From Sphingobium jiangsuense (GTDB lineage Bacteria > Pseudomonadota > Alphaproteobacteria > Sphingomonadales > Sphingomonadaceae), in assembly GCF_014196495.1 (NCBI RefSeq), contig NZ_JACIDT010000004.1:248001-312000 (forward strand): a stretch of 64,000 nt of DNA. The letters are read 5' to 3'. Positions 1 through 64,000 of this stretch are shown in pieces. How positions within the stretch are numbered: the first letter of the stretch is position 1; the number at the start of each line of letters is the position of its first letter. Made by a program: the position numbers and the translations under genes. The notes beneath the pieces are model-generated. The model saw nothing but the letters and a program-made list of their open reading frames with translations, searched no databases and was not told the origin of the DNA.

Positions 1-95
1 AGTTGTTCGTACCGGAGGACCGGGCCAGACGCCATGCGGTAATGGCCGTGGCGCATTATCTTGCCGATCATGTGAACTGGCCGCCCGGCGCCTAA
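1..95 (+). CDS. C-terminal end of an unidentified protein
   Basis: Partial gene entering from the left edge; the reading frame starts at base 3 and ends with TAA at 93-95. Only 30 residues are visible, ending in HYLADHVNWPPGA. The length and amphipathic look of the tail would fit the C-terminal helix of a LysR-type regulator, but this is a guess. It is convergent with the minus-strand SDR that ends at 110. Confidence 0.5.
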   Translation, partial: LFVPEDRARRHAVMAVAHYLADHVNWPPGA

Positions 96-109
96 TCCTG
101 CCCAGCCGG

Positions 110-1084
110 TCAGATTACCTGCTGACGCCGCGCGGCCTGCGCGACGGCGGTGAACTCGTCATAGACGGTCATCGGCTCATGATAATGGCTCATGTCGCCG
201 ATCCGGTCGAAATGGGCGGCGATGTCCTCGACCGAAGGCGGCGTCGGTCCCATCGGCGCGACCCAGCCATCGGCGGCGCAGATGCGCACCCGCGCATAGC
301 GGCCGCTGTTGGCGCTGTAGATGCCGTGCGTGGCCGTGCACCGCTCGCTCACCAGATAGACGGCCAGCGGCGTGTTGAAGGGCACGGTGACCCGGTCCGC
401 GCTGGCGGCATAATCCGCGCCCGCCACCGCCTGCGCAAAGGCCGGTATCTCCATGAAGCCGTCGTTCATCTCGTCGGCCAGCCGGGACTGGGCGGTGGGC
501 ATCAGCAGGTTGGAGGTGATGCCATAGGCCGATCCCTCGATCGCGACCACATGGCTCAGCCCCATCAGCCCGCCCTTGGCCGCCGCATAATTGGCCTGCC
601 ACGCATGGCCGAACATGGCGGAGGCGGAGCCGGTGAAGAGGAAGCGGCCATAGCCATTCCTCCGCATCGCCCGATAGGCGGGCTGGGCAACGTAGAAAGC
701 CCCTTTCAGATGCACGTCGATGATCGCGTCGATCTCTCCGTCCGACAGGTCCTCGAACCGGTTGTTGCGCAGGAAACCGGCATTGTTGATGCAGATATCC
801 ACCTTGCCGAACGCATCGAGCGCGGTCTGCACGATGCTTTCCCCGCCCGCGCGGGTCGAGACGCTGTCATGGCTGGCGACCGCCTCGCCGCCTTCGTCGC
901 GTATCTGCTGCACCACCAGATCGGCGGCGCTGTGCGAGGCGCCCTGCCCCGATCCGCTGCCGCCCAGATCGTTGACCACCACCCGTGCCCCCCGCCGCGC
1001 CAGTTCGAGCGCATAGTCCCTGCCCAGCCCGTTGCCCGCGCCGGTGACGATGGCGACCCGCCCGTCGAAACCGATATCCGTCAT
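110..1084 (-). CDS. SDR oxidoreductase of the (3R)-hydroxyacyl-CoA dehydrogenase (MFE-2) type, with C-terminal extension
   Basis: 324 residues. A classical NAD(P)-binding short-chain dehydrogenase: TGAGNGLG at 14-21, NNAG at 100-103, and the catalytic YxxxK as Tyr166/Lys170. The stretch VVVNDLGGSGSG after the second strand is typical of the hydroxyacyl-CoA dehydrogenase domain of peroxisomal multifunctional enzyme 2, so oxidation of a 3-hydroxyacyl-CoA is likely; the substrate is unknown. It is about 60-70 residues longer than a classical SDR. The tail (IYSANSGRYARVRI, then DGWVAP and a VEDIAAHF segment) recurs in the SDR at 49780. The start follows AGGGAGGA; the frame runs further upstream but lacks a better site. 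Last gene of a three-gene minus operon. Confidence 0.88.
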   Translation of the reverse strand: MTDIGFDGRVAIVTGAGNGLGRDYALELARRGARVVVNDLGGSGSGQGASHSAADLVVQQIRDEGGEAVASHDSVSTRAGGESIVQTALDAFGKVDICINNAGFLRNNRFEDLSDGEIDAIIDVHLKGAFYVAQPAYRAMRRNGYGRFLFTGSASAMFGHAWQANYAAAKGGLMGLSHVVAIEGSAYGITSNLLMPTAQSRLADEMNDGFMEIPAFAQAVAGADYAASADRVTVPFNTPLAVYLVSERCTATHGIYSANSGRYARVRICAADGWVAPMGPTPPSVEDIAAHFDRIGDMSHYHEPMTVYDEFTAVAQAARRQQVI

Positions 1085-1134
1085 ATGCCTGTCCTCCCTG
1101 AAAACCCAAATCCCTGCGAAAAGCCCCTGAGGCC

Positions 1135-1926
1135 CTAATTGATGCTCTGCACCTGCCCGCCATCGACCCTGACATTCGCCCCGGTCATGTAACCGGAGGC
1201 GGGGCTGGCGATCATGCAGGCGATATGGGCGATCTCCTCCACCCGTCCCGCCCGGCCGACGGCGACGGGCGTGATCTCCCGCGCCATGCGCCGCTCCGCC
1301 TCCTCCAGCGATATGTCGCCCCAGCCCAGCGTGTGGCGAGCGCCCGTGAGCCATGCCGCGACCGCAGGCGTCAGCACCATGCCGGGGCTGATGCTGTTGG
1401 CGGTGACGCCGCAGGGGCCGAGCGCCTTCGCCAGGCTGACCGTCATGTTGAGCATCGCCGCCTTGGCCGCGCCGTAATCGGGGCCGAGCGCGATCGGCTG
1501 CGTCGCGGCGGCGCTGGCGATGTTGATGATGCGGCCCCAGCCCGCCTGCTTCATCGCGGGCAGCAGGCGGCGGATCATCCGCGCGGCGGCGATGACGTTC
1601 AGCTGGTAGGTGCCGATCCAGCCCGCCTCGTCCACCTCGGTCCAGCCCATCGCCGATGTGCCGGCGGCCCCGCCCGCATTGTTGACCAATATGTCGACCG
1701 CGCCCGCCGCTTGCGCCACCGCGTCCGCGCCGGCATCGGTCGCCAGATCGCCGATGGCCACGCCCGTCGCGCCGATTTCCCGCGCGACGGCCTCGCTGCG
1801 CGCGCGGTCGCGCCCGTGCACGATCACCGCGCAGCCTTCGGCGGCGAGCATCCGGGCGATGCCTTCGCCGATGCCCGAACTGCTCCCCGTCACCAGCGCC
1901 CTTTTGCCCGCAAGCTTCAGATCCAT
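1135..1926 (-). CDS. SDR family oxidoreductase
   Basis: 263 residues with a complete classical SDR core: TGSSSGIG at 13-20, NNAG at 82-85, catalytic Tyr151/Lys155 in YGAAK, and the usual C-terminal VDGG. Likely an NAD(P)-dependent alcohol/ketone oxidoreductase, substrate unknown. It starts 4 bases after the stop of the EthD-like gene and is followed after 50 bases by the MFE-2-type SDR, so the three are probably co-transcribed. Confidence 0.88.
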   Translation of the reverse strand: MDLKLAGKRALVTGSSSGIGEGIARMLAAEGCAVIVHGRDRARSEAVAREIGATGVAIGDLATDAGADAVAQAAGAVDILVNNAGGAAGTSAMGWTEVDEAGWIGTYQLNVIAAARMIRRLLPAMKQAGWGRIINIASAAATQPIALGPDYGAAKAAMLNMTVSLAKALGPCGVTANSISPGMVLTPAVAAWLTGARHTLGWGDISLEEAERRMAREITPVAVGRAGRVEEIAHIACMIASPASGYMTGANVRVDGGQVQSIN

Positions 1927-1930
1927 CGCC

Positions 1931-2557
1931 CTATCCTTTCACCACATGCTCGATCGCCGTGATCGTCGCATGGCTGGCCACGAATTCCGCGACGTCCGCG
2001 ACGATCAGGTCGATATCCTCCTGGGAACGGAACAGCCCGTCCCGCAGCGCCGCCTCATCCGGGAAATGCAGATGCGCGATGCCGAACCACGGCGCGCTCC
2101 CCTCCCACGCGGGCGAGAGGCGGTCCTGGACATAGCGCTCCATGCCGACATGAACCGCATTGGCGAGCGGGATATGCTCCGACCAGTGGCGCTCCGCCTC
2201 GGCGCGGGGCAGGCTGGCGATCGCCTCTATGAAGGAAAGCTGGGAGAGGCCGGGCGTCACCCCCGGCGGCGGCGCACCCGACCCGTGCTTGCCCACCACC
2301 TCGTCGGAAATGCGGATATCGAGCCACGCCCCGGCCAGCGCCGCATCCGCGGCGACGAGAGCGGCGACGGGTTCCTCCGACCAGATTTCGATGACGGCAT
2401 CGCAGGGCGGCGCCGCGGCGGACACTGCGGGCGGCGCGACGGGCAGTTGCACCGCGATGCGCGAGGCATGCTCCGCCCACGGCCGGTCGCGCAGCAGCGC
2501 GGGCAACCCCGCGAGGAAAGCGGCATCGGGACTGTGCACCAATAGGACGGTCTTCAT
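1931..2557 (-). CDS. EthD-like (dimeric alpha/beta barrel) protein, two-domain
   Basis: 208 residues. The second half has the EthD look: GMERYVQDRL, then WFGIAHLHFPDEAAL and a closing EHVVKG. The first half also begins with a ferredoxin-like strand pattern (MKTVLLVHS), so this may be two tandem EthD-type domains. EthD-fold proteins often accompany oxygenase and degradation genes without a firm catalytic role. Good ribosome site GGGAGAG before the ATG. First gene of the operon 2557-110 and divergent from the SDR at 2797. Confidence 0.7.
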   Translation of the reverse strand: MKTVLLVHSPDAAFLAGLPALLRDRPWAEHASRIAVQLPVAPPAVSAAAPPCDAVIEIWSEEPVAALVAADAALAGAWLDIRISDEVVGKHGSGAPPPGVTPGLSQLSFIEAIASLPRAEAERHWSEHIPLANAVHVGMERYVQDRLSPAWEGSAPWFGIAHLHFPDEAALRDGLFRSQEDIDLIVADVAEFVASHATITAIEHVVKG

Positions 2558-2705
2558 CTACTCTCCCGGCGGATATGGCGGCGCGGACGGCGAAAGCCCC
2601 TATCGCTTCCTGCTCGCCCGCTCAGGGGCATATCTGTTTCCAAAGCCGGGCCGGTGACGCCAGCCTCCGCCCGCAAAGATCACAAACATGCTACCTGCGC
2701 CCCGC

Positions 2706-2723
2706 CCGGACGAAGGCGTCCGG
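2706..2723. promoter_or_regulatory. Perfect 7-4-7 inverted repeat in a divergent intergenic region
   Basis: CCGGACG-AAGG-CGTCCGG lies 73 bases upstream of the SDR start at 2797. It can be an operator or an RNA hairpin in the leader. The whole gap 2558-2796 has no gene. A poor match to the recurrent dyad (GATC-N8-GCTA) is at 2678-2693. Confidence 0.4.
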
Positions 2724-2796
2724 CGGATATTGCCCCCTGCTTCCGTCTCTGGAACGCTGGCGGCCGATCGGGAACCGGCAGCAGGAGGAGAGAAAT

Positions 2797-3615
2797 ATGG
2801 GCCAAAGAGACAAGCGCCGGCTGGAAGGCAAGGTCGCCGTCGTCATGGGCGCCACGCGTCAGGGCAATATGGGGCAGGCCATCGCCCGGCGCTTTCTGGA
2901 GGAAGGCGCGCGGGTCGTGGTATCGGGCCGGAACCGCGAGGGGCTGGACGCCTTCGCCCGCGAAAACGGCGCGCACGCCATCGCCTGCGACATCACCCGG
3001 CGGGCCGAGATAGAGGCGCTGGCGGAGGCGACGACGGCGCTGCACGGCGGCATCGACATCGCGGTCAACGCCGCCGCCATCGGCTTCCTCGCCCCGTTCG
3101 AGGAGGAAAGCGAGGAACAGATCGACTCCATGCTCTCGATCATCTTCAAGGGCGGCCTGTTCTTCCTGCAGGCGATGGTCGGCGCGATGAAACGGCAGGG
3201 CAATGGGAAGGGCGGATCCATCATCACCATTTCCTCCGCCGTGGCCGACATCATGTCGGAAAATCATTGCAGCTATATGGGCGCCAAGGCGGGGCTGAAC
3301 CACATGACCCGCTATGTCGCCTATGAATATGGCAAGCACGGCATCCGCGCCAACATCCTCTCCCCCGGCCTCACCGTCACGCCGATGCTGGGCGATTATA
3401 TGGCGCCCGGCATGGTCGAGGCCTATGCCCGCGAATATCCGCTCGGCCGCATCGGCACGGTCGAGGATATCGCCAACGCCGCGCTGTTCATGGCGAGCGA
3501 CGAATGCTTCATGACGGGCGAAACCTTCCATGTGACCGGCGGCCTCAGGCTGCGCCGCAACCCGACGACGGAGGAGATCATGGCGTCGATCGCCGCCCAT
3601 GCCCCATCGGACTGA
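2797..3615 (+). CDS. SDR family oxidoreductase with atypical glycine motif
   Basis: 272 residues. The nucleotide-binding loop reads GATRQGNMGQA (residues 18-28) instead of TGxxxGIG, which recalls the looser loop of divergent enoyl-reductase-like SDRs. NAAA (91-94) replaces NNAG. The catalytic pair Tyr160/Lys164 (YMGAK) is intact. Substrate unknown. The ATG is preceded by a strong GCAGGAGGAG. An ORF extends upstream to 2575, but that part is leader sequence. Followed by two more SDRs on the same strand. Confidence 0.85.
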   Translation: MGQRDKRRLEGKVAVVMGATRQGNMGQAIARRFLEEGARVVVSGRNREGLDAFARENGAHAIACDITRRAEIEALAEATTALHGGIDIAVNAAAIGFLAPFEEESEEQIDSMLSIIFKGGLFFLQAMVGAMKRQGNGKGGSIITISSAVADIMSENHCSYMGAKAGLNHMTRYVAYEYGKHGIRANILSPGLTVTPMLGDYMAPGMVEAYAREYPLGRIGTVEDIANAALFMASDECFMTGETFHVTGGLRLRRNPTTEEIMASIAAHAPSD

Positions 3616-3619
3616 ACCC

Positions 3620-3635
3620 CATCAGATTGGCGATG
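3620..3635. promoter_or_regulatory. CATCA-N6-CGATG dyad (regulon site 1)
   Basis: CATCAGATTGGCGATG, flanked by CC and AG. It lies just after the stop of the upstream SDR and 96 bases before the ATG at 3732, with a TTGACT 25 bases downstream. One of eight copies of the same dyad in this window. Confidence 0.7.
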
Positions 3636-3731
3636 AGTTGACCCGTCCGCCCGCGCCGCATTGACTTGCATCCGGCAGGTTCGGGATGGTCGGGCGGCGA
3701 GAGGCAGGACAACAGGCGAGGGAAGAACGGC

Positions 3732-4490
3732 ATGGCAGGCAGGCTGGAAGGAAAGACCGCGATCGTCACCGGCGGCGGTCAGGGCATAGGCGAGGGCATC
3801 GCCCGCGTTTTCGCGCAAGAGGGCGCGAGGGTGCTGATCACCGGCCGCACCGCGGACAAGCTGGCGGCGGTGGTCGACGGCATCGTCGCGGGCGGCGGAG
3901 AAGCGGCGTGGATCACCGGCACGGCGGGCGTCCGCGCCGACGCGCAGGCCGCCGTCGCCAAGGCTGTCGAGCTGTTCGGCGGGGTCGATATCCTCGTCAA
4001 CAACGCCCAGACCTCGCGCCCCGGCACCGCGTTCGAGGATCATGACGACGCCCTGTTCGACCTGACGCTGCAATCGGGGCTGTACGGCACTTTCCAGCAT
4101 ATGCAGGCGGCGCTGCCGCACATGAAGGGCAAGGGCGGATCGATCGTCAACATAGGATCGCGCGAAGGCATTTTCGGCGGCGTGGGCTTTGCCGCCTATG
4201 CGGCGACGAAAGAGGCCATTCGCGGCCTGTCGCGCACCGCCGCGCGGGAACTGGGCAAGTACAAGGTGCGCGTCAACGTCATCTGCCCCTCCGCGCTCAG
4301 CCCGATCGCCATCGATTATCTGGACAGCCACCCGGAGGAAGCCGAAATGTACCGCAAGGACATTGCCCTCGGCTATTTCGGCGATTGCGAGGCCGATGTC
4401 GCCCGCGCGGTGCTGTTCCTCGCCAGCGACGACAGCCAATATGTGACCGGCCAGACGATCAATGTCGATGGCGGTCTGGTGATGCTGTGA
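3732..4490 (+). CDS. SDR family oxidoreductase
   Basis: 252 residues, classical SDR: TGGGQGIG at 13-20, NNAQ at 90-93 (Gln in place of Gly), Tyr156/Lys160 in YAATK, C-terminal NVDGG. Likely an NAD(P)-dependent alcohol/ketone dehydrogenase. The start is set by GAGGGAAG eight bases upstream. The gap before it (3616-3731) carries regulon site 1, suggesting that transcription restarts here. Its last codons overlap the GTG start of the next SDR. Confidence 0.87.
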   Translation: MAGRLEGKTAIVTGGGQGIGEGIARVFAQEGARVLITGRTADKLAAVVDGIVAGGGEAAWITGTAGVRADAQAAVAKAVELFGGVDILVNNAQTSRPGTAFEDHDDALFDLTLQSGLYGTFQHMQAALPHMKGKGGSIVNIGSREGIFGGVGFAAYAATKEAIRGLSRTAARELGKYKVRVNVICPSALSPIAIDYLDSHPEEAEMYRKDIALGYFGDCEADVARAVLFLASDDSQYVTGQTINVDGGLVML

Positions 4491-5392
4491 GCGCCGCCCC
4501 GCCCGCCCTCGATCCGCCCGGCCCCGATTTCTCCGGCCGCACCGCCATCATCACCGGCGCGGGCAAGGGGCTGGGCAGCGCCTATGCCCGCTATCTGGCC
4601 GCACGGGGATGCGCGGTGGTCGTCGGCAATCGCCGGGCGGCGGACGGCGGTTCCCCGGCGCAGGCGGTGGTGGACGCGATCGTCGCGGCGGGCGGGCGGG
4701 CCGTGGCCCATGACGGCCCGGTCGAAACGGCGGCGTCGGCGATGGAGATGGTCGCCCTGGCCGAGCGACATTTCGGCCCGCCGGATATCTTCATCAGCAA
4801 TGCGGGCGTCCAGCACTGGCGCGACTTCGCCACGGTCACGCTGGAGGAGATGCGCAGCCTGCTGGAAATCAACCTGTGGGGCGTGATGCTGGGGCTGAAG
4901 GCGGTGTGGCCGGCGATGCTGGCGCGCGGCTATGGCCGCATCGTGCTGACCGGATCGAGCGCAGGGCTCTGGGGCCAGATGCAGTCGGCCGATTACGGCG
5001 CCTCCAAGGGGGCGATGGTCGGGCTGGCGCGCAGCCTCGCCCTGGACGTGCCGCCGGGCAAGGACATCAGGATCAACGTCCTCTGCCCCGCCGCCTATAC
5101 ACCACTGTCGGCAGGCAGCTTCGATCCCAAATGGGCGGACTACGCCTCGCCCGATCATGTCGCGCCGGTCGTCGGCTGGCTGTGCAGCCCCGGCTGCGAC
5201 ACGTCGGGCGGCATCTATCACAGCGGCGCGGGCCATATCCGCCGGGTGCAGATCGTCGAGGGCGCAGTGCACCATCTCTCCGAAGGGCCGGTCGATGCGG
5301 TGATGCGCGGCCTCGAAGCGCAGCCGGAATGGAACAGCTCCTTCGCGTCCGGCGCGGAGATCCTGCCGGAAATCGCCAAGGCGTCCTCCTGA
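4487..5392 (+). CDS. SDR family oxidoreductase with C-terminal extension
   Basis: 301 residues from a GTG that overlaps the preceding TGA (GTGA), so translation is probably coupled. TGAGKGLG at 23-30, SNAG at 104-107, Tyr170/Lys174 (YGASK). The C-terminal part GGIYHSGAGHIRRVQIVEG resembles the extension of the SDRs at 110 and 49780, which are of the MFE-2 hydroxyacyl-CoA dehydrogenase type. Substrate unknown. Last gene of the plus-strand SDR run. Confidence 0.86.
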   Translation: MSAAPPALDPPGPDFSGRTAIITGAGKGLGSAYARYLAARGCAVVVGNRRAADGGSPAQAVVDAIVAAGGRAVAHDGPVETAASAMEMVALAERHFGPPDIFISNAGVQHWRDFATVTLEEMRSLLEINLWGVMLGLKAVWPAMLARGYGRIVLTGSSAGLWGQMQSADYGASKGAMVGLARSLALDVPPGKDIRINVLCPAAYTPLSAGSFDPKWADYASPDHVAPVVGWLCSPGCDTSGGIYHSGAGHIRRVQIVEGAVHHLSEGPVDAVMRGLEAQPEWNSSFASGAEILPEIAKASS

Positions 5393-5414
5393 CCGGCGCG
5401 CGGGCGCGGAACGG

Positions 5415-5663
5415 TCAGCCGTCCGCTTCCCCGTCATCCTCGCCGGGGTGGACATTCTCGAACGGGCGCATGTCCGTCGCCAGCGCCATGATCCGGCGGC
5501 TTTCCTCGGCGGTGACGGGGCGGCCCTCGCTCACCATCGGGGTGCCGAGCGCGGGGTCGTGATGCACATTCTCATCGGGCCGGACGTCGGTGGCGACGGC
5601 CAATATCGTGCGGCTTTCGTCCTTGCTGATATCCGGGCTGATATCCTTCTCACGAGTGGGCAT
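5415..5663 (-). CDS. Small tandem-repeat protein of unknown function
   Basis: 82 residues, Asp/Glu rich, with no signal peptide, membrane segment or cysteine. Two copies of a 22-residue unit occupy residues 13-34 and 51-72, matching at 14 positions with consensus ESRxIxAxATDxRPxENVH. I do not recognise the family. The start is set by GGAGGAGG seven bases before ATG at 5663; the frame continues upstream to 5747 without a better site. It lies 58 bases downstream of the DMT transporter on the same strand, so they may share a transcript. The repeats could be a short metal-binding or protein-binding motif (Asp, Glu and His rich), which is speculation. Confidence 0.72.
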   Translation of the reverse strand: MPTREKDISPDISKDESRTILAVATDVRPDENVHHDPALGTPMVSEGRPVTAEESRRIMALATDMRPFENVHPGEDDGEADG

Positions 5664-5721
5664 GCGATCCTCCTCCGGTCGCTGTCGGCCGTCCTCTTCG
5701 CGGAACGGCGCTGCCCCCATG

Positions 5722-6627
5722 CTATTCCGGCTCCATCGCTCTGGCAAGGTCGCGGCGGCGGCCGTGCATCGTCACATAGAGCGCCGTCGCGATGATGACC
5801 GCGATGCCCGCATAGCTGTTGCCGGTCGGCAGCTCGCTGAACATCACATAGCCCAGCAGGGTCGTGAACAGGATGCGGACATAGTCGAGCGGCGCCATCA
5901 GCCCGGCCTCGCCCAGCGCCATGCCCCGGATATAGCAGGCCTGCGTCACCACCCCCAGCAGGCCCATCAGGCCGAGCAGCGCGGTATCCTCCAGCGTCGG
6001 CGTGCGCCAGCTCATCATCGCGAAGGGCGCGGTGAAGAGCCCGCCCAGCAGGGTGGACCAGGTGAGCAGCGCGAGGTCGCTATGGTCGCGCGTCATCGAC
6101 TTGACGCTGATGATCGACCAGGACACCAGCAGCGCCGCGAGCAGGCCCTGCGCCGCCGGCCAGCCGATCAGCGAATGCGGCGATCCGGGCGCGAGGATGA
6201 TCAGCACCCCGCCGAAGCCCGCGGCCGTCGCCAGCGCCTTGTGCCGGTCCATGCTTTCGCCCAGCAGCAGCGCGGCCAGCGGCACAAGGAACAGCGCGCG
6301 GGTGAAGGACAGCGCGTTCGCCTCGGCAAGGCCCAGCGCGTGGAAGCTGTTGAAGGCGAGGATGATCGAAACGCTGGTGGCGGCGCAGCGCGCCAGCATG
6401 ATCGCGGGGCGGCGCATGGTGAAGGCCATGCGCGGGCGGCGCAGGATGAAGGGCAGCAGGATGACGAAGCCCAGCCCCTGCCGCACCATGTTCTGCGTCG
6501 CGGAGGAATAATCGTCGCCCAGCAGCTTCACCAGCGCCATGGCGAGGCTGTAGGTAAGGCCGGACGCCAGCATCCACAGCGCGCCGCGCGCATTGTCGGG
6601 CTTGCGTCCCTGTTCGTCGCTGTTCAT
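5722..6627 (-). CDS. DMT-superfamily (EamA-type) transporter
   Basis: 301 residues with about ten hydrophobic segments in two five-helix halves, as in EamA/RhaT-type inner-membrane permeases. It begins with a hydrophilic MNSDEQGRKPDNARG, and the first helix holds MLASGLTYSLAMALVKLL. Known members export metabolites or amino-acid derivatives; the substrate here is unknown. The ribosome site is weak. Downstream lies the small tandem-repeat protein; upstream is a 90-base gap, then the SDR at 6718. Confidence 0.85.
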   Translation of the reverse strand: MNSDEQGRKPDNARGALWMLASGLTYSLAMALVKLLGDDYSSATQNMVRQGLGFVILLPFILRRPRMAFTMRRPAIMLARCAATSVSIILAFNSFHALGLAEANALSFTRALFLVPLAALLLGESMDRHKALATAAGFGGVLIILAPGSPHSLIGWPAAQGLLAALLVSWSIISVKSMTRDHSDLALLTWSTLLGGLFTAPFAMMSWRTPTLEDTALLGLMGLLGVVTQACYIRGMALGEAGLMAPLDYVRILFTTLLGYVMFSELPTGNSYAGIAVIIATALYVTMHGRRRDLARAMEPE

Positions 6628-6717
6628 CCGGGGGCGATACTGCCCGCGCGGCCAAACCGCAACAGGTCCCGGCCCGGTCGGCCCGCCGCCATGCCCGTCC
6701 CCGCCCGCAAAGGCCGG

Positions 6718-7536
6718 TCAGTCGCCCATGACGAAGGCATGACCGGCCAGCGGCCCGATGCCGGTGACGCCGCCGTCCACCGCCAGCTCCACGCCGTTGA
6801 TGAAGCGCGCCTCGTCGCTCGCGAGGAACAGCACCGCCTGCGCGACGTCCCACGCGTCGCCCTCTATCCCCAGCGGGCCGACCTTGCGCCGCGCCTCGCG
6901 CATGTCGGCGGGGATCTTGCCCATCGCATGGGGCGTCATCACATGGCCGGGCGCTACGGTGTTGGCGCGGATGCCCTGTCGCCCGTGGAGCACGCCGATC
7001 TCGCGCGCGAGCTGCGCCATCGCCGCCTTGGACGGGCCATAGGCCAGCGCGCCCATCGCCCGCATCCCGGCGAGCGAGGATATGTTGACGATCGCGCCGC
7101 CGCCGGTGCGGGCCATTTCCGGCACCGCATATTTGCTCATCAGCATCGCGCTGGTGAGGTTGGTCGCGAGGATGCGGTTCCATGTCTCCGGCGTCACCGC
7201 CTCCAGGCTGACCGGGTTGGAAATGCCGACATTGTTGACCAATATGTCGAGCCGCCCGAACCGCCCTACCGCCGCCGTCACCAGCGCGGCGCAATCCTCC
7301 GCCTGGGCGACGTCGCCCGCACAGGCGATGGCCTCGCCCCCGTCGGCGGCGATGCGGGCGGCGGTCGCCTGCGCGCGGGCCGCCTCCAGATCGGCGCAGA
7401 CCAGCTTTGCCCCCTCCCGCGCCATCAGCAGGGCGATCGCGCGGCCGATGCCGATCTCCTCCCCGTCCGCCCCCGCGCCGGTCACGATCGCAACCTTGCC
7501 GGAAAGGCGGCCGAGATAGCGGGAAGGTTCGGGCAT
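6718..7536 (-). CDS. SDR family oxidoreductase
   Basis: 272 residues. The glycine loop is extended: TGAGADGEEIGIG at 19-31, with insertion after the first Gly. NNVG at 101-104, catalytic Tyr166/Lys170 in YGPSK. The second of two close ATGs (7536) is chosen because AGGAG sits eight bases upstream of it; the ATG at 7542 would leave only two. Divergent from the AraC-type regulator at 7654, which may control it. Confidence 0.86.
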   Translation of the reverse strand: MPEPSRYLGRLSGKVAIVTGAGADGEEIGIGRAIALLMAREGAKLVCADLEAARAQATAARIAADGGEAIACAGDVAQAEDCAALVTAAVGRFGRLDILVNNVGISNPVSLEAVTPETWNRILATNLTSAMLMSKYAVPEMARTGGGAIVNISSLAGMRAMGALAYGPSKAAMAQLAREIGVLHGRQGIRANTVAPGHVMTPHAMGKIPADMREARRKVGPLGIEGDAWDVAQAVLFLASDEARFINGVELAVDGGVTGIGPLAGHAFVMGD

Positions 7537-7602
7537 GGGCATGTCTCCTGACGTCCGGCGATGGGAAGGAAGGGGCCGACTATCGGCCATCGGCGCGGCC
7601 GG

Positions 7603-7631
7603 TTGACAGGATGATTTTCGTCATTTATCGG
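7603..7631 (+). promoter_or_regulatory. Putative promoter of the AraC-type regulator, with embedded dyad
   Basis: TTGACA (7603-7608), 17 bases, then TATCGG (7626-7631), 22 bases before the ATG at 7654. The spacer holds GGATGATTTTCGTCA (7609-7623), nearly identical to the minus-strand sequence at 17052-17066 upstream of the PhyH gene, so it may be an operator shared by both promoters. Confidence 0.5.
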
Positions 7632-7653
7632 ACCATTTCAAGCAGATTTTCCC

Positions 7654-8640
7654 ATGTCCGATTTCGCCCTCGTCGCGCTGCCCGGCGCCTATCACAGCAG
7701 CGTCGGCGCGCTGGCCGACAGCTTCCTGCTCGCCCGCGACCGGGTCGAGCATATCTTCGCCGATATCGATCCCGTCCGCATGGAAACGGGCCTGCGCATC
7801 CTGTCGCAGGACGGCGGCCCGGTGGCGATGAGCAACGGCATCCGCCTCGATGTCGACGGGGCGCTGGATCCCCATGTCCCGCACGCGTTCGTCTGGCTGC
7901 CCGCCTTCCGCCTCGGCGGCGGGCCGGAGGCGCTGAAGCAGCGGATCGAAGCCAGCCGCCCGCTGCTGGCATGGCTGCGCGTACAGGCGGAGCAAGGCGC
8001 TATCATCGGCGCCAGCGGCGGCAGCGCGATGCTGCTCGCGGCCGCCGGGCTGACCGCCCATTGCGCCATCCCGGTCGCAAGGGCGCTCCGGCCGCTGATG
8101 CGCGCGCTGTTCCCCCGGCAGGCGCTGGAGGAGCGGCTGGCGCTGGTGGATCGCGGCGACCTGCTGCTGTCGAGCGGCCTCGGCTCCGACCTCGCGCTGA
8201 TCGTGCGGGTGATCGAACGCACGCTTTCCCCCGATATCGCGCGCTGGCTCGCCTCGATCATGGGGCTGGACAGCGTGGACGAGGAACTGGTCGCGAACGA
8301 CCCGCTGGTGGCGCAGGCGCAATTGTGGCTGGAGCAGAATTTCGCCCGGCAGGCGAATATCGCGCAGCTCGCGGCGCTGTTCTCCACCAGCCCGGCGACG
8401 CTGAACCGCCGCTTCCAGAAGGCGCTCGGTATGTCCCCGCGCGCCTATGTCCAGCATCTGCGCCTGCAGGCGGCGATCCGCATGCTCGAAAAGTCGGCCC
8501 GTTCGGTGGACCGGATCGCGCAGCTGGTCGGCTATTCGGACAGCCGCCTGTTCCGCGCGATGTTCCGCCAGCAGACCGGCATGACCGCGAGCCAGTGGCG
8601 CGAGGCCGCCCGGTCGAAAGGCGCCGCGCCCTCGCCCTGA
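7654..8640 (+). CDS. GlxA-like AraC-family transcriptional regulator
   Basis: 328 residues in two parts. Residues 1 to about 190 form a DJ-1/PfpI-type domain whose nucleophile-elbow position reads GASGGSAM, so the usual Cys is Ser and the domain probably senses rather than catalyses. The C-terminal third holds two helix-turn-helix units (IAQLAALFSTSPATLNRRF and IAQLVGYSDSRLFRAMF), the AraC DNA-binding domain. Likely controls neighbouring catabolic genes in response to a ligand. Divergent from the SDR at 6718 and convergent with the flavoprotein at 8643. Confidence 0.9.
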   Translation: MSDFALVALPGAYHSSVGALADSFLLARDRVEHIFADIDPVRMETGLRILSQDGGPVAMSNGIRLDVDGALDPHVPHAFVWLPAFRLGGGPEALKQRIEASRPLLAWLRVQAEQGAIIGASGGSAMLLAAAGLTAHCAIPVARALRPLMRALFPRQALEERLALVDRGDLLLSSGLGSDLALIVRVIERTLSPDIARWLASIMGLDSVDEELVANDPLVAQAQLWLEQNFARQANIAQLAALFSTSPATLNRRFQKALGMSPRAYVQHLRLQAAIRMLEKSARSVDRIAQLVGYSDSRLFRAMFRQQTGMTASQWREAARSKGAAPSP

Positions 8641-8642
8641 GG

Positions 8643-10301
8643 TCAGCTTTCGCCGCCGGTCGCGTGATGCGCGGCGATCCACGCGAAGATGAACGACGCG
8701 CCGATGCTCGCGCCCGCCGCCGGATAGCAGCGCCCCATCACCGACGCCGTCGAGTTGCCGGTGGCGTAGAGGCCGGGAATGACCGAACCGTCCGGCCGCA
8801 GCGCGCGGGCATATTCGTCGGTGACGATGCCGCCCGATGTGCCGACATCGCCCGGAATCAGCTCCATCGCATAGAAAGGCGGCTTCTCGATCTTGCCCAG
8901 ATTGGGGTTGGGCTTGTGCGTGGGATCCCCGAACCAGTTGTCATAGCCCCGGCCGCCCCGGTTGAAATCGAGGTCCTTGCCCGTCTCGCAATAGCCGTTG
9001 AACTTCTCCACCTCGGCCTTCAGCCCCGCCGGGTCGATCCCCGCCTTCACCGCCAGTTCCTCGATCGTGCCGGCGGTTTTCAGGAAGCCGCTGTCGAACC
9101 ATTCCCTCGGCGTCTTGCCCGGCGGCTGCACGCCCCAGGCATAGCGCTTGCGGTGGCGGCTATCGAGGATGACATAGGCGGGCACGTCGTTCTGATAGAG
9201 CCGCTGGCCGTTTTCCATATAGGAGCCGCTCTCGTTGAGGATGCGCCGCCCCTGCCGGTTGACGATGATGCAATGCGGCTTGGAAATATCCGTATTGTGC
9301 ATGAACGGATAAACGCCCTTCAATTCCGGCGGGATGGTGCCCGGCACCCACCATGCCTGGTCCATGAGGTCGAGCGCCGCGCCGTGCTTCTCCGCGATCT
9401 GGATCATCTCCCCGGTGTCGCCGGGGTTGGCGTTGGTCCATTCGACATTGCTCGGCTGCGGCCCGTATTTCTTCCGCATCTCCGCATTGCGGGAAAAGCC
9501 GCCCGCGTTGATCAGCACGCCGTCGCGCGCGCCGATGCGCAACTGCCGCCCTTCATGCTCGCACACGACGCCGACTATGCGGCCGTCTTCCTCGATCAGG
9601 TCGACGATGCCATGATTGGTCCGCATGTCGATGCCCGCCTTGTCGGCCAGCATCAGCATCCGCCCCTGCAGGGACCCGCCGAAACTCAGCATCGGCTTGC
9701 CCCGTTTCTTCACCTGCCGCATGCGCCAGAGCAGCTTGATCCCTTCCCACATGCCCCTGGGCGTGCGGGTGGCGAGCGTGATGTCGCGGGCCTTGTCGGT
9801 CGGCAGCGGCATGACCATCGGGCCGAGGCGCAGCTTGTCGAACAGCGGCCCCATTTCCCGCGCGTCGAGCATGGGCGCGCCCACCGACCGGCTGCGCGTG
9901 CAGCCGCCGGGGCGGTCGTCGTAATAATCGGCCCAGCCTTCGGTGCGTAGCCATTTCATGCCCCGCTCTTCCAGCCATTTGACCATCACCGGGCCGTTGC
10001 GCAGATAGGCTTCCTTGCGCTCCGGCGTGGCGCCGGGGCCGGCGTCGTCGCCGATGGTCGCATCCATATAGGTGCGCCCCGCCTCATGGCTGTCCGCTAT
10101 GCCGTCGCGGGCGAGCAGGTGGTTGTTGGGCACCCATAGGATGCCGCCGGACATCGCGGTCGATCCACCGAACTTGTCGGTCTTCTCAAGGATCAGCGGC
10201 TTCCTGCCGATGGAATCGAGATAGAGGGCGGCGGCCATGGACCCGCCGCCCGACCCGACGATCACGAAATCCGCGACCTCGTCAAACTTCGCCTCATCCA
10301 T
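8643..10301 (-). CDS. FAD-dependent dehydrogenase of the 3-ketosteroid delta-1-dehydrogenase family
   Basis: 552 residues. Dinucleotide-binding GSGGGS at 16-21, then FGGSTAMSGGILWVPNN, typical of the KstD/fumarate-reductase flavoprotein family. The C-terminal signature GNSTASVMGRCYPAAGASIG keeps the Tyr and the Gly four residues later that line the KstD active site, and ADYYDDRPGG near residue 125 aligns with the region of another catalytic Tyr. Introduction of a double bond next to a ring ketone is therefore likely; whether the substrate is a steroid is unproven. The ATG directly abuts the stop of the Rieske gene. Last gene of the 12852-8643 operon. Confidence 0.85.
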   Translation of the reverse strand: MDEAKFDEVADFVIVGSGGGSMAAALYLDSIGRKPLILEKTDKFGGSTAMSGGILWVPNNHLLARDGIADSHEAGRTYMDATIGDDAGPGATPERKEAYLRNGPVMVKWLEERGMKWLRTEGWADYYDDRPGGCTRSRSVGAPMLDAREMGPLFDKLRLGPMVMPLPTDKARDITLATRTPRGMWEGIKLLWRMRQVKKRGKPMLSFGGSLQGRMLMLADKAGIDMRTNHGIVDLIEEDGRIVGVVCEHEGRQLRIGARDGVLINAGGFSRNAEMRKKYGPQPSNVEWTNANPGDTGEMIQIAEKHGAALDLMDQAWWVPGTIPPELKGVYPFMHNTDISKPHCIIVNRQGRRILNESGSYMENGQRLYQNDVPAYVILDSRHRKRYAWGVQPPGKTPREWFDSGFLKTAGTIEELAVKAGIDPAGLKAEVEKFNGYCETGKDLDFNRGGRGYDNWFGDPTHKPNPNLGKIEKPPFYAMELIPGDVGTSGGIVTDEYARALRPDGSVIPGLYATGNSTASVMGRCYPAAGASIGASFIFAWIAAHHATGGES

Positions 10302-11642
10302 TCACGCATTCCCCCCGACAAAATGGTGATAGACGCGATGGAAGTTGCTGATCTCCACCTCCTGCACCGGGTTCGGACGGGCGACGGTGAAGGCGCGCGA
10401 CTTCATGCCCTTCTGCACTTCCTCCATATTCTGGAAGTCCTGCTCCAATATCAGGCCCCAGTCGAGATCGCGCCACTTGCCGTTGCTGCCGTCACCGCCG
10501 TCCTCGACCTCCACCTGCGGCTCCTCGCCCGGCGCGAACCGTTCCAGCACGTTCACCTCGAAGATGCACTTGTCGGGATCGTCGCCATAGGGGCGCGAGC
10601 GGTAGAACAGCACATTGGTCGGCTGGTGCAGGAAGACGAGATTGGGGAAGATGTTCCAGTCCGTCCCCGCCGCCATCTGCTGTTCGGCGGTGATGTCGGG
10701 GAAGGGGCGGCCGCTCTTCGCCGCTTCCTCGCGATGGAACTGGGCGAAGGCGACGAACACCTCGAACGGGGTCGCGCTTTCCGGCAATTCCATCAGCCTG
10801 CGCCCGGCGGCGAGCATTTCTTGCGTCGCCGTCGCCTTCAGCGTATCCCAGATCTCGCGGTTGAATTCGTAGAGGCCCTTGCGGATATCGCCGCTCTGGT
10901 CGCTGATGCGCGGGCTGGGCAGGCCGAACAGCGCGGTCGGCGCATAGCCGAACATCGCATGCTTGCCGAACGCCTGGCTGTAGGTCACGTCGTCATGATA
11001 GGCGAGCAGCTGGCGGTGGGTCGTCTGCACATGATAGCCTTCCATGAAGGCTTCCTGCGCCGTCTTCCAGTTGCAGGGCATGATGATCCGCTTGCGCCAC
11101 ACATAGCGCATCTTCTCGATCTCGAACGGATCGAGCAGCGTCCTGGCCTCGCCCAGATACTCCTCCAGGCTTTCGCTGCCGGGGTCCATGTTGATGAATA
11201 CCCAGCCGCCCCACAGGCCGACCTTGACGGGCTGGAGCGTCACCGCCTCATCGGTGAGGCAGTCGCCCCAGTCGTGGCGGTCGACGATCTCGGTCGGGCG
11301 GCCGTCCAGAGTCCATTGCCAGCCATGATATTTGCAATGGAACTTGCCCATGCGCCCGCACCCGGAGGTCAGGCGGCGGCCGCGATGGGGGCAGACATTG
11401 TGATAGGCCGCGACCGAACCGTCCTGCTTGCGCACGACCGAGATGGACTCGTCGGCGATATCATAGGTGTAGAAATCGCCGGGCTGGGGAATTTCCTCCT
11501 CCCGGCAGGCGATCTGCCAGACGCGCGGCCAGAGACGTTCCTTCTCCAGCTGCACATAATGGGGGGAAATATAGGATTCGACGGGTATGCGATCGGCCGT
11601 GATGGCGCCCGGTCCCGCCCTGACATCGCTCATGTCGTTCAT
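10302..11642 (-). CDS. Rieske [2Fe-2S] ring-hydroxylating oxygenase, alpha subunit
   Basis: 446 residues. Rieske cluster ligands are Cys84-x-His86 (NVCPHRG) and Cys103-x2-His106 (HCKYHGW). The mononuclear iron site shows His204 and His209 within EGYHVQTTHR, followed later by DWNIFPN. It catalyses O2-dependent hydroxylation of a ring or activated CH bond and needs a ferredoxin/reductase supply. No beta subunit, ferredoxin or reductase is encoded in this window, so it resembles alpha-only systems. The start is chosen at MNDMSDVRAG because GAGAGGA precedes it; the frame extends 11 codons upstream. Between an acyl-CoA dehydrogenase and the KstD-like gene. Confidence 0.92.
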   Translation of the reverse strand: MNDMSDVRAGPGAITADRIPVESYISPHYVQLEKERLWPRVWQIACREEEIPQPGDFYTYDIADESISVVRKQDGSVAAYHNVCPHRGRRLTSGCGRMGKFHCKYHGWQWTLDGRPTEIVDRHDWGDCLTDEAVTLQPVKVGLWGGWVFINMDPGSESLEEYLGEARTLLDPFEIEKMRYVWRKRIIMPCNWKTAQEAFMEGYHVQTTHRQLLAYHDDVTYSQAFGKHAMFGYAPTALFGLPSPRISDQSGDIRKGLYEFNREIWDTLKATATQEMLAAGRRLMELPESATPFEVFVAFAQFHREEAAKSGRPFPDITAEQQMAAGTDWNIFPNLVFLHQPTNVLFYRSRPYGDDPDKCIFEVNVLERFAPGEEPQVEVEDGGDGSNGKWRDLDWGLILEQDFQNMEEVQKGMKSRAFTVARPNPVQEVEISNFHRVYHHFVGGNA

Positions 11643-11694
11643 CGCCCTGTCCTCTCCCAATCTGTCCTCTACCAAGTCTCTGGTCCGTTCCGTC

Positions 11695-12852
11695 TTATCC
11701 GTTTCTGGCGGGGCCCTGCGGGAAGCGCATGTCGAACACGCCCTCCGCGATGCGGTTGAGCAACACTTCTATCGCCCCGCCCGCGATCATCCAGCCGCGC
11801 GTGCGGCGCAGGCAATATTCCACCAGGCTGTCCTGGCTATAGCCCGCGCCGCCCATGATCTGCATCGCCTCATTGGCGCAGTCGAAGCCCGCCCGGTTGC
11901 AGGCCACCTTGGCAATGGCGGTTTCCTCCGGCGAAGGCAGGCCCGCATCGGCATTGGTCGCCGCGCGATAGAGCAGCAGCTGCGCCGCGTCGAGCTTCAG
12001 CTTCATCTCCGCGAACTTCCATTGCAGGCCCTGAAAATCGCACAGATGGCGGCCGAACTGCTTGCGCGTCTTCGCATGCTCCACCGCCGCGTCGAACGCA
12101 TAGCGGCCGAGCGCGAGGCTGCGCGCGGTGTTGCCGATGCGCTCCACGTTGAAGCCGGACATCTGCTTCTTGAACCCGCCGGGGCCGAGCAGCACCTTGT
12201 CCTTCGGCACATAGACATTGTCGAAGAACAGCGGGTTCCATTCCTCGCCCGACAGGAAGCGCACCGGCTTGCCGAAGGTGAAGCCCTCCTGCCCGCGCTC
12301 GATCAGCACCGATCCGATATTGCCGGTGCCCGGCCCGTAGCGCACATAGACGAGGAACACCGTCGCATGAGTGCCGTGGGTGGTGAAGATCTTCTGCCCG
12401 GTGACGCGATAGCCGTCTCCGTCCTCGACGGCGGTGGTGGTCAGCTCGGTCACCGCCGACCCGGCATTGGGTTCGGTCATCGCCACCGAGATCAGCCCTT
12501 CGCCGCGCAGCAACGGGGCGAGATACTGCTCCTTCTGCGCGTCGCTGGCGAACTGGGCGAAGGTGCGGATCGCGCCGAAATTCCCGGCCTGCACCACATC
12601 CGCCGAGCGCGGGCAGACCGACGCCACCGTCTCGATCGCGATCACCGCATCCATCAGCGACCCGCCGAGGCCCCCCTTCTCCTCCGGCACGGTGATGCCG
12701 ATCAGCCCCTGATCGGCCATCAGCTTGGCGACATCCCACGGATAATCGTCGCTGTGCGCCCGCTCCAGCGCGCCTGCCGCCAGATGGCGCTGGGCGAAGG
12801 CGGCCACCGAATCACGAAACATCGCCTGTTCTTCGTTCAAGTCGAACTGCAT
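11695..12852 (-). CDS. Acyl-CoA dehydrogenase
   Basis: 385 residues. Acyl-CoA dehydrogenase fold with the FAD-contact motif SVAMTEPNAGSAVTELTT and a C-terminal helix region ending IEVLLNRIAEGV. The MCAD-type catalytic Glu position near the C terminus reads AGGAIE, so the base is probably elsewhere, as in many members. Unlike the two pairs at 18412 and 30750 it stands alone and heads the operon with the Rieske and KstD-like genes. Two ATGs are possible (12858 and 12852); AGAGG is better spaced for the second. Confidence 0.9.
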   Translation of the reverse strand: MQFDLNEEQAMFRDSVAAFAQRHLAAGALERAHSDDYPWDVAKLMADQGLIGITVPEEKGGLGGSLMDAVIAIETVASVCPRSADVVQAGNFGAIRTFAQFASDAQKEQYLAPLLRGEGLISVAMTEPNAGSAVTELTTTAVEDGDGYRVTGQKIFTTHGTHATVFLVYVRYGPGTGNIGSVLIERGQEGFTFGKPVRFLSGEEWNPLFFDNVYVPKDKVLLGPGGFKKQMSGFNVERIGNTARSLALGRYAFDAAVEHAKTRKQFGRHLCDFQGLQWKFAEMKLKLDAAQLLLYRAATNADAGLPSPEETAIAKVACNRAGFDCANEAMQIMGGAGYSQDSLVEYCLRRTRGWMIAGGAIEVLLNRIAEGVFDMRFPQGPARNG

Positions 12853-13035
12853 TGGCATTTCCTCTTATGCGGCCCCCGGCCGCGCATATAATCGTGATAC
12901 CGGGGTAATCGGCGATCGCCCCGATGCGAAGGGGAAGGCTGCAACCCTTCACATCTGCGATACCTCTGGGGGCATCCCCGCCCGTTTCTTGACAGACAGG
13001 CCGCATGGATAGCTTTTGGCCGGAGATTTCATTTC

Positions 13036-13050
13036 CATGCGTCACGCATG
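13036..13050. promoter_or_regulatory. Perfect 15-bp palindrome upstream of the FadJ-like operon
   Basis: CATGCGT-C-ACGCATG, 25 bases before the ATG at 13076. The gap 12853-13075 has no gene. It also holds TTGACA at 12989-12994 and an inverted repeat GAAGGG/CCCTTC at 12928-12950. The palindrome is a likely operator for the 13076 operon; the binding protein is unknown. Confidence 0.5.
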
Positions 13051-13075
13051 CCAACGGGGCTGAACCATATTTGCC

Positions 13076-15187
<2,112 letters not shown>

Positions 15188-15229
15188 CGGCGCGGCGCCG
15201 CACTACAGAATTTCAGTTCGGAGAAATAT

Positions 15230-16069
15230 ATGAGCGACACCGAAAACCAGTTCCAGCGCGAAATCGACTATAGCGAATTCGATTTCCTGACGGTCGATAT
15301 CGGCGAGGACGGCGTTGCCCTCGTCACGATGAACGATCCCGACAGGATGAACGCGGTGGGGCCGCACAATCACTGGCAGCTGGAGGATATCTGGCTCAAG
15401 CTCGCGCGGGACGAGCGCATCAAGGTGATCGTGCTGACCGGCGCGGGCAAGGCGTTCTCGGCCGGCGGCGACATCAAGATGATGGCCGAGCGCGCGCAGA
15501 CCGAATATGGCCTGAAATACGCGCTGCGCGTGCCGCTCAATACACTGCGCATCTGGGACCAGATATTGATGACGCCGCAGCCGATCATCGCGGCGGTCAA
15601 TGGCGACGCGATCGGCCTCGGCACCTCGCTCTCCGCCTTCTGCGACATAAGCGTCGTCGCGGAGGACGCGCGGCTGGGCGACACCCATGTCCGCGTCGGC
15701 CTCGTCACCGGCGACGGCGGCTCGGTGATGTGGCCGCTGCTGGTCGGCCCGCAGAAGGCCAAGGAATATCTGATGCGCGGCAAACTGCTCGACGGGAAGA
15801 AGGCCGAGGAGATCGGCCTCGTCAACTATGCCTTCCCCAGGGAGCAGGTGCTGGACGAGGCGATGAAGATCGCGCGCGAAATCGCCGGTCAGCCGGTCTG
15901 GGCGGTGCGCTGGTCCAAGGCCGCGGTCAACAAGTGCCTTCGCGATCAGGTCAACCTGACCGGCGAGCTGTCGATCGCCTATGAGGCGCTGACCATGATG
16001 ACGCATGACTACAAGGCCGCGACCACGGCCTTCGCGAACAAGGAAAAGCCCGTCTTCAAGGGCTATTGA
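15230..16069 (+). CDS. Crotonase (enoyl-CoA hydratase/isomerase) family protein lacking the usual glutamates
   Basis: 279 residues. The crotonase fold is clear (LTGAGKAFSAGGDIKMM, AAVNGDAIGLGTSLSAF), but the two catalytic Glu positions read Thr/Ser (GLGTSL) and LGDTHVRVG, so simple hydratase chemistry is unlikely; isomerase, hydrolase or retro-Claisen activity are alternatives. An N-terminal leader of about 20 residues precedes the fold. Ribosome site GGAGAAAT. Second gene of the 13076 operon, 42 bases after the FadJ-like gene. Confidence 0.87.
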   Translation: MSDTENQFQREIDYSEFDFLTVDIGEDGVALVTMNDPDRMNAVGPHNHWQLEDIWLKLARDERIKVIVLTGAGKAFSAGGDIKMMAERAQTEYGLKYALRVPLNTLRIWDQILMTPQPIIAAVNGDAIGLGTSLSAFCDISVVAEDARLGDTHVRVGLVTGDGGSVMWPLLVGPQKAKEYLMRGKLLDGKKAEEIGLVNYAFPREQVLDEAMKIAREIAGQPVWAVRWSKAAVNKCLRDQVNLTGELSIAYEALTMMTHDYKAATTAFANKEKPVFKGY

Positions 16070-16074
16070 CCGGC

Positions 16075-17037
16075 ATGGCGGGCTTTCGGGACGCAGGCCG
16101 CATCGCCACCGTCGTCGCCATCGGCGCGGGGGTGATCGGCGCGGGCTGGGTCGCCGCCTTTCTGGGCAGCGGCCGCTCCGTCCGCCTGTACGATCCCCTG
16201 CCCGACGCGGGCGAACGCACCCGCGCCCATGTCGCGGGCGCGTGGGGTCAGATGGCGGAACTGGGGCTGGCGCGGCGGGACGACGACTGGACGCCGCGCC
16301 TTTCCGTGCACGGCGATCTGGCGGCGGCCGTGGCGGGCGCGGATTTCGTGCAGGAAAGCACGCCCGAACGGCCCGACCTCAAGCGCGCGCTGTTCGCCGA
16401 TCTCGACCGGCTCGCGCCACCGGACGTGCTGGTCGCCAGCAGCACATCCAGCCTGCCGGTCAGCGAGCTGCAAGCCGGGCTCGCCACCGCCGGGCGCTTC
16501 GTGCTCGGCCATCCGTTCAACCCGGTGCACCTGATCCCGCTGGTGGAGGTGGGCGGCGGCGACGCGACCGACCCCGCCGCGATCGAAACGGCGCGCGCCT
16601 TCTACGCCTCGCTCCACAAGGAGACGATCCTCCTCAACCGCGAGATCTTCGGCCATATCGCCAACCGCCTGACCAGCGCGATGTTCCGCGAGGCGGTGCG
16701 CCTCGTCGCGGAAGGCTATGCGAGCGTGGGCGACATCGACAAGGCTATCCGCCACGGCCCCGCGCTCAAATGGGCGATACAGGGGCAGTTCACCACCTTC
16801 CACACCTCCGGCGGCGCGGGCGGGCTGGCCGAATTCCTGCCCAAATTCGCGCCCGGCATCATCCAGCGCTGGGCGACCATGGCCGATCCCCCGCTGGAGG
16901 ACGAGGCATTGCAGGCGCTGCTCGTCCGCCAGATGGAGGAGGCCGCGCAAGGGCGCAGCGTGCAGGACATCGCCGCCCGGCAGGACGACAGGCTGCTGGC
17001 GATGCTGAAGCTGCTCGGCCCGGAACGGGATGATTGA
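16075..17037 (+). CDS. 3-hydroxyacyl-CoA dehydrogenase, NAD-binding
   Basis: 320 residues. Rossmann motif AIGAGVIGAGW near the N terminus, STSSLPVSEL, and the catalytic-His segment LGHPFNPVHLIPLVEV, followed by the helical C-terminal domain. This arrangement fits single-function L-3-hydroxyacyl-CoA or carnitine dehydrogenases. The ATG at 16075 is used; a TTG at 16066 overlapping the previous stop is possible. No clear ribosome site, so translation may be coupled to the crotonase five bases upstream. Confidence 0.88.
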   Translation: MAGFRDAGRIATVVAIGAGVIGAGWVAAFLGSGRSVRLYDPLPDAGERTRAHVAGAWGQMAELGLARRDDDWTPRLSVHGDLAAAVAGADFVQESTPERPDLKRALFADLDRLAPPDVLVASSTSSLPVSELQAGLATAGRFVLGHPFNPVHLIPLVEVGGGDATDPAAIETARAFYASLHKETILLNREIFGHIANRLTSAMFREAVRLVAEGYASVGDIDKAIRHGPALKWAIQGQFTTFHTSGGAGGLAEFLPKFAPGIIQRWATMADPPLEDEALQALLVRQMEEAAQGRSVQDIAARQDDRLLAMLKLLGPERDD

Positions 17038-17040
17038 TTT

Positions 17041-17056
17041 CATCCGTTTGTTGATG
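17041..17056. promoter_or_regulatory. CATC-N8-GATG dyad (regulon site 2)
   Basis: CATCCGTTTGTTGATG, whose arms extend to TTTCATC and GATGAAA (perfect 7-8-7). It starts three bases after the stop of the hydroxyacyl-CoA dehydrogenase and lies 70 bases before the PhyH ATG. A -10-like TAAGAT at 17103-17108 would put the dyad centre about 67 bases upstream of the transcription start. Confidence 0.7.
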
Positions 17057-17066
17057 AAAATCATCC
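17052..17066 (-). promoter_or_regulatory. Element shared with the AraC-regulator promoter
   Basis: On the minus strand this reads GGATGATTTTCATCA, differing at one base from 7609-7623 in front of the AraC-type regulator gene. It overlaps the right arm of regulon site 2. It may be a binding site of that regulator in the PhyH promoter. Confidence 0.4.
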
Positions 17067-17126
17067 CTGCCTGTTCCCCCCTTTTGGTGTGTGATGCACC
17101 CATAAGATCTGAAGAGAGGAACGAGG

Positions 17127-18113
17127 ATGACCACCGACGTAATCAACCGCCCCGATGCGGAGGATCTCAGCGTCAGCGACATCACCGCGTCGCGCGAATT
17201 GCAGAGCTGCAACCACCTGCTCGACGATCATGATGCGCTGGAACGCTTCTATCATGAAAACGGCTATATCCTGCTGCGCGCCGTGTTCGACCCCGGCTCG
17301 GTGGAGCGGGCGCGGGACGAGATGCTGGCGGTCGCCGCCAGGCTCGGCATGACCGAGCCGGGCGACCGCGACGGCAAGTGGACGGGCACGCCGCTGCCCG
17401 GCAATATGGAAGAAAGCGAGCTTTATGCGGGCATCGCCCGCAAGCTGCTGGAGCATCCGGCCAATCTCGCGGTGTTGGAAAAGGTGCTGGGCGAGCCCGC
17501 CCGCGCCGTGCCCATCGTGCAATATCGCACCTATCCGCCCAATGGCCCGATCACGGTCGTGCACCAGGACGGCTTCTACAGCCCCGGCATTCAGGACTAC
17601 AAGCCGGTCTGGGTGCCGCTGACCCCGTGCACCCGCGACATGGGCGGGCTGGCGCTGGCGGTGGGGCAGAACAAGCGCGGCTATTTCCACAATGTCGGCA
17701 AGCCCTCGCCCTACCCCTTCCCGCGCGACGCGGTGCCGGACGACGCATGGGCGACGACCGATTATCATCCCGGCGACGTGCTGATCGTGCACCCCTATAC
17801 GCCGCATTGCGGCATGCCCAACACGTCCGACCGGCTGCGCATCACCTTCGATTCCCGCGTCCAGTCGGCGGCCAACCCCAGCGCCATCGCGGCGACGGTG
17901 AAGGCGGTGACGCCCCATTCGGTGACGGTCGATGCCGAGGGGCTGGGCGAGCGCACCTTCACGGTCGACGCCGACACCTTCATCCGCGTGCTGCACCCCG
18001 GCGTGCGGGAAAAGTTCGAGGATTTCGCCGACTATACCACACCCGGCATGCGCCTGGTGGTGGTGCGCGACGGCGACCGCGCGGTGATGCTGCGCAAGGC
18101 GGCCGAGGGCTGA
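17127..18113 (+). CDS. Phytanoyl-CoA dioxygenase (PhyH) family protein
   Basis: 328 residues. Fe(II)/2-oxoglutarate oxygenase with the facial triad His146-x-Asp148 (VVHQDGFY) and His217 (TPHCGM), and Arg226/Arg228 as 2-oxoglutarate contacts. About 100 residues follow the oxygenase core, ending in a beta-rich segment (TPGMRLVVVRDGDRAVML) of unknown role. Likely hydroxylates a branched or cyclic acyl chain, perhaps alpha-hydroxylation as in phytanoyl-CoA. Preceded by GAGAGGAACGAGG. It follows the beta-oxidation genes but probably has its own promoter with regulon site 2. Confidence 0.87.
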   Translation: MTTDVINRPDAEDLSVSDITASRELQSCNHLLDDHDALERFYHENGYILLRAVFDPGSVERARDEMLAVAARLGMTEPGDRDGKWTGTPLPGNMEESELYAGIARKLLEHPANLAVLEKVLGEPARAVPIVQYRTYPPNGPITVVHQDGFYSPGIQDYKPVWVPLTPCTRDMGGLALAVGQNKRGYFHNVGKPSPYPFPRDAVPDDAWATTDYHPGDVLIVHPYTPHCGMPNTSDRLRITFDSRVQSAANPSAIAATVKAVTPHSVTVDAEGLGERTFTVDADTFIRVLHPGVREKFEDFADYTTPGMRLVVVRDGDRAVMLRKAAEG

Positions 18114-18135
18114 CAGGCCGCGGACGGAAAAGGGG

Positions 18136-18164
18136 CTGCGCTGCTGGTTTGGCCAGCGGCGCAG
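18136..18164 (+). terminator. Hairpin after the PhyH gene
   Basis: CTGCGCTGCTGG, loop TTTGG, CCAGCGGCGCAG: a 12-bp stem with one G-T pair, 22 bases after the stop. There is no T run, so it may terminate poorly or only protect the 3' end. Confidence 0.5.
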
Positions 18165-18199
18165 CAGCCATGGTGGGGAGCGAACATCCCTGCCAATTT

Positions 18200-18277
18200 C
18201 GTCACCCCAGCGCAGGCTGGGGTCTGTGGCCCCGTTGCGCGCCGTCGCCTGAGATGCCAGCCTGCGCTGGCATGACG
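18200..18277. repeat. Pair of inverted REP-like palindromes
   Basis: A 25-base unit at 18200-18224 (starting CGTCACCCCAGCG) and its inverted copy at 18253-18277 (ending GCTGGCATGACG) differ only by paired changes in the stem. Such CCAGCGCAGGCTGG palindromes are common between genes in sphingomonads. They occupy the gene-free stretch 18114-18411, between the PhyH gene and the convergent acyl-CoA dehydrogenase gene. Confidence 0.75.
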
Positions 18278-18320
18278 GAGAAAGGGGGGCGTTGGAGGAA
18301 AAGCGGAAACTCTCCCAACT

Positions 18321-18376
18321 GTTCGGGCTGAGCCTGTCGAAGCCCTGTACTTCTTAAGACAGGCTCAGGGCAAACG
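18321..18376. repeat. Second REP-like inverted repeat
   Basis: GTTCGGGCTGAGCCTGTCGA at 18321-18340 and the partly complementary GACAGGCTCAGGGCAAACG at 18358-18376, giving an 11-bp perfect stem (18328-18338 with 18358-18368) and a 19-base loop. Repeats of the TTCGACAGGCTCAG type are widespread intergenic elements in proteobacteria. May also act as a terminator for the two converging operons. Confidence 0.65.
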
Positions 18377-18411
18377 CTTGTTGTTTTGTCTGGCCTCTGA
18401 CCGAAACACCA

Positions 18412-19545
18412 TCACGCCGCCGCCCGATAGACCCCGCCCTTTTCCGCCAGCGCCGCGAGATGATGGTCGCGGTCGCCGAGCAGTGCGTCGATGGCGGTCA
18501 GGCGCTTGAAGGCGTGGCCGACCTTATATTCGGCGGTGATGCCGATGGCGCCGTGCAGCTGCACCGCCGCCTGCCCGATCAGCCGGCCCGATTTGCCGAT
18601 CTGCGCCTTGGCCGCCGCGATGTTGCGGCTGCGCTGGTCCGCGTCGCTGTCCAGCGACAGCGCGGCGAGGATCGCCATGCTGCGCGACAGCTCCAGCTCC
18701 ATCAGCATGTCGACCGCGCGATGCTGCAACGCCTGAAAGCTGCCGATCGTCACGCCGAATTGCTGCCGCGTCTTGAGATAGTCCACGGTCAGATCGAAGG
18801 TTTCGGACATGGCGCCGACCGCCTCGGCGACGAGGCCCGCCGTCGCCTCCTCGAACGCCCGCGTCAATATCGCCTCGCCCTGCCCCGCCGCGCCGATCAG
18901 CGCATCGGCGCCGACCCGCACGCCGGAAAGATGCACCGACGCCACCGGAACGCCGTCATAGCCGCGCGCGCCCTCCACGCGCAGGCCCGGCGCGTCCGCG
19001 TCCACCAGGAACAGCGACAGCCCCTCCTCGCCCTGCGCGCTGACGATCAGCCTGTCCGCACCCGCGCCGTGGAGGACGCCGATCTTGCCGCCGTCGAGAA
19101 TCCAGCCCTCGCCATCACGCATGGCGCGGGTCCGCGCCGCCGTCGCATGGCGCGGCATCCCCGCCTCATGATGGGCGAGCGTCACGATCGTCTCGCCCGC
19201 GACGATGCCCGGCACGATCGCCGCGCGCTGGTCCGCCGAAGCGCCATGGCGCAGCACCGCGCCCGCCAGCACCACCGTCGCGAAATAGGGCTCCACCATC
19301 AGGCCACGGCCTATCGCCTCCATCACGATCATCATCTCGACGCCACCCCCGCCGAAGCCGCCGTCCTCCTCGGCAAAGGGCAGGCCGAGCAGGCCCATTT
19401 CGGCAAGGCCCGCCCAGGCTTCCCGGCTCCAGCCCGCATCACTTTTCAGCGCATGCTCGCGCTGGGAAAAGCCGTAGGTTTCGCTCACGAAACGCGTCGC
19501 CATTTCCTGAAGCATCTTCTGTTCGTCGTTCAGTTCAAAATCCAT
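18412..19545 (-). CDS. Acyl-CoA dehydrogenase, smaller subunit of a likely heteromeric pair
   Basis: 377 residues, acyl-CoA dehydrogenase fold (MDFELNDEQKMLQEMATRFV; C-terminal QLHGAIGITAEYKVGHAFKRL). It lacks the TEPGAGSD-type FAD loop (LAHHEAGMPRH instead), a common trait of one partner in the alpha2beta2 dehydrogenases known from actinobacterial steroid degradation. It starts 17 bases after the stop of the larger subunit at 19563. A similar pair lies at 30750 and 31895. Acts on a CoA thioester of unknown structure. Confidence 0.88.
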   Translation of the reverse strand: MDFELNDEQKMLQEMATRFVSETYGFSQREHALKSDAGWSREAWAGLAEMGLLGLPFAEEDGGFGGGGVEMMIVMEAIGRGLMVEPYFATVVLAGAVLRHGASADQRAAIVPGIVAGETIVTLAHHEAGMPRHATAARTRAMRDGEGWILDGGKIGVLHGAGADRLIVSAQGEEGLSLFLVDADAPGLRVEGARGYDGVPVASVHLSGVRVGADALIGAAGQGEAILTRAFEEATAGLVAEAVGAMSETFDLTVDYLKTRQQFGVTIGSFQALQHRAVDMLMELELSRSMAILAALSLDSDADQRSRNIAAAKAQIGKSGRLIGQAAVQLHGAIGITAEYKVGHAFKRLTAIDALLGDRDHHLAALAEKGGVYRAAA

Positions 19546-19562
19546 GGCGCGTCAAATCCCCG

Positions 19563-20765
19563 TCACAATCCCAGCAGCGTTTTGGCAATGATGTTCTTCT
19601 GGATCTCGTTGGATCCGCCGAAGATCGACACCTTGCGCATCGTGAAATAGAAAGGCGCGGCCGCCGCCACCCAGCCGTCCTCGGCATCGTCGCCACCCGC
19701 AGGATCGTGCGGAGCCGTGGCGAGGCCCGCTGGCCCCGCCAGCTCCAGCACCAGCTCGGTCATGCGCTGCTGCATCTCCGTGCCCTTGACCTTAAGGATG
19801 GAGGCCGCCGCATTGGCGCCCCCGCCATGGGCATCGGCCGCCACGACGCGCAGCTGCGTCAGCTCCAGCGCGCGCAGCTCGACCTCCACCTCGGCCAGCT
19901 TGTGGGCAAGCCGCGCCTGCTCCGCCGGCGTCAGCGTGCCGTCATCGGTCAGCCGCCGTTCCAGCGCGCGCAATTGCGACAGCCGCTCCTTCGACAGGCC
20001 GATGCGGGCGATGCCGCTGCGCTCGCTGCCCAGCAGATGCTTGGCGACGTCCCAGCCCTTGCCCTCTTCACCAACGACATTGTCGACCGGCACCCGCACA
20101 TCGTCGAAAAACACCTCATTGGCGTCATGCCCGCCGTCGATCGTCTCGATCGGGCGCACGGTGATGCCCGGCGTCTTCATGTCGAGCAGCAGGAAGGTGA
20201 TGCCCTGCTGCTTCCGGCCCGAACTGTCGGTGCGGAACAGGCCGAACATCCAGTCCGCATGCTGGGCCTGCGTCGTCCATATCTTCTGGCCGTTGAGGAC
20301 ATAATGGTCGCCCCCGGAATCCTTGACGCGCACGGCGGTGGTCTTGAGGCTCGCGAGGTCGGACCCGGCGCCCGGCTCCGAAAAGCCCTGGCACCACCAG
20401 ATGTCGATATTGGCGGTGGCGGCGAGGAATTTCTCCTTCTGCGCGGGCGTGCCGAATTTGCACAGCACCGGGCCGATCATGTTGACGTTGAACGGCGAGC
20501 CTTCCGGCGCATGGGCCAGCGCCATCTCCTCCTGAAAGATATAGCGCTGCGCGGGCGTCCATGCCTGGCCGCCATATTCCACCGGCCAGTGCGTCACCGC
20601 CCAGCCGCGCGCGTTCAATATGCGCTGCCAGCGGACGATATCCTCCTTGCCCAGATGCTCGCGGTCGATCATCTTGCGGCGCAGGTCGCCGGGCAGCGCC
20701 TCCTTCAGAAAGGCCCGCACCTCGTCGCGAAAGGCCGTTTCCTCAGGCGTAAAATCCAGTTTCAT
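19563..20765 (-). CDS. Acyl-CoA dehydrogenase, larger subunit of a likely heteromeric pair
   Basis: 400 residues. Contains the flavin-loop motif GFSEPGAGSDLASLKT, WTTQAQHADWMFGLFR, and a C-terminal IFGGSNEIQKNIIAKTLLGL. The protein starts at MKLDFTPEETAFRDEVRAF; the frame runs upstream but AGAGGA precedes this ATG. With the gene at 18412 it forms the two-gene arrangement of heterotetrameric acyl-CoA dehydrogenases that handle bulky side chains or rings. TTGACA is present on the minus strand at 20833-20828 upstream. Confidence 0.9.
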   Translation of the reverse strand: MKLDFTPEETAFRDEVRAFLKEALPGDLRRKMIDREHLGKEDIVRWQRILNARGWAVTHWPVEYGGQAWTPAQRYIFQEEMALAHAPEGSPFNVNMIGPVLCKFGTPAQKEKFLAATANIDIWWCQGFSEPGAGSDLASLKTTAVRVKDSGGDHYVLNGQKIWTTQAQHADWMFGLFRTDSSGRKQQGITFLLLDMKTPGITVRPIETIDGGHDANEVFFDDVRVPVDNVVGEEGKGWDVAKHLLGSERSGIARIGLSKERLSQLRALERRLTDDGTLTPAEQARLAHKLAEVEVELRALELTQLRVVAADAHGGGANAAASILKVKGTEMQQRMTELVLELAGPAGLATAPHDPAGGDDAEDGWVAAAAPFYFTMRKVSIFGGSNEIQKNIIAKTLLGL

Positions 20766-20865
20766 CGTCACAATTCCTCTTTGGGCCTCTTCGGACCGCG
20801 TCCTTCCAGCATCGATTTGCCCCCGTCTGTCAACGAGGGCGCGCGCAGGCTTCACATGCCCGATA

Positions 20866-21819
20866 TCACTCGGCCGAAAGATCGAACTGCACGCGGCCGC
20901 CCGCTCCTTGCCGGGCAAGCGCGAGGGCGTGGGCGGCCTCCGTCATGGGCAGCACCGGGCCGACCGGCAACGGCGGCAGGCCCTCTTCCGCAAGCCGCCA
21001 TATCCCGTCGAACAGGCGATGGACGCCCTCCTGCCCCAACGCCGCTTCGGCCGGGCGCAGGCTGAAGCCCCGGAGGGTGATCTGCCTGCCGGTCAGCGCC
21101 TGAGAAGCGATGGCGATCGGCTCGCCGGAAAGATGGCCGAAGACGATGACGCGCCCTTCGGCGGCGAGGCAGGCGGCGAGTCGGGCGGTCGCGCCGCCCG
21201 CCACGCAATCGAGCGCGGCGCGGACGGGACGATCCCTGGCCAGCGCCGCAACGGCGGAGGGCAGCTCCGGCCCATCCACCAGCGCCCGCGGCAGGGCGGG
21301 GTCGGGACGGCGGACGATGTCGATCAGCTCGACGCCGCGCCGCTCCGCGAGCAGCCGCACCCAGCGGGCGACGGCCGAACCGGCGGCGTTCTGGAGCAAC
21401 ACCTCGCCCCGGCTCGCACCGGACGCATTGAGCAGCAGTTGCGCCGTGGCGGGGTTGATGCGCATCATCGCCGCCGTGGCGGGTTCCATTCCCGGCGGCA
21501 CGGCGATCAGCGCGGACCGCTCGACGAGACGATGGGTGCACCAGTTGCCGCGATCGAGCGGCAGGACGAGGGCGCCCGGCTTCAGGTCGCGGACGCGCGG
21601 CCCGACCGCCTCGACCGCGCCTACCCCTTCCGCGCCCAGCGGCGCGCAAGCGTCGACGGGAAAGGCATAGCGCCCTTCAAGCGACAACAGGTCGGCAGGA
21701 TTGACCGGCGCGCGCAGCATCCGCACCCGGACCTGCGCGCCAATCGGCACGCCGGGGTCCGGCAGCGCCGCCAGCCGCACCCCTCCCGCTGCGGGGAGGA
21801 GGCCGCGAACCCCGCCCAT
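20866..21819 (-). CDS. Medium-chain dehydrogenase/reductase, enoyl-thioester reductase (MECR)-like
   Basis: 317 residues. Zinc-independent MDR: VNPADLLSLEGRYAF and PLGAEGVGAVEAVG match the start of 2-enoyl-thioester reductases and quinone oxidoreductases, and the NADPH-binding part reads LLQNAAGSAVARWV with A-AG-SAV in place of GANSxVG. Likely reduces a conjugated double bond with NADPH. The ATG at 21819 lies four bases after the IclR stop (a TTG at 21822 is also possible). Between the IclR gene and the acyl-CoA dehydrogenase pair. Confidence 0.78.
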   Translation of the reverse strand: MGGVRGLLPAAGGVRLAALPDPGVPIGAQVRVRMLRAPVNPADLLSLEGRYAFPVDACAPLGAEGVGAVEAVGPRVRDLKPGALVLPLDRGNWCTHRLVERSALIAVPPGMEPATAAMMRINPATAQLLLNASGASRGEVLLQNAAGSAVARWVRLLAERRGVELIDIVRRPDPALPRALVDGPELPSAVAALARDRPVRAALDCVAGGATARLAACLAAEGRVIVFGHLSGEPIAIASQALTGRQITLRGFSLRPAEAALGQEGVHRLFDGIWRLAEEGLPPLPVGPVLPMTEAAHALALARQGAGGRVQFDLSAE

Positions 21820-21822
21820 CAA

Positions 21823-22662
21823 TCAGGCGAAATGGCGGCGATAGCTGACGATCTTCGGCGGGTCGGGCAGGCGGACGACATTGTTCATCTCCTCCGTGCC
21901 GTCTTCCTCCAGGCACAGCGACCCCAGCCGGTCGCGCTGGCGCAGCAGCAGGGCCAGCATTTCCTCGCCCCGCTCTTCTATCACCTCCGACCGGGCCTGA
22001 ATGCTGATCGCGAGCCGGTCCATATGGCGGCGATGCGGCAGGAGAACCGCGACGCAGCCGGTGCCGTCCTCTTCCTGCGCGATGATCCAGCCCTTTTCGC
22101 GCAGCGCGCTCAACTCGCTGACCACGTCGGAAATCTTCACATGGCGCGCCGGATCGGGCTCGTCCGCGTTCAGGCGATGGACGGCGGAGCGGATATGCTC
22201 GTTGCGATAGCTCGACAGCAGCAGCCGCCCCTGCGGGCTGTGCAGCACCGGGCGGGTGTCGCCGCCATGCGCGTCGATCGCGCCTTCCGCATTGCCGTGC
22301 AGCACATGCAGGTGCTGGACCACATAATTGGCGTTGGTGGACAGCAGGACGGTCTCGTTGGTTTCCTCCGCGATCTCGTCGATGGCCGACAGCACGGGGC
22401 CGCCCCGGAACAGCGACGGCTTCACCCAGGCGCCCAGCAGCGCGACGCGCGCGGTCGGGCTGTAGGTGCGGCGAAAGCGGTTATAATGCAGATAGCCGAG
22501 GCGGGTCAGGCAGCGCAGCAGCTCGGACGTGCTCGACTGCGGATATTTGAGGGTGCGGGACATGTCCATGACGGTGGCATGGCGGCGGTCCTGGTCGAAA
22601 TATTCCAGTATCTCCAGCACGCGGTGCGCGGACTTAATGGTTCGGGAAGCGCTGGTTACCAT
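21823..22662 (-). CDS. IclR-family transcriptional regulator
   Basis: 279 residues. N-terminal winged helix (IKSAHRVLEILEYFDQ, then MSRTLKYPQSSTSELLRCL), followed by an IclR effector domain of about 180 residues. The start is set by AGGAGATCCC before ATG at 22662; the frame extends upstream through the divergent promoter and beyond, but that part is not coding. Divergent from another IclR gene at 22814, and probably the first gene of an operon with the MDR and acyl-CoA dehydrogenases. Confidence 0.9.
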   Translation of the reverse strand: MVTSASRTIKSAHRVLEILEYFDQDRRHATVMDMSRTLKYPQSSTSELLRCLTRLGYLHYNRFRRTYSPTARVALLGAWVKPSLFRGGPVLSAIDEIAEETNETVLLSTNANYVVQHLHVLHGNAEGAIDAHGGDTRPVLHSPQGRLLLSSYRNEHIRSAVHRLNADEPDPARHVKISDVVSELSALREKGWIIAQEEDGTGCVAVLLPHRRHMDRLAISIQARSEVIEERGEEMLALLLRQRDRLGSLCLEEDGTEEMNNVVRLPDPPKIVSYRRHFA

Positions 22663-22754
22663 GGGATCTCCTCTTCCTCTCTCGGACTCACTTCGGCCCT
22701 TCTTTGCAGCCATCATATACGCCCCATCGGCAATGGGCAACGGTTTTTCGAATT

Positions 22755-22778
22755 GCGTTCGAAATTCCGAACGATTAT
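22755..22778. promoter_or_regulatory. IclR-type operator candidate between two IclR genes
   Basis: GCGTTCGAA-N8-CGATTAT. It contains a 16-base inverted repeat GTTCG-N6-CGAAC at 22757-22772, the half-site layout seen in some IclR-family operators such as the PcaR box. The same GCGTTCGAA/CGATTAT pair occurs at 44623-44645. Half-sites CATCATAT (22711-22718) and, inverted, TATGATGG (22776-22783) flank it. The gap 22663-22813 has no other feature. Confidence 0.6.
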
Positions 22779-22813
22779 GATGGTGCCACCGATAAAGCGA
22801 AAATGGGGGCAGG

Positions 22814-23590
22814 ATGAACGCGAACGGCAAGGACGAACCACGGGTCAGCGGCCCAAGGGCGGTCACGCGGGTTCTCGATCTGCTGCTGCTGCTGGCGGGC
22901 AAGCCGGAGGGCCTCACCCTCGCGGAACTGAGCAACGCGCTATCGGTGCCCAAGAGCACCTTTCTCAGCACGTTGCGCGGCCTGTGCGAGCGGCATTTCC
23001 TGATCCATGAGGACGGCAGATACCGGCTCGGCTCCAAATCCTATCATTTCGCCAGCAAGATCGTCGCCAACTGGTCCGCGCCGGACATGGTGCGGTTGCA
23101 GGTGAAGGCGCTGGCGCGCGAAACCCGCGAGTCGGTCGGCTTCGCCATCGCCGACTGGGAAATCGGGCAGGCGATCTACACCGAGGCCGTCAACAGCACC
23201 CAGCCGGTGCATTATGCGATGCGCGCCGGCATCCGCGCGCCGCTCTATGCCAGTGCCGCCGGACGCGTGCTGCTCGCCTATGCGCCGCCCGAGCGGCTGG
23301 AGAGCTATCTCGACCGCGCCAATCTGAAGCAGCTGACCAGCAAGACCCGCACCGATCTCGGCTCGATCCGGGCCCATCTGGAGGAGATACGCCAGGCGGG
23401 CTATTGCGCCAGCTTCGGCGAGATGCTGAGCGACACCGCCGCGCTGGCCGTGCCGGTGCTGCAATCCGACGGATATATTCTGGGCGCGATGATGCTGGCC
23501 GCGCCGCTCGACCGGATGCGGGCCAATTATGAACGCCTGCTGGCCTCGGTGGTCGATGCCGGGCGCAACGCCTCCGCCGGGCTGGAATGA
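22814..23590 (+). CDS. IclR-family transcriptional regulator
   Basis: 258 residues. Winged helix at about 14-75 (VTRVLDLLLLLAGKPEG, LSNALSVPKSTFLSTLRGL), then the IclR effector domain with ARETRESVGFAIADW and YASAAGRVLLAY. Preceded by a GGGGGCAGG-type site. Different in sequence from its divergent neighbour, so the two regulators may answer different ligands. Likely controls the CMD-ligase-VOC-SDR operon downstream or itself. Confidence 0.92.
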   Translation: MNANGKDEPRVSGPRAVTRVLDLLLLLAGKPEGLTLAELSNALSVPKSTFLSTLRGLCERHFLIHEDGRYRLGSKSYHFASKIVANWSAPDMVRLQVKALARETRESVGFAIADWEIGQAIYTEAVNSTQPVHYAMRAGIRAPLYASAAGRVLLAYAPPERLESYLDRANLKQLTSKTRTDLGSIRAHLEEIRQAGYCASFGEMLSDTAALAVPVLQSDGYILGAMMLAAPLDRMRANYERLLASVVDAGRNASAGLE

Positions 23591-23614
23591 CGCGGCGGCG
23601 GCCCACCCGGCCGC

Positions 23615-23630
23615 CATCATATGGGCGATG
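23615..23630. promoter_or_regulatory. CATCA-N6-CGATG dyad (regulon site 3, upstream copy of a tandem pair)
   Basis: CATCATATGGGCGATG. Its centre is 22 bases from that of the next copy, about two turns of DNA, so two dimers could bind on one face. It lies 107 bases before the CMD gene ATG. Confidence 0.7.
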
Positions 23631-23636
23631 AGATCC

Positions 23637-23652
23637 CATCAGATGGCCGATG
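23637..23652. promoter_or_regulatory. CATCA-N6-CGATG dyad (regulon site 4, downstream copy of a tandem pair)
   Basis: CATCAGATGGCCGATG, 24 bases upstream of the TTGACG at 23677 and 85 bases before the CMD gene ATG. Its position relative to the promoter fits an activator. Confidence 0.75.
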
Positions 23653-23676
23653 GATGGGCCGCGCCGCACTCGGCGG

Positions 23677-23705
23677 TTGACGCTCGCTCGCCATCCCACC
23701 TACCC
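23677..23705 (+). promoter_or_regulatory. Putative promoter of the CMD-ligase-VOC-SDR operon
   Basis: TTGACG (23677-23682), 17 bases, CTACCC (23700-23705), then a leader of about 26 bases with GCAGGAGGA before ATG 23738. Regulon site 4 is 24 bases upstream of the -35 element. Confidence 0.5.
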
Positions 23706-23737
23706 CGGCTGAAACCGCAAGCAGGAGGACAGCGAAC

Positions 23738-24169
23738 ATGGCCGAACTGGACGACAAGCAGGAATCCGGCATTGCCTTCATCACCGGCGTCATGGGAGAG
23801 AAATTCGGCGACGCCTTCCGCGCCTCCGCACAGGCGGACGGCTTTTCGTCCGACATCACCCGCATGGCGGCGGGCTGGGCCTTTCACGACGCGTGGCAGC
23901 ATCCGGGCATCGGCCGCAAGGAAAAGAGCATCGCCATCATCTCCGCGCTGATCGCCTCGCGCCAGGCGCTGGAGTTGAAGAACCATGTGAAGATCGGCAT
24001 CGCCAACGGGCTGACGGTGAAGGAGCTGGAAGGCATATTGGTGCAGCTGACGCCCTATGTCGGCTTCCCCTGCATCGCATCGGCGCAGACCGCTGTGATC
24101 GAGGCGATGCGCGAGGCGGGCATTTCGCCCGATGGCCTCGAAACCTCGGAAGAGCGCGGCCTGCTCTGA
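23738..24169 (+). CDS. Carboxymuconolactone decarboxylase (CMD)-family protein
   Basis: 143 residues, all-helical CMD/AhpD fold: RKEKSIAIISALIASRQALE and LKNHVKIGIANGLTVKELEG. It lacks the CxxC of AhpD (its single Cys is in GFPCIAS), so peroxidase activity is unlikely. Such proteins act as lactone decarboxylases or as uncharacterised partners in degradation operons. Strong ribosome site GCAGGAGGA. First gene of an operon with ligase, VOC protein and SDR. Confidence 0.85.
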   Translation: MAELDDKQESGIAFITGVMGEKFGDAFRASAQADGFSSDITRMAAGWAFHDAWQHPGIGRKEKSIAIISALIASRQALELKNHVKIGIANGLTVKELEGILVQLTPYVGFPCIASAQTAVIEAMREAGISPDGLETSEERGLL

Positions 24170-24173
24170 TCGG

Positions 24174-25814
24174 ATGACGACGATGGACGATCGGGGCAGC
24201 CCGCATTTTTCCGGCCTGGACATCACGCTGGACCATACGCTCCCGCAGCTGATCGCCCATGTCGCCGATCGCTATGGGGAGACGCCGTTCATCGTCGGCG
24301 AGGACGGCGGCATCACCAGCTTCGCGGGTTTTCGCGATCGGGTCGCGCGCCTCGGCCGCGCGCTCATCGCGCAGGGGGTGGAGCATGGCGACCGCGTCGC
24401 CATCTGGGCGCCCAACAGCCCGGAATGGATCGTCGCCGCCAGCGCGATCGAGGGCATCGGCGCGATCATGGTGCCGATCAACACCCGCTTCAAGGGCGGC
24501 GAGGCGGGCTATGTGCTCGGCAAGACGCGGGCCTGCCTGCTCTTCACCGTCGGCGCGTTCCTCGGCAATGATTATGCCGCGATGCTGCGCGACGCCAATG
24601 GCGGTGCGGGCGAGAATGGCCGCCCGGTCGCCGGCCTGCCCGCGCTGCGCCGCATCGTCCGCCTCGACGGGCCCGGTCTGGCCGCGTTCGAGACGGAGCT
24701 GGCCGACGAGGCCACGCTCGCCGCGCGCATCGCCGCCGTCCGGCCGGACACCATCGCCGACATCCTCTTCACCAGCGGCACCACCGGCCAGCCCAAGGGG
24801 GCGATGCACAACCACGGGCAGGCGATGTGGATGCCCGCGCTGTGGAACCGTTCCAACGACCTGCGCGCCGGGGACCGCATGGTCATCATCAACCCCTTCT
24901 TCCACAGCTTCGGCTACCGGTCGGGCTGGGTGTCGGCGCTGATCGCGGGGATCACCGTCTACCCCCTCGCCACCTTCGACGCCGAGGCGGTGCTGACGCT
25001 GATCGAGCGCGAGAAGATCAGCGTGCTGATGGGGCCGCCCACCCTTTTCCTCTCGCTGATGGAGCATCCCCGCTTCGGCGATTTCGACCTGTCCTCGCTG
25101 CGCGTCGGCCACACCGGCGCGGCCAATGTGCCGATCGAGGTGATCCGCGCGGGGCGGGAGATATTCGGCTTCGACATCTTCCTCACCAGCTTCGGCCAGA
25201 CCGAGAGCACCGCGCTGGTCACGGTCAACTATCCCGACGCCAGCTTCGAAACCATCGCCCGCACCGTCGGCATGCCGCTGCCGGGGGTGGAGCTGAAGAT
25301 CGTCGATGCCGAAGGCCGCGCCGTGCCGCAGGGCGAAAGCGGCGAGCTGCTGGTGCGCGGCCCCAATGTGATGCAGGGCTATTTCGAGGACCCCGAACAG
25401 ACCGCCGCGACCATCGATGCCGACGGCTGGCTGCACACCGGCGATGTCGGCTGCATCGGCGAGGACGGCACGCTGCGCATCCTCGACCGGCTGAAGGATG
25501 TGGTGATCGTCGGCGGCTTCAACGCCTATCCCGCCGAAGTCGAGACGATCCTGCGCCAGCATCCCGCGATCGCCGATATCTGCATCATCGGTTGGCCGGA
25601 CGAGCGGATGGGCGAGGTTTGCGCGGCCTGCGCGATCCTGAAGCCCGGCGCCGCCCTGACCCTCGCCGAGCTGACGGGCTGGTGCCGCGATCGGATGGCG
25701 AACTACAAGGTGCCGAGGCATTTGTTCCTCGTCGACGACTTTCCCCGCACGCCGTTGGGCAAGGTGCAGAAATTCCTGCTGCGCGAACGAGTGAAGGATC
25801 GGGCGGCGGGCTGA
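24174..25814 (+). CDS. Acyl-CoA ligase (AMP-forming, FadD-like)
   Basis: 546 residues. AMP-binding P-loop FTSGTTGQPKG, adenine-site SFGQTES, the hinge region LHTGDVGCIGEDGTLRILDR followed by LKDVVIVGGFNAYPAE, and C-terminal Lys in PLGKVQKF. Activates a carboxylic acid to its CoA thioester with ATP. The ATG at 24174 is used, four bases after the CMD stop; 24183 is an alternative and neither has a clear ribosome site. A second ligase of this family is at 39659. Confidence 0.92.
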   Translation: MTTMDDRGSPHFSGLDITLDHTLPQLIAHVADRYGETPFIVGEDGGITSFAGFRDRVARLGRALIAQGVEHGDRVAIWAPNSPEWIVAASAIEGIGAIMVPINTRFKGGEAGYVLGKTRACLLFTVGAFLGNDYAAMLRDANGGAGENGRPVAGLPALRRIVRLDGPGLAAFETELADEATLAARIAAVRPDTIADILFTSGTTGQPKGAMHNHGQAMWMPALWNRSNDLRAGDRMVIINPFFHSFGYRSGWVSALIAGITVYPLATFDAEAVLTLIEREKISVLMGPPTLFLSLMEHPRFGDFDLSSLRVGHTGAANVPIEVIRAGREIFGFDIFLTSFGQTESTALVTVNYPDASFETIARTVGMPLPGVELKIVDAEGRAVPQGESGELLVRGPNVMQGYFEDPEQTAATIDADGWLHTGDVGCIGEDGTLRILDRLKDVVIVGGFNAYPAEVETILRQHPAIADICIIGWPDERMGEVCAACAILKPGAALTLAELTGWCRDRMANYKVPRHLFLVDDFPRTPLGKVQKFLLRERVKDRAAG

Positions 25815-25840
25815 GGACCGGGAGGGACGAGGAAGAGGCC

Positions 25841-26335
25841 ATGCGGATTCCGGGCGATTTCTACCAGATCGGCATCGTCGTGCGCGATATCGACGAGGGC
25901 ATGGAAAATTATCGCCGCCTGCTGGGCCTCGGCCCGTTCTGGCGGCTCGATACCGATTATGAGGGCCGCTATCGCGACTGGCGCGGGCGCTTCGCCAACC
26001 GCAACGCCTTCACCAAATGGGGGCCGGTCTATCTGGAGATGATCGAACCGGTCGTGGGCGAAGGCAATGCGAAGGAATGGCTGGAAACGCGCGGCGAGGG
26101 GATTTTCCACCTCGGCTACGCGGTGGATGATCTGTCCTGGCGGCCGGAGGGCGCCGACTGCGTGTTCGAAAGCTGGGGCGCGACGCTGCCCAATGGCGAC
26201 GCCGCCGTCATCCACCTCGATACGGTGGATGCGCTCGGCTATTTCGTGGAACTGTCGGACCGCGCGCTGGTCGGGCGGCTGAATGCCGGGATCGACCGCT
26301 TCCTGGCCGAAAACGGCAAGGAAACGCTGATATGA
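25841..26335 (+). CDS. VOC (glyoxalase/epimerase-like) family protein
   Basis: 164 residues with the paired beta-alpha-beta-beta-beta modules of the vicinal oxygen chelate fold. Metal ligands resembling methylmalonyl-CoA epimerase are partly visible: Gln in FYQIGIVVRD in place of the usual first His, His in IFHLGYAVDDL, Glu in YFVELSD. May epimerise an acyl-CoA or bind an intermediate. Ribosome site GGAAGAGG. Lies between ligase and SDR; its last codons overlap the SDR start (ATGA). Confidence 0.8.
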   Translation: MRIPGDFYQIGIVVRDIDEGMENYRRLLGLGPFWRLDTDYEGRYRDWRGRFANRNAFTKWGPVYLEMIEPVVGEGNAKEWLETRGEGIFHLGYAVDDLSWRPEGADCVFESWGATLPNGDAAVIHLDTVDALGYFVELSDRALVGRLNAGIDRFLAENGKETLI

Positions 26336-27078
26336 CACCCCGCTTCAAAGACAGGATCGCGATCGTCACCGGCGCTGCGGCGGGGATCGGCAAGGCGTGC
26401 ATGCACCGGCTGGCGGCGGAAGGCGCGACCGTCCTCGGCGTGGACCGCGATGCCGACAGGCTGGCGCGGGCAGTCGCGGAGGGCGAAGGCGCGATGGTCG
26501 CCCTGCCCTGCGACGTCGCCGATGCCGAGGCGGTCGGGCAGATGGTGGACGAGGCGGTCGCCCGGTTCGGGGCGATCCATGTGCTGGTCAACAATGCGGG
26601 GATCGGCAACCGCCAGCGCGTGCGCCTGCACGAGCAGACGCCGGAGGACTGGGACCGGGTGATGGCGGTAAACGTGCGCGGCCTGTTCCTGATGCAGCGC
26701 GCGGTCATTCCGCACATGCTGCGGCAGGGCGGCGGGTCGATCGTCAACATGGCGTCGATCGGCAGCTATCGGGCGACCGCACTTTCCAGCCCCTATATCA
26801 CCTCCAAGGGCGCGGCGCTAATGATGACGCGCGCGGCGGCGGTCGATTATGCGAAGGACAATATCCGGGTGAACGCGGTCTGCCCCGGCACGACCAATAC
26901 CGATATACTCGCGGGCAGCTCGCAGGAGGTCATCGACATGCTGGTGGCCCGCGCGCCGCAGGGCGCGCTGGTCGAGCCGGAGGAGGTCGCCGCGCTGGTC
27001 GCCTTCCTCGCCTCCGACGAGGCGCCGCATATCACCGGCGGCAGCTATCTGATCGACGCGGGCCGGTCGGCGTCCTAA
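26332..27078 (+). CDS. SDR family oxidoreductase
   Basis: 248 residues, classical: TGAAAGIG at 13-20, NNAG at 87-90, Tyr155/Lys159 in YITSK, C-terminal IDAG. Start overlaps the VOC stop by four bases, indicating coupled translation. Likely an NAD-dependent hydroxy-acid or alcohol dehydrogenase serving the ligase-led operon. Convergent, with a gap of only eight bases, with the kinase gene at 27087. Confidence 0.88.
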   Translation: MTPRFKDRIAIVTGAAAGIGKACMHRLAAEGATVLGVDRDADRLARAVAEGEGAMVALPCDVADAEAVGQMVDEAVARFGAIHVLVNNAGIGNRQRVRLHEQTPEDWDRVMAVNVRGLFLMQRAVIPHMLRQGGGSIVNMASIGSYRATALSSPYITSKGAALMMTRAAAVDYAKDNIRVNAVCPGTTNTDILAGSSQEVIDMLVARAPQGALVEPEEVAALVAFLASDEAPHITGGSYLIDAGRSAS

Positions 27079-27086
27079 CCTGACGA

Positions 27087-28157
27087 TCAGGGCAGCAGCC
27101 CGCGCAGGTCATGGTCCAGCGCCGCCTGCGAAAAGCGCGCGGCATAGGCGGTGTTGACCGCCTCGGTCTGGAACCGCACCTCGTTGGTCAGGAAGATGAA
27201 CAGTCCCCAGAGGATCGAGCGGCGATAGTCGAGCCACGCCGCCTCCGGGTCGAGGCGCGGCCCGCCCTCGCGCTCCAGCGCCTTGAGATAGAGGGCGAGC
27301 AGATCGCGCTCCCACCCCGCCCGGTCGGCCAGATCGGCGGCGCCGACGATATGATAGGACAGTTCGTGATGCCAAGCGGTGCGGGCGACCTGCGCGTCGA
27401 AGAAGCCCGGCGTGCCGTCCTCCGCTATGTAGAGATTGCCCAGATGGGTGTCGCCATGGATCAGGCATTTGGGCTGGCGGCTCTGGATGTCGCCGATCCG
27501 CATCAGCGCGCGCTCCATCCATTCGCGGTCGTGCAGGCGGACCGAAACCGCCGCCCCGCGCGGCTGCGCCATGTAGTGATCCCACACGTCCGCCACCAGA
27601 TAGCGGCGCATATAGTCCAGCCCCCAGCCGTCGAAGCGGCTCGCTATGTCGGCCCAGCGTCCGCCCGGCGCGAAATGCGGGGATTCCCACGTCGCCGCAT
27701 GATAGGCCGCCATCACCTCCACGCGACGGGCGATCTGCGCATAGCTTTGCGGCTTCAGCGCGTCGCAGAAAATGACGCCGGGCCGCCGCAGGTCCTCCAT
27801 GATGACGATCGCCTGATGGGAGGAAGGATCGGCCGCCGCGAAATGGCAGCGCGGCGAGGGCATGGGAATGAGCGGCTGGATATCGGCATAGAACCGCGCC
27901 TCGTTCGCATACATGGCGGCCATGGACGGGCTGTGCTCCTCGAAGCCGCCCTTGACGATCACCGTCCCGCCCAGCCGCTCCGCGCCCGGCCCCTCGGCCG
28001 AGAGCCGCACCCGGATTTTCGTCGAGGTGCCGAGCATCACGTCGGTAATCTCGGCGCGCGTCACCGACACGCCGGGCAGGGTCTGTTGCAAGGCATGCGT
28101 CAGCCAGGGCGCGGTGATCTCCTCCGGCGTCAACGGCAGCGGAAGAGCCTCGCTCAT
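27087..28157 (-). CDS. APH-fold phosphotransferase (ecdysteroid/aminoglycoside-kinase-like)
   Basis: 356 residues. Protein-kinase-like fold: Lys69 (VIVKGG) and Glu86 (NEARFY) for ATP, the Brenner motif LIHGDTHLGN with Asp236 and Asn241, and the metal-binding Asp254 in GFFDAQ. The acceptor is a small molecule, probably a hydroxyl group on the catabolic substrate, by analogy with APH-type kinases in ACAD10/11-linked hydroxyacyl-CoA degradation. Overlaps the DUF1214-like gene by four bases, so translation is coupled. Last gene of the 33097-27087 cluster. Confidence 0.85.
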   Translation of the reverse strand: MSEALPLPLTPEEITAPWLTHALQQTLPGVSVTRAEITDVMLGTSTKIRVRLSAEGPGAERLGGTVIVKGGFEEHSPSMAAMYANEARFYADIQPLIPMPSPRCHFAAADPSSHQAIVIMEDLRRPGVIFCDALKPQSYAQIARRVEVMAAYHAATWESPHFAPGGRWADIASRFDGWGLDYMRRYLVADVWDHYMAQPRGAAVSVRLHDREWMERALMRIGDIQSRQPKCLIHGDTHLGNLYIAEDGTPGFFDAQVARTAWHHELSYHIVGAADLADRAGWERDLLALYLKALEREGGPRLDPEAAWLDYRRSILWGLFIFLTNEVRFQTEAVNTAYAARFSQAALDHDLRGLLP

Positions 28158-29392
28158 TCCGTCACCCGCCGCCGCCAGGCCGCGCGGCGCGCCTCGATCT
28201 GGGCCGCGCGCTCGTCCGGGGTCAGGCGCGGGACCGTGGCGGGCAGGATGCGGTCGATATCGGCAAGCGGCACGATCGTCATTTCATGGGCGGGGCCCGG
28301 CCCGTTCTCCGGCAGCCCCTGCCAGCGGATCATCGGCAGCAGGTCGCGAAAGCCGCCGGTCTGCACCCAGTTGGCGACGCCGGGGTCCTGCGCGGAAACC
28401 ACCATCGTCACGCGGTCGCCTTGCTCCACCGCCGCCTGCGCGAAGCTGAGGCCGGACTGGATCTCGTGCGCGTCGATGGAGCGGTACCACCACATCGCCA
28501 GTTGCAGGCTGCAATAGGCCGCACCCGCCCGCGCGAAGCGAAAGACCGCCGCCTGGTCGTCCTCCAGATGAAGCCGCCCGATGCCGCTCGCCTGCGTCAC
28601 CAGCCCGCCGACGCCGCCGACCTTCATCGGCGGCGCCATGCTGTTGACGGCATGGCCCATGGACAGGCGGAAGAACCAGTAATAGAGCGGCACCTCCTCC
28701 CGCGCGCGGCGCATCGCCTCGGCCAGCCGCTGCTCAAGATCCAGCGCCGCCGCGCCGTCGCCGTCCAGCCGCTCGATCGACAGGAAGAGCGGCGTTTCCC
28801 GCGCCCAGTCCATCATGCTGTCGCGCACGAAGAGGAACTTCACGCGCGGATTGGTGGTCATGTGATTGGGGCGGTCGTCGGCGGGCGTGTCGTCGATGGT
28901 GATGACGAAGCCGCCTTCCTCGTCCACCGCGATGCCGGGCAGCTCCAGCGTCTGCGCCGTCATCGACGTGCCCCAATTCTCGACCAGCGTGAACGAGACA
29001 TGCGCGGGCGCGGCCTCCGGCAGCCGCCCGGTCACGCGATAGCGGCTGCCATGGCGGATGCCTGCGAGGCGATAGCAATTGTCGGGATTGTCCGCCCCCA
29101 TGCGCGCGTCGGGCACGTCCGCCCCGCGCCAGCGATAGGCGGGCATGAAGTTGCGCACGAAGCGGGGGCGGAAGGGGTCCGCAACCGCCGCCTTGAACAG
29201 ATAATTGGCGATCCACCCGTCCATCGCCGCATCGAAATGCGGCTCCATCTGCGGGGGCACGTCGACGCCATGGCCGACGCGCCAGAGCTGCGCGCAATGG
29301 GCGCGGGCGGCGCGCGCCTCGGCGGTGTCCCACATCGCGCGGACCTCCTCCTCGGCCCGGAACTGGTCGTCGTTGGCGATGGGATTGGTCAT
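28154..29392 (-). CDS. Conserved hypothetical protein, DUF1214-like
   Basis: 412 residues, no signal peptide and no clear membrane helix. The middle part (NPDNCYRLAGIRHGSRYRVT, FTLVENWGTS, then FVRDSMMDWARETPLFLSIE) resembles the beta-sandwich DUF1214 family, whose function is unknown. The C-terminal third (GIGRLHLEDDQAAVFRFARA, AMWWYRSIDA) may be a second domain. Placed between a sulfotransferase and a kinase with tight spacing, so it probably acts on the same intermediate. Confidence 0.65.
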   Translation of the reverse strand: MTNPIANDDQFRAEEEVRAMWDTAEARAARAHCAQLWRVGHGVDVPPQMEPHFDAAMDGWIANYLFKAAVADPFRPRFVRNFMPAYRWRGADVPDARMGADNPDNCYRLAGIRHGSRYRVTGRLPEAAPAHVSFTLVENWGTSMTAQTLELPGIAVDEEGGFVITIDDTPADDRPNHMTTNPRVKFLFVRDSMMDWARETPLFLSIERLDGDGAAALDLEQRLAEAMRRAREEVPLYYWFFRLSMGHAVNSMAPPMKVGGVGGLVTQASGIGRLHLEDDQAAVFRFARAGAAYCSLQLAMWWYRSIDAHEIQSGLSFAQAAVEQGDRVTMVVSAQDPGVANWVQTGGFRDLLPMIRWQGLPENGPGPAHEMTIVPLADIDRILPATVPRLTPDERAAQIEARRAAWRRRVTE

Positions 29393-29417
29393 GATCCGCC
29401 TCCTTCTTGCGCAGCTG

Positions 29418-30626
29418 TCAGGCGAAACGGCCGAGCCGGAACCGGCGGCTATAGCCTTCGAACGCCGTCTCGATCATCTCGCGCGTCAGGCCGAACGGCT
29501 CCATCGCATAATCGTAGCGGCCGTAGCGGTTGGAGGCGTTGGCCGGGTCGGCGAGCCAGCCGCGCATCCGCTCCTCGAACGCCGGGGAAACCTCCATGCC
29601 CCAATGGCCGTAGGCACGGCGGATGACGGCGACGGGATCGCGGGTCAGGTCGCGGAAATCGACATGCACGATGCGGGGATCGTCGACCAGCGGATTGGCC
29701 ATCGCCTGCGCCACCGAATCGGCGATGCTGCGCACGAAGGCCGGGCCGAGCGCGCGGAAATCCATCTGCCAGTTGGTGATGCCGCCATAGAGCACCGCGG
29801 TGATCGCCAGCGTCGACGGGTGCACCTCCACCGGGTCGCGATGCGGCCAGATGCACAGCGCGTCGGGATAGGCTTCGAACAGCGCGTCGAGCGCGAACTG
29901 GCTGTAGGTGCCCTTCACCACCCAGTGCGCGGCGGGCTGGTTCCATTGCAGATGTTGCAGGAACTGGCGGTGAAAGGCATAGGCCTCCGCGATGTTGTCG
30001 GCATCCAGCAGCATCGCCAGCGCGGGCACATGATAGAGCAGCGAGGGATAGGCGTTGTGGAAATCGAGGGTGAATATCTCCTCATCCTCGATCGGGCAAA
30101 GGCCGCGCTTGTCCCAATAGGGATGCAGCGTCAGCAGGCCGGGTGCGATGCGCAGCATCTCGTCCAGATCCCTGCCCGTCTGCTCGATCCGCTCGGCGGT
30201 CACCGGCACCTCGCCCGGCGGCGGGCTGGGGGAGTGGCTGTGCCACCAGAGCGGCGCGCGGGCCGCCGGGTCCTCGGCCAGCAGCGAGTGGATGAGCGTG
30301 GTGCCGGTGCGGGCGAAACCGACGACGAAGATCGGCCGCTCGATCCTCTCCTCCACGATGGCGGGCAGGCGCTTGCGGTCGGCGGCGAGGCGCAGGCGCG
30401 TCGCCAGCAGCTTGCGCAGTTGCAGCTCGATCGCGTGCCGCCGCGCCTCCTCCATCGGCGGCTGCTCGTTCAGCCAGCCGACGAAGCGGCGCACCCGCCC
30501 TGCAAGCCCGCTTTCGACCGGATCGAAATGACCGGCGATCATCTGCGCGCTGTTCATCAGCGCCTCGGCGCTGACGGCCGGGGGCCTGTCTTGGTCGAAC
30601 GCTATTCCGGCGGATCGGCTGCGCAT
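29418..30626 (-). CDS. Sulfotransferase family protein
   Basis: 402 residues. The 5'-phosphosulfate loop of PAPS-dependent sulfotransferases is at about 99-113 (IFVVGFARTGTTLIH), and the 3'-phosphate region reads CIWPHRDPVEVHPS. A helical N-terminal domain of about 95 residues precedes it. Would transfer sulfate to a hydroxyl group, though bacterial members of this family are poorly characterised and some may have other roles. Start at MRSRSAGIAF after GGGAGAGGG. A second member of the family is at the right edge (63485). Confidence 0.82.
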   Translation of the reverse strand: MRSRSAGIAFDQDRPPAVSAEALMNSAQMIAGHFDPVESGLAGRVRRFVGWLNEQPPMEEARRHAIELQLRKLLATRLRLAADRKRLPAIVEERIERPIFVVGFARTGTTLIHSLLAEDPAARAPLWWHSHSPSPPPGEVPVTAERIEQTGRDLDEMLRIAPGLLTLHPYWDKRGLCPIEDEEIFTLDFHNAYPSLLYHVPALAMLLDADNIAEAYAFHRQFLQHLQWNQPAAHWVVKGTYSQFALDALFEAYPDALCIWPHRDPVEVHPSTLAITAVLYGGITNWQMDFRALGPAFVRSIADSVAQAMANPLVDDPRIVHVDFRDLTRDPVAVIRRAYGHWGMEVSPAFEERMRGWLADPANASNRYGRYDYAMEPFGLTREMIETAFEGYSRRFRLGRFA

Positions 30627-30635
30627 GAACCCTCT

Positions 30636-30666
30636 CCCATATGCTTTGTCCTCCAAGTCATATGGG
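30636..30666. promoter_or_regulatory. Inverted repeat CCCATATG / CATATGGG over the sulfotransferase start region
   Basis: Perfect 8-base arms (30636-30643 and 30659-30666) separated by 15 bases. The right arm overlaps the putative -10 element, the left arm overlaps the ribosome site. Placement suits a repressor site. Confidence 0.45.
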
Positions 30667-30684
30667 CGGGCACCCCCGCGTCAA
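30657..30684 (-). promoter_or_regulatory. Putative promoter of the sulfotransferase gene
   Basis: On the minus strand TTGACG (30684-30679), 16 bases, TATGAC (30662-30657), about 24 bases of leader before ATG 30626. A loose match to the regulon dyad (TATC-N8-GATC) lies upstream at 30710-30725. Confidence 0.45.
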
Positions 30685-30709
30685 TTTCGCATCAATTCTG
30701 GCGGTTTCA

Positions 30710-30725
30710 TATCATATAGACGATC
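30710..30725. promoter_or_regulatory. Degenerate regulon dyad (TATCA-N6-CGATC)
   Basis: TATCATATAGACGATC keeps the inner ATC-N8-GAT but loses the outer base on both sides. It is 83 bases before the sulfotransferase start, the same range as the perfect copies. Confidence 0.3.
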
Positions 30726-30749
30726 ATTGAGGCCCGTTCCGCCCCGGTT

Positions 30750-31877
30750 TCAGGCAAAGATATGGTCGCCCAGCCGCCCGACATGCAGGGTCAGGTCGCC
30801 ATATTGCTTTTCCAGCGTCAGCAGGCGGCGGAAATAATGGCTGATCGCATATTCGTCGGTCAGGCCGTAGCCGCCATGCACCTGAATGCCGTTGCGCGAC
30901 ACCAGCTGCCCCGCCTCGCCGATCACCAGACGCGCGGCGGAAAGAGCGGCGGCGCGCTCGGCCTCCGGCCGGTCGGCATTGGCCAGCGCATGATAGAGCA
31001 TCGAGCGCGCTTGATGGGCGGCGACGAACATATCCGCCAATATATGCTGGATCGCCTGGAAGGAACCGATCGCCGCGCCGAACTGCTTGCGCTCCTGCAC
31101 ATAGGTGCCGCAGATCCGGTTCGCCGCCTCCATCGCGCCCACCGCCTGCGCCATCAGCGCGATCGACGCCCGGTCGATCGCCTCGCCCAGCAGTTGCGCG
31201 CCGCGAGGCCCCCGCGCCAGCAGCGCCGAGGCGGGCAGGCGGACATGCTTCAGCCGGATATCGGCGGCGCGGGTGCCGTCGATCAGCGGATAGGCTTCCA
31301 GCGCCACGCCTTCCGCCTCGACCGGAACGAGGAACAGGCCCAGCCCCTCCTCGCCCTCGATCCGGGCGGAGACGATCAGCCGCGCCGCGCCCGGCGCATC
31401 GAGCGCGAGCAGCTTCGCCCCGTCGAGGATGAAGCCGTCGCCCGCCGGGCGCGCATGCGTCGCGCCGACCTCCAGCGCCAGCGGATCGGCGCCGTCTTCC
31501 TGATGCGCCAGCGCGATCCGCAGCGATCCGTCCGCGATCCCGCCCAGCGCCTCGTCCGCCGCCGCCCGGTCGTCGGCCTGCCCCAATATATGGGCGGCCA
31601 GCACCACGCTGCTGGCATAGGGCTCGGTCGCCAGCGCCTTGCCCAGCACGATGTTGAGCAGCGCCACATCCTCGATCGTGCCGCCCAGGCCGCCCACTTC
31701 CTCCGGAACGGGCAACGCCAGCCAGCCCAGCTCGGCGAATTGCGCCCAGCGCGCTTCATCGAAGCCGAAGGGCCGGTGCCGCTGCTCCCGCCAATATTCG
31801 ACGCCGGACATATCCGACAGCAAGCGTTCCGCGCTGTCGAGCAGCATCGTCTGAATATCGGATTTTGCGAAATCCAT
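30750..31877 (-). CDS. Acyl-CoA dehydrogenase, smaller subunit of a second heteromeric pair
   Basis: 375 residues. Acyl-CoA dehydrogenase fold (MDFAKSDIQTMLLDSAERLL; C-terminal GIQVHGGYGLTDEYAISHYF). The flavin-loop region reads LAHQEDGADPLALEV instead of TEPGAGSD, as in the smaller subunit at 18412. Starts 17 bases after the larger subunit's stop, the same spacing as in the other pair. Probably forms an alpha2beta2 enzyme with the product of 31895. Confidence 0.88.
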   Translation of the reverse strand: MDFAKSDIQTMLLDSAERLLSDMSGVEYWREQRHRPFGFDEARWAQFAELGWLALPVPEEVGGLGGTIEDVALLNIVLGKALATEPYASSVVLAAHILGQADDRAAADEALGGIADGSLRIALAHQEDGADPLALEVGATHARPAGDGFILDGAKLLALDAPGAARLIVSARIEGEEGLGLFLVPVEAEGVALEAYPLIDGTRAADIRLKHVRLPASALLARGPRGAQLLGEAIDRASIALMAQAVGAMEAANRICGTYVQERKQFGAAIGSFQAIQHILADMFVAAHQARSMLYHALANADRPEAERAAALSAARLVIGEAGQLVSRNGIQVHGGYGLTDEYAISHYFRRLLTLEKQYGDLTLHVGRLGDHIFA

Positions 31878-31894
31878 GAAAGTTCAGCTCCGTT

Positions 31895-33097
31895 TCAAAG
31901 CCCGAAGGCGAGCCTGGCGAGAATATTCTTCTGCACCTGCTTGGTGCCGCCGTAGATGGTCGCCGCGCGCGTGATCAGCGCGACGGTGGTGCGGCCGGGG
32001 ACATAATCGGGCCACGCCTCGTCCGGCGCGGGCGGCGGCGTCGGGGCGACGTCGAAATAGCGCGCGCCCTTGAGGCCAAGCAGGTCGACCTGCAACATCG
32101 TCACCTCCTGCTGCAATTCCGATCCCCTGATCTTCAGCACCGATGCGGCGGCGGCCTCCGGCGTTTCCAACTCCTCATGCGCGAGCACGCGCAGCACCGA
32201 CCATTCGAGCGCCAGCAGGTCCGCCTCCAGCCGGGCGAAGCGCGCGCGGATCGCCGGATCGGCGCTCAGCGGGCGGCCGTTGCGCCGCTCGCCCCGCGCG
32301 ATATCCTTGGCGCGCGCCAGCTCCCGCTTGCTCCAGTAGATGAAGCTCGACGTCGTGCGCTCATGCTCCAGCAGGAACTTGGCGTAGGTCCAGCCCATGC
32401 CCGGCTCGCCGATCAGCTGGTCGGCGGGCACCTCGACATTGTCGAGGAACACCTCGCACAAATGGGCCTCGCCGTTGATCTGCGGAATCTGGCGCACGGT
32501 GACGCCGGGCGTGTCCATCCTGATGATCAGGAAGGAGATGCCGCGCTGCGGCTTCACCGTCTTGTCGGTGCGGACGAGGAAGAAACCCCAGTCGGCATGC
32601 GCCGCGCCGCTGGTCCAGATCTTCTGGCCGTTGACGACATATTTGTCGCCCACCAGCTCGGCCGAGGTGCGCAGCGAGGCGAGGTCCGACCCGGAGCCCG
32701 GCTCGGAAAAGCCCTGCGCCCACATCGTCTGCCCCTCGCGGATCATCGGCAGGAAGCGCTCGCGCAGATAGGGCGAGCCATAGCTGTAGATCACCGGCCC
32801 CAGCATATGGGTGCCGCCCCAGTCGAATTCCGGCGCGTCGGCGGCGTAGAGCTCCTCATTGAAGATGAACAACTGCATCGGCGTCCAGCCGCACCCGCCG
32901 AACTCCACCGGCCAGTGGGGAACGGCGCGTCCATGTTCGTTGAGGATGCGCATCCAGCGCAGCTGGTCGGTCACATCGGCGTTGTTCGCCACCTTCCGGC
33001 GTTGCCGCTCCCGCATGTCGGGGGGCAGCACGTCGTTGATGAAGCCCCGGATTTCCTGCCGGAAATTCTCCAGTTCGGGGTCGAGACGCAATTCCAT
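31895..33097 (-). CDS. Acyl-CoA dehydrogenase, larger subunit of a second heteromeric pair
   Basis: 400 residues, the same length as the larger subunit at 19563. GFSEPGSGSDLASLRT flavin loop, WTSGAAHADWGFFLVR, and C-terminal IYGGTKQVQKNILARLAFGL (Lys-Gln-Val where the first pair has Asn-Glu-Ile). Start at MELRLDPELENF with GGAGCGGAT upstream. Divergent from the SDR at 33258, with regulon site 5 in between. Confidence 0.9.
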   Translation of the reverse strand: MELRLDPELENFRQEIRGFINDVLPPDMRERQRRKVANNADVTDQLRWMRILNEHGRAVPHWPVEFGGCGWTPMQLFIFNEELYAADAPEFDWGGTHMLGPVIYSYGSPYLRERFLPMIREGQTMWAQGFSEPGSGSDLASLRTSAELVGDKYVVNGQKIWTSGAAHADWGFFLVRTDKTVKPQRGISFLIIRMDTPGVTVRQIPQINGEAHLCEVFLDNVEVPADQLIGEPGMGWTYAKFLLEHERTTSSFIYWSKRELARAKDIARGERRNGRPLSADPAIRARFARLEADLLALEWSVLRVLAHEELETPEAAAASVLKIRGSELQQEVTMLQVDLLGLKGARYFDVAPTPPPAPDEAWPDYVPGRTTVALITRAATIYGGTKQVQKNILARLAFGL

Positions 33098-33191
33098 CGG
33101 ATCCGCTCCGGTTGTTATGCCTGCTTTGCGCAGGGGGACAGCTCCCCCCATGACTCCCGGAAGGAAGCGGCGCAAGAAGATCGCCCCATTC

Positions 33192-33207
33192 CATCATCAA
33201 TGCGATG
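33192..33207. promoter_or_regulatory. CATCA-N6-CGATG dyad (regulon site 5)
   Basis: CATCATCAATGCGATG, extended by one pair to CCATC...GATGG. It lies between the divergent acyl-CoA dehydrogenase (94 bases) and SDR (50 bases) starts, 15 bases upstream of the TTGACA at 33223. Confidence 0.7.
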
Positions 33208-33222
33208 GCTTGCCCACGCCTT

Positions 33223-33250
33223 TTGACAAGAGTGGCAGGGATGATAGCCC
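33223..33250 (+). promoter_or_regulatory. Putative promoter giving a leaderless SDR transcript
   Basis: TTGACA (33223-33228), 16 bases, TAGCCC (33245-33250). The ATG of the SDR follows seven bases later with no ribosome site, so transcription may start at or next to the ATG. Confidence 0.5.
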
Positions 33251-33257
33251 TCGGTCC

Positions 33258-34028
33258 ATGTCTCCCCAGCCGCAAGCCGCCGACAGCCTCATCTGGATTT
33301 CCGGCGCGACCGAGGGCATCGGCCTCGGCCTGTCGCGCACCGTGCCCTATGATCGGGCGCGGATCGTCAACCTGTCCCGGCGGCGACACCCGGAGCTGGA
33401 AAGCCATTATCTCGATCTGGCCGACCACCGCAGCCTGACGGCCGTGGCGGAGCATTTCCTGCGCGAGCTGGCCGCCTTTCGCGGGCAGCGGGCGATCTTC
33501 ATCCAGAATGCGCATTTGCGCGGGATGACCGGCTTCGCCGCCGAAACCGGTGCGGAGGACGTCGCCCGCGACATCGCCGCCAATGTCGCCGCGCCGCTCC
33601 TGCTGGGCGACGCTTTCCTGCGCGCGGTCGTGGAAAGCGGCTACAGGGGCGAGGCCGGGCTGGTGATGATGTCGTCGGCGGCGGCCCGTTCGCCCTATGA
33701 GGGCCAGTCCATCTATTGCGCGGGCAAGGCGGCGCTCGAAATGTGGGTGCGCGTCGTGCGGCGGGAGAATGAGCGGCGCGGCCGGTCCCATATCTGGGTG
33801 ACGGCGGTGCGGCCCGGCTTCGTCGACACCGGGCTGACCCGCCATGTCGCCGCGATGGCGGACCGCGACTATCCGGTCGCCTCCACGCTGCGCGCGCAGC
33901 TGGTGGCAGGCGGACAGGCGATGGACGCGGACAGCGCCGCGCGGCAGATCTGGGCCGCGCTGCCCGCCCGGCAATCGCTGCTGCTGTTCGGCGAGCAGGT
34001 TCAGGTCGAGCAGCCCGGCGGCGGCTGA
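33258..34028 (+). CDS. SDR family oxidoreductase, divergent
   Basis: 256 residues. The glycine loop reads SGATEGIG (15-22), the NNAG position is QNAH (83-86), and the catalytic pair Tyr153/Lys157 (YCAGK) is intact. Resembles the benzil-reductase/YueD-like subgroup more than the classical SDRs around it. No ribosome site precedes the ATG at 33258, consistent with a leaderless message. Single gene, convergent with the GMC oxidoreductase. Confidence 0.8.
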   Translation: MSPQPQAADSLIWISGATEGIGLGLSRTVPYDRARIVNLSRRRHPELESHYLDLADHRSLTAVAEHFLRELAAFRGQRAIFIQNAHLRGMTGFAAETGAEDVARDIAANVAAPLLLGDAFLRAVVESGYRGEAGLVMMSSAAARSPYEGQSIYCAGKAALEMWVRVVRRENERRGRSHIWVTAVRPGFVDTGLTRHVAAMADRDYPVASTLRAQLVAGGQAMDADSAARQIWAALPARQSLLLFGEQVQVEQPGGG

Positions 34029-34062
34029 TCCCGGCTGGCTGATCCCGGCCGCGCCGTACCTT

Positions 34063-35748
34063 TCAGCGCGCGTCGGCCAGCACCATGTCAGCGCCTTTTT
34101 CCGCGATCATCATCGTCGCCGCATTGGTGTTGCCGGAAACGACATCGGGCATGACCGAGGCGTCGATGACGCGCAGGCCGGTTACGCCGTTCACCTTCAG
34201 CTCGGCGGAGAGCACCGCGTCCGGCGCCGTGCCCATCGCGCAGGTGCTGGTCTGGTGATAGCCGGTCGATCCGGCCGCGCGCGCGAAGGCGAGCAGCGCC
34301 TCGTCGCTTTCCAGCGCCGCGCCGGGCGTCAGCTCATGGTCGTAATAGGGCGCGAGGGCCGGGCTTTGCAGCACCCGCCGCGCCCAGCGCAGGCTCGCCA
34401 CCTGCGCCCGCTGGTCCGCCTCGGCCGAGAGGAAATTGGGCCGGATGGCGGGCGGCTGGCGGAAATCGGCCGAGCGGATGTGGATGGAGCCCCTGGATTG
34501 CGGCCGCATCACATAGCCGCCCACGGTGATGCCGGGCTCGCTTTCCATCGTCATCGCGCCATTTTTCGCCAGCGCCTCGAAATCGACCGTGGCCGGGCTG
34601 GCAAAGAACTGGATATCCGGCAGGTCGAGCGCCGGGTCGGATTTCAGAAACGCGGTGAGGTTGGACCCGCCGAGCGCGAGCAGGCCGGAGCGGGTGAAGG
34701 CGAAGCGCAGCATCTGGCCGACAAGGCGCAGGCCGCGCGACATTTCGTTGAAGCCGGGCGAGCCGGGCTTCATGCGCGCCCGCACCATCGCGGCATAATG
34801 ATCCTGGAGGTTTTCGCCCACGCGCGGCGAATCGGCGACCACCTCCAGCCCCAGCGCGCGCAGCCTCTCGGCATCGCCGATGCCCGACAGTTCGAGCAGC
34901 TGCGGCGAGTTGATCGCCCCGCCCGCGAGGATGACCTCGCCCCGCGCGAGGATGCGCCGCCGCGTGCCGCCGCGATAATAGTCGACGCCGACCGCCCTTG
35001 TGCCGTCGAAGACGATGCGCGCGGCGTGCGCGCCCGTCACCACCCGCAGATTGGGGCGGGACATGGCCGGGTGCAGATAGGCGACGGAGGCCGACACCCG
35101 CAGGCCGCGATAGGCATTGAGCCGCACGCGCGCCACCCCTTCCCGCGTGGTGCCGTTGAGGTCGGTGGCGACCGGCGCCCCGGCTTCCTCGAAGGCGCGG
35201 GTCATCACGTCCAGCATCGGATGGCGCATCGGAATGTCGCTGATGTACAGCAGCGCGTCGCTGTCGCCGGAGGCGATATCCTCGCCATGCTGCCGCTCGA
35301 TCCGGCGGAAATAGCGCTCCGCCTCGTCCCAGCCCCAGCCGGTCAGGCCGCGTTGCCGCCAGCCTTCATAATCTTCCGGCAGGCCGCGCACCCACAGCAT
35401 GCCGTTGATCGAGGAGGAACCGCCCAGCACCTTGCCGCGCGGGAAGAAATGCTGCCGCCCGTCGCTGCCCGGATCGGGCTCGGTCACGTAGTTCCAGTTG
35501 ACCCTGGGGTCCTTCAGCATCTTGGTGAAGCCCGCCGGCACATGGATGTTGAGCGCGCTCAACATCCGGGCCGGGTTGAGGAGGTGGCGGCTGGGCCGGT
35601 CGTCCTCGCCCGCTTCCAGCAACACGACCCTGTGCCGTCCGCCCGCGCTCAGCCGATTGGCCAGCACGCATCCGGCGGAGCCCGCGCCCACGATCACATA
35701 ATCGGCCTCCTCGGCCGATGCGGCACCGGATTGCAGGCTCTGGTTCAT
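34063..35748 (-). CDS. GMC-family flavoprotein oxidoreductase (choline/alcohol dehydrogenase-like)
   Basis: 561 residues. FAD-binding YVIVGAGSAGCVLANRLSAG, GMC signature GKVLGGSSSINGMLWVRG, second signature region GAINSPQLLELSGIG, and active-site His in TGYHQTSTCAMGT; ends in NTNAATMMIAEKGADMV. Oxidises a primary or secondary alcohol using FAD. Start at MNQSLQSG after AGAGAGGA; the frame extends upstream into the intergenic dyad. Single gene, divergent from the SDR-led operon at 35931. Confidence 0.91.
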   Translation of the reverse strand: MNQSLQSGAASAEEADYVIVGAGSAGCVLANRLSAGGRHRVVLLEAGEDDRPSRHLLNPARMLSALNIHVPAGFTKMLKDPRVNWNYVTEPDPGSDGRQHFFPRGKVLGGSSSINGMLWVRGLPEDYEGWRQRGLTGWGWDEAERYFRRIERQHGEDIASGDSDALLYISDIPMRHPMLDVMTRAFEEAGAPVATDLNGTTREGVARVRLNAYRGLRVSASVAYLHPAMSRPNLRVVTGAHAARIVFDGTRAVGVDYYRGGTRRRILARGEVILAGGAINSPQLLELSGIGDAERLRALGLEVVADSPRVGENLQDHYAAMVRARMKPGSPGFNEMSRGLRLVGQMLRFAFTRSGLLALGGSNLTAFLKSDPALDLPDIQFFASPATVDFEALAKNGAMTMESEPGITVGGYVMRPQSRGSIHIRSADFRQPPAIRPNFLSAEADQRAQVASLRWARRVLQSPALAPYYDHELTPGAALESDEALLAFARAAGSTGYHQTSTCAMGTAPDAVLSAELKVNGVTGLRVIDASVMPDVVSGNTNAATMMIAEKGADMVLADAR

Positions 35749-35830
35749 CTCACATCCTCTCTTTCGATCCCTGCCCTTTTGTTGCCCGGTCCGGGGCGAG
35801 GACAACGGCTTTTTCGCCCGCCGCGCCGAT

Positions 35831-35846
35831 CATCACTCTTATGATG
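35831..35846. promoter_or_regulatory. Perfect CATCA-N6-TGATG dyad (regulon site 6)
   Basis: CATCACTCTTATGATG, perfect 5-6-5. It sits almost exactly midway between the divergent starts at 35748 (82 bases) and 35931 (84 bases), so one site could serve both genes. A -10-like TAAAAT is at 35901-35906 on the plus side. Confidence 0.75.
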
Positions 35847-35930
35847 GCTGCAACAAGACGGTCGAAAAGCGATGGCCGCTCGCGTTATGTCGGGGAACCA
35901 TAAAATGGAAAACAGGTGCGAGGACAGGAT

Positions 35931-36719
35931 ATGGGAAGGCTTTTCTCTCTTGAGGGGCGGACCGCGATGGTCACCGGCGCGTCGCGCGGGCTGGGCCATG
36001 CGATCGCGCTCGGCCTTGCCGAGGCGGGCGCCTCCCTCATCCTCGCGGCGCGCGATGCGGCCAAGCTGGAACAGACGGCGGAGGAAATCCGCGCCATGGG
36101 GCGGGAGGCGCGCACCATCGCCTTCGACCTGGGCGATCTGGGCGCGGTGCAGGCGGCCATCGACCGGCTGATCGCGGAAGGCGCGCGCATCGACGTCCTC
36201 GTCAACAACGGCGCCATCGGCGGCTGGGGCGCGCTGCACGAATCGACGCTGGATCACTGGGAGACGATGTTCGACGTGAACGTGTCCTCCATGTACCTGC
36301 TCTGCCGCGATCTGTCGCGCGGCATGGTGGACCGCAAATGGGGCCGCATCATCAATTTCGCCTCCTATGTCGCGGACCGGGGGCGACCCAATCTGTCGGC
36401 CTATACCGCCAGCAAGCACGCGGTGCTGGGCCTGACGCGGGCGATCGCCGCCGACCTCGCCCCCCATGGCGTGACCTGCAACGCCATCGCGCCGGGCTTT
36501 TTCGATACCGACATGGCCGCGCCCACCGTCGGCCATCCGCAGCGGGCGAAGATATTCCGCGACGCGATCGCGCTCGGCCGGTTCGGCGACCCGGCCGAAA
36601 TGGTGGGGCCGGTGCGCTTCCTCGCGTCCGAAGCCTCCGGCTACATCACCGGCCATATGCTGCCGGTCGACGGCGGCGTCGCCAATATTCTTTCCCTGCC
36701 CGTGGTCGTCGAGACCTGA
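35931..36719 (+). CDS. SDR family oxidoreductase
   Basis: 262 residues, classical: TGASRGLG at 15-22, NNGA near 92, Tyr158/Lys162 in YTASK, C-terminal VDGG. ATG at 35931 follows GAGGACAGGAT; a GTG at 35916 is less likely. First gene of a six-gene plus-strand operon with aldehyde dehydrogenase, MFS transporter, ligase, epoxide hydrolase and crotonase, so it probably oxidises the alcohol whose aldehyde the next enzyme takes. Confidence 0.88.
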   Translation: MGRLFSLEGRTAMVTGASRGLGHAIALGLAEAGASLILAARDAAKLEQTAEEIRAMGREARTIAFDLGDLGAVQAAIDRLIAEGARIDVLVNNGAIGGWGALHESTLDHWETMFDVNVSSMYLLCRDLSRGMVDRKWGRIINFASYVADRGRPNLSAYTASKHAVLGLTRAIAADLAPHGVTCNAIAPGFFDTDMAAPTVGHPQRAKIFRDAIALGRFGDPAEMVGPVRFLASEASGYITGHMLPVDGGVANILSLPVVVET

Positions 36720-36753
36720 GCTTCTCCCCTTCCCTTTCACAAGGACGGATTTC

Positions 36754-38229
36754 ATGACCGAAACGCTCGTAAACCTCGCCAGCCCGGACAAGCTCTTCAT
36801 CGGCGGCGGCTGGCTGTCGTCCGCCGGGGACGGGGGCGTCGACATCATCTCGCCCGCGTCCGAGGAAAGCGTGGGCCGCGTGGCGATGGCGACGCGGGAG
36901 GATATGGACCGCGCCGTCGCGGCGGCGCGGCATGCGTTCGACCATGGCCCCTGGCCGCGCCTGGGCGGGGCGGAGCGGGCGGCCTATCTGCGGCGCATCG
37001 CGGCGGAAATGGACAAGCGGGCAGACGATTTCGCGCGGGCCTGGTCGTTGCAGGTCGGCATGCCCTACAGCCAGTCGTCGCAGACCGCGCCCTATATGAG
37101 CGGCTATTTCAGCTATTATGCGGGCCTTGCCGAACAGGGGTTCGAGGAAGTGCGCACGCCGATGATGGGCGGCCATGCGATCGTCGTGCGGGAGGCGGTG
37201 GGCGTCGTCGTCGCCATCGTGCCGTGGAACGCGCCGCTCGCCACGCTGGCGCTGAAGGTCGCGCCCGCGCTGGCGGCGGGCTGCGCCGTCATCGCCAAGC
37301 CCTCGCCGGAAACCCCGCTGGAGGCGCTGATCCTCGCCGAATGCATCGCGGCGGCGGGCGTGCCGGAAGGCGTGTTCTCCGTGCTGACCGCCGACCGGGA
37401 GGTGTCGGACTATCTGATCCGCAAGCCGGAAGTGGACAAGGTCAGCTTCACCGGATCGACCGCCGCCGGGCTGCACATCGCCTCGGTCTGCGGCGGGCGG
37501 ATGGCGCGCGTCACCACCGAGCTGGGCGGCAAGTCGGCCGCGATCGTCCTCGACGATGCCGATATCGGCACGGTCGTGGCGGGCATCATGCCCAATCTCG
37601 TCGGCCTGTGCGGCCAGCAATGCGCCGCCTTCAGCCGCATCCTCGTGCCCTCGGCGCTGAAGGACGCGGTGACGGGCGCGCTCGCCGCCGCGATGCAATC
37701 GGTGACGGTGGGCGATCCGTTCGATCAGGCGACGCAGATGGGGCCGCTCGTCACCCGCAACCAGCACGGGCGGGTGCTGGGCTATATCGAAAAGGGCAAG
37801 GCGGAAGGGGCGCGGATCGTCACCGGCGGCAACCGGCCGTCCCATCTGCCCAAGGGCTGGTTCGTCGAGCCGACCCTGTTCGCCGACGCCAGCAACGGCA
37901 TGACCATCGCGCGCGAGGAGATTTTCGGCCCGGTCGGCACCGTCATCGCCTATGACAGCGAGGAAGAGGCGATCGCCATCGCCAATGACAGCATCTACGG
38001 CCTGTCGGGCGGTGTGTTCACGCAGGATCCGGACCGCGCCTATGCGATCGCCCGCCGCATCCGCACCGGCAATTTCGGCCATAACGGCCGCGTGATCGAC
38101 TACACCATCCCCTATGGCGGCTTCAAGCAGTCGGGCGTCGGGCGCGAGGGCGGCGTGGAAGGGTTGCACGGCTTCACCGAGGTGAAGGCCGTGTTCATGG
38201 CCGAACTGCCGTCGCACCTGCGCGCATGA
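36754..38229 (+). CDS. NAD(P)-dependent aldehyde dehydrogenase
   Basis: 491 residues, full ALDH length. Cofactor region VPWNAPLATLALKVAPALAA with KPSPETP, FTGSTAAG, general base Glu in TELGGKSA, and the nucleophile Cys within GLCGQQCAAFSR. Ends YGGFKQSGVGREGG. Oxidises an aldehyde to the acid, the natural substrate for the acyl-CoA ligase three genes on. Stop overlaps the MFS start (ATGA). Confidence 0.93.
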   Translation: MTETLVNLASPDKLFIGGGWLSSAGDGGVDIISPASEESVGRVAMATREDMDRAVAAARHAFDHGPWPRLGGAERAAYLRRIAAEMDKRADDFARAWSLQVGMPYSQSSQTAPYMSGYFSYYAGLAEQGFEEVRTPMMGGHAIVVREAVGVVVAIVPWNAPLATLALKVAPALAAGCAVIAKPSPETPLEALILAECIAAAGVPEGVFSVLTADREVSDYLIRKPEVDKVSFTGSTAAGLHIASVCGGRMARVTTELGGKSAAIVLDDADIGTVVAGIMPNLVGLCGQQCAAFSRILVPSALKDAVTGALAAAMQSVTVGDPFDQATQMGPLVTRNQHGRVLGYIEKGKAEGARIVTGGNRPSHLPKGWFVEPTLFADASNGMTIAREEIFGPVGTVIAYDSEEEAIAIANDSIYGLSGGVFTQDPDRAYAIARRIRTGNFGHNGRVIDYTIPYGGFKQSGVGREGGVEGLHGFTEVKAVFMAELPSHLRA

Positions 38230-39626
38230 GCACCGCGAGCACCACCCCGATTTCCGGTCCGACCCCCGGTCCTGCGGCTTCGGCCCCGGCAACGCCCGCA
38301 CAGCCCCTGCCGGACGCGGGCTGGCCGGACAATTACAGCGCGGTCACCGCCTGGTGGTCGGTGCTGCTGCTGATGCTGTTCCAGATCGTCTCGATGATCG
38401 ACCGGCAGGTGATGTCGGTGCTCATCCCGGAAATGCGCGCCGACCTCAACCTCAACGATTTCCAGATCAGCCTTGTGCAGGGGCTGGCCTTCGCGCTGTT
38501 CTACGGCGTGATGGGGCTGGTGATCGGCGGCATGGTCGATCGCTATTCGCGGCGGAAGATCATGTTCGCGGGCATCTTTCTCTGGTCGCTGGCGGCGGCG
38601 AGCACCGGGCTGGCGCGCAATTACGGCCAGCTGTTCCTCGGCCGCCTGATGGTGGGCTGCGGGGAGGCCGCAATCGCGCCTGCGGGCCAGTCGCTCTTGT
38701 CGTCCATCTTCCCGCGCCACCGGCTGACGACGCCGATCGCCTGCTTCACCGCCGCGGGCGTGGCGGGCATTTCGCTGTCCTATGCGCTGGGCGGGAACCT
38801 GCTCCAGCTGTTCAGCCATTCGCCGCTCGGCGGCCCGCTCGAAGGGCTGGCGCCGTGGCGGCAGGTGCTGATCGTCACCGGCCTGCCCGGCGTCATCGTC
38901 GCGTTCCTGGCCTTCGCCATTCGCGAGCCGATCCGCCGCTCGGCCGCCCCGCTCCGCCCGGACGCGGCGGGCTGGGGCGCCTTTTTCCGCTATATCGGCG
39001 CCCATGCGCGGCTGATGATCGGCATCATCCTCGGCTCCGCGATCCTCGCCATGGCGATACAGGGCACGATGATCTGGACGCCGACCTATGCCCGCCGCGT
39101 CCTCGGCGTCAGCCCGGCGGAGATCGGCACGATGATGTCGGTCGCGGTGGCGCTGGGCGGCATCGTCGGCGGGCTGAGCATGGGCATGCTGATCGACCGC
39201 CAGTTCGCGCGCGGCACGCGCGACATGGCGTTGCGCCTGCTCTCCGGCTTCAGCCTCGTCATTCCACCCATATTGGCCCTCGCCTTCCTGGCGGGCGATT
39301 TCACGCTGCTGTTCCTCGCCGTGACGCTGATGATGATGACGATGGGTGCCTGTTTCGGCCCGACCATGGCCGCCGTCCAGATGATCGCCCCGCCGGAGAT
39401 GCGCGGCCGCTTCGCCGCGCTGACGGTGCTGGCGTCCAACCTGTTCGGCTATGCGCTGGGGCCGATGCTGATCGGGCTGCTGACCGATTATGCGTTCCGC
39501 GATCCGATGAAGATCGGCTATGCCATCATCGTCGCGATGCTGGTCGCGGGGCCGGGCTGCGCCTTCCTCGTCTGGCGCGCGCGGGGGGATTTCCTGCGGC
39601 TGCTCGACGCTTCATCCCCGCGCTGA
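38226..39626 (+). CDS. MFS transporter, Spinster-like
   Basis: 466 residues with about 12 membrane helices after a 45-residue Pro/Ala-rich N-terminal tail. The MFS loop motif GGMVDRYSRRK follows helix 2; SMIDRQVMSVLIPEMRADL in helix 1 is typical of Spinster-type members common in sphingomonads. Inner-membrane uptake or export of the catabolic substrate is likely. Overlaps the preceding aldehyde dehydrogenase gene by four bases. Confidence 0.9.
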   Translation: MSTASTTPISGPTPGPAASAPATPAQPLPDAGWPDNYSAVTAWWSVLLLMLFQIVSMIDRQVMSVLIPEMRADLNLNDFQISLVQGLAFALFYGVMGLVIGGMVDRYSRRKIMFAGIFLWSLAAASTGLARNYGQLFLGRLMVGCGEAAIAPAGQSLLSSIFPRHRLTTPIACFTAAGVAGISLSYALGGNLLQLFSHSPLGGPLEGLAPWRQVLIVTGLPGVIVAFLAFAIREPIRRSAAPLRPDAAGWGAFFRYIGAHARLMIGIILGSAILAMAIQGTMIWTPTYARRVLGVSPAEIGTMMSVAVALGGIVGGLSMGMLIDRQFARGTRDMALRLLSGFSLVIPPILALAFLAGDFTLLFLAVTLMMMTMGACFGPTMAAVQMIAPPEMRGRFAALTVLASNLFGYALGPMLIGLLTDYAFRDPMKIGYAIIVAMLVAGPGCAFLVWRARGDFLRLLDASSPR

Positions 39627-39658
39627 CCGTGACACATCCTTATCCAAGAGACCGCTTC

Positions 39659-41233
39659 ATGACCACGACCATCCCCGCCCTTCTCCGCGACGCTGCCCAG
39701 CGCTTCGGCGGCCGCCCCGCCCTCGTGTCGCAACAGGACGGCGCGATGAGCTATATCGAGCTGGACCGGCAGGCCGATCTGGTGGCGAAGGCGCTGATCG
39801 CCGACGGCGCCCTGCCCGGCGACCGCGCGGCGATCTGGGCGCCCAATATGTGGGAATGGATCGCCGCCGCCGTCGGCATCCAGCGCGCGGGCGGCGTGAT
39901 GGTGCCGCTCAACACCCGGCTGAAGGGGGGCGAGGTCGCCGACGTGGTGCGCCGCGCGGGCCTGTCGCGCCTGTTCGTCATCGGCCCCTTCCTCGGCCGC
40001 TATTATCCGCAGATGCTGCGGGACGAGGCGATGCCGGGCCTGCGGCGGCGCATCGTGCTGCGCGCCACGCCCGACCAGCTGGGGCCGGGCGAGGAGCGGT
40101 GGGAGGATTTCCTCGCGCTCGCCGGACAGACCACGGATGCGGCGCTGGCGGAGCGCGAGGCGGGCGTGACGCCCGACAGCATCGCCGACATCATGTTCAC
40201 CTCCGGCACCACCGGCGCGCCCAAGGGCGCGATCTTCGACCATCGCCGCTCGCTGGGCGGCGGCCGGGCCTGGGCGAATATCTCGCGCCAGACCGCCGAG
40301 GATCGCTATTGCGTGTTCGGCCCCTTTTCCCACAACGCCTCCTACAAGGCGGGCTGGGTCGCCGGGCTGATGACCGGCAGCACCCTCTATTGGCCCGAAG
40401 CCTATGACGCGGTGTCGATCCTCGACCTGATCGCCGGCAACCGCATCACCGTGATGCCCGCGCCGCCGACCGTATTTCAGGAAATGCTCGCCCACCCCAA
40501 CTGGCGCGACTGGGACATTTCCAGCTATCGCTTCCTGTCGACCGGCGCGACGGTGGTGCCGATCGAACTGATGAAGCGGCTGCGCGCCGAAACGCCGATC
40601 CGCGAGATCACCACCGGATACGGCATGACCGAATGCTGCGGCTCGGCCACCCACACCCGCCCCGGCGACAGCATGGAGCGCGTCGCCTATACGGTCGGCA
40701 CCGCGATCGCGGGGACGGAAATCGCGATCGCCGGGCCGGACGGGCGCAGGCTGGAGCCGGGCGAGCAGGGCGAGGTGCTGATCCGCGACGACAAGCTGCT
40801 GATCGAATATCTCGACAATCCGGAGGCGACCCGCGCCACGCTGGATGCGGACGGCTGGCTGCATTCGGGCGATGTCGGCTATCTCGACGCGGACGGCTAT
40901 CTGAAGCTGACCGACCGGCTGAAGGACATGTACATCGTCGGCGGGTTCAACGTCTATCCGGCGGAAATCGAAAAGCAGATGTCCGGCCTGCCCGGCATCT
41001 TCCAGTCGGCGATCATCGGCGTGCCGGACCAGCGGCTGGGCGAGGTCGGCCATGCCTTCATCGTGCGCGCGGACGGCTCCACCCTCACCGCCGAGGAGGT
41101 GATCGCGTGGAGCAAGGCCAATCTCGCCAATTACAAGGTGCCGCGCGGCGTCACCTTCATCGACGCGCTGCCGATGAACTCGACCGGCAAGGTCGTCAAA
41201 TACGCGCTCCGGCAGATGCTGCAATCCGACTGA
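39659..41233 (+). CDS. Acyl-CoA ligase (AMP-forming, FadD-like)
   Basis: 524 residues. P-loop FTSGTTGAPKGA, TTGYGMTECCG at the adenylate site, LHSGDVGYLDADGYLKLTDR hinge, MYIVGGFNVYPAE, and catalytic Lys in NSTGKVVKY. Forms an acyl-CoA from the acid made by the aldehyde dehydrogenase upstream. Start chosen at MTTTIPALL after AAGAGACCGC; a longer frame from 38354 is only the shadow of the MFS gene. Followed after 18 bases by the epoxide hydrolase. Confidence 0.92.
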   Translation: MTTTIPALLRDAAQRFGGRPALVSQQDGAMSYIELDRQADLVAKALIADGALPGDRAAIWAPNMWEWIAAAVGIQRAGGVMVPLNTRLKGGEVADVVRRAGLSRLFVIGPFLGRYYPQMLRDEAMPGLRRRIVLRATPDQLGPGEERWEDFLALAGQTTDAALAEREAGVTPDSIADIMFTSGTTGAPKGAIFDHRRSLGGGRAWANISRQTAEDRYCVFGPFSHNASYKAGWVAGLMTGSTLYWPEAYDAVSILDLIAGNRITVMPAPPTVFQEMLAHPNWRDWDISSYRFLSTGATVVPIELMKRLRAETPIREITTGYGMTECCGSATHTRPGDSMERVAYTVGTAIAGTEIAIAGPDGRRLEPGEQGEVLIRDDKLLIEYLDNPEATRATLDADGWLHSGDVGYLDADGYLKLTDRLKDMYIVGGFNVYPAEIEKQMSGLPGIFQSAIIGVPDQRLGEVGHAFIVRADGSTLTAEEVIAWSKANLANYKVPRGVTFIDALPMNSTGKVVKYALRQMLQSD

Positions 41234-41251
41234 GGGAGGGGACCGCCCGTC

Positions 41252-42361
41252 ATGAAGCCATTCCGCATCGACGTGCCGCAGGCCGTGCTCGACCGCATCC
41301 AGGCGAAGCTGGCCGACAGCCGCATCGGCTATATGCCCGACGACCCGGACCAGTGGAAATATGGCATGGACGCGCGCTATCTGGCCGAGCTGGTCGACTA
41401 TTGGCGCACCGGCTATGACTGGCGGGCGGAGGAGGAGAAGCTCAACCGCTGGCCGCAATATCGGGCCGAGGTGGACGGCGTGCCGATCCATTTCTACCAC
41501 GTCCGCAGCCATGCCGACCGTCCCATACCGATCCTGCTCACCCATGGCTGGCCGGGTTCGGTGGTGGAGTTTCAGGCGGTCATGCCGCTGCTGGCGGAGG
41601 CGGGGTTCAGCCTCGTCGTGCCCTCGCTGCCCGGCTTCGGCTGGTCCGGCAGGCCCCGCCTTCCCATCGGCCCGGCCACCATCGCGCGGATGTGGCGGCG
41701 GCTGATGGTCGATATCCTCGGCTATCCCCGCTTCTTCGCGCAGGGCGGCGATTTCGGTTCCGCCATCACCGCGCAGCTCGGCATCAGCCATGCCGATGTC
41801 GTGGCGGCGATCCACCTCAACTTCTTCATGGCGCCGCTGCCCGGCCCGGACGCCGATGCCGAGCTGCTGGACTATTGGGCCGCGGTGCGCGCGACGATGG
41901 AGGTCGAAAGCGGCTATCATCACGAGCAGGCGACCAAGCCCCAGACCATCGGCCTCGCGCTGCACGACAATCCGGTCGGCTGGGCGGCCTGGGTGGTGGA
42001 GAAGTTCCAGCGCTGGGGCGACACCGGCGGCGATATAGAAAGCCGGTTCGACAAGGATCATCTCATCACCAACCTGATGAGCTATCTGGCGACCGATTCG
42101 GTGATGTCGTCGTTCTGGATCTACTATGCCACCGCGCAGGAAAGCCGGGAAAACGGGCCGGTCACGGCACCGACGGCGCTGGCGAAATTCCCCGGCGAAT
42201 TCTACCCGATGCCGAGCCGGGCGCTGGCAGAGCGGCAATATGACCTGCATCGCTGGACGGAGATGCCCTCCGGCGGCCATTTCGCCGCGATGGAGGAACC
42301 GGAAGCCTTTGCGCGCGACCTCATCGAATTTTTCGGGGACGGGCAATGGACGGCGTCCTGA
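41252..42361 (+). CDS. Epoxide hydrolase with N-terminal EHN domain
   Basis: 369 residues. N-terminal EHN region (about 1-95), then alpha/beta-hydrolase core with HGWPGSVVEF (98-107), nucleophile Asp167 in GGDFGSAI, and catalytic His in PSGGHFAAME. Opens an epoxide to a diol; in some relatives the scissile bond differs. An epoxide intermediate would fit an upstream monooxygenase step. Ribosome site GGGAGGGG. Its end overlaps the crotonase start by 16 bases. Confidence 0.88.
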   Translation: MKPFRIDVPQAVLDRIQAKLADSRIGYMPDDPDQWKYGMDARYLAELVDYWRTGYDWRAEEEKLNRWPQYRAEVDGVPIHFYHVRSHADRPIPILLTHGWPGSVVEFQAVMPLLAEAGFSLVVPSLPGFGWSGRPRLPIGPATIARMWRRLMVDILGYPRFFAQGGDFGSAITAQLGISHADVVAAIHLNFFMAPLPGPDADAELLDYWAAVRATMEVESGYHHEQATKPQTIGLALHDNPVGWAAWVVEKFQRWGDTGGDIESRFDKDHLITNLMSYLATDSVMSSFWIYYATAQESRENGPVTAPTALAKFPGEFYPMPSRALAERQYDLHRWTEMPSGGHFAAMEEPEAFARDLIEFFGDGQWTAS

Positions 42362-43068
42362 TCCGAGAGGAGCCGACCGCAGGGGTGATGCTGCTGACGC
42401 TGAACCGCCCCGGCCGGCGCAACGCGCTCGACCTCGCGCTGACCGATGCGCTGATGGAGGCGTTCGGGGAGCTGCGATCCGACCCGCGCTGGCGCTGCGC
42501 CATCCTCACCGGCCGGGCGCCCGCCTTTTGCGCCGGACTGGACCTCAACGCCTTTGCCGCGCCCGATGCGCCGCGCGGCCGGGTGACGGAGATGATCCGC
42601 TCGATCGCCGCGCTCGGCAAGCCGGTGATCGCCGCGGTGAACGGGGCGGCCTATACCGGCGGGCTGGAAATGGTGCTGGCGAGCGACTTCGCGCTGGCCA
42701 GCGAGGAGGCCCGCTTCGCCGACACCCATGCGATGATCGGCGCGCTGTCGGGCAGCGGCATGGGCGCGCGGCTGCCCCATGCGGTGGGCGCCCGCTTCGC
42801 GCGGCAGATGATGCTGGCCTGCCAGCCGGTCGACGCCGCAACCGCGCTGCGCGCCGGGCTGGTCAACGAAGTGCTGCCGCCCGACCGGCTGCTGCCCCGC
42901 GCGATCGAGGTCGCGGCGGCCATCGCCGCCCACGATCCGGGACTGATCGCCATCGCCCGCGACGTGATCGATCGCGGCACCCATGCGACGCTGGCCGAGG
43001 CGCTGACGATCGAGACGGAAGCGCTGGAAAGACGCAAGGCGGCGGGCGCGATGCGCTGGACCCGCTAG
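42346..43068 (+). CDS. Crotonase (enoyl-CoA hydratase/isomerase) family protein
   Basis: 240 residues, a short crotonase. Oxyanion loops LTGRAPAFCAGLDLNAF and AAVNGAAYTGGLEM; the first catalytic Glu (GGLEM) is present, the second position reads FADTHAMIG without Glu, as in isomerase-like members. Begins inside the end of the epoxide hydrolase gene (16-base overlap, other frame). Last gene of the operon from 35931. Confidence 0.88.
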   Translation: MDGVLIREEPTAGVMLLTLNRPGRRNALDLALTDALMEAFGELRSDPRWRCAILTGRAPAFCAGLDLNAFAAPDAPRGRVTEMIRSIAALGKPVIAAVNGAAYTGGLEMVLASDFALASEEARFADTHAMIGALSGSGMGARLPHAVGARFARQMMLACQPVDAATALRAGLVNEVLPPDRLLPRAIEVAAAIAAHDPGLIAIARDVIDRGTHATLAEALTIETEALERRKAAGAMRWTR

Positions 43069-43075
43069 GACGGAC

Positions 43076-43222
43076 CGACATTCAGCCCTGACGGCCTGCA
43101 AATGGCGAATTTCCGCGCTTCCGGTGCTCACGACCCTTTAGGTCGCTGCGCTCCGGGTCGCAAAATCCACCATGTTGGCCTGCGGCCGTCTGCGACTCCG
43201 GCTCGTCATCTTCTGAATGTCG
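43076..43222. repeat. Inverted-repeat-bounded intergenic element, MITE- or REP-like
   Basis: The ends CGACATTCAG (43076-43085) and CTGAATGTCG (43213-43222) are a perfect 10-bp inverted repeat bounding 147 bases. An internal hairpin (CGACCC ... GGGTCG) is visible around 43130-43161. No ORF of note inside. It fills the 210-base gap 43069-43278 between two convergent genes and could be a small non-autonomous mobile element or a terminator region. Confidence 0.55.
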
Positions 43223-43278
43223 ACCCGCTCTAGGAGGGATCAAGGGGACAGGCACCGCGGCCCCTCCCCTTCGTCCGT

Positions 43279-44385
43279 TCAGATGCCCCAGACCTGCGCC
43301 GCGTTCTCGCCGAGGATCTTGCGGGCGGCCGCGTCGCCCACCTTGTCGTATATGCCCTTCAATATGGCGTCGCTATTGCCCATCACCCCTTCCGGGTGCG
43401 GATAGTCGGTCGACCACATCACCCGGTCGGCCCCGATGCGGCCAATATTCTCCATCGCCACATCGTCTTCCATGAAGGTGGTGTAGCAATGGTTGAACCA
43501 GTACCAGCTCGGCTTGTGCGCCAGCTTGGGCCGCAGTTCGGACGCATAGTCGCGCGCGACCTTGTCCGCATTTTCGAGCGTGCCCGCCACCCAGCTCGCG
43601 CCGCCCTCGGTGAACACCACCTTGAGGCCGGGGAAGCGGTCGAACACGCCGGAAAAGACCAGCTGGCCGAACAGGCCGGTGAACGGCATCAGATTGGCGT
43701 TGAGATTGGCCCCCAGCGAGCCCCGGCCGCTATAATGCAGATAGGCGCCGATGTGGAAGGACAGCGGAAAGCCGCTTTCCTCGATCGCCGCCCACATCGG
43801 ATCCATCGACAGGCTGTTGTAGCGCACGCCCTTCGGGTTCACCGGAATGTCGATCGCCTTGTAGCCGAGGCCCTTCAGCTTCTGGAGATAGTCCTTCGTG
43901 CGGTCGGGCCAGAAGAAGGTGGGCAGCAGCGCGACGGGGAACAGCCGGTCGGGCGCGGCGTCCTTCCATTCGGCGGCCCATTCGTTGCACACGTCGACGC
44001 AGCGGAACCAGAAATCCTTGTCCGGCATGCGGATCAGGCTGTTCAGCCGGCCATGATAGACGATGGCCGCGTCGATCCCTTCCGCGTCCATGTCCGCCAG
44101 GCGCTTGTCCACCTCCCAATAGCCTTCGCGGCCTTCGGGGAATTCCGGCGGCAGGCCGGGCACGTCGTAGGACTGGCCGTCGACCGTCAGATGAAAGCCC
44201 GTCTCGTCCTGCCAATATTTCGGCGCGCGGTCCTTGTCGGCGCCCTTCAGCCGCTCTTCCCACAAATGGGGTATTTCCATCAGATGGTCGTCGCTGGAAA
44301 TGACCCGCAGCCCCTCCGGCCTTTTCCATTCCGACGGGGGAATCACGCGATCCCTGGGCCACGGCGTAGCCGAGACGATACTCAT
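43279..44385 (-). CDS. Amidohydrolase 2 (ACMSD-like TIM-barrel) family protein
   Basis: 368 residues. N-terminal SSDDHLMEIPHLW, the form of the first metal motif in this family, then FPVALLPTFF, LSFHIGAYLHYSG, VVFTEGGASWV and WSTDYPHPEG near the C terminus with the last metal-binding Asp. Related enzymes decarboxylate or hydrolyse ring-derived acids. Ribosome site AAAAGAAATG-like, weak. Divergent from the TauD-type gene across a 368-base intergenic region. Confidence 0.85.
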   Translation of the reverse strand: MSIVSATPWPRDRVIPPSEWKRPEGLRVISSDDHLMEIPHLWEERLKGADKDRAPKYWQDETGFHLTVDGQSYDVPGLPPEFPEGREGYWEVDKRLADMDAEGIDAAIVYHGRLNSLIRMPDKDFWFRCVDVCNEWAAEWKDAAPDRLFPVALLPTFFWPDRTKDYLQKLKGLGYKAIDIPVNPKGVRYNSLSMDPMWAAIEESGFPLSFHIGAYLHYSGRGSLGANLNANLMPFTGLFGQLVFSGVFDRFPGLKVVFTEGGASWVAGTLENADKVARDYASELRPKLAHKPSWYWFNHCYTTFMEDDVAMENIGRIGADRVMWSTDYPHPEGVMGNSDAILKGIYDKVGDAAARKILGENAAQVWGI

Positions 44386-44445
44386 TTCTTTTCGATCCTT
44401 AGCTTCGCGCGCATTGGCTCCATCATATGCGCTGCCTGACAGTTT

Positions 44446-44485
44446 GCGTTCGGCTGGTTCGCCGGGTTGGAACGCTTCCGATTAT
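44446..44485. promoter_or_regulatory. Additional GCGTTC/GAACGC and CGATTAT element
   Basis: GCGTTC (44446-44451) and GAACGC (44470-44475) form an inverted repeat, followed by CGATTAT at 44479-44485. These words match the IclR-type element at 44623 and 22755. A half-site CATCATAT of the regulon dyad is nearby at 44421. Confidence 0.35.
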
Positions 44486-44534
44486 CCGTTGGTCCGCGGG
44501 GCGTAGCAAGCAACTGTGCGGCGGCGGCGAACTT

Positions 44535-44550
44535 GTTCAGAAATGCGATG
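44535..44550. promoter_or_regulatory. Degenerate regulon dyad (GTTCA-N6-CGATG)
   Basis: GTTCAGAAATGCGATG has an intact right arm followed by AG, as in sites 1 and 3, but two mismatches on the left. It lies in the gene-free stretch 44386-44753, which is also unusually AT-rich around 44590-44650. Confidence 0.25.
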
Positions 44551-44622
44551 AGTTGTGCTGCCCCTCTTGTTTATGCGGCGAGCGGTCAAAACAGTCGTTA
44601 TTATGTCCCTATATAAAATAGT

Positions 44623-44645
44623 GCGTTCGAATTTTGCCCGATTAT
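44623..44645. promoter_or_regulatory. IclR-type operator candidate upstream of the TauD-type gene
   Basis: GCGTTCGAA-N7-CGATTAT, nearly the same as the sequence between the two IclR genes (22755-22778). It lies just downstream of a -10-like TATAAA (44612-44617). Suggests control of the TauD/amidohydrolase pair by one of the IclR regulators. Confidence 0.55.
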
Positions 44646-44753
44646 CGTTCAACGGCCATTGTCATAAGGTCGAGGGACAAGATGATCGCGGCCCGGAGCG
44701 CGCCTCGAAGCGCGGGACGCCGCGCGCGATCGACAGGATATGGAGAAGGTGCA

Positions 44754-45734
44754 ATGCTGACTGAAGCCCCCGCCCGCGATGCCGGCGCCGGAATCGCAAT
44801 TCGTCCCCTCACCGCCAGTTTCGGCGCGGAGGTGATCGGCATCGACCTGTCCCGCCCGCTGGGCGAGGATGTCGCGGATATCGTGCGGGCGGCGTGGATC
44901 GAATCGGGCCTGCTGCTGTTTCGCGGCGCGGACCATGACGACGAGGCGCAGATGCGCCTCAGCCGCCTGTTCGGCGAGATGGAACCGGCGGCGACGGCGG
45001 ACCTCAACGATCCGGTCAACAAGTTCATGATGACGCTGGCCTATGATCCCGCCGATCCCACCGGCCGCCCCGCCCCCTTCTACAATGTGGACGGCATCGA
45101 CCGCGCGGGCTGGCTCGGCTGGCATTGGGACCAGGCGTTCATGCCGACCATCGTGCGCGGCGCGGTGCTGCGGATGACCGTCCCCGCGCGGGAAATGGGC
45201 GAAACCGGCTTCATCGACGCGATCGAGGCTTATGACCGGCTGTCCGAAGAACAGAAGCGGCGGATCGACAAGCTGGAAGTCGTCTATGAATTCAACCCCG
45301 ATTTCTGCTCCGGCCAGTTCGGTTTTCCCAAGAATATCCAGCGGCTCGACATCGCATCGAAGGGCGTGAACTATGATTTCCCGCCCGTCGTCCATCCGCT
45401 GGTGATCACGCAGCAGGAAACGGGGCGCAAGGTGCTGAAGCTCTCGCCGATGCACGCGCGCTACGTGCTGGGCATGGATCGGAACGAAAGCGACGCGCTG
45501 CTGCACGAGATCGCCGACCATCTGGTCGATCCGCGCTTCGCCTATTTCCACAAATGGCAGACCAACGACATGCTGGTGTGGGACAATTGGCGGGTGATCC
45601 ACTCCGCCAACGGCGTGCCGCTGGATTGCGAGCGGCAGGCGCGGCGGACCACGATCATGGGCGATTACGAGGTCGGCCGCTATCTCGACGAGGCGCTCGA
45701 CCGCAACCGCAAGGTCAAGCGGCTGGTCGACTGA
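44754..45734 (+). CDS. TauD/TfdA-family Fe(II)/2-oxoglutarate dioxygenase
   Basis: 326 residues. Iron ligands His124-x-Asp126 (GWHWDQAF) and His283 (RVIHSANG), with Arg297 for 2-oxoglutarate, all in canonical places. Start IRPLTASFGAEVIGIDLSRP is typical of the family. Hydroxylates a CH next to a heteroatom, often releasing sulfite, an alkoxy group or a side chain. Start at MLTEAPARD after GGAGAAGG; the frame extends upstream through the AT-rich promoter region. Convergent with the crotonase at 45748. Confidence 0.9.
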   Translation: MLTEAPARDAGAGIAIRPLTASFGAEVIGIDLSRPLGEDVADIVRAAWIESGLLLFRGADHDDEAQMRLSRLFGEMEPAATADLNDPVNKFMMTLAYDPADPTGRPAPFYNVDGIDRAGWLGWHWDQAFMPTIVRGAVLRMTVPAREMGETGFIDAIEAYDRLSEEQKRRIDKLEVVYEFNPDFCSGQFGFPKNIQRLDIASKGVNYDFPPVVHPLVITQQETGRKVLKLSPMHARYVLGMDRNESDALLHEIADHLVDPRFAYFHKWQTNDMLVWDNWRVIHSANGVPLDCERQARRTTIMGDYEVGRYLDEALDRNRKVKRLVD

Positions 45735-45747
45735 TCGAGGTTCGTGC

Positions 45748-46560
45748 TCAGCTTCCCTCGAACCGGGGCGGCCGCTTTTCCGTGAAGGCGGCGGTCGCCT
45801 CGGCATAATCGCGCGTCATCGTGCCCAATATCTGGGTGCGGTTCTCCGCCGCCAGCGCCGCCTGATAGGAGGACGCATCCAGATTTTCCCACATCAGCTT
45901 CTTGGTATGGGCGATGGAATAGGGGCTGTTGGCGAGAATCGCGCGGGCATGGGCGATCGCATCGTCCAGCAAGGCCTCAGGCGCGCTCACCGAGCGGACC
46001 AGCCCGATCCGTTCCGCTTCCTCCGCCTCGATCGGCCGCCCGGTCAGCAATATGTCGAACGCGCGCGAGGCCCCGATCTGGCGGGGCAGAAGATAGCTGA
46101 GGCCGCTTTCCCCGCCGGTCAGCCCGATGCGGACCGCCGCCACCAGAAAGCGCGCCTGCGGGCTCGCCATGCGGATGTCCGCCGTCAGCGCGAGGGCCAT
46201 GCCCGCGCCCACCGCCGGCCCGTTCACCGCCGCGATCACCACCTGCGGCATCGCCCGCAGCCGTGCGCCCATGCCCGCGAACTGCTCCTGCCAGTGGAGC
46301 TTCTCGACAACGCCGCTCGCGCCACCCCGGTTGCGCTCGTTCGCCGCCTGCAAGTCCTGACCGGAGCAGAAGCCCCGGCCCGCGCCGGTGAGGATGACCG
46401 CGCGGCAGGAGGCGTCCGCCGCCAGCCCGTCCAGCACACCGTTGAGCCGCGCCACCGTCCCTCGCGTCAGCGCGTTCAGCCGGTCGGGACGGTTGAGGGT
46501 CACGACATGGATGCCCTCCCCGCCGGGAAGCCGCCGGGATATTATGTCCTGATCGCTCAT
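45748..46560 (-). CDS. Crotonase (enoyl-CoA hydratase/isomerase) family protein
   Basis: 270 residues. LTGAGRGFCSGQDLQAA and AAVNGPAVGAGMALAL are the oxyanion loops; neither usual Glu is present (GAGMAL, LVAAVRIGL), so the reaction is uncertain. It shares GESGLSYLLPRQIG with the crotonase at 61242 (HELGFSYMLPRLVG), suggesting paralogues. Single minus-strand gene, divergent from an MFS gene. Confidence 0.87.
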   Translation of the reverse strand: MSDQDIISRRLPGGEGIHVVTLNRPDRLNALTRGTVARLNGVLDGLAADASCRAVILTGAGRGFCSGQDLQAANERNRGGASGVVEKLHWQEQFAGMGARLRAMPQVVIAAVNGPAVGAGMALALTADIRMASPQARFLVAAVRIGLTGGESGLSYLLPRQIGASRAFDILLTGRPIEAEEAERIGLVRSVSAPEALLDDAIAHARAILANSPYSIAHTKKLMWENLDASSYQAALAAENRTQILGTMTRDYAEATAAFTEKRPPRFEGS

Positions 46561-46632
46561 CTTTCGGACTCCATCGCCTGTCCGGCGGACTGTGGGTGAT
46601 CCCGGTCGGCGATGACAAGGCGGGGCGATCTT

Positions 46633-46648
46633 CTACACATATGCGTAG
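46633..46648. promoter_or_regulatory. Near-perfect 16-bp palindrome in a divergent promoter region
   Basis: CTACACATATGCGTAG, one mismatched pair. It lies 72 bases from the crotonase start and 50 bases from the MFS start at 46699, a typical operator position. The binding protein is unknown. Confidence 0.45.
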
Positions 46649-46698
46649 AGATCGCGGCGGGGCTGGGCAGGGCCGCCGCCTTGCCGCACGATCGGGCG

Positions 46699-47961
46699 AT
46701 GAAGGAGAACAGCCCAGCGACAGCGGCGGCCGCGCCCGCATCCCACAGCCGGTCGATCGTCGAGGAGTGGAAGGCGGCCTGGCGCCCAGGCGTCGCCGCG
46801 CTGCTCGCGGGGTCGCTGGGCTATTCCCTCTATCCGGCGGTATCCAGCCTGTTCGTCGAGCCGCTGCAACAGCAATTCGGCTGGTCGCGGGGGGAGATCG
46901 CCTTCGTCCACAGCTTCGGCCTCGCCACCGCCTTCGCCGCGCCGGTGGTCGGGCGGCTGACGGACCGCCACGGGGTGCGCCCGATATTGTCGGCGGGCCT
47001 GTTGCTGACCGTCATCGGCTATCTGCTGCTGGCGGCGATGGGGGGATCGCTGGGCTATTATTATGCGGCCTATTTCTTCTTTTCCATGGTGGGGATGGCG
47101 ACCACCGGCATTACCGTCACCCGCATATTGAGCGGCGCGTTCGACCGCACGCGGGGGACGGCCCTCGCGATCGGGCGGTCGGGCCTCGCCTGCGCGGGCG
47201 CGCTGATGCCGATGCTGCTGTTCCCGGTGATCAACCGCTTCGGGACGGCGGGCGGCTATCTCCTGCTCGGCGCGCTGATGGGGCTGGTCGCGCTGCCCGC
47301 CATCCGGCTGTGGCTGCCCGCCGGGCAACAGGTCGGCGCGCGGCGCGGCGGCGCGGCGAGCGCGGCGCACGCGCAATCATGGCGGGACTTGCTGGCGATG
47401 CGCAAGGTACGCATCCTCATCGCCGCGTCGGTGCTCAACTATGTGCCGGTGGTGGCGCTGCTGTCGCAGATGAAGCCGCTGGCGATCGAAAAGGGGCTGG
47501 ATGCCGTCACCGCCGTCGGCGCGGTGTCGGTGATGGGGCTGGCCGCCGCGATGGGCGCGCTGCTGAGCGGCATCCTCGTCGACCGTTTCTGGGCGCCCGC
47601 CATCGCCTTCATCCTCAACCTCGCCCCGGCGGCCGGGTGCCTGCTGCTGCTGCAAAGCGACGTGCCGCCGGTCCTGTTCTACGGCGCGGTGCTGATGATC
47701 GGCCTCGGCCAGGGGGCGGAGATCGACATAGTGGCGTTCATGATCGCCCGCTATTTCGGGCTGCGCAGCTATGCCACCATCTACAGCCTGTCGACCCTCG
47801 GCATCGCGCTGGGCGTGGCGCTGGGGGCGAGCCTGATCGGGCGGGCCTATGATTATTTCGGCCATTACGACGTGGCGATCGGCGTGGCGGCGCTGTCCTT
47901 CGCCACCGCCGCCTGCTTCTATCTCGCCATGGGGCGCTATCCCGACAGCGTCGTGGAGTGA
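46699..47961 (+). CDS. MFS transporter
   Basis: 420 residues with about 12 membrane helices. LSLGYSLYPAVSSLF-like first helix region, MFS loop GRLTDRHGVRP after helix 2. Resembles oxalate/formate-antiporter-like MFS proteins found beside catabolic genes. Start at MKENSPATA is chosen because the upstream palindrome must lie outside the gene; the frame is open to 46612. Its last 25 bases overlap the convergent NmrA gene. Confidence 0.85.
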   Translation: MKENSPATAAAAPASHSRSIVEEWKAAWRPGVAALLAGSLGYSLYPAVSSLFVEPLQQQFGWSRGEIAFVHSFGLATAFAAPVVGRLTDRHGVRPILSAGLLLTVIGYLLLAAMGGSLGYYYAAYFFFSMVGMATTGITVTRILSGAFDRTRGTALAIGRSGLACAGALMPMLLFPVINRFGTAGGYLLLGALMGLVALPAIRLWLPAGQQVGARRGGAASAAHAQSWRDLLAMRKVRILIAASVLNYVPVVALLSQMKPLAIEKGLDAVTAVGAVSVMGLAAAMGALLSGILVDRFWAPAIAFILNLAPAAGCLLLLQSDVPPVLFYGAVLMIGLGQGAEIDIVAFMIARYFGLRSYATIYSLSTLGIALGVALGASLIGRAYDYFGHYDVAIGVAALSFATAACFYLAMGRYPDSVVE

Positions 47962-48863
47962 CCGTTGCCCGGAATGGCGTCGACATGGCTTTCGGCCCAG
48001 TTCTCGAAAGAGGTGGGCGTCACGCCGCAGGCCGCCATTTCCTGCGGCCGCGCGGGATAGTTCACGCTGTTCATCCATTGCTGGGTTTCGACCCAGCCCG
48101 CATGCTGGCCGCGGCGGACCACCTGTTCCGCCGCCATCGTGCGGGCGAGGATACGGCGGCCCTTCACCCGCGAGAGGATGGCCGCGATTTCGGGCAGGGT
48201 CAGCAGATCGCCCGCCAGCTCCAGCGCGCGGCCGTGGAAGAGATCGGGCCGTTCGATCGCGGCCCGCGCGACGGCGGCGATATCCCCGGCGGCGACCAGC
48301 ACCATCTTCGTTTCGGGATCGAGCGCCGTCACCAACTCGCCGGCGGCGAGATCGGGGAACATCCAGCCCGCCTTGGGCATCGCGAAATTTTCCATCATGA
48401 ACGCGGGCCGCACGATCACATGGCGCGGACAGCCGCTGTCGCGCACAAGGGCTTCGGCATCGCGCTTGCTTTCCCAATAGTTGCGCGCCCAACGCCCTTC
48501 GTCCCATCCCTCCATCGTTTCGATGCCGCCCGCATGGGATACGGAGCTGTGGACGACCAGATCGACGCCCGCCCCTCGCGCCGCCTCCATCAGCATGCGC
48601 GCCTGCCGGCGTTCGCTGTCGGGATCGGCGGTGGGAGCCTGCTGGACCGAGAAAAGCGCGTCGGCCCCCGCCATCGCCGCGCGCAGCGATGCGCCGTCCT
48701 CGAAGCATCCCTGCACGAGCGTCGCCCCCGCCGCTTCCAGCGCGAGCGCCGCCTGCCCAAGCGGATCCCGCACCAGCGCGCGGACGGCATGCCCCCCGGC
48801 CAGCAACGCCCGCGCGACCGCGCCGCCCTGCGTTCCCGTCGCCCCGGTTACCACTGTGACCAT
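47937..48863 (-). CDS. NmrA/HSCARG-like NAD(P)-binding protein
   Basis: 308 residues. Atypical SDR: TGATGTQGG at 6-14, then RALVRDP, HSSVSHAGG and YWESKRDAE (Lys present, Tyr shifted). Such proteins bind NADP(H) as redox sensors or act as isomerases/reductases. Ribosome site GAAGGAAA. Fourth and last gene of the P450-SDR-TesB-NmrA operon, 11 bases after the TesB stop. Confidence 0.85.
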   Translation of the reverse strand: MVTVVTGATGTQGGAVARALLAGGHAVRALVRDPLGQAALALEAAGATLVQGCFEDGASLRAAMAGADALFSVQQAPTADPDSERRQARMLMEAARGAGVDLVVHSSVSHAGGIETMEGWDEGRWARNYWESKRDAEALVRDSGCPRHVIVRPAFMMENFAMPKAGWMFPDLAAGELVTALDPETKMVLVAAGDIAAVARAAIERPDLFHGRALELAGDLLTLPEIAAILSRVKGRRILARTMAAEQVVRRGQHAGWVETQQWMNSVNYPARPQEMAACGVTPTSFENWAESHVDAIPGNGHSTTLSG

Positions 48864-48874
48864 GCCGGTTTCCT

Positions 48875-49783
48875 TCACCTGTCGGGTTGAAGCCTGCGCA
48901 ACAGGCATTCCTGCACCGTCGTCGCGATCAGGCGGCCGTCGCGGTCGAATATCTGCCCCTGCGCCAGGCCAAGTCCGTCGCCCGCGCCGGGGCTGCGCGT
49001 ATGATGCAGCAGCCACTGGTCGCAACGGACCGGGCGATGGAACCACATCGCATGGTCGAGGCTGGAGATGAGCAATTCCCGCCCGTTGGTCGGGAAGGCG
49101 TGCGGCAGCGCCGTGACGCCGCCGAGCCAGTAGTCGCTGCCATAGGCCGCGAGGCATTGGTGCCGGCGCGGGTCGGCTATTCCGGCGGCGCTGGGCAGGC
49201 GGAACCAGAAATCGCGCGGGCCGCCGCTGCGGGTCAGGAAATAGCGCTCCGGCGCGACGGGGCGCAGCTCGATCGGCGTTGCGCCGCTGAAATTGCGGAT
49301 CGCGGACGGATCGATCCACGCCCGGTTCTCCTCCACGAACCGCTGGAGCGGCATCACCTCTTCGGGCGGCGGGACATCGGGCATCGCCGCATGCTGATGG
49401 GTGAAGCTGTCCTCCGGCGCGTGGAATTCGCACATCAGGGTGAAGATCGTCCGCCCGGCCTGCACCGCGCTGACCTGGCGATTGGCGAAACGGCGGCTGT
49501 CGCGCAGGCGGGCGACATGATAGTCGACCGGCCGGTCCGCCTGCCCCGGCGCGAGGAAATAGGCATGGAAGGACGTCAGCGGCATGGCGGCGTCGACGCC
49601 CTGGATCGCGGCGAACAGCGACTGGCCGATCAGCCTGCCGCCGAACATCGTGCCGATATGGTTGCGCGCGCCGCCCGCGGCCACGAATATGTCCGCCTCA
49701 CCCTGCCGCCGCAGGTCCAGTATCTCGCTCGCCGTTTCGGTGGTCGGCAGGCTTTCCCCGTCCGGGAACGGGCAGGATTTCAC
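48875..49783 (-). CDS. Acyl-CoA thioesterase II (TesB-like)
   Basis: 302 residues, tandem hot-dog fold. GTMFGGRLIGQSLFAA in the first half; catalytic residues of TesB are recognisable as Asp in AAYGSDYWL, the SLDHAMWFH segment, and Gln in ATTVQECLLR. Hydrolyses acyl-CoA to free acid, perhaps freeing CoA from dead-end intermediates. Starts with a GTG overlapping the SDR stop (GTGA), as in the 4487 gene. Confidence 0.9.
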   Translation of the reverse strand: MKSCPFPDGESLPTTETASEILDLRRQGEADIFVAAGGARNHIGTMFGGRLIGQSLFAAIQGVDAAMPLTSFHAYFLAPGQADRPVDYHVARLRDSRRFANRQVSAVQAGRTIFTLMCEFHAPEDSFTHQHAAMPDVPPPEEVMPLQRFVEENRAWIDPSAIRNFSGATPIELRPVAPERYFLTRSGGPRDFWFRLPSAAGIADPRRHQCLAAYGSDYWLGGVTALPHAFPTNGRELLISSLDHAMWFHRPVRCDQWLLHHTRSPGAGDGLGLAQGQIFDRDGRLIATTVQECLLRRLQPDR

Positions 49784-50748
49784 GCGGACAGGCCCAGCGC
49801 GCGGCGCGCGGCCAGCACCGTGTCCATCTCCTCCAGCCCGCTGCGGGGCACGGCGAAGCGGCCGATATCCTCGATCTCGCCGATATGCTGCGCGATATCC
49901 TCGCAGCTGGGGGCATCCGGGCCGGGCACGTACCAGCCTTCGGTCAGGCCGACGAAAATCCGCGAATATTTGCCGCCCAGCACCGAATACATATGCTGCG
50001 AGCCGGTGCAGGCGCTGCTGGCCATATAGCAGGCCAGCGCCGCGACGAATTCCGGCTTCATGCCCTCGATGAAATGGCGCGACCGCTCGCCCGCCGCCTT
50101 CAGGAATTCCACGTCCGGCCGTTCCGACAGCGGCGTCCCGCCCAGCCTGCCGCCCTGCGCATTGGGGAAAAGCGTGTTGATGCCGATGCCCGCCGGGGCC
50201 TCCTGCGCGATGACGTTCATCAGGCCGATCAGCGCCGTTTTCGCCGAGCCGTAATTGGCACGGAAGGGATTGCCGAAAATGCCCGACTGCGAGCTGACGA
50301 GGACGAGGCGGCCATAGCCCTGCTTCACCATTTCCCGATAGGCGGGCTGGCACACATGGAAGGCGCCCTTGGCATGGACGGCATAGACCGCCTCGATATC
50401 CTCCTCGGTCATCTCGCCGAAGGCGGCGTTGCGCTGGTTGCCCGCATTGCTGATGACCGCATCGACGCGGCCGAAGGCGGTGAGCGCGGCATCGATGATC
50501 GCCTGCCCCCCGGCGGCGGTGGCCACCGTGTCGTAATTGGCGACCGCCCGGCCGCCCGCTTCGGTGATCTCGCGCACGACGGCGTCGGCATAATCGGGCG
50601 ATCCGCCCGCGCCGGTGGTGCTGCCGCCCAGATCGTTGACGACCAGCGCCGCACCCCGCCGCGCCAGCTCCCGGCAGAAGGCCGCGCCCAGCGCGCCGCC
50701 GCCGCCCGTCACCACGACCACCTGGCCGCTGAAATCGATATCCGCCAT
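49780..50748 (-). CDS. SDR oxidoreductase of the (3R)-hydroxyacyl-CoA dehydrogenase (MFE-2) type, with C-terminal extension
   Basis: 322 residues, close paralogue of the first SDR at 110: TGGGGALG at 14-21, VVNDLGGSTTG, SNAG at 100-103, Tyr166/Lys170 at the same positions, and a tail MYSVLGGKYSRIFVGLTEGW followed by SCEDIAQHIGEI. Likely oxidises a 3-hydroxyacyl-CoA. Second gene of the P450 operon, 33 bases after the P450 stop. Confidence 0.88.
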   Translation of the reverse strand: MADIDFSGQVVVVTGGGGALGAAFCRELARRGAALVVNDLGGSTTGAGGSPDYADAVVREITEAGGRAVANYDTVATAAGGQAIIDAALTAFGRVDAVISNAGNQRNAAFGEMTEEDIEAVYAVHAKGAFHVCQPAYREMVKQGYGRLVLVSSQSGIFGNPFRANYGSAKTALIGLMNVIAQEAPAGIGINTLFPNAQGGRLGGTPLSERPDVEFLKAAGERSRHFIEGMKPEFVAALACYMASSACTGSQHMYSVLGGKYSRIFVGLTEGWYVPGPDAPSCEDIAQHIGEIEDIGRFAVPRSGLEEMDTVLAARRALGLSA

Positions 50749-50781
50749 CGTCCCTGTTTCCTTTCCCGCGCCGTTGCCCGA

Positions 50782-52014
50782 TCAGATCTGCCACACCAGC
50801 GGCAGCCGTTCGACGCTGCCGTTGACGCCGGTGCGGAACCGGGGCGCGTCCTCCGGGTCGAGCGCGAAGTCCGGGATGCGGGGCAGCCATTCCTCCAGCA
50901 ATATCCTGATCTCGATCCGCGCGAGCATCGAGCCGGGGCAGACGTGCGGCCCGGCGCCGAAGGTGGTCTTGCTGTTCGACTTGCGCGTGAAATCAACACG
51001 CAGCGGGTCGGGATAGTCGCGCGGATCGACCGCGCCGAACGGCGTCGCCAGCATCAGCTTGTCGCCCGCGCGCATGGCGACGCCATGGAAATCCATGTCG
51101 CGCACGACCGTGCGCCCCGGATTGGTCAGCGCGAAACGGCGCAGGAATTCCTCGGTCGCGGCGGCGGACAGGCCGGGGTCGGCCGCCAGCTGGTGGCGGT
51201 GCTCCGGCGAGCCGGCGAGGAAGTGCATGATATGCCCCATCATCGACGCCACCGTATCCAGCCCGCCGATCAGCAGCAGCGTCGTCACGCCGACCGCCTC
51301 GTGCAGCGTGATGGGCCGCCCGTCGATCTGCGCGGTGGCGATGCGGCTGATCAGGTCGTCGCCCGGATGGGCGGCCCGCTCGGCGACCCGCTCGCCCGCA
51401 TAGCGGAACAGCAGCGCCAGCTTCTCCTCCTTCGGCCCGTCGGCGGCGACCTGCGCATTGGCGAGCGGCAGCAGCTCCAGCCTGTCGGCTTCGGGCAGGT
51501 CCACCATCCGCATGAAGATCCTGATCGGCAGATGCTGCGCGAATTCCGTCACGAATTCGCAGCGGCCACGGGGCTTCAGCCCCTCGATCAACTCGATGGC
51601 GAGCGCGCGGGCTTCCTTCTCCCGCTCCTTCAGCGCGGGCACGATGAAGGCGGGCGCGAACAGGCGGCGGAAGGTCTGCTGCTCCGGCGGGTCCATCTCG
51701 ATCGGCGCCAGCAGCGGATCGCCGGGCGCGCGCACCTTGTCCACCGACGCGCCCTGGCTGGAGGTGAAGCGGGCGGGGTCGGCGAAGGCCTCCGCCAGAT
51801 AATCGCGCCGGGACAGGATCCAGTGCCCGCCATTATAGGGCGACCAGAAGATGTCCGGCACCTTCCCCTGCATGCGGGCATAGGGCTCATGATAATAAGC
51901 CTCGCCCTTCATCGGGCGATAGGCGTCGAAATCGACGACGAGATGGGCGGGCACATGATCCGGCACCCTGCCGGGCGCCGCCGGACCGCCGCCATTGTGG
52001 ATATCTGTCTGCAT
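50782..52014 (-). CDS. Cytochrome P450
   Basis: 410 residues, soluble bacterial P450. Heme-binding FGAGPHVCPGSM with ligand Cys359, ExxR in EEFLRRFAL, and the oxygen-binding I-helix as LLLIGGLDTVASMM, with Asp-Thr conserved. Hydroxylates a hydrophobic substrate; needs ferredoxin and reductase, neither of which is encoded here. The transcript may be leaderless, since a -10-like element lies eight bases before the ATG. First gene of the operon ending at 47937. Confidence 0.94.
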   Translation of the reverse strand: MQTDIHNGGGPAAPGRVPDHVPAHLVVDFDAYRPMKGEAYYHEPYARMQGKVPDIFWSPYNGGHWILSRRDYLAEAFADPARFTSSQGASVDKVRAPGDPLLAPIEMDPPEQQTFRRLFAPAFIVPALKEREKEARALAIELIEGLKPRGRCEFVTEFAQHLPIRIFMRMVDLPEADRLELLPLANAQVAADGPKEEKLALLFRYAGERVAERAAHPGDDLISRIATAQIDGRPITLHEAVGVTTLLLIGGLDTVASMMGHIMHFLAGSPEHRHQLAADPGLSAAATEEFLRRFALTNPGRTVVRDMDFHGVAMRAGDKLMLATPFGAVDPRDYPDPLRVDFTRKSNSKTTFGAGPHVCPGSMLARIEIRILLEEWLPRIPDFALDPEDAPRFRTGVNGSVERLPLVWQI

Positions 52015-52022
52015 GGGCGCAA

Positions 52023-52051
52023 GTCTAGGATGGCGGCCCCCGCCCGTCGAG
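52023..52051 (-). promoter_or_regulatory. Putative P450 promoter, nearly leaderless
   Basis: On the minus strand CTCGAC (52051-52046), 17 bases, CTAGAC (52028-52023), then ATG at 52014. There is no ribosome site. The regulon dyad is 24 bases upstream of the -35 element. Confidence 0.45.
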
Positions 52052-52075
52052 CGCCGCCGCCATGGCCGGGGCGAT

Positions 52076-52091
52076 CATCACAGCTATGATG
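52076..52091. promoter_or_regulatory. Perfect CATCA-N6-TGATG dyad (regulon site 7)
   Basis: CATCACAGCTATGATG, perfect 5-6-5. It lies 61 bases before the P450 start and just inside the gap after the TetR gene, in the same position relative to its promoter as site 4. Confidence 0.75.
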
Positions 52092-52101
52092 CCCCTTGCC
52101 G

Positions 52102-52752
52102 TTACCGATCCGCCGGTTCGGCCGCCTTGAACAGCATGCGCGCCAGCGCCGCCTCCGCCACATCCTCGCGCGGCCCCGTTTCCGGGAAGAACCAGTCGCG
52201 GAACAGCACCGCCCCGGCCAGCATGCCGAAGCAATAGCGCACCAGCAATTCCGGCTCCACGTCGAAGCGCAGGCCCGCCGCCTCATATTGCGTGCGCATG
52301 CGCGACACCGCGCGCGAGAAATAATCGTCCAGCGCGTGCAGCGGCTCCGCCTCCATGTCGCCGGTGGACTTGACCAGCGCGTGCAGCAGGTCGGCATTGT
52401 CGCGCAGGAAAGGATAGACGCTGTGCACGAAATGGGCGCTGCGCTGCTCGCGGTCGGGCGGCATCATGTCGCTGGCGCTGAGGAACTCGCTGAAGCGGGC
52501 GTTGAACGGCCCGACCACCGCCTCGGCGAACAGCGCCGCCTTGCTGCCGAAATTGTTGAAGATCAGCGGCTCCGCCACCCCCGCCCGCTCGGCGACGAGG
52601 CGGGTGGTCGCGCCCGAATAGCCCCGTTCCGCAAAGCAGCTGCGCGCCGCCGACAGGATGAGCGCGCGTATCTCCTCCGTGGAGCGGCGGACGCGGCGCG
52701 GCTTGCCCGCGGCGGCGGGTTCGGCGCCAGTTTCAGCGGAGGTTTCAGTCAT
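52102..52752 (-). CDS. TetR-family transcriptional regulator
   Basis: 216 residues. N-terminal helix-turn-helix (ALILSAARSCFAERGYSGAT, RLVAERAGVAEPLIFNNF) and a helical ligand domain. A basic Ala/Pro-rich tail of about 25 residues precedes it. It lies directly upstream of the P450 operon on the same strand and divergent from the amidohydrolase at 52861, with a strong palindrome between them (52791-52810), the likely site of autoregulation. Confidence 0.92.
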   Translation of the reverse strand: MTETSAETGAEPAAAGKPRRVRRSTEEIRALILSAARSCFAERGYSGATTRLVAERAGVAEPLIFNNFGSKAALFAEAVVGPFNARFSEFLSASDMMPPDREQRSAHFVHSVYPFLRDNADLLHALVKSTGDMEAEPLHALDDYFSRAVSRMRTQYEAAGLRFDVEPELLVRYCFGMLAGAVLFRDWFFPETGPREDVAEAALARMLFKAAEPADR

Positions 52753-52790
52753 TCTGTCGATTGGCCATTGTGAGAACCGGCATCCTGCGT

Positions 52791-52810
52791 TAAATAGTAT
52801 TTGCTATTTA
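52791..52810. promoter_or_regulatory. TetR-type operator candidate
   Basis: TAAATAG-TATTTG-CTATTTA, perfect 7-6-7 inverted repeat in an AT-rich patch. It lies 38 bases before the TetR start and 50 bases before the amidohydrolase start. Confidence 0.65.
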
Positions 52811-52860
52811 TAAAAGGCGCACCCGTTGAGTCGCCATTCGTCGAGAACGAGAGGACCATC

Positions 52861-54603
<1,743 letters not shown>

Positions 54604-54705
54604 CGCCATCATCCGCCGCAACGGGCACCCCCGTTCCGGCGGCGCGTGCAGGCGCCGCCGGAATTGCCGCGTTCTGCGCGGCCAGTCGAGGAGGAGAAGA
54701 GCATA

Positions 54706-55860
54706 ATGACAAGGAAGCTGCGCGTCGGCATCATCGGCGCGAACTGGAGCCTGAAGGTTCACGGCGCCGCGTGGAAGCGCATCGAGGGCGTCGAGGTCGC
54801 GGCGATCTGCACCGCGCACCGGGAAACGGCGGAGCGGGCCGCGCAGGCCCACGCCATTCCCAGGGCCTATTGGAATCACGAGGAAATGGCGGCCGACCCG
54901 GATATCGACATCATCGACGTCGGCACCCGCCCCGCCTTCCGCTTTCCCATGGTGATGGCGGCGCTGCGCAACGGCAAGCATGTCTATGACGCGCTGCCCT
55001 TCGCGATGGGCCTTGCCGATGCCAAGGCGATGCGCGACGCGCAGCAGGCGGCGGGCGTGGTCGGCGTGGTGGACGCGCAATTCCGCTGGTCGCCCCCGGC
55101 GCAGCAGATGAAGGCGATGATCGACGCGGGCTTCATCGGCAGGCCGCTGGGCTTCAACGTGCAGCTGATGCTGCCGCTGGTCGTGGAAAACGGCCACACC
55201 TACCCCTATTCCGCCTATTCGGAGCATACCGATCCCTATTACTGGCTGGCGGAAAAGAGCAGCGGGGGCAGCGCCTGGCGCAATTTCGCCAGCCATTCGC
55301 TGCTGTTCCTCACCCATCTGATCGGCCCGGTCGCGGAGGCCACCGGCATGCTGACCACCGGCGTGCCGGAATGGCAATTGCCCAACGGCACCACGCTGCG
55401 CCCCGAAACCCACGATCTGGGCAGCGCCACGCTGCGCATGGAAAATGGCGCGATCGGCAGCCTGCAGGCGGGCTGGTGCGTGCCCGATACCGAGGGGTGG
55501 CGAGTCGAGATATGGGGCGACAAGGGGCGGCTGCTGCTGGTCGACAACAGCTTCGGCAATCTGCTTTCCGCCCAGCTCTTCGCCGGGGACGGGCGGCTGC
55601 TCACCTATGGCGCGCGCACCTGCGAGGAGGTGGCGATCGACCCCGCTTTCTACGCGGTGCCAGGCACGATCGGCGGCGAGACGGAACCGCGCCCGTTCGT
55701 CGCGATGGACTGGATGTTCTCCGCCATGGCGCAGGCCATAAGGGACGGCACGGAGGGATCGCCCAGCTTTACAGAGGCCGCAGCCGTGCATCGCGTGGTC
55801 GAGGCGGTGGAGCTGGCGGACCGGGAGCGGCGCTGGGTGCGCATGGCGGAAATGGGCTGA
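54706..55860 (+). CDS. Gfo/Idh/MocA-family protein with altered catalytic motif
   Basis: 384 residues. N-terminal Rossmann fold but with GIIGANWSLKVHG replacing the usual GxGxxG, and a C-terminal alpha/beta domain. The conserved EKP triplet (catalytic Lys) reads DALPF here (HVYDALPFAMG), so normal sugar-dehydrogenase chemistry is doubtful; it could be a non-oxidative or binding homologue. Strong GAGGAGGAG before the ATG. About 100 bases after the amidohydrolase. Confidence 0.83.
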   Translation: MTRKLRVGIIGANWSLKVHGAAWKRIEGVEVAAICTAHRETAERAAQAHAIPRAYWNHEEMAADPDIDIIDVGTRPAFRFPMVMAALRNGKHVYDALPFAMGLADAKAMRDAQQAAGVVGVVDAQFRWSPPAQQMKAMIDAGFIGRPLGFNVQLMLPLVVENGHTYPYSAYSEHTDPYYWLAEKSSGGSAWRNFASHSLLFLTHLIGPVAEATGMLTTGVPEWQLPNGTTLRPETHDLGSATLRMENGAIGSLQAGWCVPDTEGWRVEIWGDKGRLLLVDNSFGNLLSAQLFAGDGRLLTYGARTCEEVAIDPAFYAVPGTIGGETEPRPFVAMDWMFSAMAQAIRDGTEGSPSFTEAAAVHRVVEAVELADRERRWVRMAEMG

Positions 55861-55873
55861 AGTCGGGCCGAGG

Positions 55874-55891
55874 CCCCAGCCGCGGCTGGGG
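55874..55891. terminator. 18-bp perfect palindrome between convergent genes
   Basis: CCCCAGCCGCGGCTGGGG, located 13 bases after the Gfo/Idh stop and abutting the hydrolase stop region. Likely a bidirectional terminator without T tracts; it also resembles the core of the REP palindromes at 18200. Confidence 0.5.
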
Positions 55892-55892
55892 T

Positions 55893-56888
55893 TCAGCCGG
55901 CGGCGGCAGCGGCGAGCATGCGCGACCAGCCATGCAGCTTTTCCCACAATATCGCCCGCGTCGAGGCGAAATTGTGCATATGCGCCATGGTCGGCGCGAT
56001 GAAGATGGTGACGTCGCGCGAGGCGGAATAGGCGGCGGCCTCCCGGTGCGGATGGGGACAGGTGTCCCGTTCCCCGTTCGCGACCAGCACCGGCACGGCC
56101 ACCCGCGCGGCGTCCTCGGCAAAGGCGCCGGGCAGCATCATGCGCACCGCGCAATGGGGAATGGTGAGGCTGCCGAAATCCGGGGCCGTCTCGCGGATCG
56201 GATAGCCGCCCTTCATGTCCTCATGCAATATGTCGGCGGGCACATCCTCCCAATGGAAGGCGTAGAGATAATCGACGCCCTCATGGTCGGTCTGCTCATG
56301 GCTGGTGACGCGCCCTTCCGCCACGGGCAGGAAACGCCGCTTGCCCTTTTCCAGCGCCGCCTCGTCCCGCTGCGGCAGCACGGTGTGGATCGCGCTGACG
56401 CCGCAGGGGGCGATGGCGTCGAACGGGGCGAAGCGCCCCTGCGTCAGGATCGTGACGCCGCCGCCCATGGACTGGCCCATGCCGACCTTGAACAGCGGCC
56501 CCGTGGCGGGGAAGCGCTTGTCCGCCTCGCCCCGTTCCAGCAGGCGCGCGACCTGCCGCACGCAGCTGTCATGCGTGGCGGCGAGGGTCTGGAAATCGAT
56601 TTTCGACAGATCGGGGATCGTGCTGTCCCCCACGCCGACATGATCGATGGCGACATGGATGATCCCGCGCTCCGCATGCCAGCGCGCCTCGCCATAGCCG
56701 TCATGCGCGTCGAAGCGCAGGTCGAAATAGCGCCGGGAATAGCCGCCGCCGGGCGCCGCGAAGATCGCCACCGGGCGGGGCGGCATCAGCGCCGGGTCGG
56801 GCAGGCAGAGCGTCACCGCCATTTCCAGCGGCGCGCCGAGCACGGGCGCCGCCTCACGGACGTCGATCCGCTTTTCGAGTATCAGCAT
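55893..56888 (-). CDS. Alpha/beta hydrolase
   Basis: 331 residues. Nucleophile elbow GQSMGG with Ser130, later VLVANGERDTCPHP (acid region) and catalytic His in APTMAHMHNF. APGGGYSRRYFD near residue 45 supplies the oxyanion region. Esterase or lactonase activity is likely. Start at MLILEKRIDV after TGGAGAAGG; the longer frame to 56981 would run through regulon site 8. Divergent from the thiolase. Confidence 0.8.
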   Translation of the reverse strand: MLILEKRIDVREAAPVLGAPLEMAVTLCLPDPALMPPRPVAIFAAPGGGYSRRYFDLRFDAHDGYGEARWHAERGIIHVAIDHVGVGDSTIPDLSKIDFQTLAATHDSCVRQVARLLERGEADKRFPATGPLFKVGMGQSMGGGVTILTQGRFAPFDAIAPCGVSAIHTVLPQRDEAALEKGKRRFLPVAEGRVTSHEQTDHEGVDYLYAFHWEDVPADILHEDMKGGYPIRETAPDFGSLTIPHCAVRMMLPGAFAEDAARVAVPVLVANGERDTCPHPHREAAAYSASRDVTIFIAPTMAHMHNFASTRAILWEKLHGWSRMLAAAAAG

Positions 56889-56969
56889 CGCCTTCTCCAC
56901 TCTCGTGATGGGCGGGAAGATAGGCGCGCCGCCGGGCGGAGGCATCGGGAAAATGGCCGCCGCCCATTC

Positions 56970-56985
56970 CATCAGAACCATGATG
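56970..56985. promoter_or_regulatory. Perfect CATCA-N6-TGATG dyad (regulon site 8)
   Basis: CATCAGAACCATGATG, perfect 5-6-5. It lies exactly midway between the divergent starts at 56888 and 57068 (81 and 82 bases). A -10-like TATCTT (56922-56917, minus) faces the hydrolase gene and TATAGC (57022-57027) faces the thiolase gene. Confidence 0.75.
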
Positions 56986-57067
56986 TTCCCCTCGCCCGTT
57001 CCCCTCGGACGCCGCTTTCCCTATAGCGGCCCGATCGTCCATCTGGAGCAAATGGGGCATCTGGTTC

Positions 57068-58261
57068 ATGCGTACAGCCTATATCGTCTCGCCGGTCCGC
57101 ACCGCCGTCGGCAAATATCTGGGCGCGCTGTCCGACATTCCGGCCGAGCGCCTCGCCGAGACGGTGATCCGCGCGGTGGTGGAGCGCAGCGGCGTCGACC
57201 CGGCCGCGATCGACGATGTGATCTTCGCCCAGAGCTACGCCAATGGCGAGGCGCCCAGCATCGGCCGCTGGGCCGCGCTGGCGGCCGACCTGCCGCTGGA
57301 GGTGCCGGGGATGCAGCTCGACCGCCGCTGCGCCGGGGGGCTGACCGCCGTGGCGACGGCGGCGGCGATGGTGCGCGGCGGCATGGCCGAGGTCGTGCTG
57401 GCGGGCGGCGCGGAGAGCATGAGCAATGTCGAATATTACACTACCGGCATGCGCAAGGGCATGCGGGCGGGCTCCGCGACGCTGTATGACCGCCTCGACC
57501 GCCAGCGGGAGCGATCGCAGCCGGTCGAGCGCTTCGGGGCCATTTCCGGCATGATCGAGACGGCGGAAAATGTCGCGCGCGACTACGGCATCGGACGGGA
57601 GGAGGCGGATGCCTATGCGGCCCGCAGCCACCAGCGCGCCGCCGCCGCATGGGACGCGGGCAGATTCGCGGACGAGCTGGTTCCCGTCACGGTCAGGACG
57701 CGCAAGGGCGAGGTCGTGGTCGACCGGGACGAGGGCATCCGCGCCGACGCCACCGCCCAGACCATGGCGGCGCTGCGCCCGATCCTGAAGGACGGCGTGG
57801 TGACGGCGGGCAATGCGAGCCAGCAGAACGACGCCGCCGCCGCCTGCCTCGTCGTGTCAGAGGAGGCGCTGAAGCATCTGGGGCTGACGCCGATGGCACG
57901 GTTCGCGGGCTATGCGGTCGCCGGATGCCACCCCGCGCTGATGGGCATCGGCCCTGTCCCTGCGGTCGAGAAGCTGTTCCGCCAGACCGGCCTCGGCTGG
58001 GGCGACATCGATCTGGTCGAGCTCAACGAAGCCTTCGCCGCGCAGGTGCTGGGCGTGCTCAAGGGGTGGGAGTGGAACGACCCCGACCGGCTCAACGTCA
58101 ATGGCGGCGGCATCTCGCTCGGCCATCCGATCGCGGCGACGGGCGCGCGCATCCTCGCCTCGATGCTGCACGAAATGCGGCGGCGCGGCGCGCGCTACGG
58201 CCTCGAAACCATGTGCGTGGGCGGCGGACAGGGCGCGGCGGCGATCTTCGAACGCGCCTGA
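57068..58261 (+). CDS. Thiolase (acetyl-CoA acyltransferase)
   Basis: 397 residues, full-length thiolase. Acyl-accepting Cys88 in LDRRCAGGL, VELNEAFAAQ, GGGISLGHPIAATGAR with the catalytic His, and CVGGGQGAA with the second Cys. Cleaves 3-ketoacyl-CoA to acetyl-CoA (or propionyl-CoA) and the shortened acyl-CoA. The only thiolase in the window, so it probably serves several of the beta-oxidation modules. Followed by an NTF2-like gene. Confidence 0.94.
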   Translation: MRTAYIVSPVRTAVGKYLGALSDIPAERLAETVIRAVVERSGVDPAAIDDVIFAQSYANGEAPSIGRWAALAADLPLEVPGMQLDRRCAGGLTAVATAAAMVRGGMAEVVLAGGAESMSNVEYYTTGMRKGMRAGSATLYDRLDRQRERSQPVERFGAISGMIETAENVARDYGIGREEADAYAARSHQRAAAAWDAGRFADELVPVTVRTRKGEVVVDRDEGIRADATAQTMAALRPILKDGVVTAGNASQQNDAAAACLVVSEEALKHLGLTPMARFAGYAVAGCHPALMGIGPVPAVEKLFRQTGLGWGDIDLVELNEAFAAQVLGVLKGWEWNDPDRLNVNGGGISLGHPIAATGARILASMLHEMRRRGARYGLETMCVGGGQGAAAIFERA

Positions 58262-58281
58262 TCGGGCGGGAGGATATGGCG

Positions 58282-58728
58282 ATGAATGAAGCGGAGCGAT
58301 TACTGGCGCGGATGTTCGGCTGGTCCGCGGCAGGCGCGGACGGCCGGGACATCTTCGTTGATCGCGGGGGCGGCGGCGGAGAAGGATTTTTCCACCCCGA
58401 TGTCGTGCACAGCCTGTTCGGGCCATCGGGAACCAAGGAGTTGCTGGTCGGGCGGGATGCGTTTTTCGCCTTTGTCGGCCGCTGCGCGGAGGCGCTGTCC
58501 GAACGGCGCGACGAGGTGCTGACGATCACCGGCATCGACGGCCAATGCGCCTTCGTCCACGCCCGCGCCTATCGGCGCAGCCGCGCGAACGGGGAGGAAA
58601 TCGCCTATGAATGGGCGATGCTCTACCGGGTCGAGGACGGCCTCATCACCTATGGCGCGGATATGCTGGATGCGCGGGCGCAGGCCTTTTGGGGCCGGGT
58701 GCTGACCCCCGCCGCAGGGGCGGCCTGA
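58282..58728 (+). CDS. NTF2-like (SnoaL-type) protein
   Basis: 148 residues with the cone-shaped NTF2 pattern: N-terminal helix (MNEAERLLARMFGW), HPDVVHSLF, then strands ITGIDGQCAFVHARAYRRS and EWAMLYRVEDGLITYG. Such proteins include ketosteroid isomerases and small dehydratases, though catalytic residues cannot be assigned by eye. ATG at 58282 has GGGAGG eight bases upstream; 58276 is the alternative. Co-transcribed with the thiolase (20-base gap). Confidence 0.7.
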   Translation: MNEAERLLARMFGWSAAGADGRDIFVDRGGGGGEGFFHPDVVHSLFGPSGTKELLVGRDAFFAFVGRCAEALSERRDEVLTITGIDGQCAFVHARAYRRSRANGEEIAYEWAMLYRVEDGLITYGADMLDARAQAFWGRVLTPAAGAA

Positions 58729-58755
58729 CCGGCCCTGTCAGCCAAGCCGGGGCCG

Positions 58756-59523
58756 TCAGCCGGGGTGCGTGCCCCCGCCCGCCACCTCTATCCCGCGCCC
58801 GGTGATCATCGCCGCTTCGTCGCTGGACAGGAACAGCACCGTCGCCGCGACCTCGGCGGGCTGCACCGCGCGGGGGATCATCTGATGCTCGCTGGCGATC
58901 TCCGCCTGCTGCTCCGGCGTCAGCATCTGCGCGACCAGCGGCGTCGCGGTCAGGCCGGGCAGCACGCTGTTCACCCGGATATTGTCCCGCGCATGGGCGC
59001 AGCTCGCATAATGGGACAGGTGGATGACCCCGGCCTTGGCCGCCGAATAGGAAGGCGCCGCCGCCGGGGTGAAGATGCGGCCGGACATGGACGCGGTGTT
59101 GACGATGGTGCCGCCGCCATTGGCCTTCATCACCGGTATTTCATGCTTCATCGCCAGAAAGCAGCTGGTCAGCGAAAGCGCCATCGTCCAGTTCCATTCG
59201 TCGAGGCTGAGGCCCTCCAGACTGCCCGGCTTCGACCCGCCGACATTGTTGAACGCATGGCGCACCGGCCCGTGCGCGGCGCAAGCCTCCGCCACCATCG
59301 CCCGCACCGACGCCTCGTCGGTCGCGTCGGTGCGGACGAAACGGGCGGTCCCGCCCTTCGCAAGGATGGCGTCGCACACCGCCTGCCCCTTGTCGGGGTC
59401 CAGCTCCGCCAGCGTGACCAGCCCGCCCTCTTCGGCGAAGGCATGGGCGGCCGCCTCGCCGATGCCGGACCCGCCCCCCGTCACGATGATCGAGCGCCCC
59501 TCGAACCGCTGCCTCTGCGTCAT
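58756..59523 (-). CDS. SDR family oxidoreductase
   Basis: 255 residues, classical: TGGGSGIG at 15-22, NNVGG at 92-96, Tyr159/Lys163 in YSAAK, C-terminal EVAGGGTHPG. NAD-dependent alcohol/ketone oxidoreductase. One base separates it from the SnoaL-like gene, so it is the last gene of the operon 62045-58756. Confidence 0.88.
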   Translation of the reverse strand: MTQRQRFEGRSIIVTGGGSGIGEAAAHAFAEEGGLVTLAELDPDKGQAVCDAILAKGGTARFVRTDATDEASVRAMVAEACAAHGPVRHAFNNVGGSKPGSLEGLSLDEWNWTMALSLTSCFLAMKHEIPVMKANGGGTIVNTASMSGRIFTPAAAPSYSAAKAGVIHLSHYASCAHARDNIRVNSVLPGLTATPLVAQMLTPEQQAEIASEHQMIPRAVQPAEVAATVLFLSSDEAAMITGRGIEVAGGGTHPG

Positions 59524-59524
59524 C

Positions 59525-60088
59525 TCATCCTCCTATGGGCTGCCGGGTCAGGCGGGCGAGGCTGTCCTCGCCTTCCTCCGCCCAGAACGCGGTCCAGCTG
59601 TCGAAATCCTGCGGCAGATCGGGCGGGGTCGCATGGGCCGCCCAGCCGGTGAAGGGGGCGGCGGGCCGCTCTTCCCAATCGGCGGCATACCAGTGCTTTT
59701 CCCGCCGCCGGACGAAATACCATTCGCCCTCGCGCCGCTCATAGCTGTCGAAATAGGCGATCGCCATGACGATCCATTTGCCGCCATCCTCATGCTCGGC
59801 GCGGCAGTAAACGACGCCATGGGCATGGTCGGCATCGTCGAATTCGATGCGATGGCCGCAAATCTGGTGGATGGAGCGATAGAAGGTCCGCACCGCCGGT
59901 TCGATGATCGAGCGCAGCACGGCCCGCCCGGTGCCGTGGCGGCCGCACTGGACATCGGGCACGAACAGGCCGACCCAGGCGTCCATGTCCCGCCCGTCCA
60001 CCGCCAGCGCATAGCGGATCGGCAATTGCTGGATCGCCGCGAGCGATTCCAGCCGGTCGATCCGCGCGGCGAGGTCGGCGCCGCTCAT
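59525..60088 (-). CDS. SnoaL/NTF2-like protein
   Basis: 187 residues, SnoaL-4-like: N-terminal helix ARIDRLESLAAIQQLPIRYA, then AVDGRDMDAWVGLFVPDVQC, typical of dehydratase/hydroxylase-component-like proteins, followed by strands with DSYERREGEWYFVRRRE. May be a dehydratase or isomerase for a ring intermediate. ATG overlaps the stop of the OYE gene (ATGA). Confidence 0.8.
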   Translation of the reverse strand: MSGADLAARIDRLESLAAIQQLPIRYALAVDGRDMDAWVGLFVPDVQCGRHGTGRAVLRSIIEPAVRTFYRSIHQICGHRIEFDDADHAHGVVYCRAEHEDGGKWIVMAIAYFDSYERREGEWYFVRRREKHWYAADWEERPAAPFTGWAAHATPPDLPQDFDSWTAFWAEEGEDSLARLTRQPIGG

Positions 60089-61245
60089 GCCAGCCGTTCC
60101 AGATTGGCGGGGTCGAAGGGCAGGAAGGGCTCGTCCCGCATCGCCTTGGTGAACCAGTCGGGGTCGTTGAGGATCGCCCGGCCCACCGCGACCAGATCGA
60201 ACTCGCCGCGCTCGAACCGCTCGACCAGCAGCGGCAGGTTGTTCACCGACTGCTGGCTGGCGTCGATATGCCTCGCGCTGCCCCGCGCCTTGTCCAGCGC
60301 GACGCCGCCGACCGTCATCGACGCCTTGCCGGTCAGCTTCTTCGCCCAGCCCGCCAGATTGAGCGGCGAGCCCTCGAAGATCGGCGTGTCGAAATAGCGC
60401 TGGCTGGCGTCGAACAGGTCGACGCCCGCATCAGCGAGCGGCCCCAGCAGCGCCCCCAGCGCATCGGGTGTGTCGGCCAGCATCGCGCGATAATCCTGCA
60501 TCTTGAATTGCGAGAAGCGCAGCACGATGGGCAGGTCCTCGCCGATCTCCGCGCGGATCGCCTTGACCACCGCGACGCCGAACGCCGCGCGCCGCGCCGC
60601 GTCGCCGCCCCACAGGTCGTCGCGCCGGTTGGTATAGTCCCAGAGGAAGGCGTCGATCAGATAGCCGTGCGCGCCGTGGATGGCGATGCCGTCCACCCCC
60701 AGCGCCACCGCATTGCGCGCGGCGAGGGCATAGGCGGCGATCACGTCCGCGATCTCGCTGTCGGTCATCGCCGGCACCGGGGACAGGCTTTCGTCGCGCC
60801 CCTCCGGGCGGAAGGAGATGGTGCCGTCCGGCGGCCCCCATATGCCGGACGGGCGCATCGGCTTGCCGGTGCCGGTCCCGGCATATTCGACATTCCACAT
60901 CGGCCCCTGATGCCAGAGCTGCGGCAGAATGCGCCCCCCGGCGGCATGCACCGCGTCGACCACCTGCCGCCAGCCGGACAGCACCTCCACGCCGTCGATG
61001 CGGGGAATATCGGGATGGTCGGCGGCGGCATAATGGGGCAGCGCCACGCCCTCGGTCAGGATCGCGCCGAGGCCGGTCGCCGCGCGCCGCGCATAATAGC
61101 TCGCCACCTCCGCCGTCGGCACGCCGAGCGGCGAGCGGTAGCGCGTCATCGGCGCCATCAGCACGCGGTTGGGCAGGGTGAGGCCGCGCAGGGTGAAGGG
61201 CTGCAACAGGGGGTCGATGATGCTCATATCAGATGCCCAGGTCAT
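60085..61245 (-). CDS. Old-yellow-enzyme family NADH:flavin oxidoreductase
   Basis: 386 residues, single FMN-binding TIM barrel. LPNRVLMAPMTRYRS near the FMN site, QLWHQG, GVDGIAIHGAHGYLIDAFL, YTNRRDDLWGG, and DLVAVGRAILNDPDW. No C-terminal FeS/flavodoxin-like domains, so it is the short OYE type and not a dienoyl-CoA reductase. Reduces activated C=C bonds (enones, ring double bonds). ATG at 61245 overlaps the crotonase stop by four bases; MSIIDPLLQ at 61227 is an alternative. Confidence 0.9.
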   Translation of the reverse strand: MTWASDMSIIDPLLQPFTLRGLTLPNRVLMAPMTRYRSPLGVPTAEVASYYARRAATGLGAILTEGVALPHYAAADHPDIPRIDGVEVLSGWRQVVDAVHAAGGRILPQLWHQGPMWNVEYAGTGTGKPMRPSGIWGPPDGTISFRPEGRDESLSPVPAMTDSEIADVIAAYALAARNAVALGVDGIAIHGAHGYLIDAFLWDYTNRRDDLWGGDAARRAAFGVAVVKAIRAEIGEDLPIVLRFSQFKMQDYRAMLADTPDALGALLGPLADAGVDLFDASQRYFDTPIFEGSPLNLAGWAKKLTGKASMTVGGVALDKARGSARHIDASQQSVNNLPLLVERFERGEFDLVAVGRAILNDPDWFTKAMRDEPFLPFDPANLERLA

Positions 61246-62045
61246 TGGCCGGTGAAGGAGGGACGGCGCTTCTCGACGAAGGCGGCGCGCTTCTCGGCGG
61301 TGTCCGCCGTGGACTGGCTCATGAAGATGGCGCGGTTCTCCATCTCGATCGCCGCCTCCAGGCTGGGCGCGGCGGCGTTGAGCCACATCGAGCTTTTCGT
61401 GACCGCGATGCCGATCGGGCTGTTGACCATCACCGCGTCGGCGAGCTTCAGCGCCTCGTCCATCAGTTGCCCGTCCTCGACGCAGCGCAGGACGAGGCCG
61501 ATCCGCTCCGCCTCCTCCGCCATCACCTGCCGCCCGGTCAGCATCAGCTCGGCCGCGCGCTGCATGCCGACGAGGCGCGGCAGCATGTAGGAAAAGCCCA
61601 GCTCATGCCCGGTCCCGGCATTGTGGAAGGCGTTGACGAACCTGGCCGAGCGCGCCGCCAGCGTCATGTCCGCCGCGATCGCGAGGGCATAGCCCGCCCC
61701 CGCGGCCACGCCGTTCATCGCGCAGACGACCGGCTGCGGCAGCGCGCGCATCAGCACCGGGATCTGCCCCAGCCTGTCCATCACCCGCCGCTGATATTGC
61801 GCCTTGCCGAGGCCCTCGGCCACCCATTCGGGCTGGCCCGCCGCGCGGATGTCATGCCCCGCGCAGAAGGCGCGCCCGGCGCCGGTCAGCAGGACGACGC
61901 GCACGTCATGGTCGTATCGCACCGCCTCCAGATGATCGATCAGCTCCGCATACATGGAAAATGTCAGGGAATTGAGCGCATCGGGCCGGTTGAGCGTCAG
62001 GCGGCAGACGCCTTCCGCCGGGGTGTCGCGCAAAATATCGCCCAT
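61242..62045 (-). CDS. Crotonase (enoyl-CoA hydratase/isomerase) family protein
   Basis: 267 residues. LTGAGRAFCAGHDIRAA and CAMNGVAAGAGYALAI loops; catalytic Glu positions are not conserved (GAGYAL, NAFHNAG). Similar to the crotonase at 45748. First gene of a four-gene operon crotonase-OYE-SnoaL-SDR that could reduce and hydrate a ring. Start at MGDILRDTPAEG (62045); the frame extends to 62102. Confidence 0.87.
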   Translation of the reverse strand: MGDILRDTPAEGVCRLTLNRPDALNSLTFSMYAELIDHLEAVRYDHDVRVVLLTGAGRAFCAGHDIRAAGQPEWVAEGLGKAQYQRRVMDRLGQIPVLMRALPQPVVCAMNGVAAGAGYALAIAADMTLAARSARFVNAFHNAGTGHELGFSYMLPRLVGMQRAAELMLTGRQVMAEEAERIGLVLRCVEDGQLMDEALKLADAVMVNSPIGIAVTKSSMWLNAAAPSLEAAIEMENRAIFMSQSTADTAEKRAAFVEKRRPSFTGQ

Positions 62046-62145
62046 GGGCCTTTCATCCTTCCCTTGTCCTCTGCCATATGGCTCTGGACCATTATGCCGC
62101 AAAAGGCGAGCGGCCGCCCACGCGGCGACGCCGCCCGGCGCGGCA

Positions 62146-62161
62146 TATCACAGGTATGAAG
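62146..62161. promoter_or_regulatory. Degenerate regulon dyad (TATCA-N6-TGAAG)
   Basis: TATCACAGGTATGAAG differs at only three of 16 bases from site 7 (52076), but two changes spoil the arms. It lies between the divergent crotonase operon and CoA-transferase gene, 73 bases from the latter, within the gene-free gap 62046-62234. Confidence 0.35.
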
Positions 62162-62234
62162 AAACATGCCCCGCCCCTTGCCTTCGCCGGGACGGGACGC
62201 GAGGACGAAGGGATGATCGTCGACAAGGTGGACC

Positions 62235-63464
62235 ATGGCCCGATTGCCTCTTGAAACTATACGCGTGCTGGACCTGACAAGGGTACTGGCGGGGCCGTTC
62301 GGGTCGCAGATACTGGCGGACATGGGCGCGGACGTGATCAAGATAGAGCGCCCGGTGGTGGGCGACGACGCCCGAATCTTCGGCGAGCCCTATCTGCGCG
62401 ACGGGGAAGGCAGGCCGACGCGCGAAAACGCCTTCTACCTGTCGGTCAACCGCAACAAGCGGTCGGTCGCGCTCAACATCGCGAGCACCGGGGGGCAGGC
62501 GCTGATCCGCGAGCTGGTGAAGTCCTGCGACGTGGTGATGGAGAATTACAAGGTCGGCGACCTCAAGCGCTACGGCCTCGACTATGAAAGCCTGAAGGCG
62601 GTCAACCCGCGCATCGTCTATTGCTCCGTCACCGGCTACGGCCAGACCGGGCCGCTTGCGGGCAAGCCGGGATATGACGCGGTGTTCCAGGGCGAATGCG
62701 GGCTGATGAGCGTGACCGGCGTGCCGGACGGCAAGCCCGGCGCCGGGCCGATGAAGGTCGGTCCCAGCATCATCGACCTGTTCACCGGCCTCAACGTCGC
62801 CAACGCCATCCTCGCCGCGCTCTATCATCGCGACGCCAATGGCGGCGAGGGGCAGTATATCGACATCGCGCTGCTGGATTGCGGCGTGTCGGCGCTGTCC
62901 CATTATGCGCAGATCTATCTGACGTCGGGCGAGGTCCCGGTGCGGCGCGGCACGCAGGGCAATGGCGGCATGCCGACCAGCATGTTCCCGTGCAGCGACG
63001 GCGCGATCATGATCACCTCCGGCAACGACAAGCAATATGTGGCGCTGTGCGACGCGGTGGGCCATCCCGAACTGGCGACCCACCCGCGCTTCCACACCAA
63101 TGTGCTGCGCGTGCAGCACCGGGACGAGATCACCGAGGTGTTCAACGCGATCTTCGCGACCAACACGGTCGATTACTGGCTGGAGAAGCTGGGCGCGGCG
63201 GGCATACCCAGCGGGCCGATCAACGATCTGGCGCAGGTGTTCGCCTATCCGCAGGCGGTGCATCGCGGCCTGCGCGCCCGCGCGCCCCATCCACTCAAGC
63301 CCGATCTCGACGTGATCCGCAGCCCGCTCAATTTCTCGGCCACGCCGATCACCGATTATCGCGCGCCGCCGATGCTGGGCGAACATACCGCCGAGGTGCT
63401 GGGCGAGGTGCTGAACCTCGATGAGGAAGCGCTGGCCCGGTTGCGGGAGCAGGGCGTTATCTGA
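62235..63464 (+). CDS. CaiB/BaiF-type class III CoA-transferase
   Basis: 409 residues. VLDLTRVLAGPFGSQILADM and GADVIKIERP at the start, ENYKVGDL, VTGYGQTGP, and the catalytic Asp181 in VGPSIIDLFTG. Moves CoA between acyl groups without ATP, giving an alternative to the two ligases for activating the substrate. Divergent from the crotonase-OYE operon, convergent with the partial sulfotransferase gene. Confidence 0.93.
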   Translation: MARLPLETIRVLDLTRVLAGPFGSQILADMGADVIKIERPVVGDDARIFGEPYLRDGEGRPTRENAFYLSVNRNKRSVALNIASTGGQALIRELVKSCDVVMENYKVGDLKRYGLDYESLKAVNPRIVYCSVTGYGQTGPLAGKPGYDAVFQGECGLMSVTGVPDGKPGAGPMKVGPSIIDLFTGLNVANAILAALYHRDANGGEGQYIDIALLDCGVSALSHYAQIYLTSGEVPVRRGTQGNGGMPTSMFPCSDGAIMITSGNDKQYVALCDAVGHPELATHPRFHTNVLRVQHRDEITEVFNAIFATNTVDYWLEKLGAAGIPSGPINDLAQVFAYPQAVHRGLRARAPHPLKPDLDVIRSPLNFSATPITDYRAPPMLGEHTAEVLGEVLNLDEEALARLREQGVI

Positions 63465-63484
63465 CGCCCCGGCCCCGCCGCCGC

Positions 63485-64000
63485 TCAGCCATAGCCCTGC
63501 CGCGCCCGGTAGACGGCGAAGCGCTCCTCCAGCCCGGCGCGGGTCAGGCCGAAATCCTCCGGCCGGTGCTTCGGCCCGCCGCCGCCGCTCCGGCGCGGAT
63601 GCGCGTCGAGCCAGGCGCGCATCGCGCCTTCCGTTTCGGCGGTCAGCTCCAGATCCAGCGCGTCATAGATGCGCCGGATCGTCCCCATCTGATCGCCGGT
63701 GAAGTCGCGGAAATCCACGTCTATGAAGCGGTTGGCGCTGGCCGACCGCACCGCATGGGCGCGCTCCAGCGCCTCGGCCCAGATCGCCGTTTCCCGCCGT
63801 CCCACCGCCGCCGGATCGGCCTTCGCCCCGCAAAAGGCGCGCCGCGCCGCATAGATGAGGTTGCTGACCGACGGCATCGCCTCCACCGGATCGCGATGGG
63901 TCTGGATCACCGTCGCGTCGGGAAAGACGGTCAGAACCTCGCGTAGCGAAAAGAGGTCGGTCGGGTTCTTCAGCAGCCAGCGCCGCCGGTCCCCCGCGCC
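63485..64000 (-). CDS. Sulfotransferase family protein, 5' part outside the window
   Basis: The last 171 residues or so of a minus-strand gene cut by the right edge. Segments RRWLLKNPTDLFSLREVL and FPDATVIQTHRDPVEAMPS match the region after the PAPS loop and the 3'-phosphate site of sulfotransferases. C-terminal GLTRAGLEERFAVYRARQG. Same family as the gene at 29418 (which has PHRDPVEVHPS at the equivalent place). Stop at 63485; the start is not visible. Confidence 0.82.
   Translation of the reverse strand, partial: GAGDRRRWLLKNPTDLFSLREVLTVFPDATVIQTHRDPVEAMPSVSNLIYAARRAFCGAKADPAAVGRRETAIWAEALERAHAVRSASANRFIDVDFRDFTGDQMGTIRRIYDALDLELTAETEGAMRAWLDAHPRRSGGGGPKHRPEDFGLTRAGLEERFAVYRARQGYG

What the first reader, a model, noticed from the sequence alone, without database searches (positions are those of the whole stretch)
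3620..56985. A recurrent 16-bp dyad, CATC-N8-GATG, marks seven promoter regions of the island
Eight copies lie at 3620, 17041, 23615, 23637, 33192, 35831, 52076 and 56970, all in gaps directly upstream of catabolic genes (SDR, PhyH, CMD-ligase operon, acyl-CoA dehydrogenase pair/SDR, GMC oxidoreductase/SDR operon, P450 operon, hydrolase/thiolase). Consensus CATCA-N6-YGATG with a pyrimidine before and usually a purine after; the copies at 35831, 52076 and 56970 are perfect 5-6-5 dyads. The spacer differs each time, so this is not a copied repeat. By simple base composition well under one copy is expected in the roughly 4 kb of non-coding DNA. It looks like the operator of one transcription factor that unites the island. 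Its geometry is like that of CRP-family sites (5-6-5) or PadR sites (4-8-4), but the sequence matches no operator I know.
Basis: partly seen in the sequence, partly recalled or inferred. Interest (0 to 1): 0.9.

Follow-up and report, generated by a model that had tools for sequence, protein, structure and literature searches.

The report
Conserved operator of a catabolic gene island
A short mirror-image DNA sign stands before many genes of a roughly 95-kb degradation island in a sphingomonad bacterium; it is kept at several of the same promoters in related species and is most likely the landing site of one regulator encoded inside the island.

Summary
The dyad is real. All eight copies stand where stated; four more CATC-N8-GATG lie inside genes. 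In the 95.7-kb island end of the contig (window plus 31.7 kb beyond) CATCA-N6-TGATG-type dyads occur 10 times in 7.4 kb of intergenic DNA, against none in 19.4 kb of intergenic DNA of C4:1-240000. Pooled over ten stretches (this one included) the intergenic count is 58; no other spacer from 2 to 14 exceeds 7 and no other arm of the same letters exceeds 4. The dyad recurs at several orthologous promoters in Sphingobium with changing spacers. It is therefore the operator of a local regulon that runs past the window. Copies 3620 and 17041 are not conserved; 17041 is weak.

CRP-like and PadR-like readings fit less well. Read as CATCRY-N4-RYGATG it has the length and TCR...YGA core of IclR-family sites. 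TetR1 and TetR2 are missing from some genomes that keep the dyad. In two other genera the dyad becomes ATCGC-N4-GCGAT around relatives of the window's second IclR gene (21823-22662), in one genome also just before that gene. I name this protein as the likeliest regulator (0.62), perhaps an activator. No binding has been shown.

The parts
3620..3635 (.). Dyad CATCAGATTGGCGATG, 97 nt before SDR gene 3732-4490
   Evidence: PWM 20.3; not found before orthologs of this gene (1 of 9 tabulated, the window's own)
17041..17056 (.). Weak dyad CATCCGTTTGTTGATG, 71 nt before PhyH gene; doubtful member
   Evidence: PWM 13.6, below several in-gene matches; not conserved (1 of 8 tabulated)
21823..22662 (-). 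IclR2: IclR-family regulator with recognition helix PQSSTSELL; proposed regulator of the dyad
   Evidence: Pfam IclR_C and HTH_IclR (on 21823-22620); start read; orthologs in all 8 Sphingobium-type islands compared; several neighbourhoods of its more distant relatives carry [AT]TCRY-N4-RYGA[AT]
22757..22772 (.). Motif B GTTCGAAATTCCGAAC in the IclR1/IclR2 divergent gap, probable auto-operator of one of the two IclR genes
   Evidence: in this gap in 9 of 9 island genomes with 0-1 mismatch to GTTCGA-N4-TCGAAC; at up to one mismatch no other intergenic copy in the stretches scanned; fits the published IclR consensus NGTYCRAW4TYGRACN
22814..23590 (+). IclR1: second IclR-family regulator, divergent from IclR2
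   Evidence: Pfam; orthologs 65-71% in 7 of 8 genomes asked, not in G206
23615..23630 (.). Dyad CATCATATGGGCGATG before the CMD/ligase operon (first of a tandem pair, 22 bp centre to centre)
   Evidence: before the CMD ortholog in 4 of 9 genomes tabulated (own, Schung, Sfulig, Sfaniae)
23637..23652 (.). Dyad CATCAGATGGCCGATG (second of the pair)
23738..24169 (+). CMD-family gene, first gene of a presumed regulated operon
   Evidence: Pfam CMD
31895..33097 (-). Acyl-CoA dehydrogenase, presumed regulated gene
   Evidence: Pfam
33192..33207 (.). Dyad CATCATCAATGCGATG between divergent acyl-CoA dehydrogenase and SDR genes
   Evidence: 8 of 9 genomes tabulated, all but G206; 15-16 nt from TTGACA / TTGCRC boxes
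33258..34028 (+). SDR, presumed regulated gene
   Evidence: Pfam
34063..35748 (-). GMC oxidoreductase, presumed regulated gene
   Evidence: Pfam
35831..35846 (.). Perfect dyad CATCACTCTTATGATG between divergent GMC and SDR genes
   Evidence: 6 of 7 genomes tabulated for w34063, all but G206
35931..36719 (+). SDR, first gene of a presumed regulated operon
   Evidence: Pfam
50782..52014 (-). Cytochrome P450, presumed regulated gene
   Evidence: Pfam p450
52076..52091 (.). Perfect dyad CATCACAGCTATGATG before the P450 gene, just downstream of TetR1
   Evidence: PWM 22.5; no ortholog of the P450 in the stretches compared
52102..52752 (-). TetR1; judged not to be the common regulator
   Evidence: no ortholog label in the G220, G174, G114 stretches, which carry the dyad; best matches in those genomes 38-40% are their TetR3-type genes
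55893..56888 (-). Alpha/beta-hydrolase-like gene, presumed regulated
   Evidence: Pfam Hydrolase_4, just at cut-off
56970..56985 (.). Perfect dyad CATCAGAACCATGATG between divergent hydrolase and thiolase genes
   Evidence: before the hydrolase ortholog in 4 of 9 genomes tabulated (own, G220, G174, G114), before the thiolase ortholog in 2 of 2 (own, Schung)
57068..58261 (+). Thiolase, presumed regulated gene
   Evidence: Pfam

Best explanation
The dyad is the operator of an IclR-family dimer encoded in the island, most likely IclR2 (21823-22662, minus strand). It reads CATCRY-N4-RYGATG: a six-base half-site on each side of a free four-base centre. SHOWN by computation: on contig C4 it is specific to intergenic DNA of the island, it is kept at several orthologous promoters while its spacer drifts, and one dyad often lies between two divergent genes. 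Good sites continue past the window at C4:314294, 315028 and 343205, and a weaker one at C4:336094. INFERRED: IclR2 binds it. The two TetR genes next to dyads are missing from some genomes that keep the dyad, and two genomes of other genera in which no IclR1 ortholog was found have a diverged ATCGC-N4-GCGAT dyad around an IclR2 relative. INFERRED, weaker: because several dyads lie upstream of -35-like boxes at preferred distances, the protein probably activates transcription when it binds a pathway compound. Motif B would be the site through which IclR1 or IclR2 regulates the iclR1/iclR2 pair.
For: Controls: 58 intergenic and 14 coding hits at spacer 6 against 0-7 intergenic at other spacers from 2 to 14 and at most 4 for any of 29 other same-letter arms; 10 hits in 7.4 kb island intergenic DNA against 0 in 19.4 kb of C4:1-240000. 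CATCA/6 ranks first among all five-base arms and spacers 0-16 in 4 of the 5 island stretches so enumerated (WIN, G114, G220, Schung; not G345). Orthologous promoters, within 260 nt, with one-mismatch forms allowed: 8 of 9 (ACAD gap), 6 of 7 (GMC gap), 6 of 7 (w88183 side of the w86839/w88183 gap) and 6 of 8 (IclR gap) genomes tabulated. TetR2 has no match at E<=1e-15 in G220, G174, G114, G345; TetR1 has no ortholog label in the G220, G174, G114 stretches. G206, with no IclR1 match at E<=1e-20 and no LysR match at E<=1e-60 but with an IclR2 relative, has 22 intergenic ATCGC-N4-GCGAT dyads (8 perfect, 14 with one mismatch) against 1-6 at other spacers, one of the 14 standing 56 nt before that relative. 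[AT]TCRY-N4-RYGA[AT]: G350 9 against at most 4 at other spacers; nine further IclR2-like neighbourhoods together 21 against 1-8. Published IclR group 1 consensus GKTYCRYW3-4RYGRAMC.
Against: No binding or expression data. In the window itself the IclR1/IclR2 gap has motif B but no good dyad, nor has that of S. faniae; three of the six hits in that gap elsewhere are one-mismatch forms (CATTA or TAATG). The outer bases CA differ from the GT/GK of the published IclR consensus. Autoregulation over 18 IclR2-like genes is inconclusive: 7 of 18, but the same arm at spacers 0, 3, 6, 7 gives 6-7. IclR1, AraC (7654) and LysR (C4:339380) co-occur with the dyad in the Sphingobium-type islands. The G206 and G350 stretches hold many other relatives of island genes, a TetR3 relative among them, so their dyad is not tied to IclR2 alone. 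Five of the eleven IclR2-like neighbourhoods show no dyad of this kind among their top-ranked ones, and the general pattern was chosen. In C4:1-240000 that general pattern is also found 4 times at spacer 4, no more than at spacer 1. The activator reading rests on pattern matches to -35-like boxes that were not tested against shuffles.
Confidence: 0.62

Rival explanations
1. The dyad is bound by IclR1 (22814-23590), or by both IclR proteins, and motif B by the other.
For: IclR1 orthologs in 7 of 8 genomes asked and in 5 of 397 family genomes, all of them carriers of the island; the dyad lies in the shared gap in 6 of 8 genomes tabulated; the tandem dyads of the window follow its gene.
Against: G206 has no IclR1 match at E<=1e-20 yet shows 22 diverged dyads; G350 is not among the 5 genomes with a hit (E<=1e-40) and its 38-kb stretch has no IclR1-labelled gene.
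Confidence: 0.17
2. Another conserved island regulator binds the dyad: LysR (C4:339380-340282), AraC (7654-8640) or a TetR.
For: LysR ortholog in 8 of 9 genomes asked; AraC ortholog in the stretches of 7 of 7 Sphingobium-type genomes compared; a dyad lies before the LysR gene in three named Sphingobium; TetR3 relatives in the G350 and G206 stretches.
Against: LysR boxes follow T-N11-A (recalled); the dyad is T-N10-A and CATCA-N7 is not enriched (5 against 58); LysR has no match at E<=1e-60 in G206; no dyad before LysR in G220, G174, G114 or the window. AraC proteins bind direct repeats (stated in PMC12882949) and none was labelled in the G206 or G350 stretches. TetR1 and TetR2 fail presence tests; TetR3 was not labelled in the stretches of the four named Sphingobium, but those genomes were not searched whole for it.
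Confidence: 0.11
3. A chromosomal regulator outside the island (for example CRP-like) binds the dyad and was recruited by the island.
For: The island occurs in different genera and could borrow a host regulator; 5-6-5 symmetry is CRP-like.
Against: No intergenic copies in 240 kb of the same contig outside the island; of 27 perfect places genome-wide only 2 outside the island are not in called genes.
Confidence: 0.07
4. Chance or coding artefact of common ATC/GAT codons.
For: 21 of 27 perfect genome places are in called genes; 4 of 12 window copies are in genes.
Against: Spacer, arm and density controls and conservation at orthologous promoters.
Confidence: 0.02

Closest known systems
IclR-family group 1 operators (Suvorova and Gelfand 2021, PMC8222616), subgroup NGTYCRAW4TYGRACN
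   Same: Even 16-bp palindrome with a four-base centre and TCR...YGA core; tandem copies in the window 22 bp apart, within the published 18-22; catabolic targets; regulator gene near target operons
   Different: Outer bases CA instead of GT; position 6 a mixture of C, T and G instead of A; nine gaps with good dyads over about 92 kb, whereas that paper says IclR regulators generally control themselves and one or two adjacent operons
PcaR/PcaU/PobR regulators of aromatic-acid catabolism (IclR family)
   Same: The NCBIfam model of this group is the best match of both IclR1 and IclR2
   Different: Both far below the curated cut-off (112.3 and 55.6 against 284.75 bits); their listed operator halves resemble motif B, not the dyad
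PheR of Sphingobium sp. SHPJ-2 (PMC13273656)
   Same: IclR regulator of a catabolic cluster in the genus of the relatives used here
   Different: Essential core GCAACG within a 44-bp footprint, a repressor of a phenanthrene operon; not this dyad
EdcR of Caenibius tardaugens (PMC8700777)
   Same: Palindromic operator shared by promoters of a steroid cluster in a sphingomonad
   Different: TetR family; operator TnnCnnTACnAnTnGTAnnGnnA

Membership tests
IclR-family group 1 operator | Palindrome with YCRY-W3-4-RYGR core | tested here: inconclusive
   Positions 3-5 fit (T .99, C .96, A .78/G .20), but positions 3 and 4 were largely fixed by the choice of sites; position 6 is C or T in only 67%; the four-base centre is only weakly A/T. 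Consensus
IclR-family group 1 operator | Outer bases G-K-T (GT in the even subgroup) | tested here: not met
   Positions 1-2 are C .91 and A 1.0 among 49 distinct sites that were selected for CATCA with at most one mismatch. So the dyad is not filed in a published subgroup, only as IclR-like
IclR-family group 1 operator | Tandem sites 18-22 nt between centres in many regulators | tested here: inconclusive
   22 in the window; 31 in G220, G174, G114 and G345; about 28 in Schung
IclR-family group 1 operator | Bound by an IclR-family protein | not testable with these tools
   Needs gel shift, footprint or DAP-seq
IclR-family transcription factor (protein 21823-22662) | HTH_IclR and IclR_C domains | tested here: met
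   Pfam HTH_IclR 34.6 bits (cut-off 22), IclR_C 43.7 bits (cut-off 24) (on the 265-aa form 21823-22620)
CRP-family site | TGTGA-N6-TCACA-like halves (recalled) and a CRP/FNR protein | tested here: inconclusive
   Spacing 5-6-5 fits but the halves differ; no CRP/FNR domain among the 20 proteins scanned with Pfam; other genes not scanned
LysR box | T-N11-A, ATC-N9-GAT (recalled) | tested here: not met
   Dyad is ATC-N8-GAT; the one-base-longer spacer is not enriched
TetR operator of TetR1 or TetR2 | Regulator present wherever the operator is | tested here: not met
   (TetR1 by labels in fetched stretches, TetR2 by whole-genome search)

The most novel reading that the evidence does not exclude
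One IclR-type activator runs a whole mobile island of about 95 kb or more (nine gaps with good dyads, up to 13 promoters) as a single regulon, and its operator has changed along with the island's spread between genera (CATCRY to ATCGC to TTCGC half-sites around an unchanged PQSS recognition helix), while a divergent paralog keeps a GTTCGA site for the regulator pair.
Probability: 0.4. Interest if true: 0.62.

Novelty: new member of a known kind. Interest (0 to 1): 0.5.

Why it matters
It gives a testable operator, a named candidate regulator and a target list for a large sphingomonad catabolic island that includes a 3-ketosteroid-delta1-dehydrogenase-type gene. It would let one find the inducing compound with a reporter, delimit the island by its regulon, and build a sensor. 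It is also a natural series for regulator-operator co-evolution within the IclR family.

Tried and rejected
TetRX, an extra TetR of Sphingobium islands, was first considered because a GATC variant of the dyad stands beside it. The divergent gap there has another palindrome (TTTAATTG...CAATTAAA) and the gene has no counterpart at that place in the window, so it was dropped. TetR1 and TetR2 were rejected by presence tests. Tandem spacing was considered as proof of IclR tetramers and not used, because 22, 28 and 31 bp all occur. Autoregulation of IclR2 relatives was tested and is inconclusive (of 32 loci given the script found no recognition helix in 14, which were dropped before the count of 18; one of these, L176, had shown a one-mismatch dyad). 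A plasmid with relatives of both IclR proteins (Pontibrevibacter) showed no dyad family, only two-mismatch hits. Rfam at gathering thresholds found nothing in three loci, among them the two unexplained perfect places. Neither structure prediction nor fold search was run. Five library searches were made: three on regulators or regulons with Sphingobium or Sphingomonadaceae among the terms, one on IclR and steroid degradation, one on the literal pattern (no paper). Among the titles and abstract starts listed I saw none on this dyad, but only open-licence papers are held and most listed papers were not opened.

Limits of counts: the related genomes are not independent, so the 58 is not 58 events. 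Genes were called by a home-made codon score, not by a curated annotation. G345 was left out of the weight matrix but is inside the pooled 58; the unbiased enumeration did not rank the dyad first there. The search form allows CATC-N8-GATG and several one-mismatch forms, two of which (CATTA, TAATG) were added after seeing such sites. For the one-sided pattern CATCA-N6-YGATG the genome has 152 strand hits, of which only the first places are listed; outside C4 I examined 9 one-sided places, chosen for A/T-rich spacers, 8 in called genes and 1 not.


Full report
OBSERVATION. The pattern CATC-N8-GATG occurs 12 times in the window (shuffle mean 3.26, largest of 100 shuffles 8). The other four (14452, 39524, 42064, 58150) lie inside called genes. 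The stricter CATCA-N6-YGATG gives 13 strand matches against a mean of 0.55. The window is C4:248001-312000 of a 4.82-Mb genome in 67 contigs.

IS IT MORE THAN CHANCE. Genome-wide there are 27 perfect CATCA-N6-TGATG places. Of these, 21 are inside called genes. The six others are three window copies, C4:315028, C1:2508 and C22:4530; the last two lie where no gene was called but stop-free frames of 100 codons or more cover them, so they may be coding. Raw counts therefore favour genes, but density does not. In the 95.7-kb end of contig C4 from the window start, the dyad (one transition allowed at the fifth base of one arm) occurs 10 times in 7.4 kb of intergenic DNA and 4 times in genes; in C4:1-240000 it occurs 0 times in 19.4 kb of intergenic DNA and 3 times in genes. 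Pooled over ten stretches of nine genomes (the window's included), spacer 6 gives 58 intergenic and 14 coding hits; spacers 2-5 and 7-14 give 0-7 intergenic; the 29 other arms with the letters of CATCA give at most 4. In an unbiased count of five-base inverted repeats with spacers 0-16, CATCA with spacer 6 ranks first in WIN, G114, G220 and S. chungbukense, but not in G345.

THE ISLAND BEYOND THE WINDOW. Much of the gene order and content is shared in the stretches compared. A position weight matrix from 49 distinct sites adds C4:314294, C4:315028, C4:343205 and, weaker, C4:336094 (window coordinates 66294, 67028, 95205, 88094). The IclR1 ortholog was found in 5 of 397 family genomes at E<=1e-40; of the 11 same-genus genomes listed there only the window's own has it, which suggests horizontal spread.

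CONSERVATION AT ORTHOLOGOUS PROMOTERS. Counts are genomes with the dyad (one-mismatch forms allowed, within 260 nt of the gene) out of genomes tabulated. High: acyl-CoA dehydrogenase gap (33192) 8 of 9; GMC gap (35831, read at w34063) 6 of 7; w88183 6 of 7 by pattern, the window's own being the weaker C4:336094; IclR1/IclR2 gap 6 of 8 (not in the window genome, not in S. faniae; three of the six are one-mismatch forms; also present in G345). Partial: CMD gene (23615/23637) 4 of 9; hydrolase (56970) 4 of 9, and at the thiolase side 2 of 2. Absent: 3620 1 of 9 and 17041 1 of 8, the window's own each time; 52076 had no orthologous gene to compare. Alignments of the better gaps show the arms kept while spacers and flanks drift.

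SHAPE AND POSITION. Among 49 distinct sites (selected with at most one mismatch in CATCA...TGATG, so the arms are partly fixed by selection) position 5 is A .78 / G .20, position 6 C .35, T .32, G .26, and there is little signal outside the 16 bp. Read as CATCRY-N4-RYGATG, the site has the 16-bp length, four-base centre and TCR...YGA core of even IclR group 1 sites, but CA instead of GT outside (PMC8222616; passages and sections 4, 13, 14, 19 read). Tandem copies in the window stand 22 bp apart; that paper reports 18-22 for many IclR regulators, but relatives here have about 28 and 31. Before two promoters the dyad ends 15-16 nt from a conserved -35-like box (TTTGACA before w33258, CTTGCRCC before w31895). 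Averaged over 47 promoter groups, TTG[ACT][CA] is commonest 0-3, 24-27 and 12-15 nt after the dyad (5.35, 5.33 and 3.58 groups; other four-base bins up to 55 nt hold 0-2.33). The peaks are about 12 nt apart, near but not exactly one helical turn. This is suggestive of an activator; it was not tested against shuffles.

WHICH REGULATOR. TetR2, which stands between two dyads just outside the window, has orthologs (57-58%) in the four named Sphingobium but no match at E<=1e-15 in G220, G174, G114 and G345. TetR1 has no ortholog label in the G220, G174 and G114 stretches; the 38-40% matches there are their TetR3-type genes. IclR1, IclR2, AraC and LysR remain. A second palindrome, motif B (GTTCGA-N4-TCGAAC), stands in the IclR1/IclR2 gap of 9 of 9 island genomes with 0 or 1 mismatch; at that limit there is no other intergenic copy in the stretches scanned, though one-mismatch copies occur in genes and two-mismatch ones in a few other gaps. 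It fits the published NGTYCRAW4TYGRACN. So two IclR genes go with two palindromes of the same 6-4-6 geometry. G206, of another genus, has no IclR1 match at E<=1e-20 and no LysR match at E<=1e-60 but an IclR2 relative (40%). Its stretch, rich in relatives of island genes, carries 22 intergenic ATCGC-N4-GCGAT dyads (8 perfect, 14 with one mismatch; 13 more in genes) against 1-6 at spacers 0-3 and 5-11; one of the 14 lies 56 nt before the IclR2 relative. I then took 34-40 kb around ten more IclR2-like genes. The general form [AT]TCRY-N4-RYGA[AT], chosen after a first look, is intergenic 9 times in G350 (other spacers at most 4) and 21 times summed over the other nine (other spacers 1-8); in C4:1-240000 it is 4 (other spacers 0-4). 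By unbiased rank such a dyad leads or nearly leads in G350, G011, G221, G160 and G201, not in G196, G094, G293, G150 and G522. G350 and G206 also carry a TetR3 relative and many other relatives of island genes, so TetR3 is not excluded there; it was not labelled in the stretches of the four named Sphingobium, whose genomes were not searched whole for it. A direct test for dyads upstream of 18 IclR2-like genes is inconclusive.

The recognition helix of IclR2 is PQSSTSELL in all nine islands and begins PQSS in the relatives whose helix was found. This fits a conserved specificity; residue-to-base assignment was not attempted with data. I therefore name IclR2 with 0.62 and leave 0.17 to IclR1.

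WHAT THE ISLAND MAY DO. Window gene 8643-10301 scores above the curated cut-off for a 3-ketosteroid-delta1-dehydrogenase model (852.9 against 789 bits). With a P450, a Rieske-type oxygenase below its models' cut-offs and beta-oxidation genes this points to a steroid- or terpenoid-like substrate; the substrate is inference.

KNOWN WORK. PheR (passages read), EdcR (passages) and bile-salt clusters of Caenibius (passages) use other operators or regulators. Five library searches listed no title or abstract start on this dyad; the library holds open-licence papers only.

VERDICT. A real, conserved local operator; a new regulon of a known kind, with an off-consensus IclR-like motif and an unusually large target set if IclR2 is confirmed.

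Noticed in passing
window 22757-22772: Second palindrome GTTCGA-N4-TCGAAC with an extra TTTTTCGAATTG box beside it, kept in the IclR1/IclR2 gap of 9 of 9 islands.
   Followed up: yes
L051, about 7370-7415: The gap between the Gfo/Idh-type gene and the extra TetR gene of Sphingobium islands has its own palindrome TTTAATTG...CAATTAAA.
   Followed up: no
window 8643-10301: Gene above the NCBIfam cut-off for a 3-ketosteroid-delta1-dehydrogenase, a hint at a steroid-like substrate.
   Followed up: partly
window 42064-42079: A perfect dyad inside a gene (41252-42361); a one-mismatch form with the same spacer stands inside a gene of the S. faniae stretch at 118299, so it may be protein-driven.
   Followed up: no
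C4:326744-331541 (window coordinates 78744-83541): A run of genes after a third TetR (TetR3) beyond the window, P450- and ferredoxin-like by eye (not scanned), in which no intergenic dyad scored above 6.5.
   Followed up: no
upstream of w44754 in Sphingobium stretches: A further TTTTTTCGAAAATTGCCCGATTA-like element resembling part of motif B.
   Followed up: no
C1:2508 and C22:4530 (L001, L040): Two perfect dyads outside the island in loci of lower GC (0.52 and 0.61) where no gene was called; stop-free frames cover them.
   Followed up: partly
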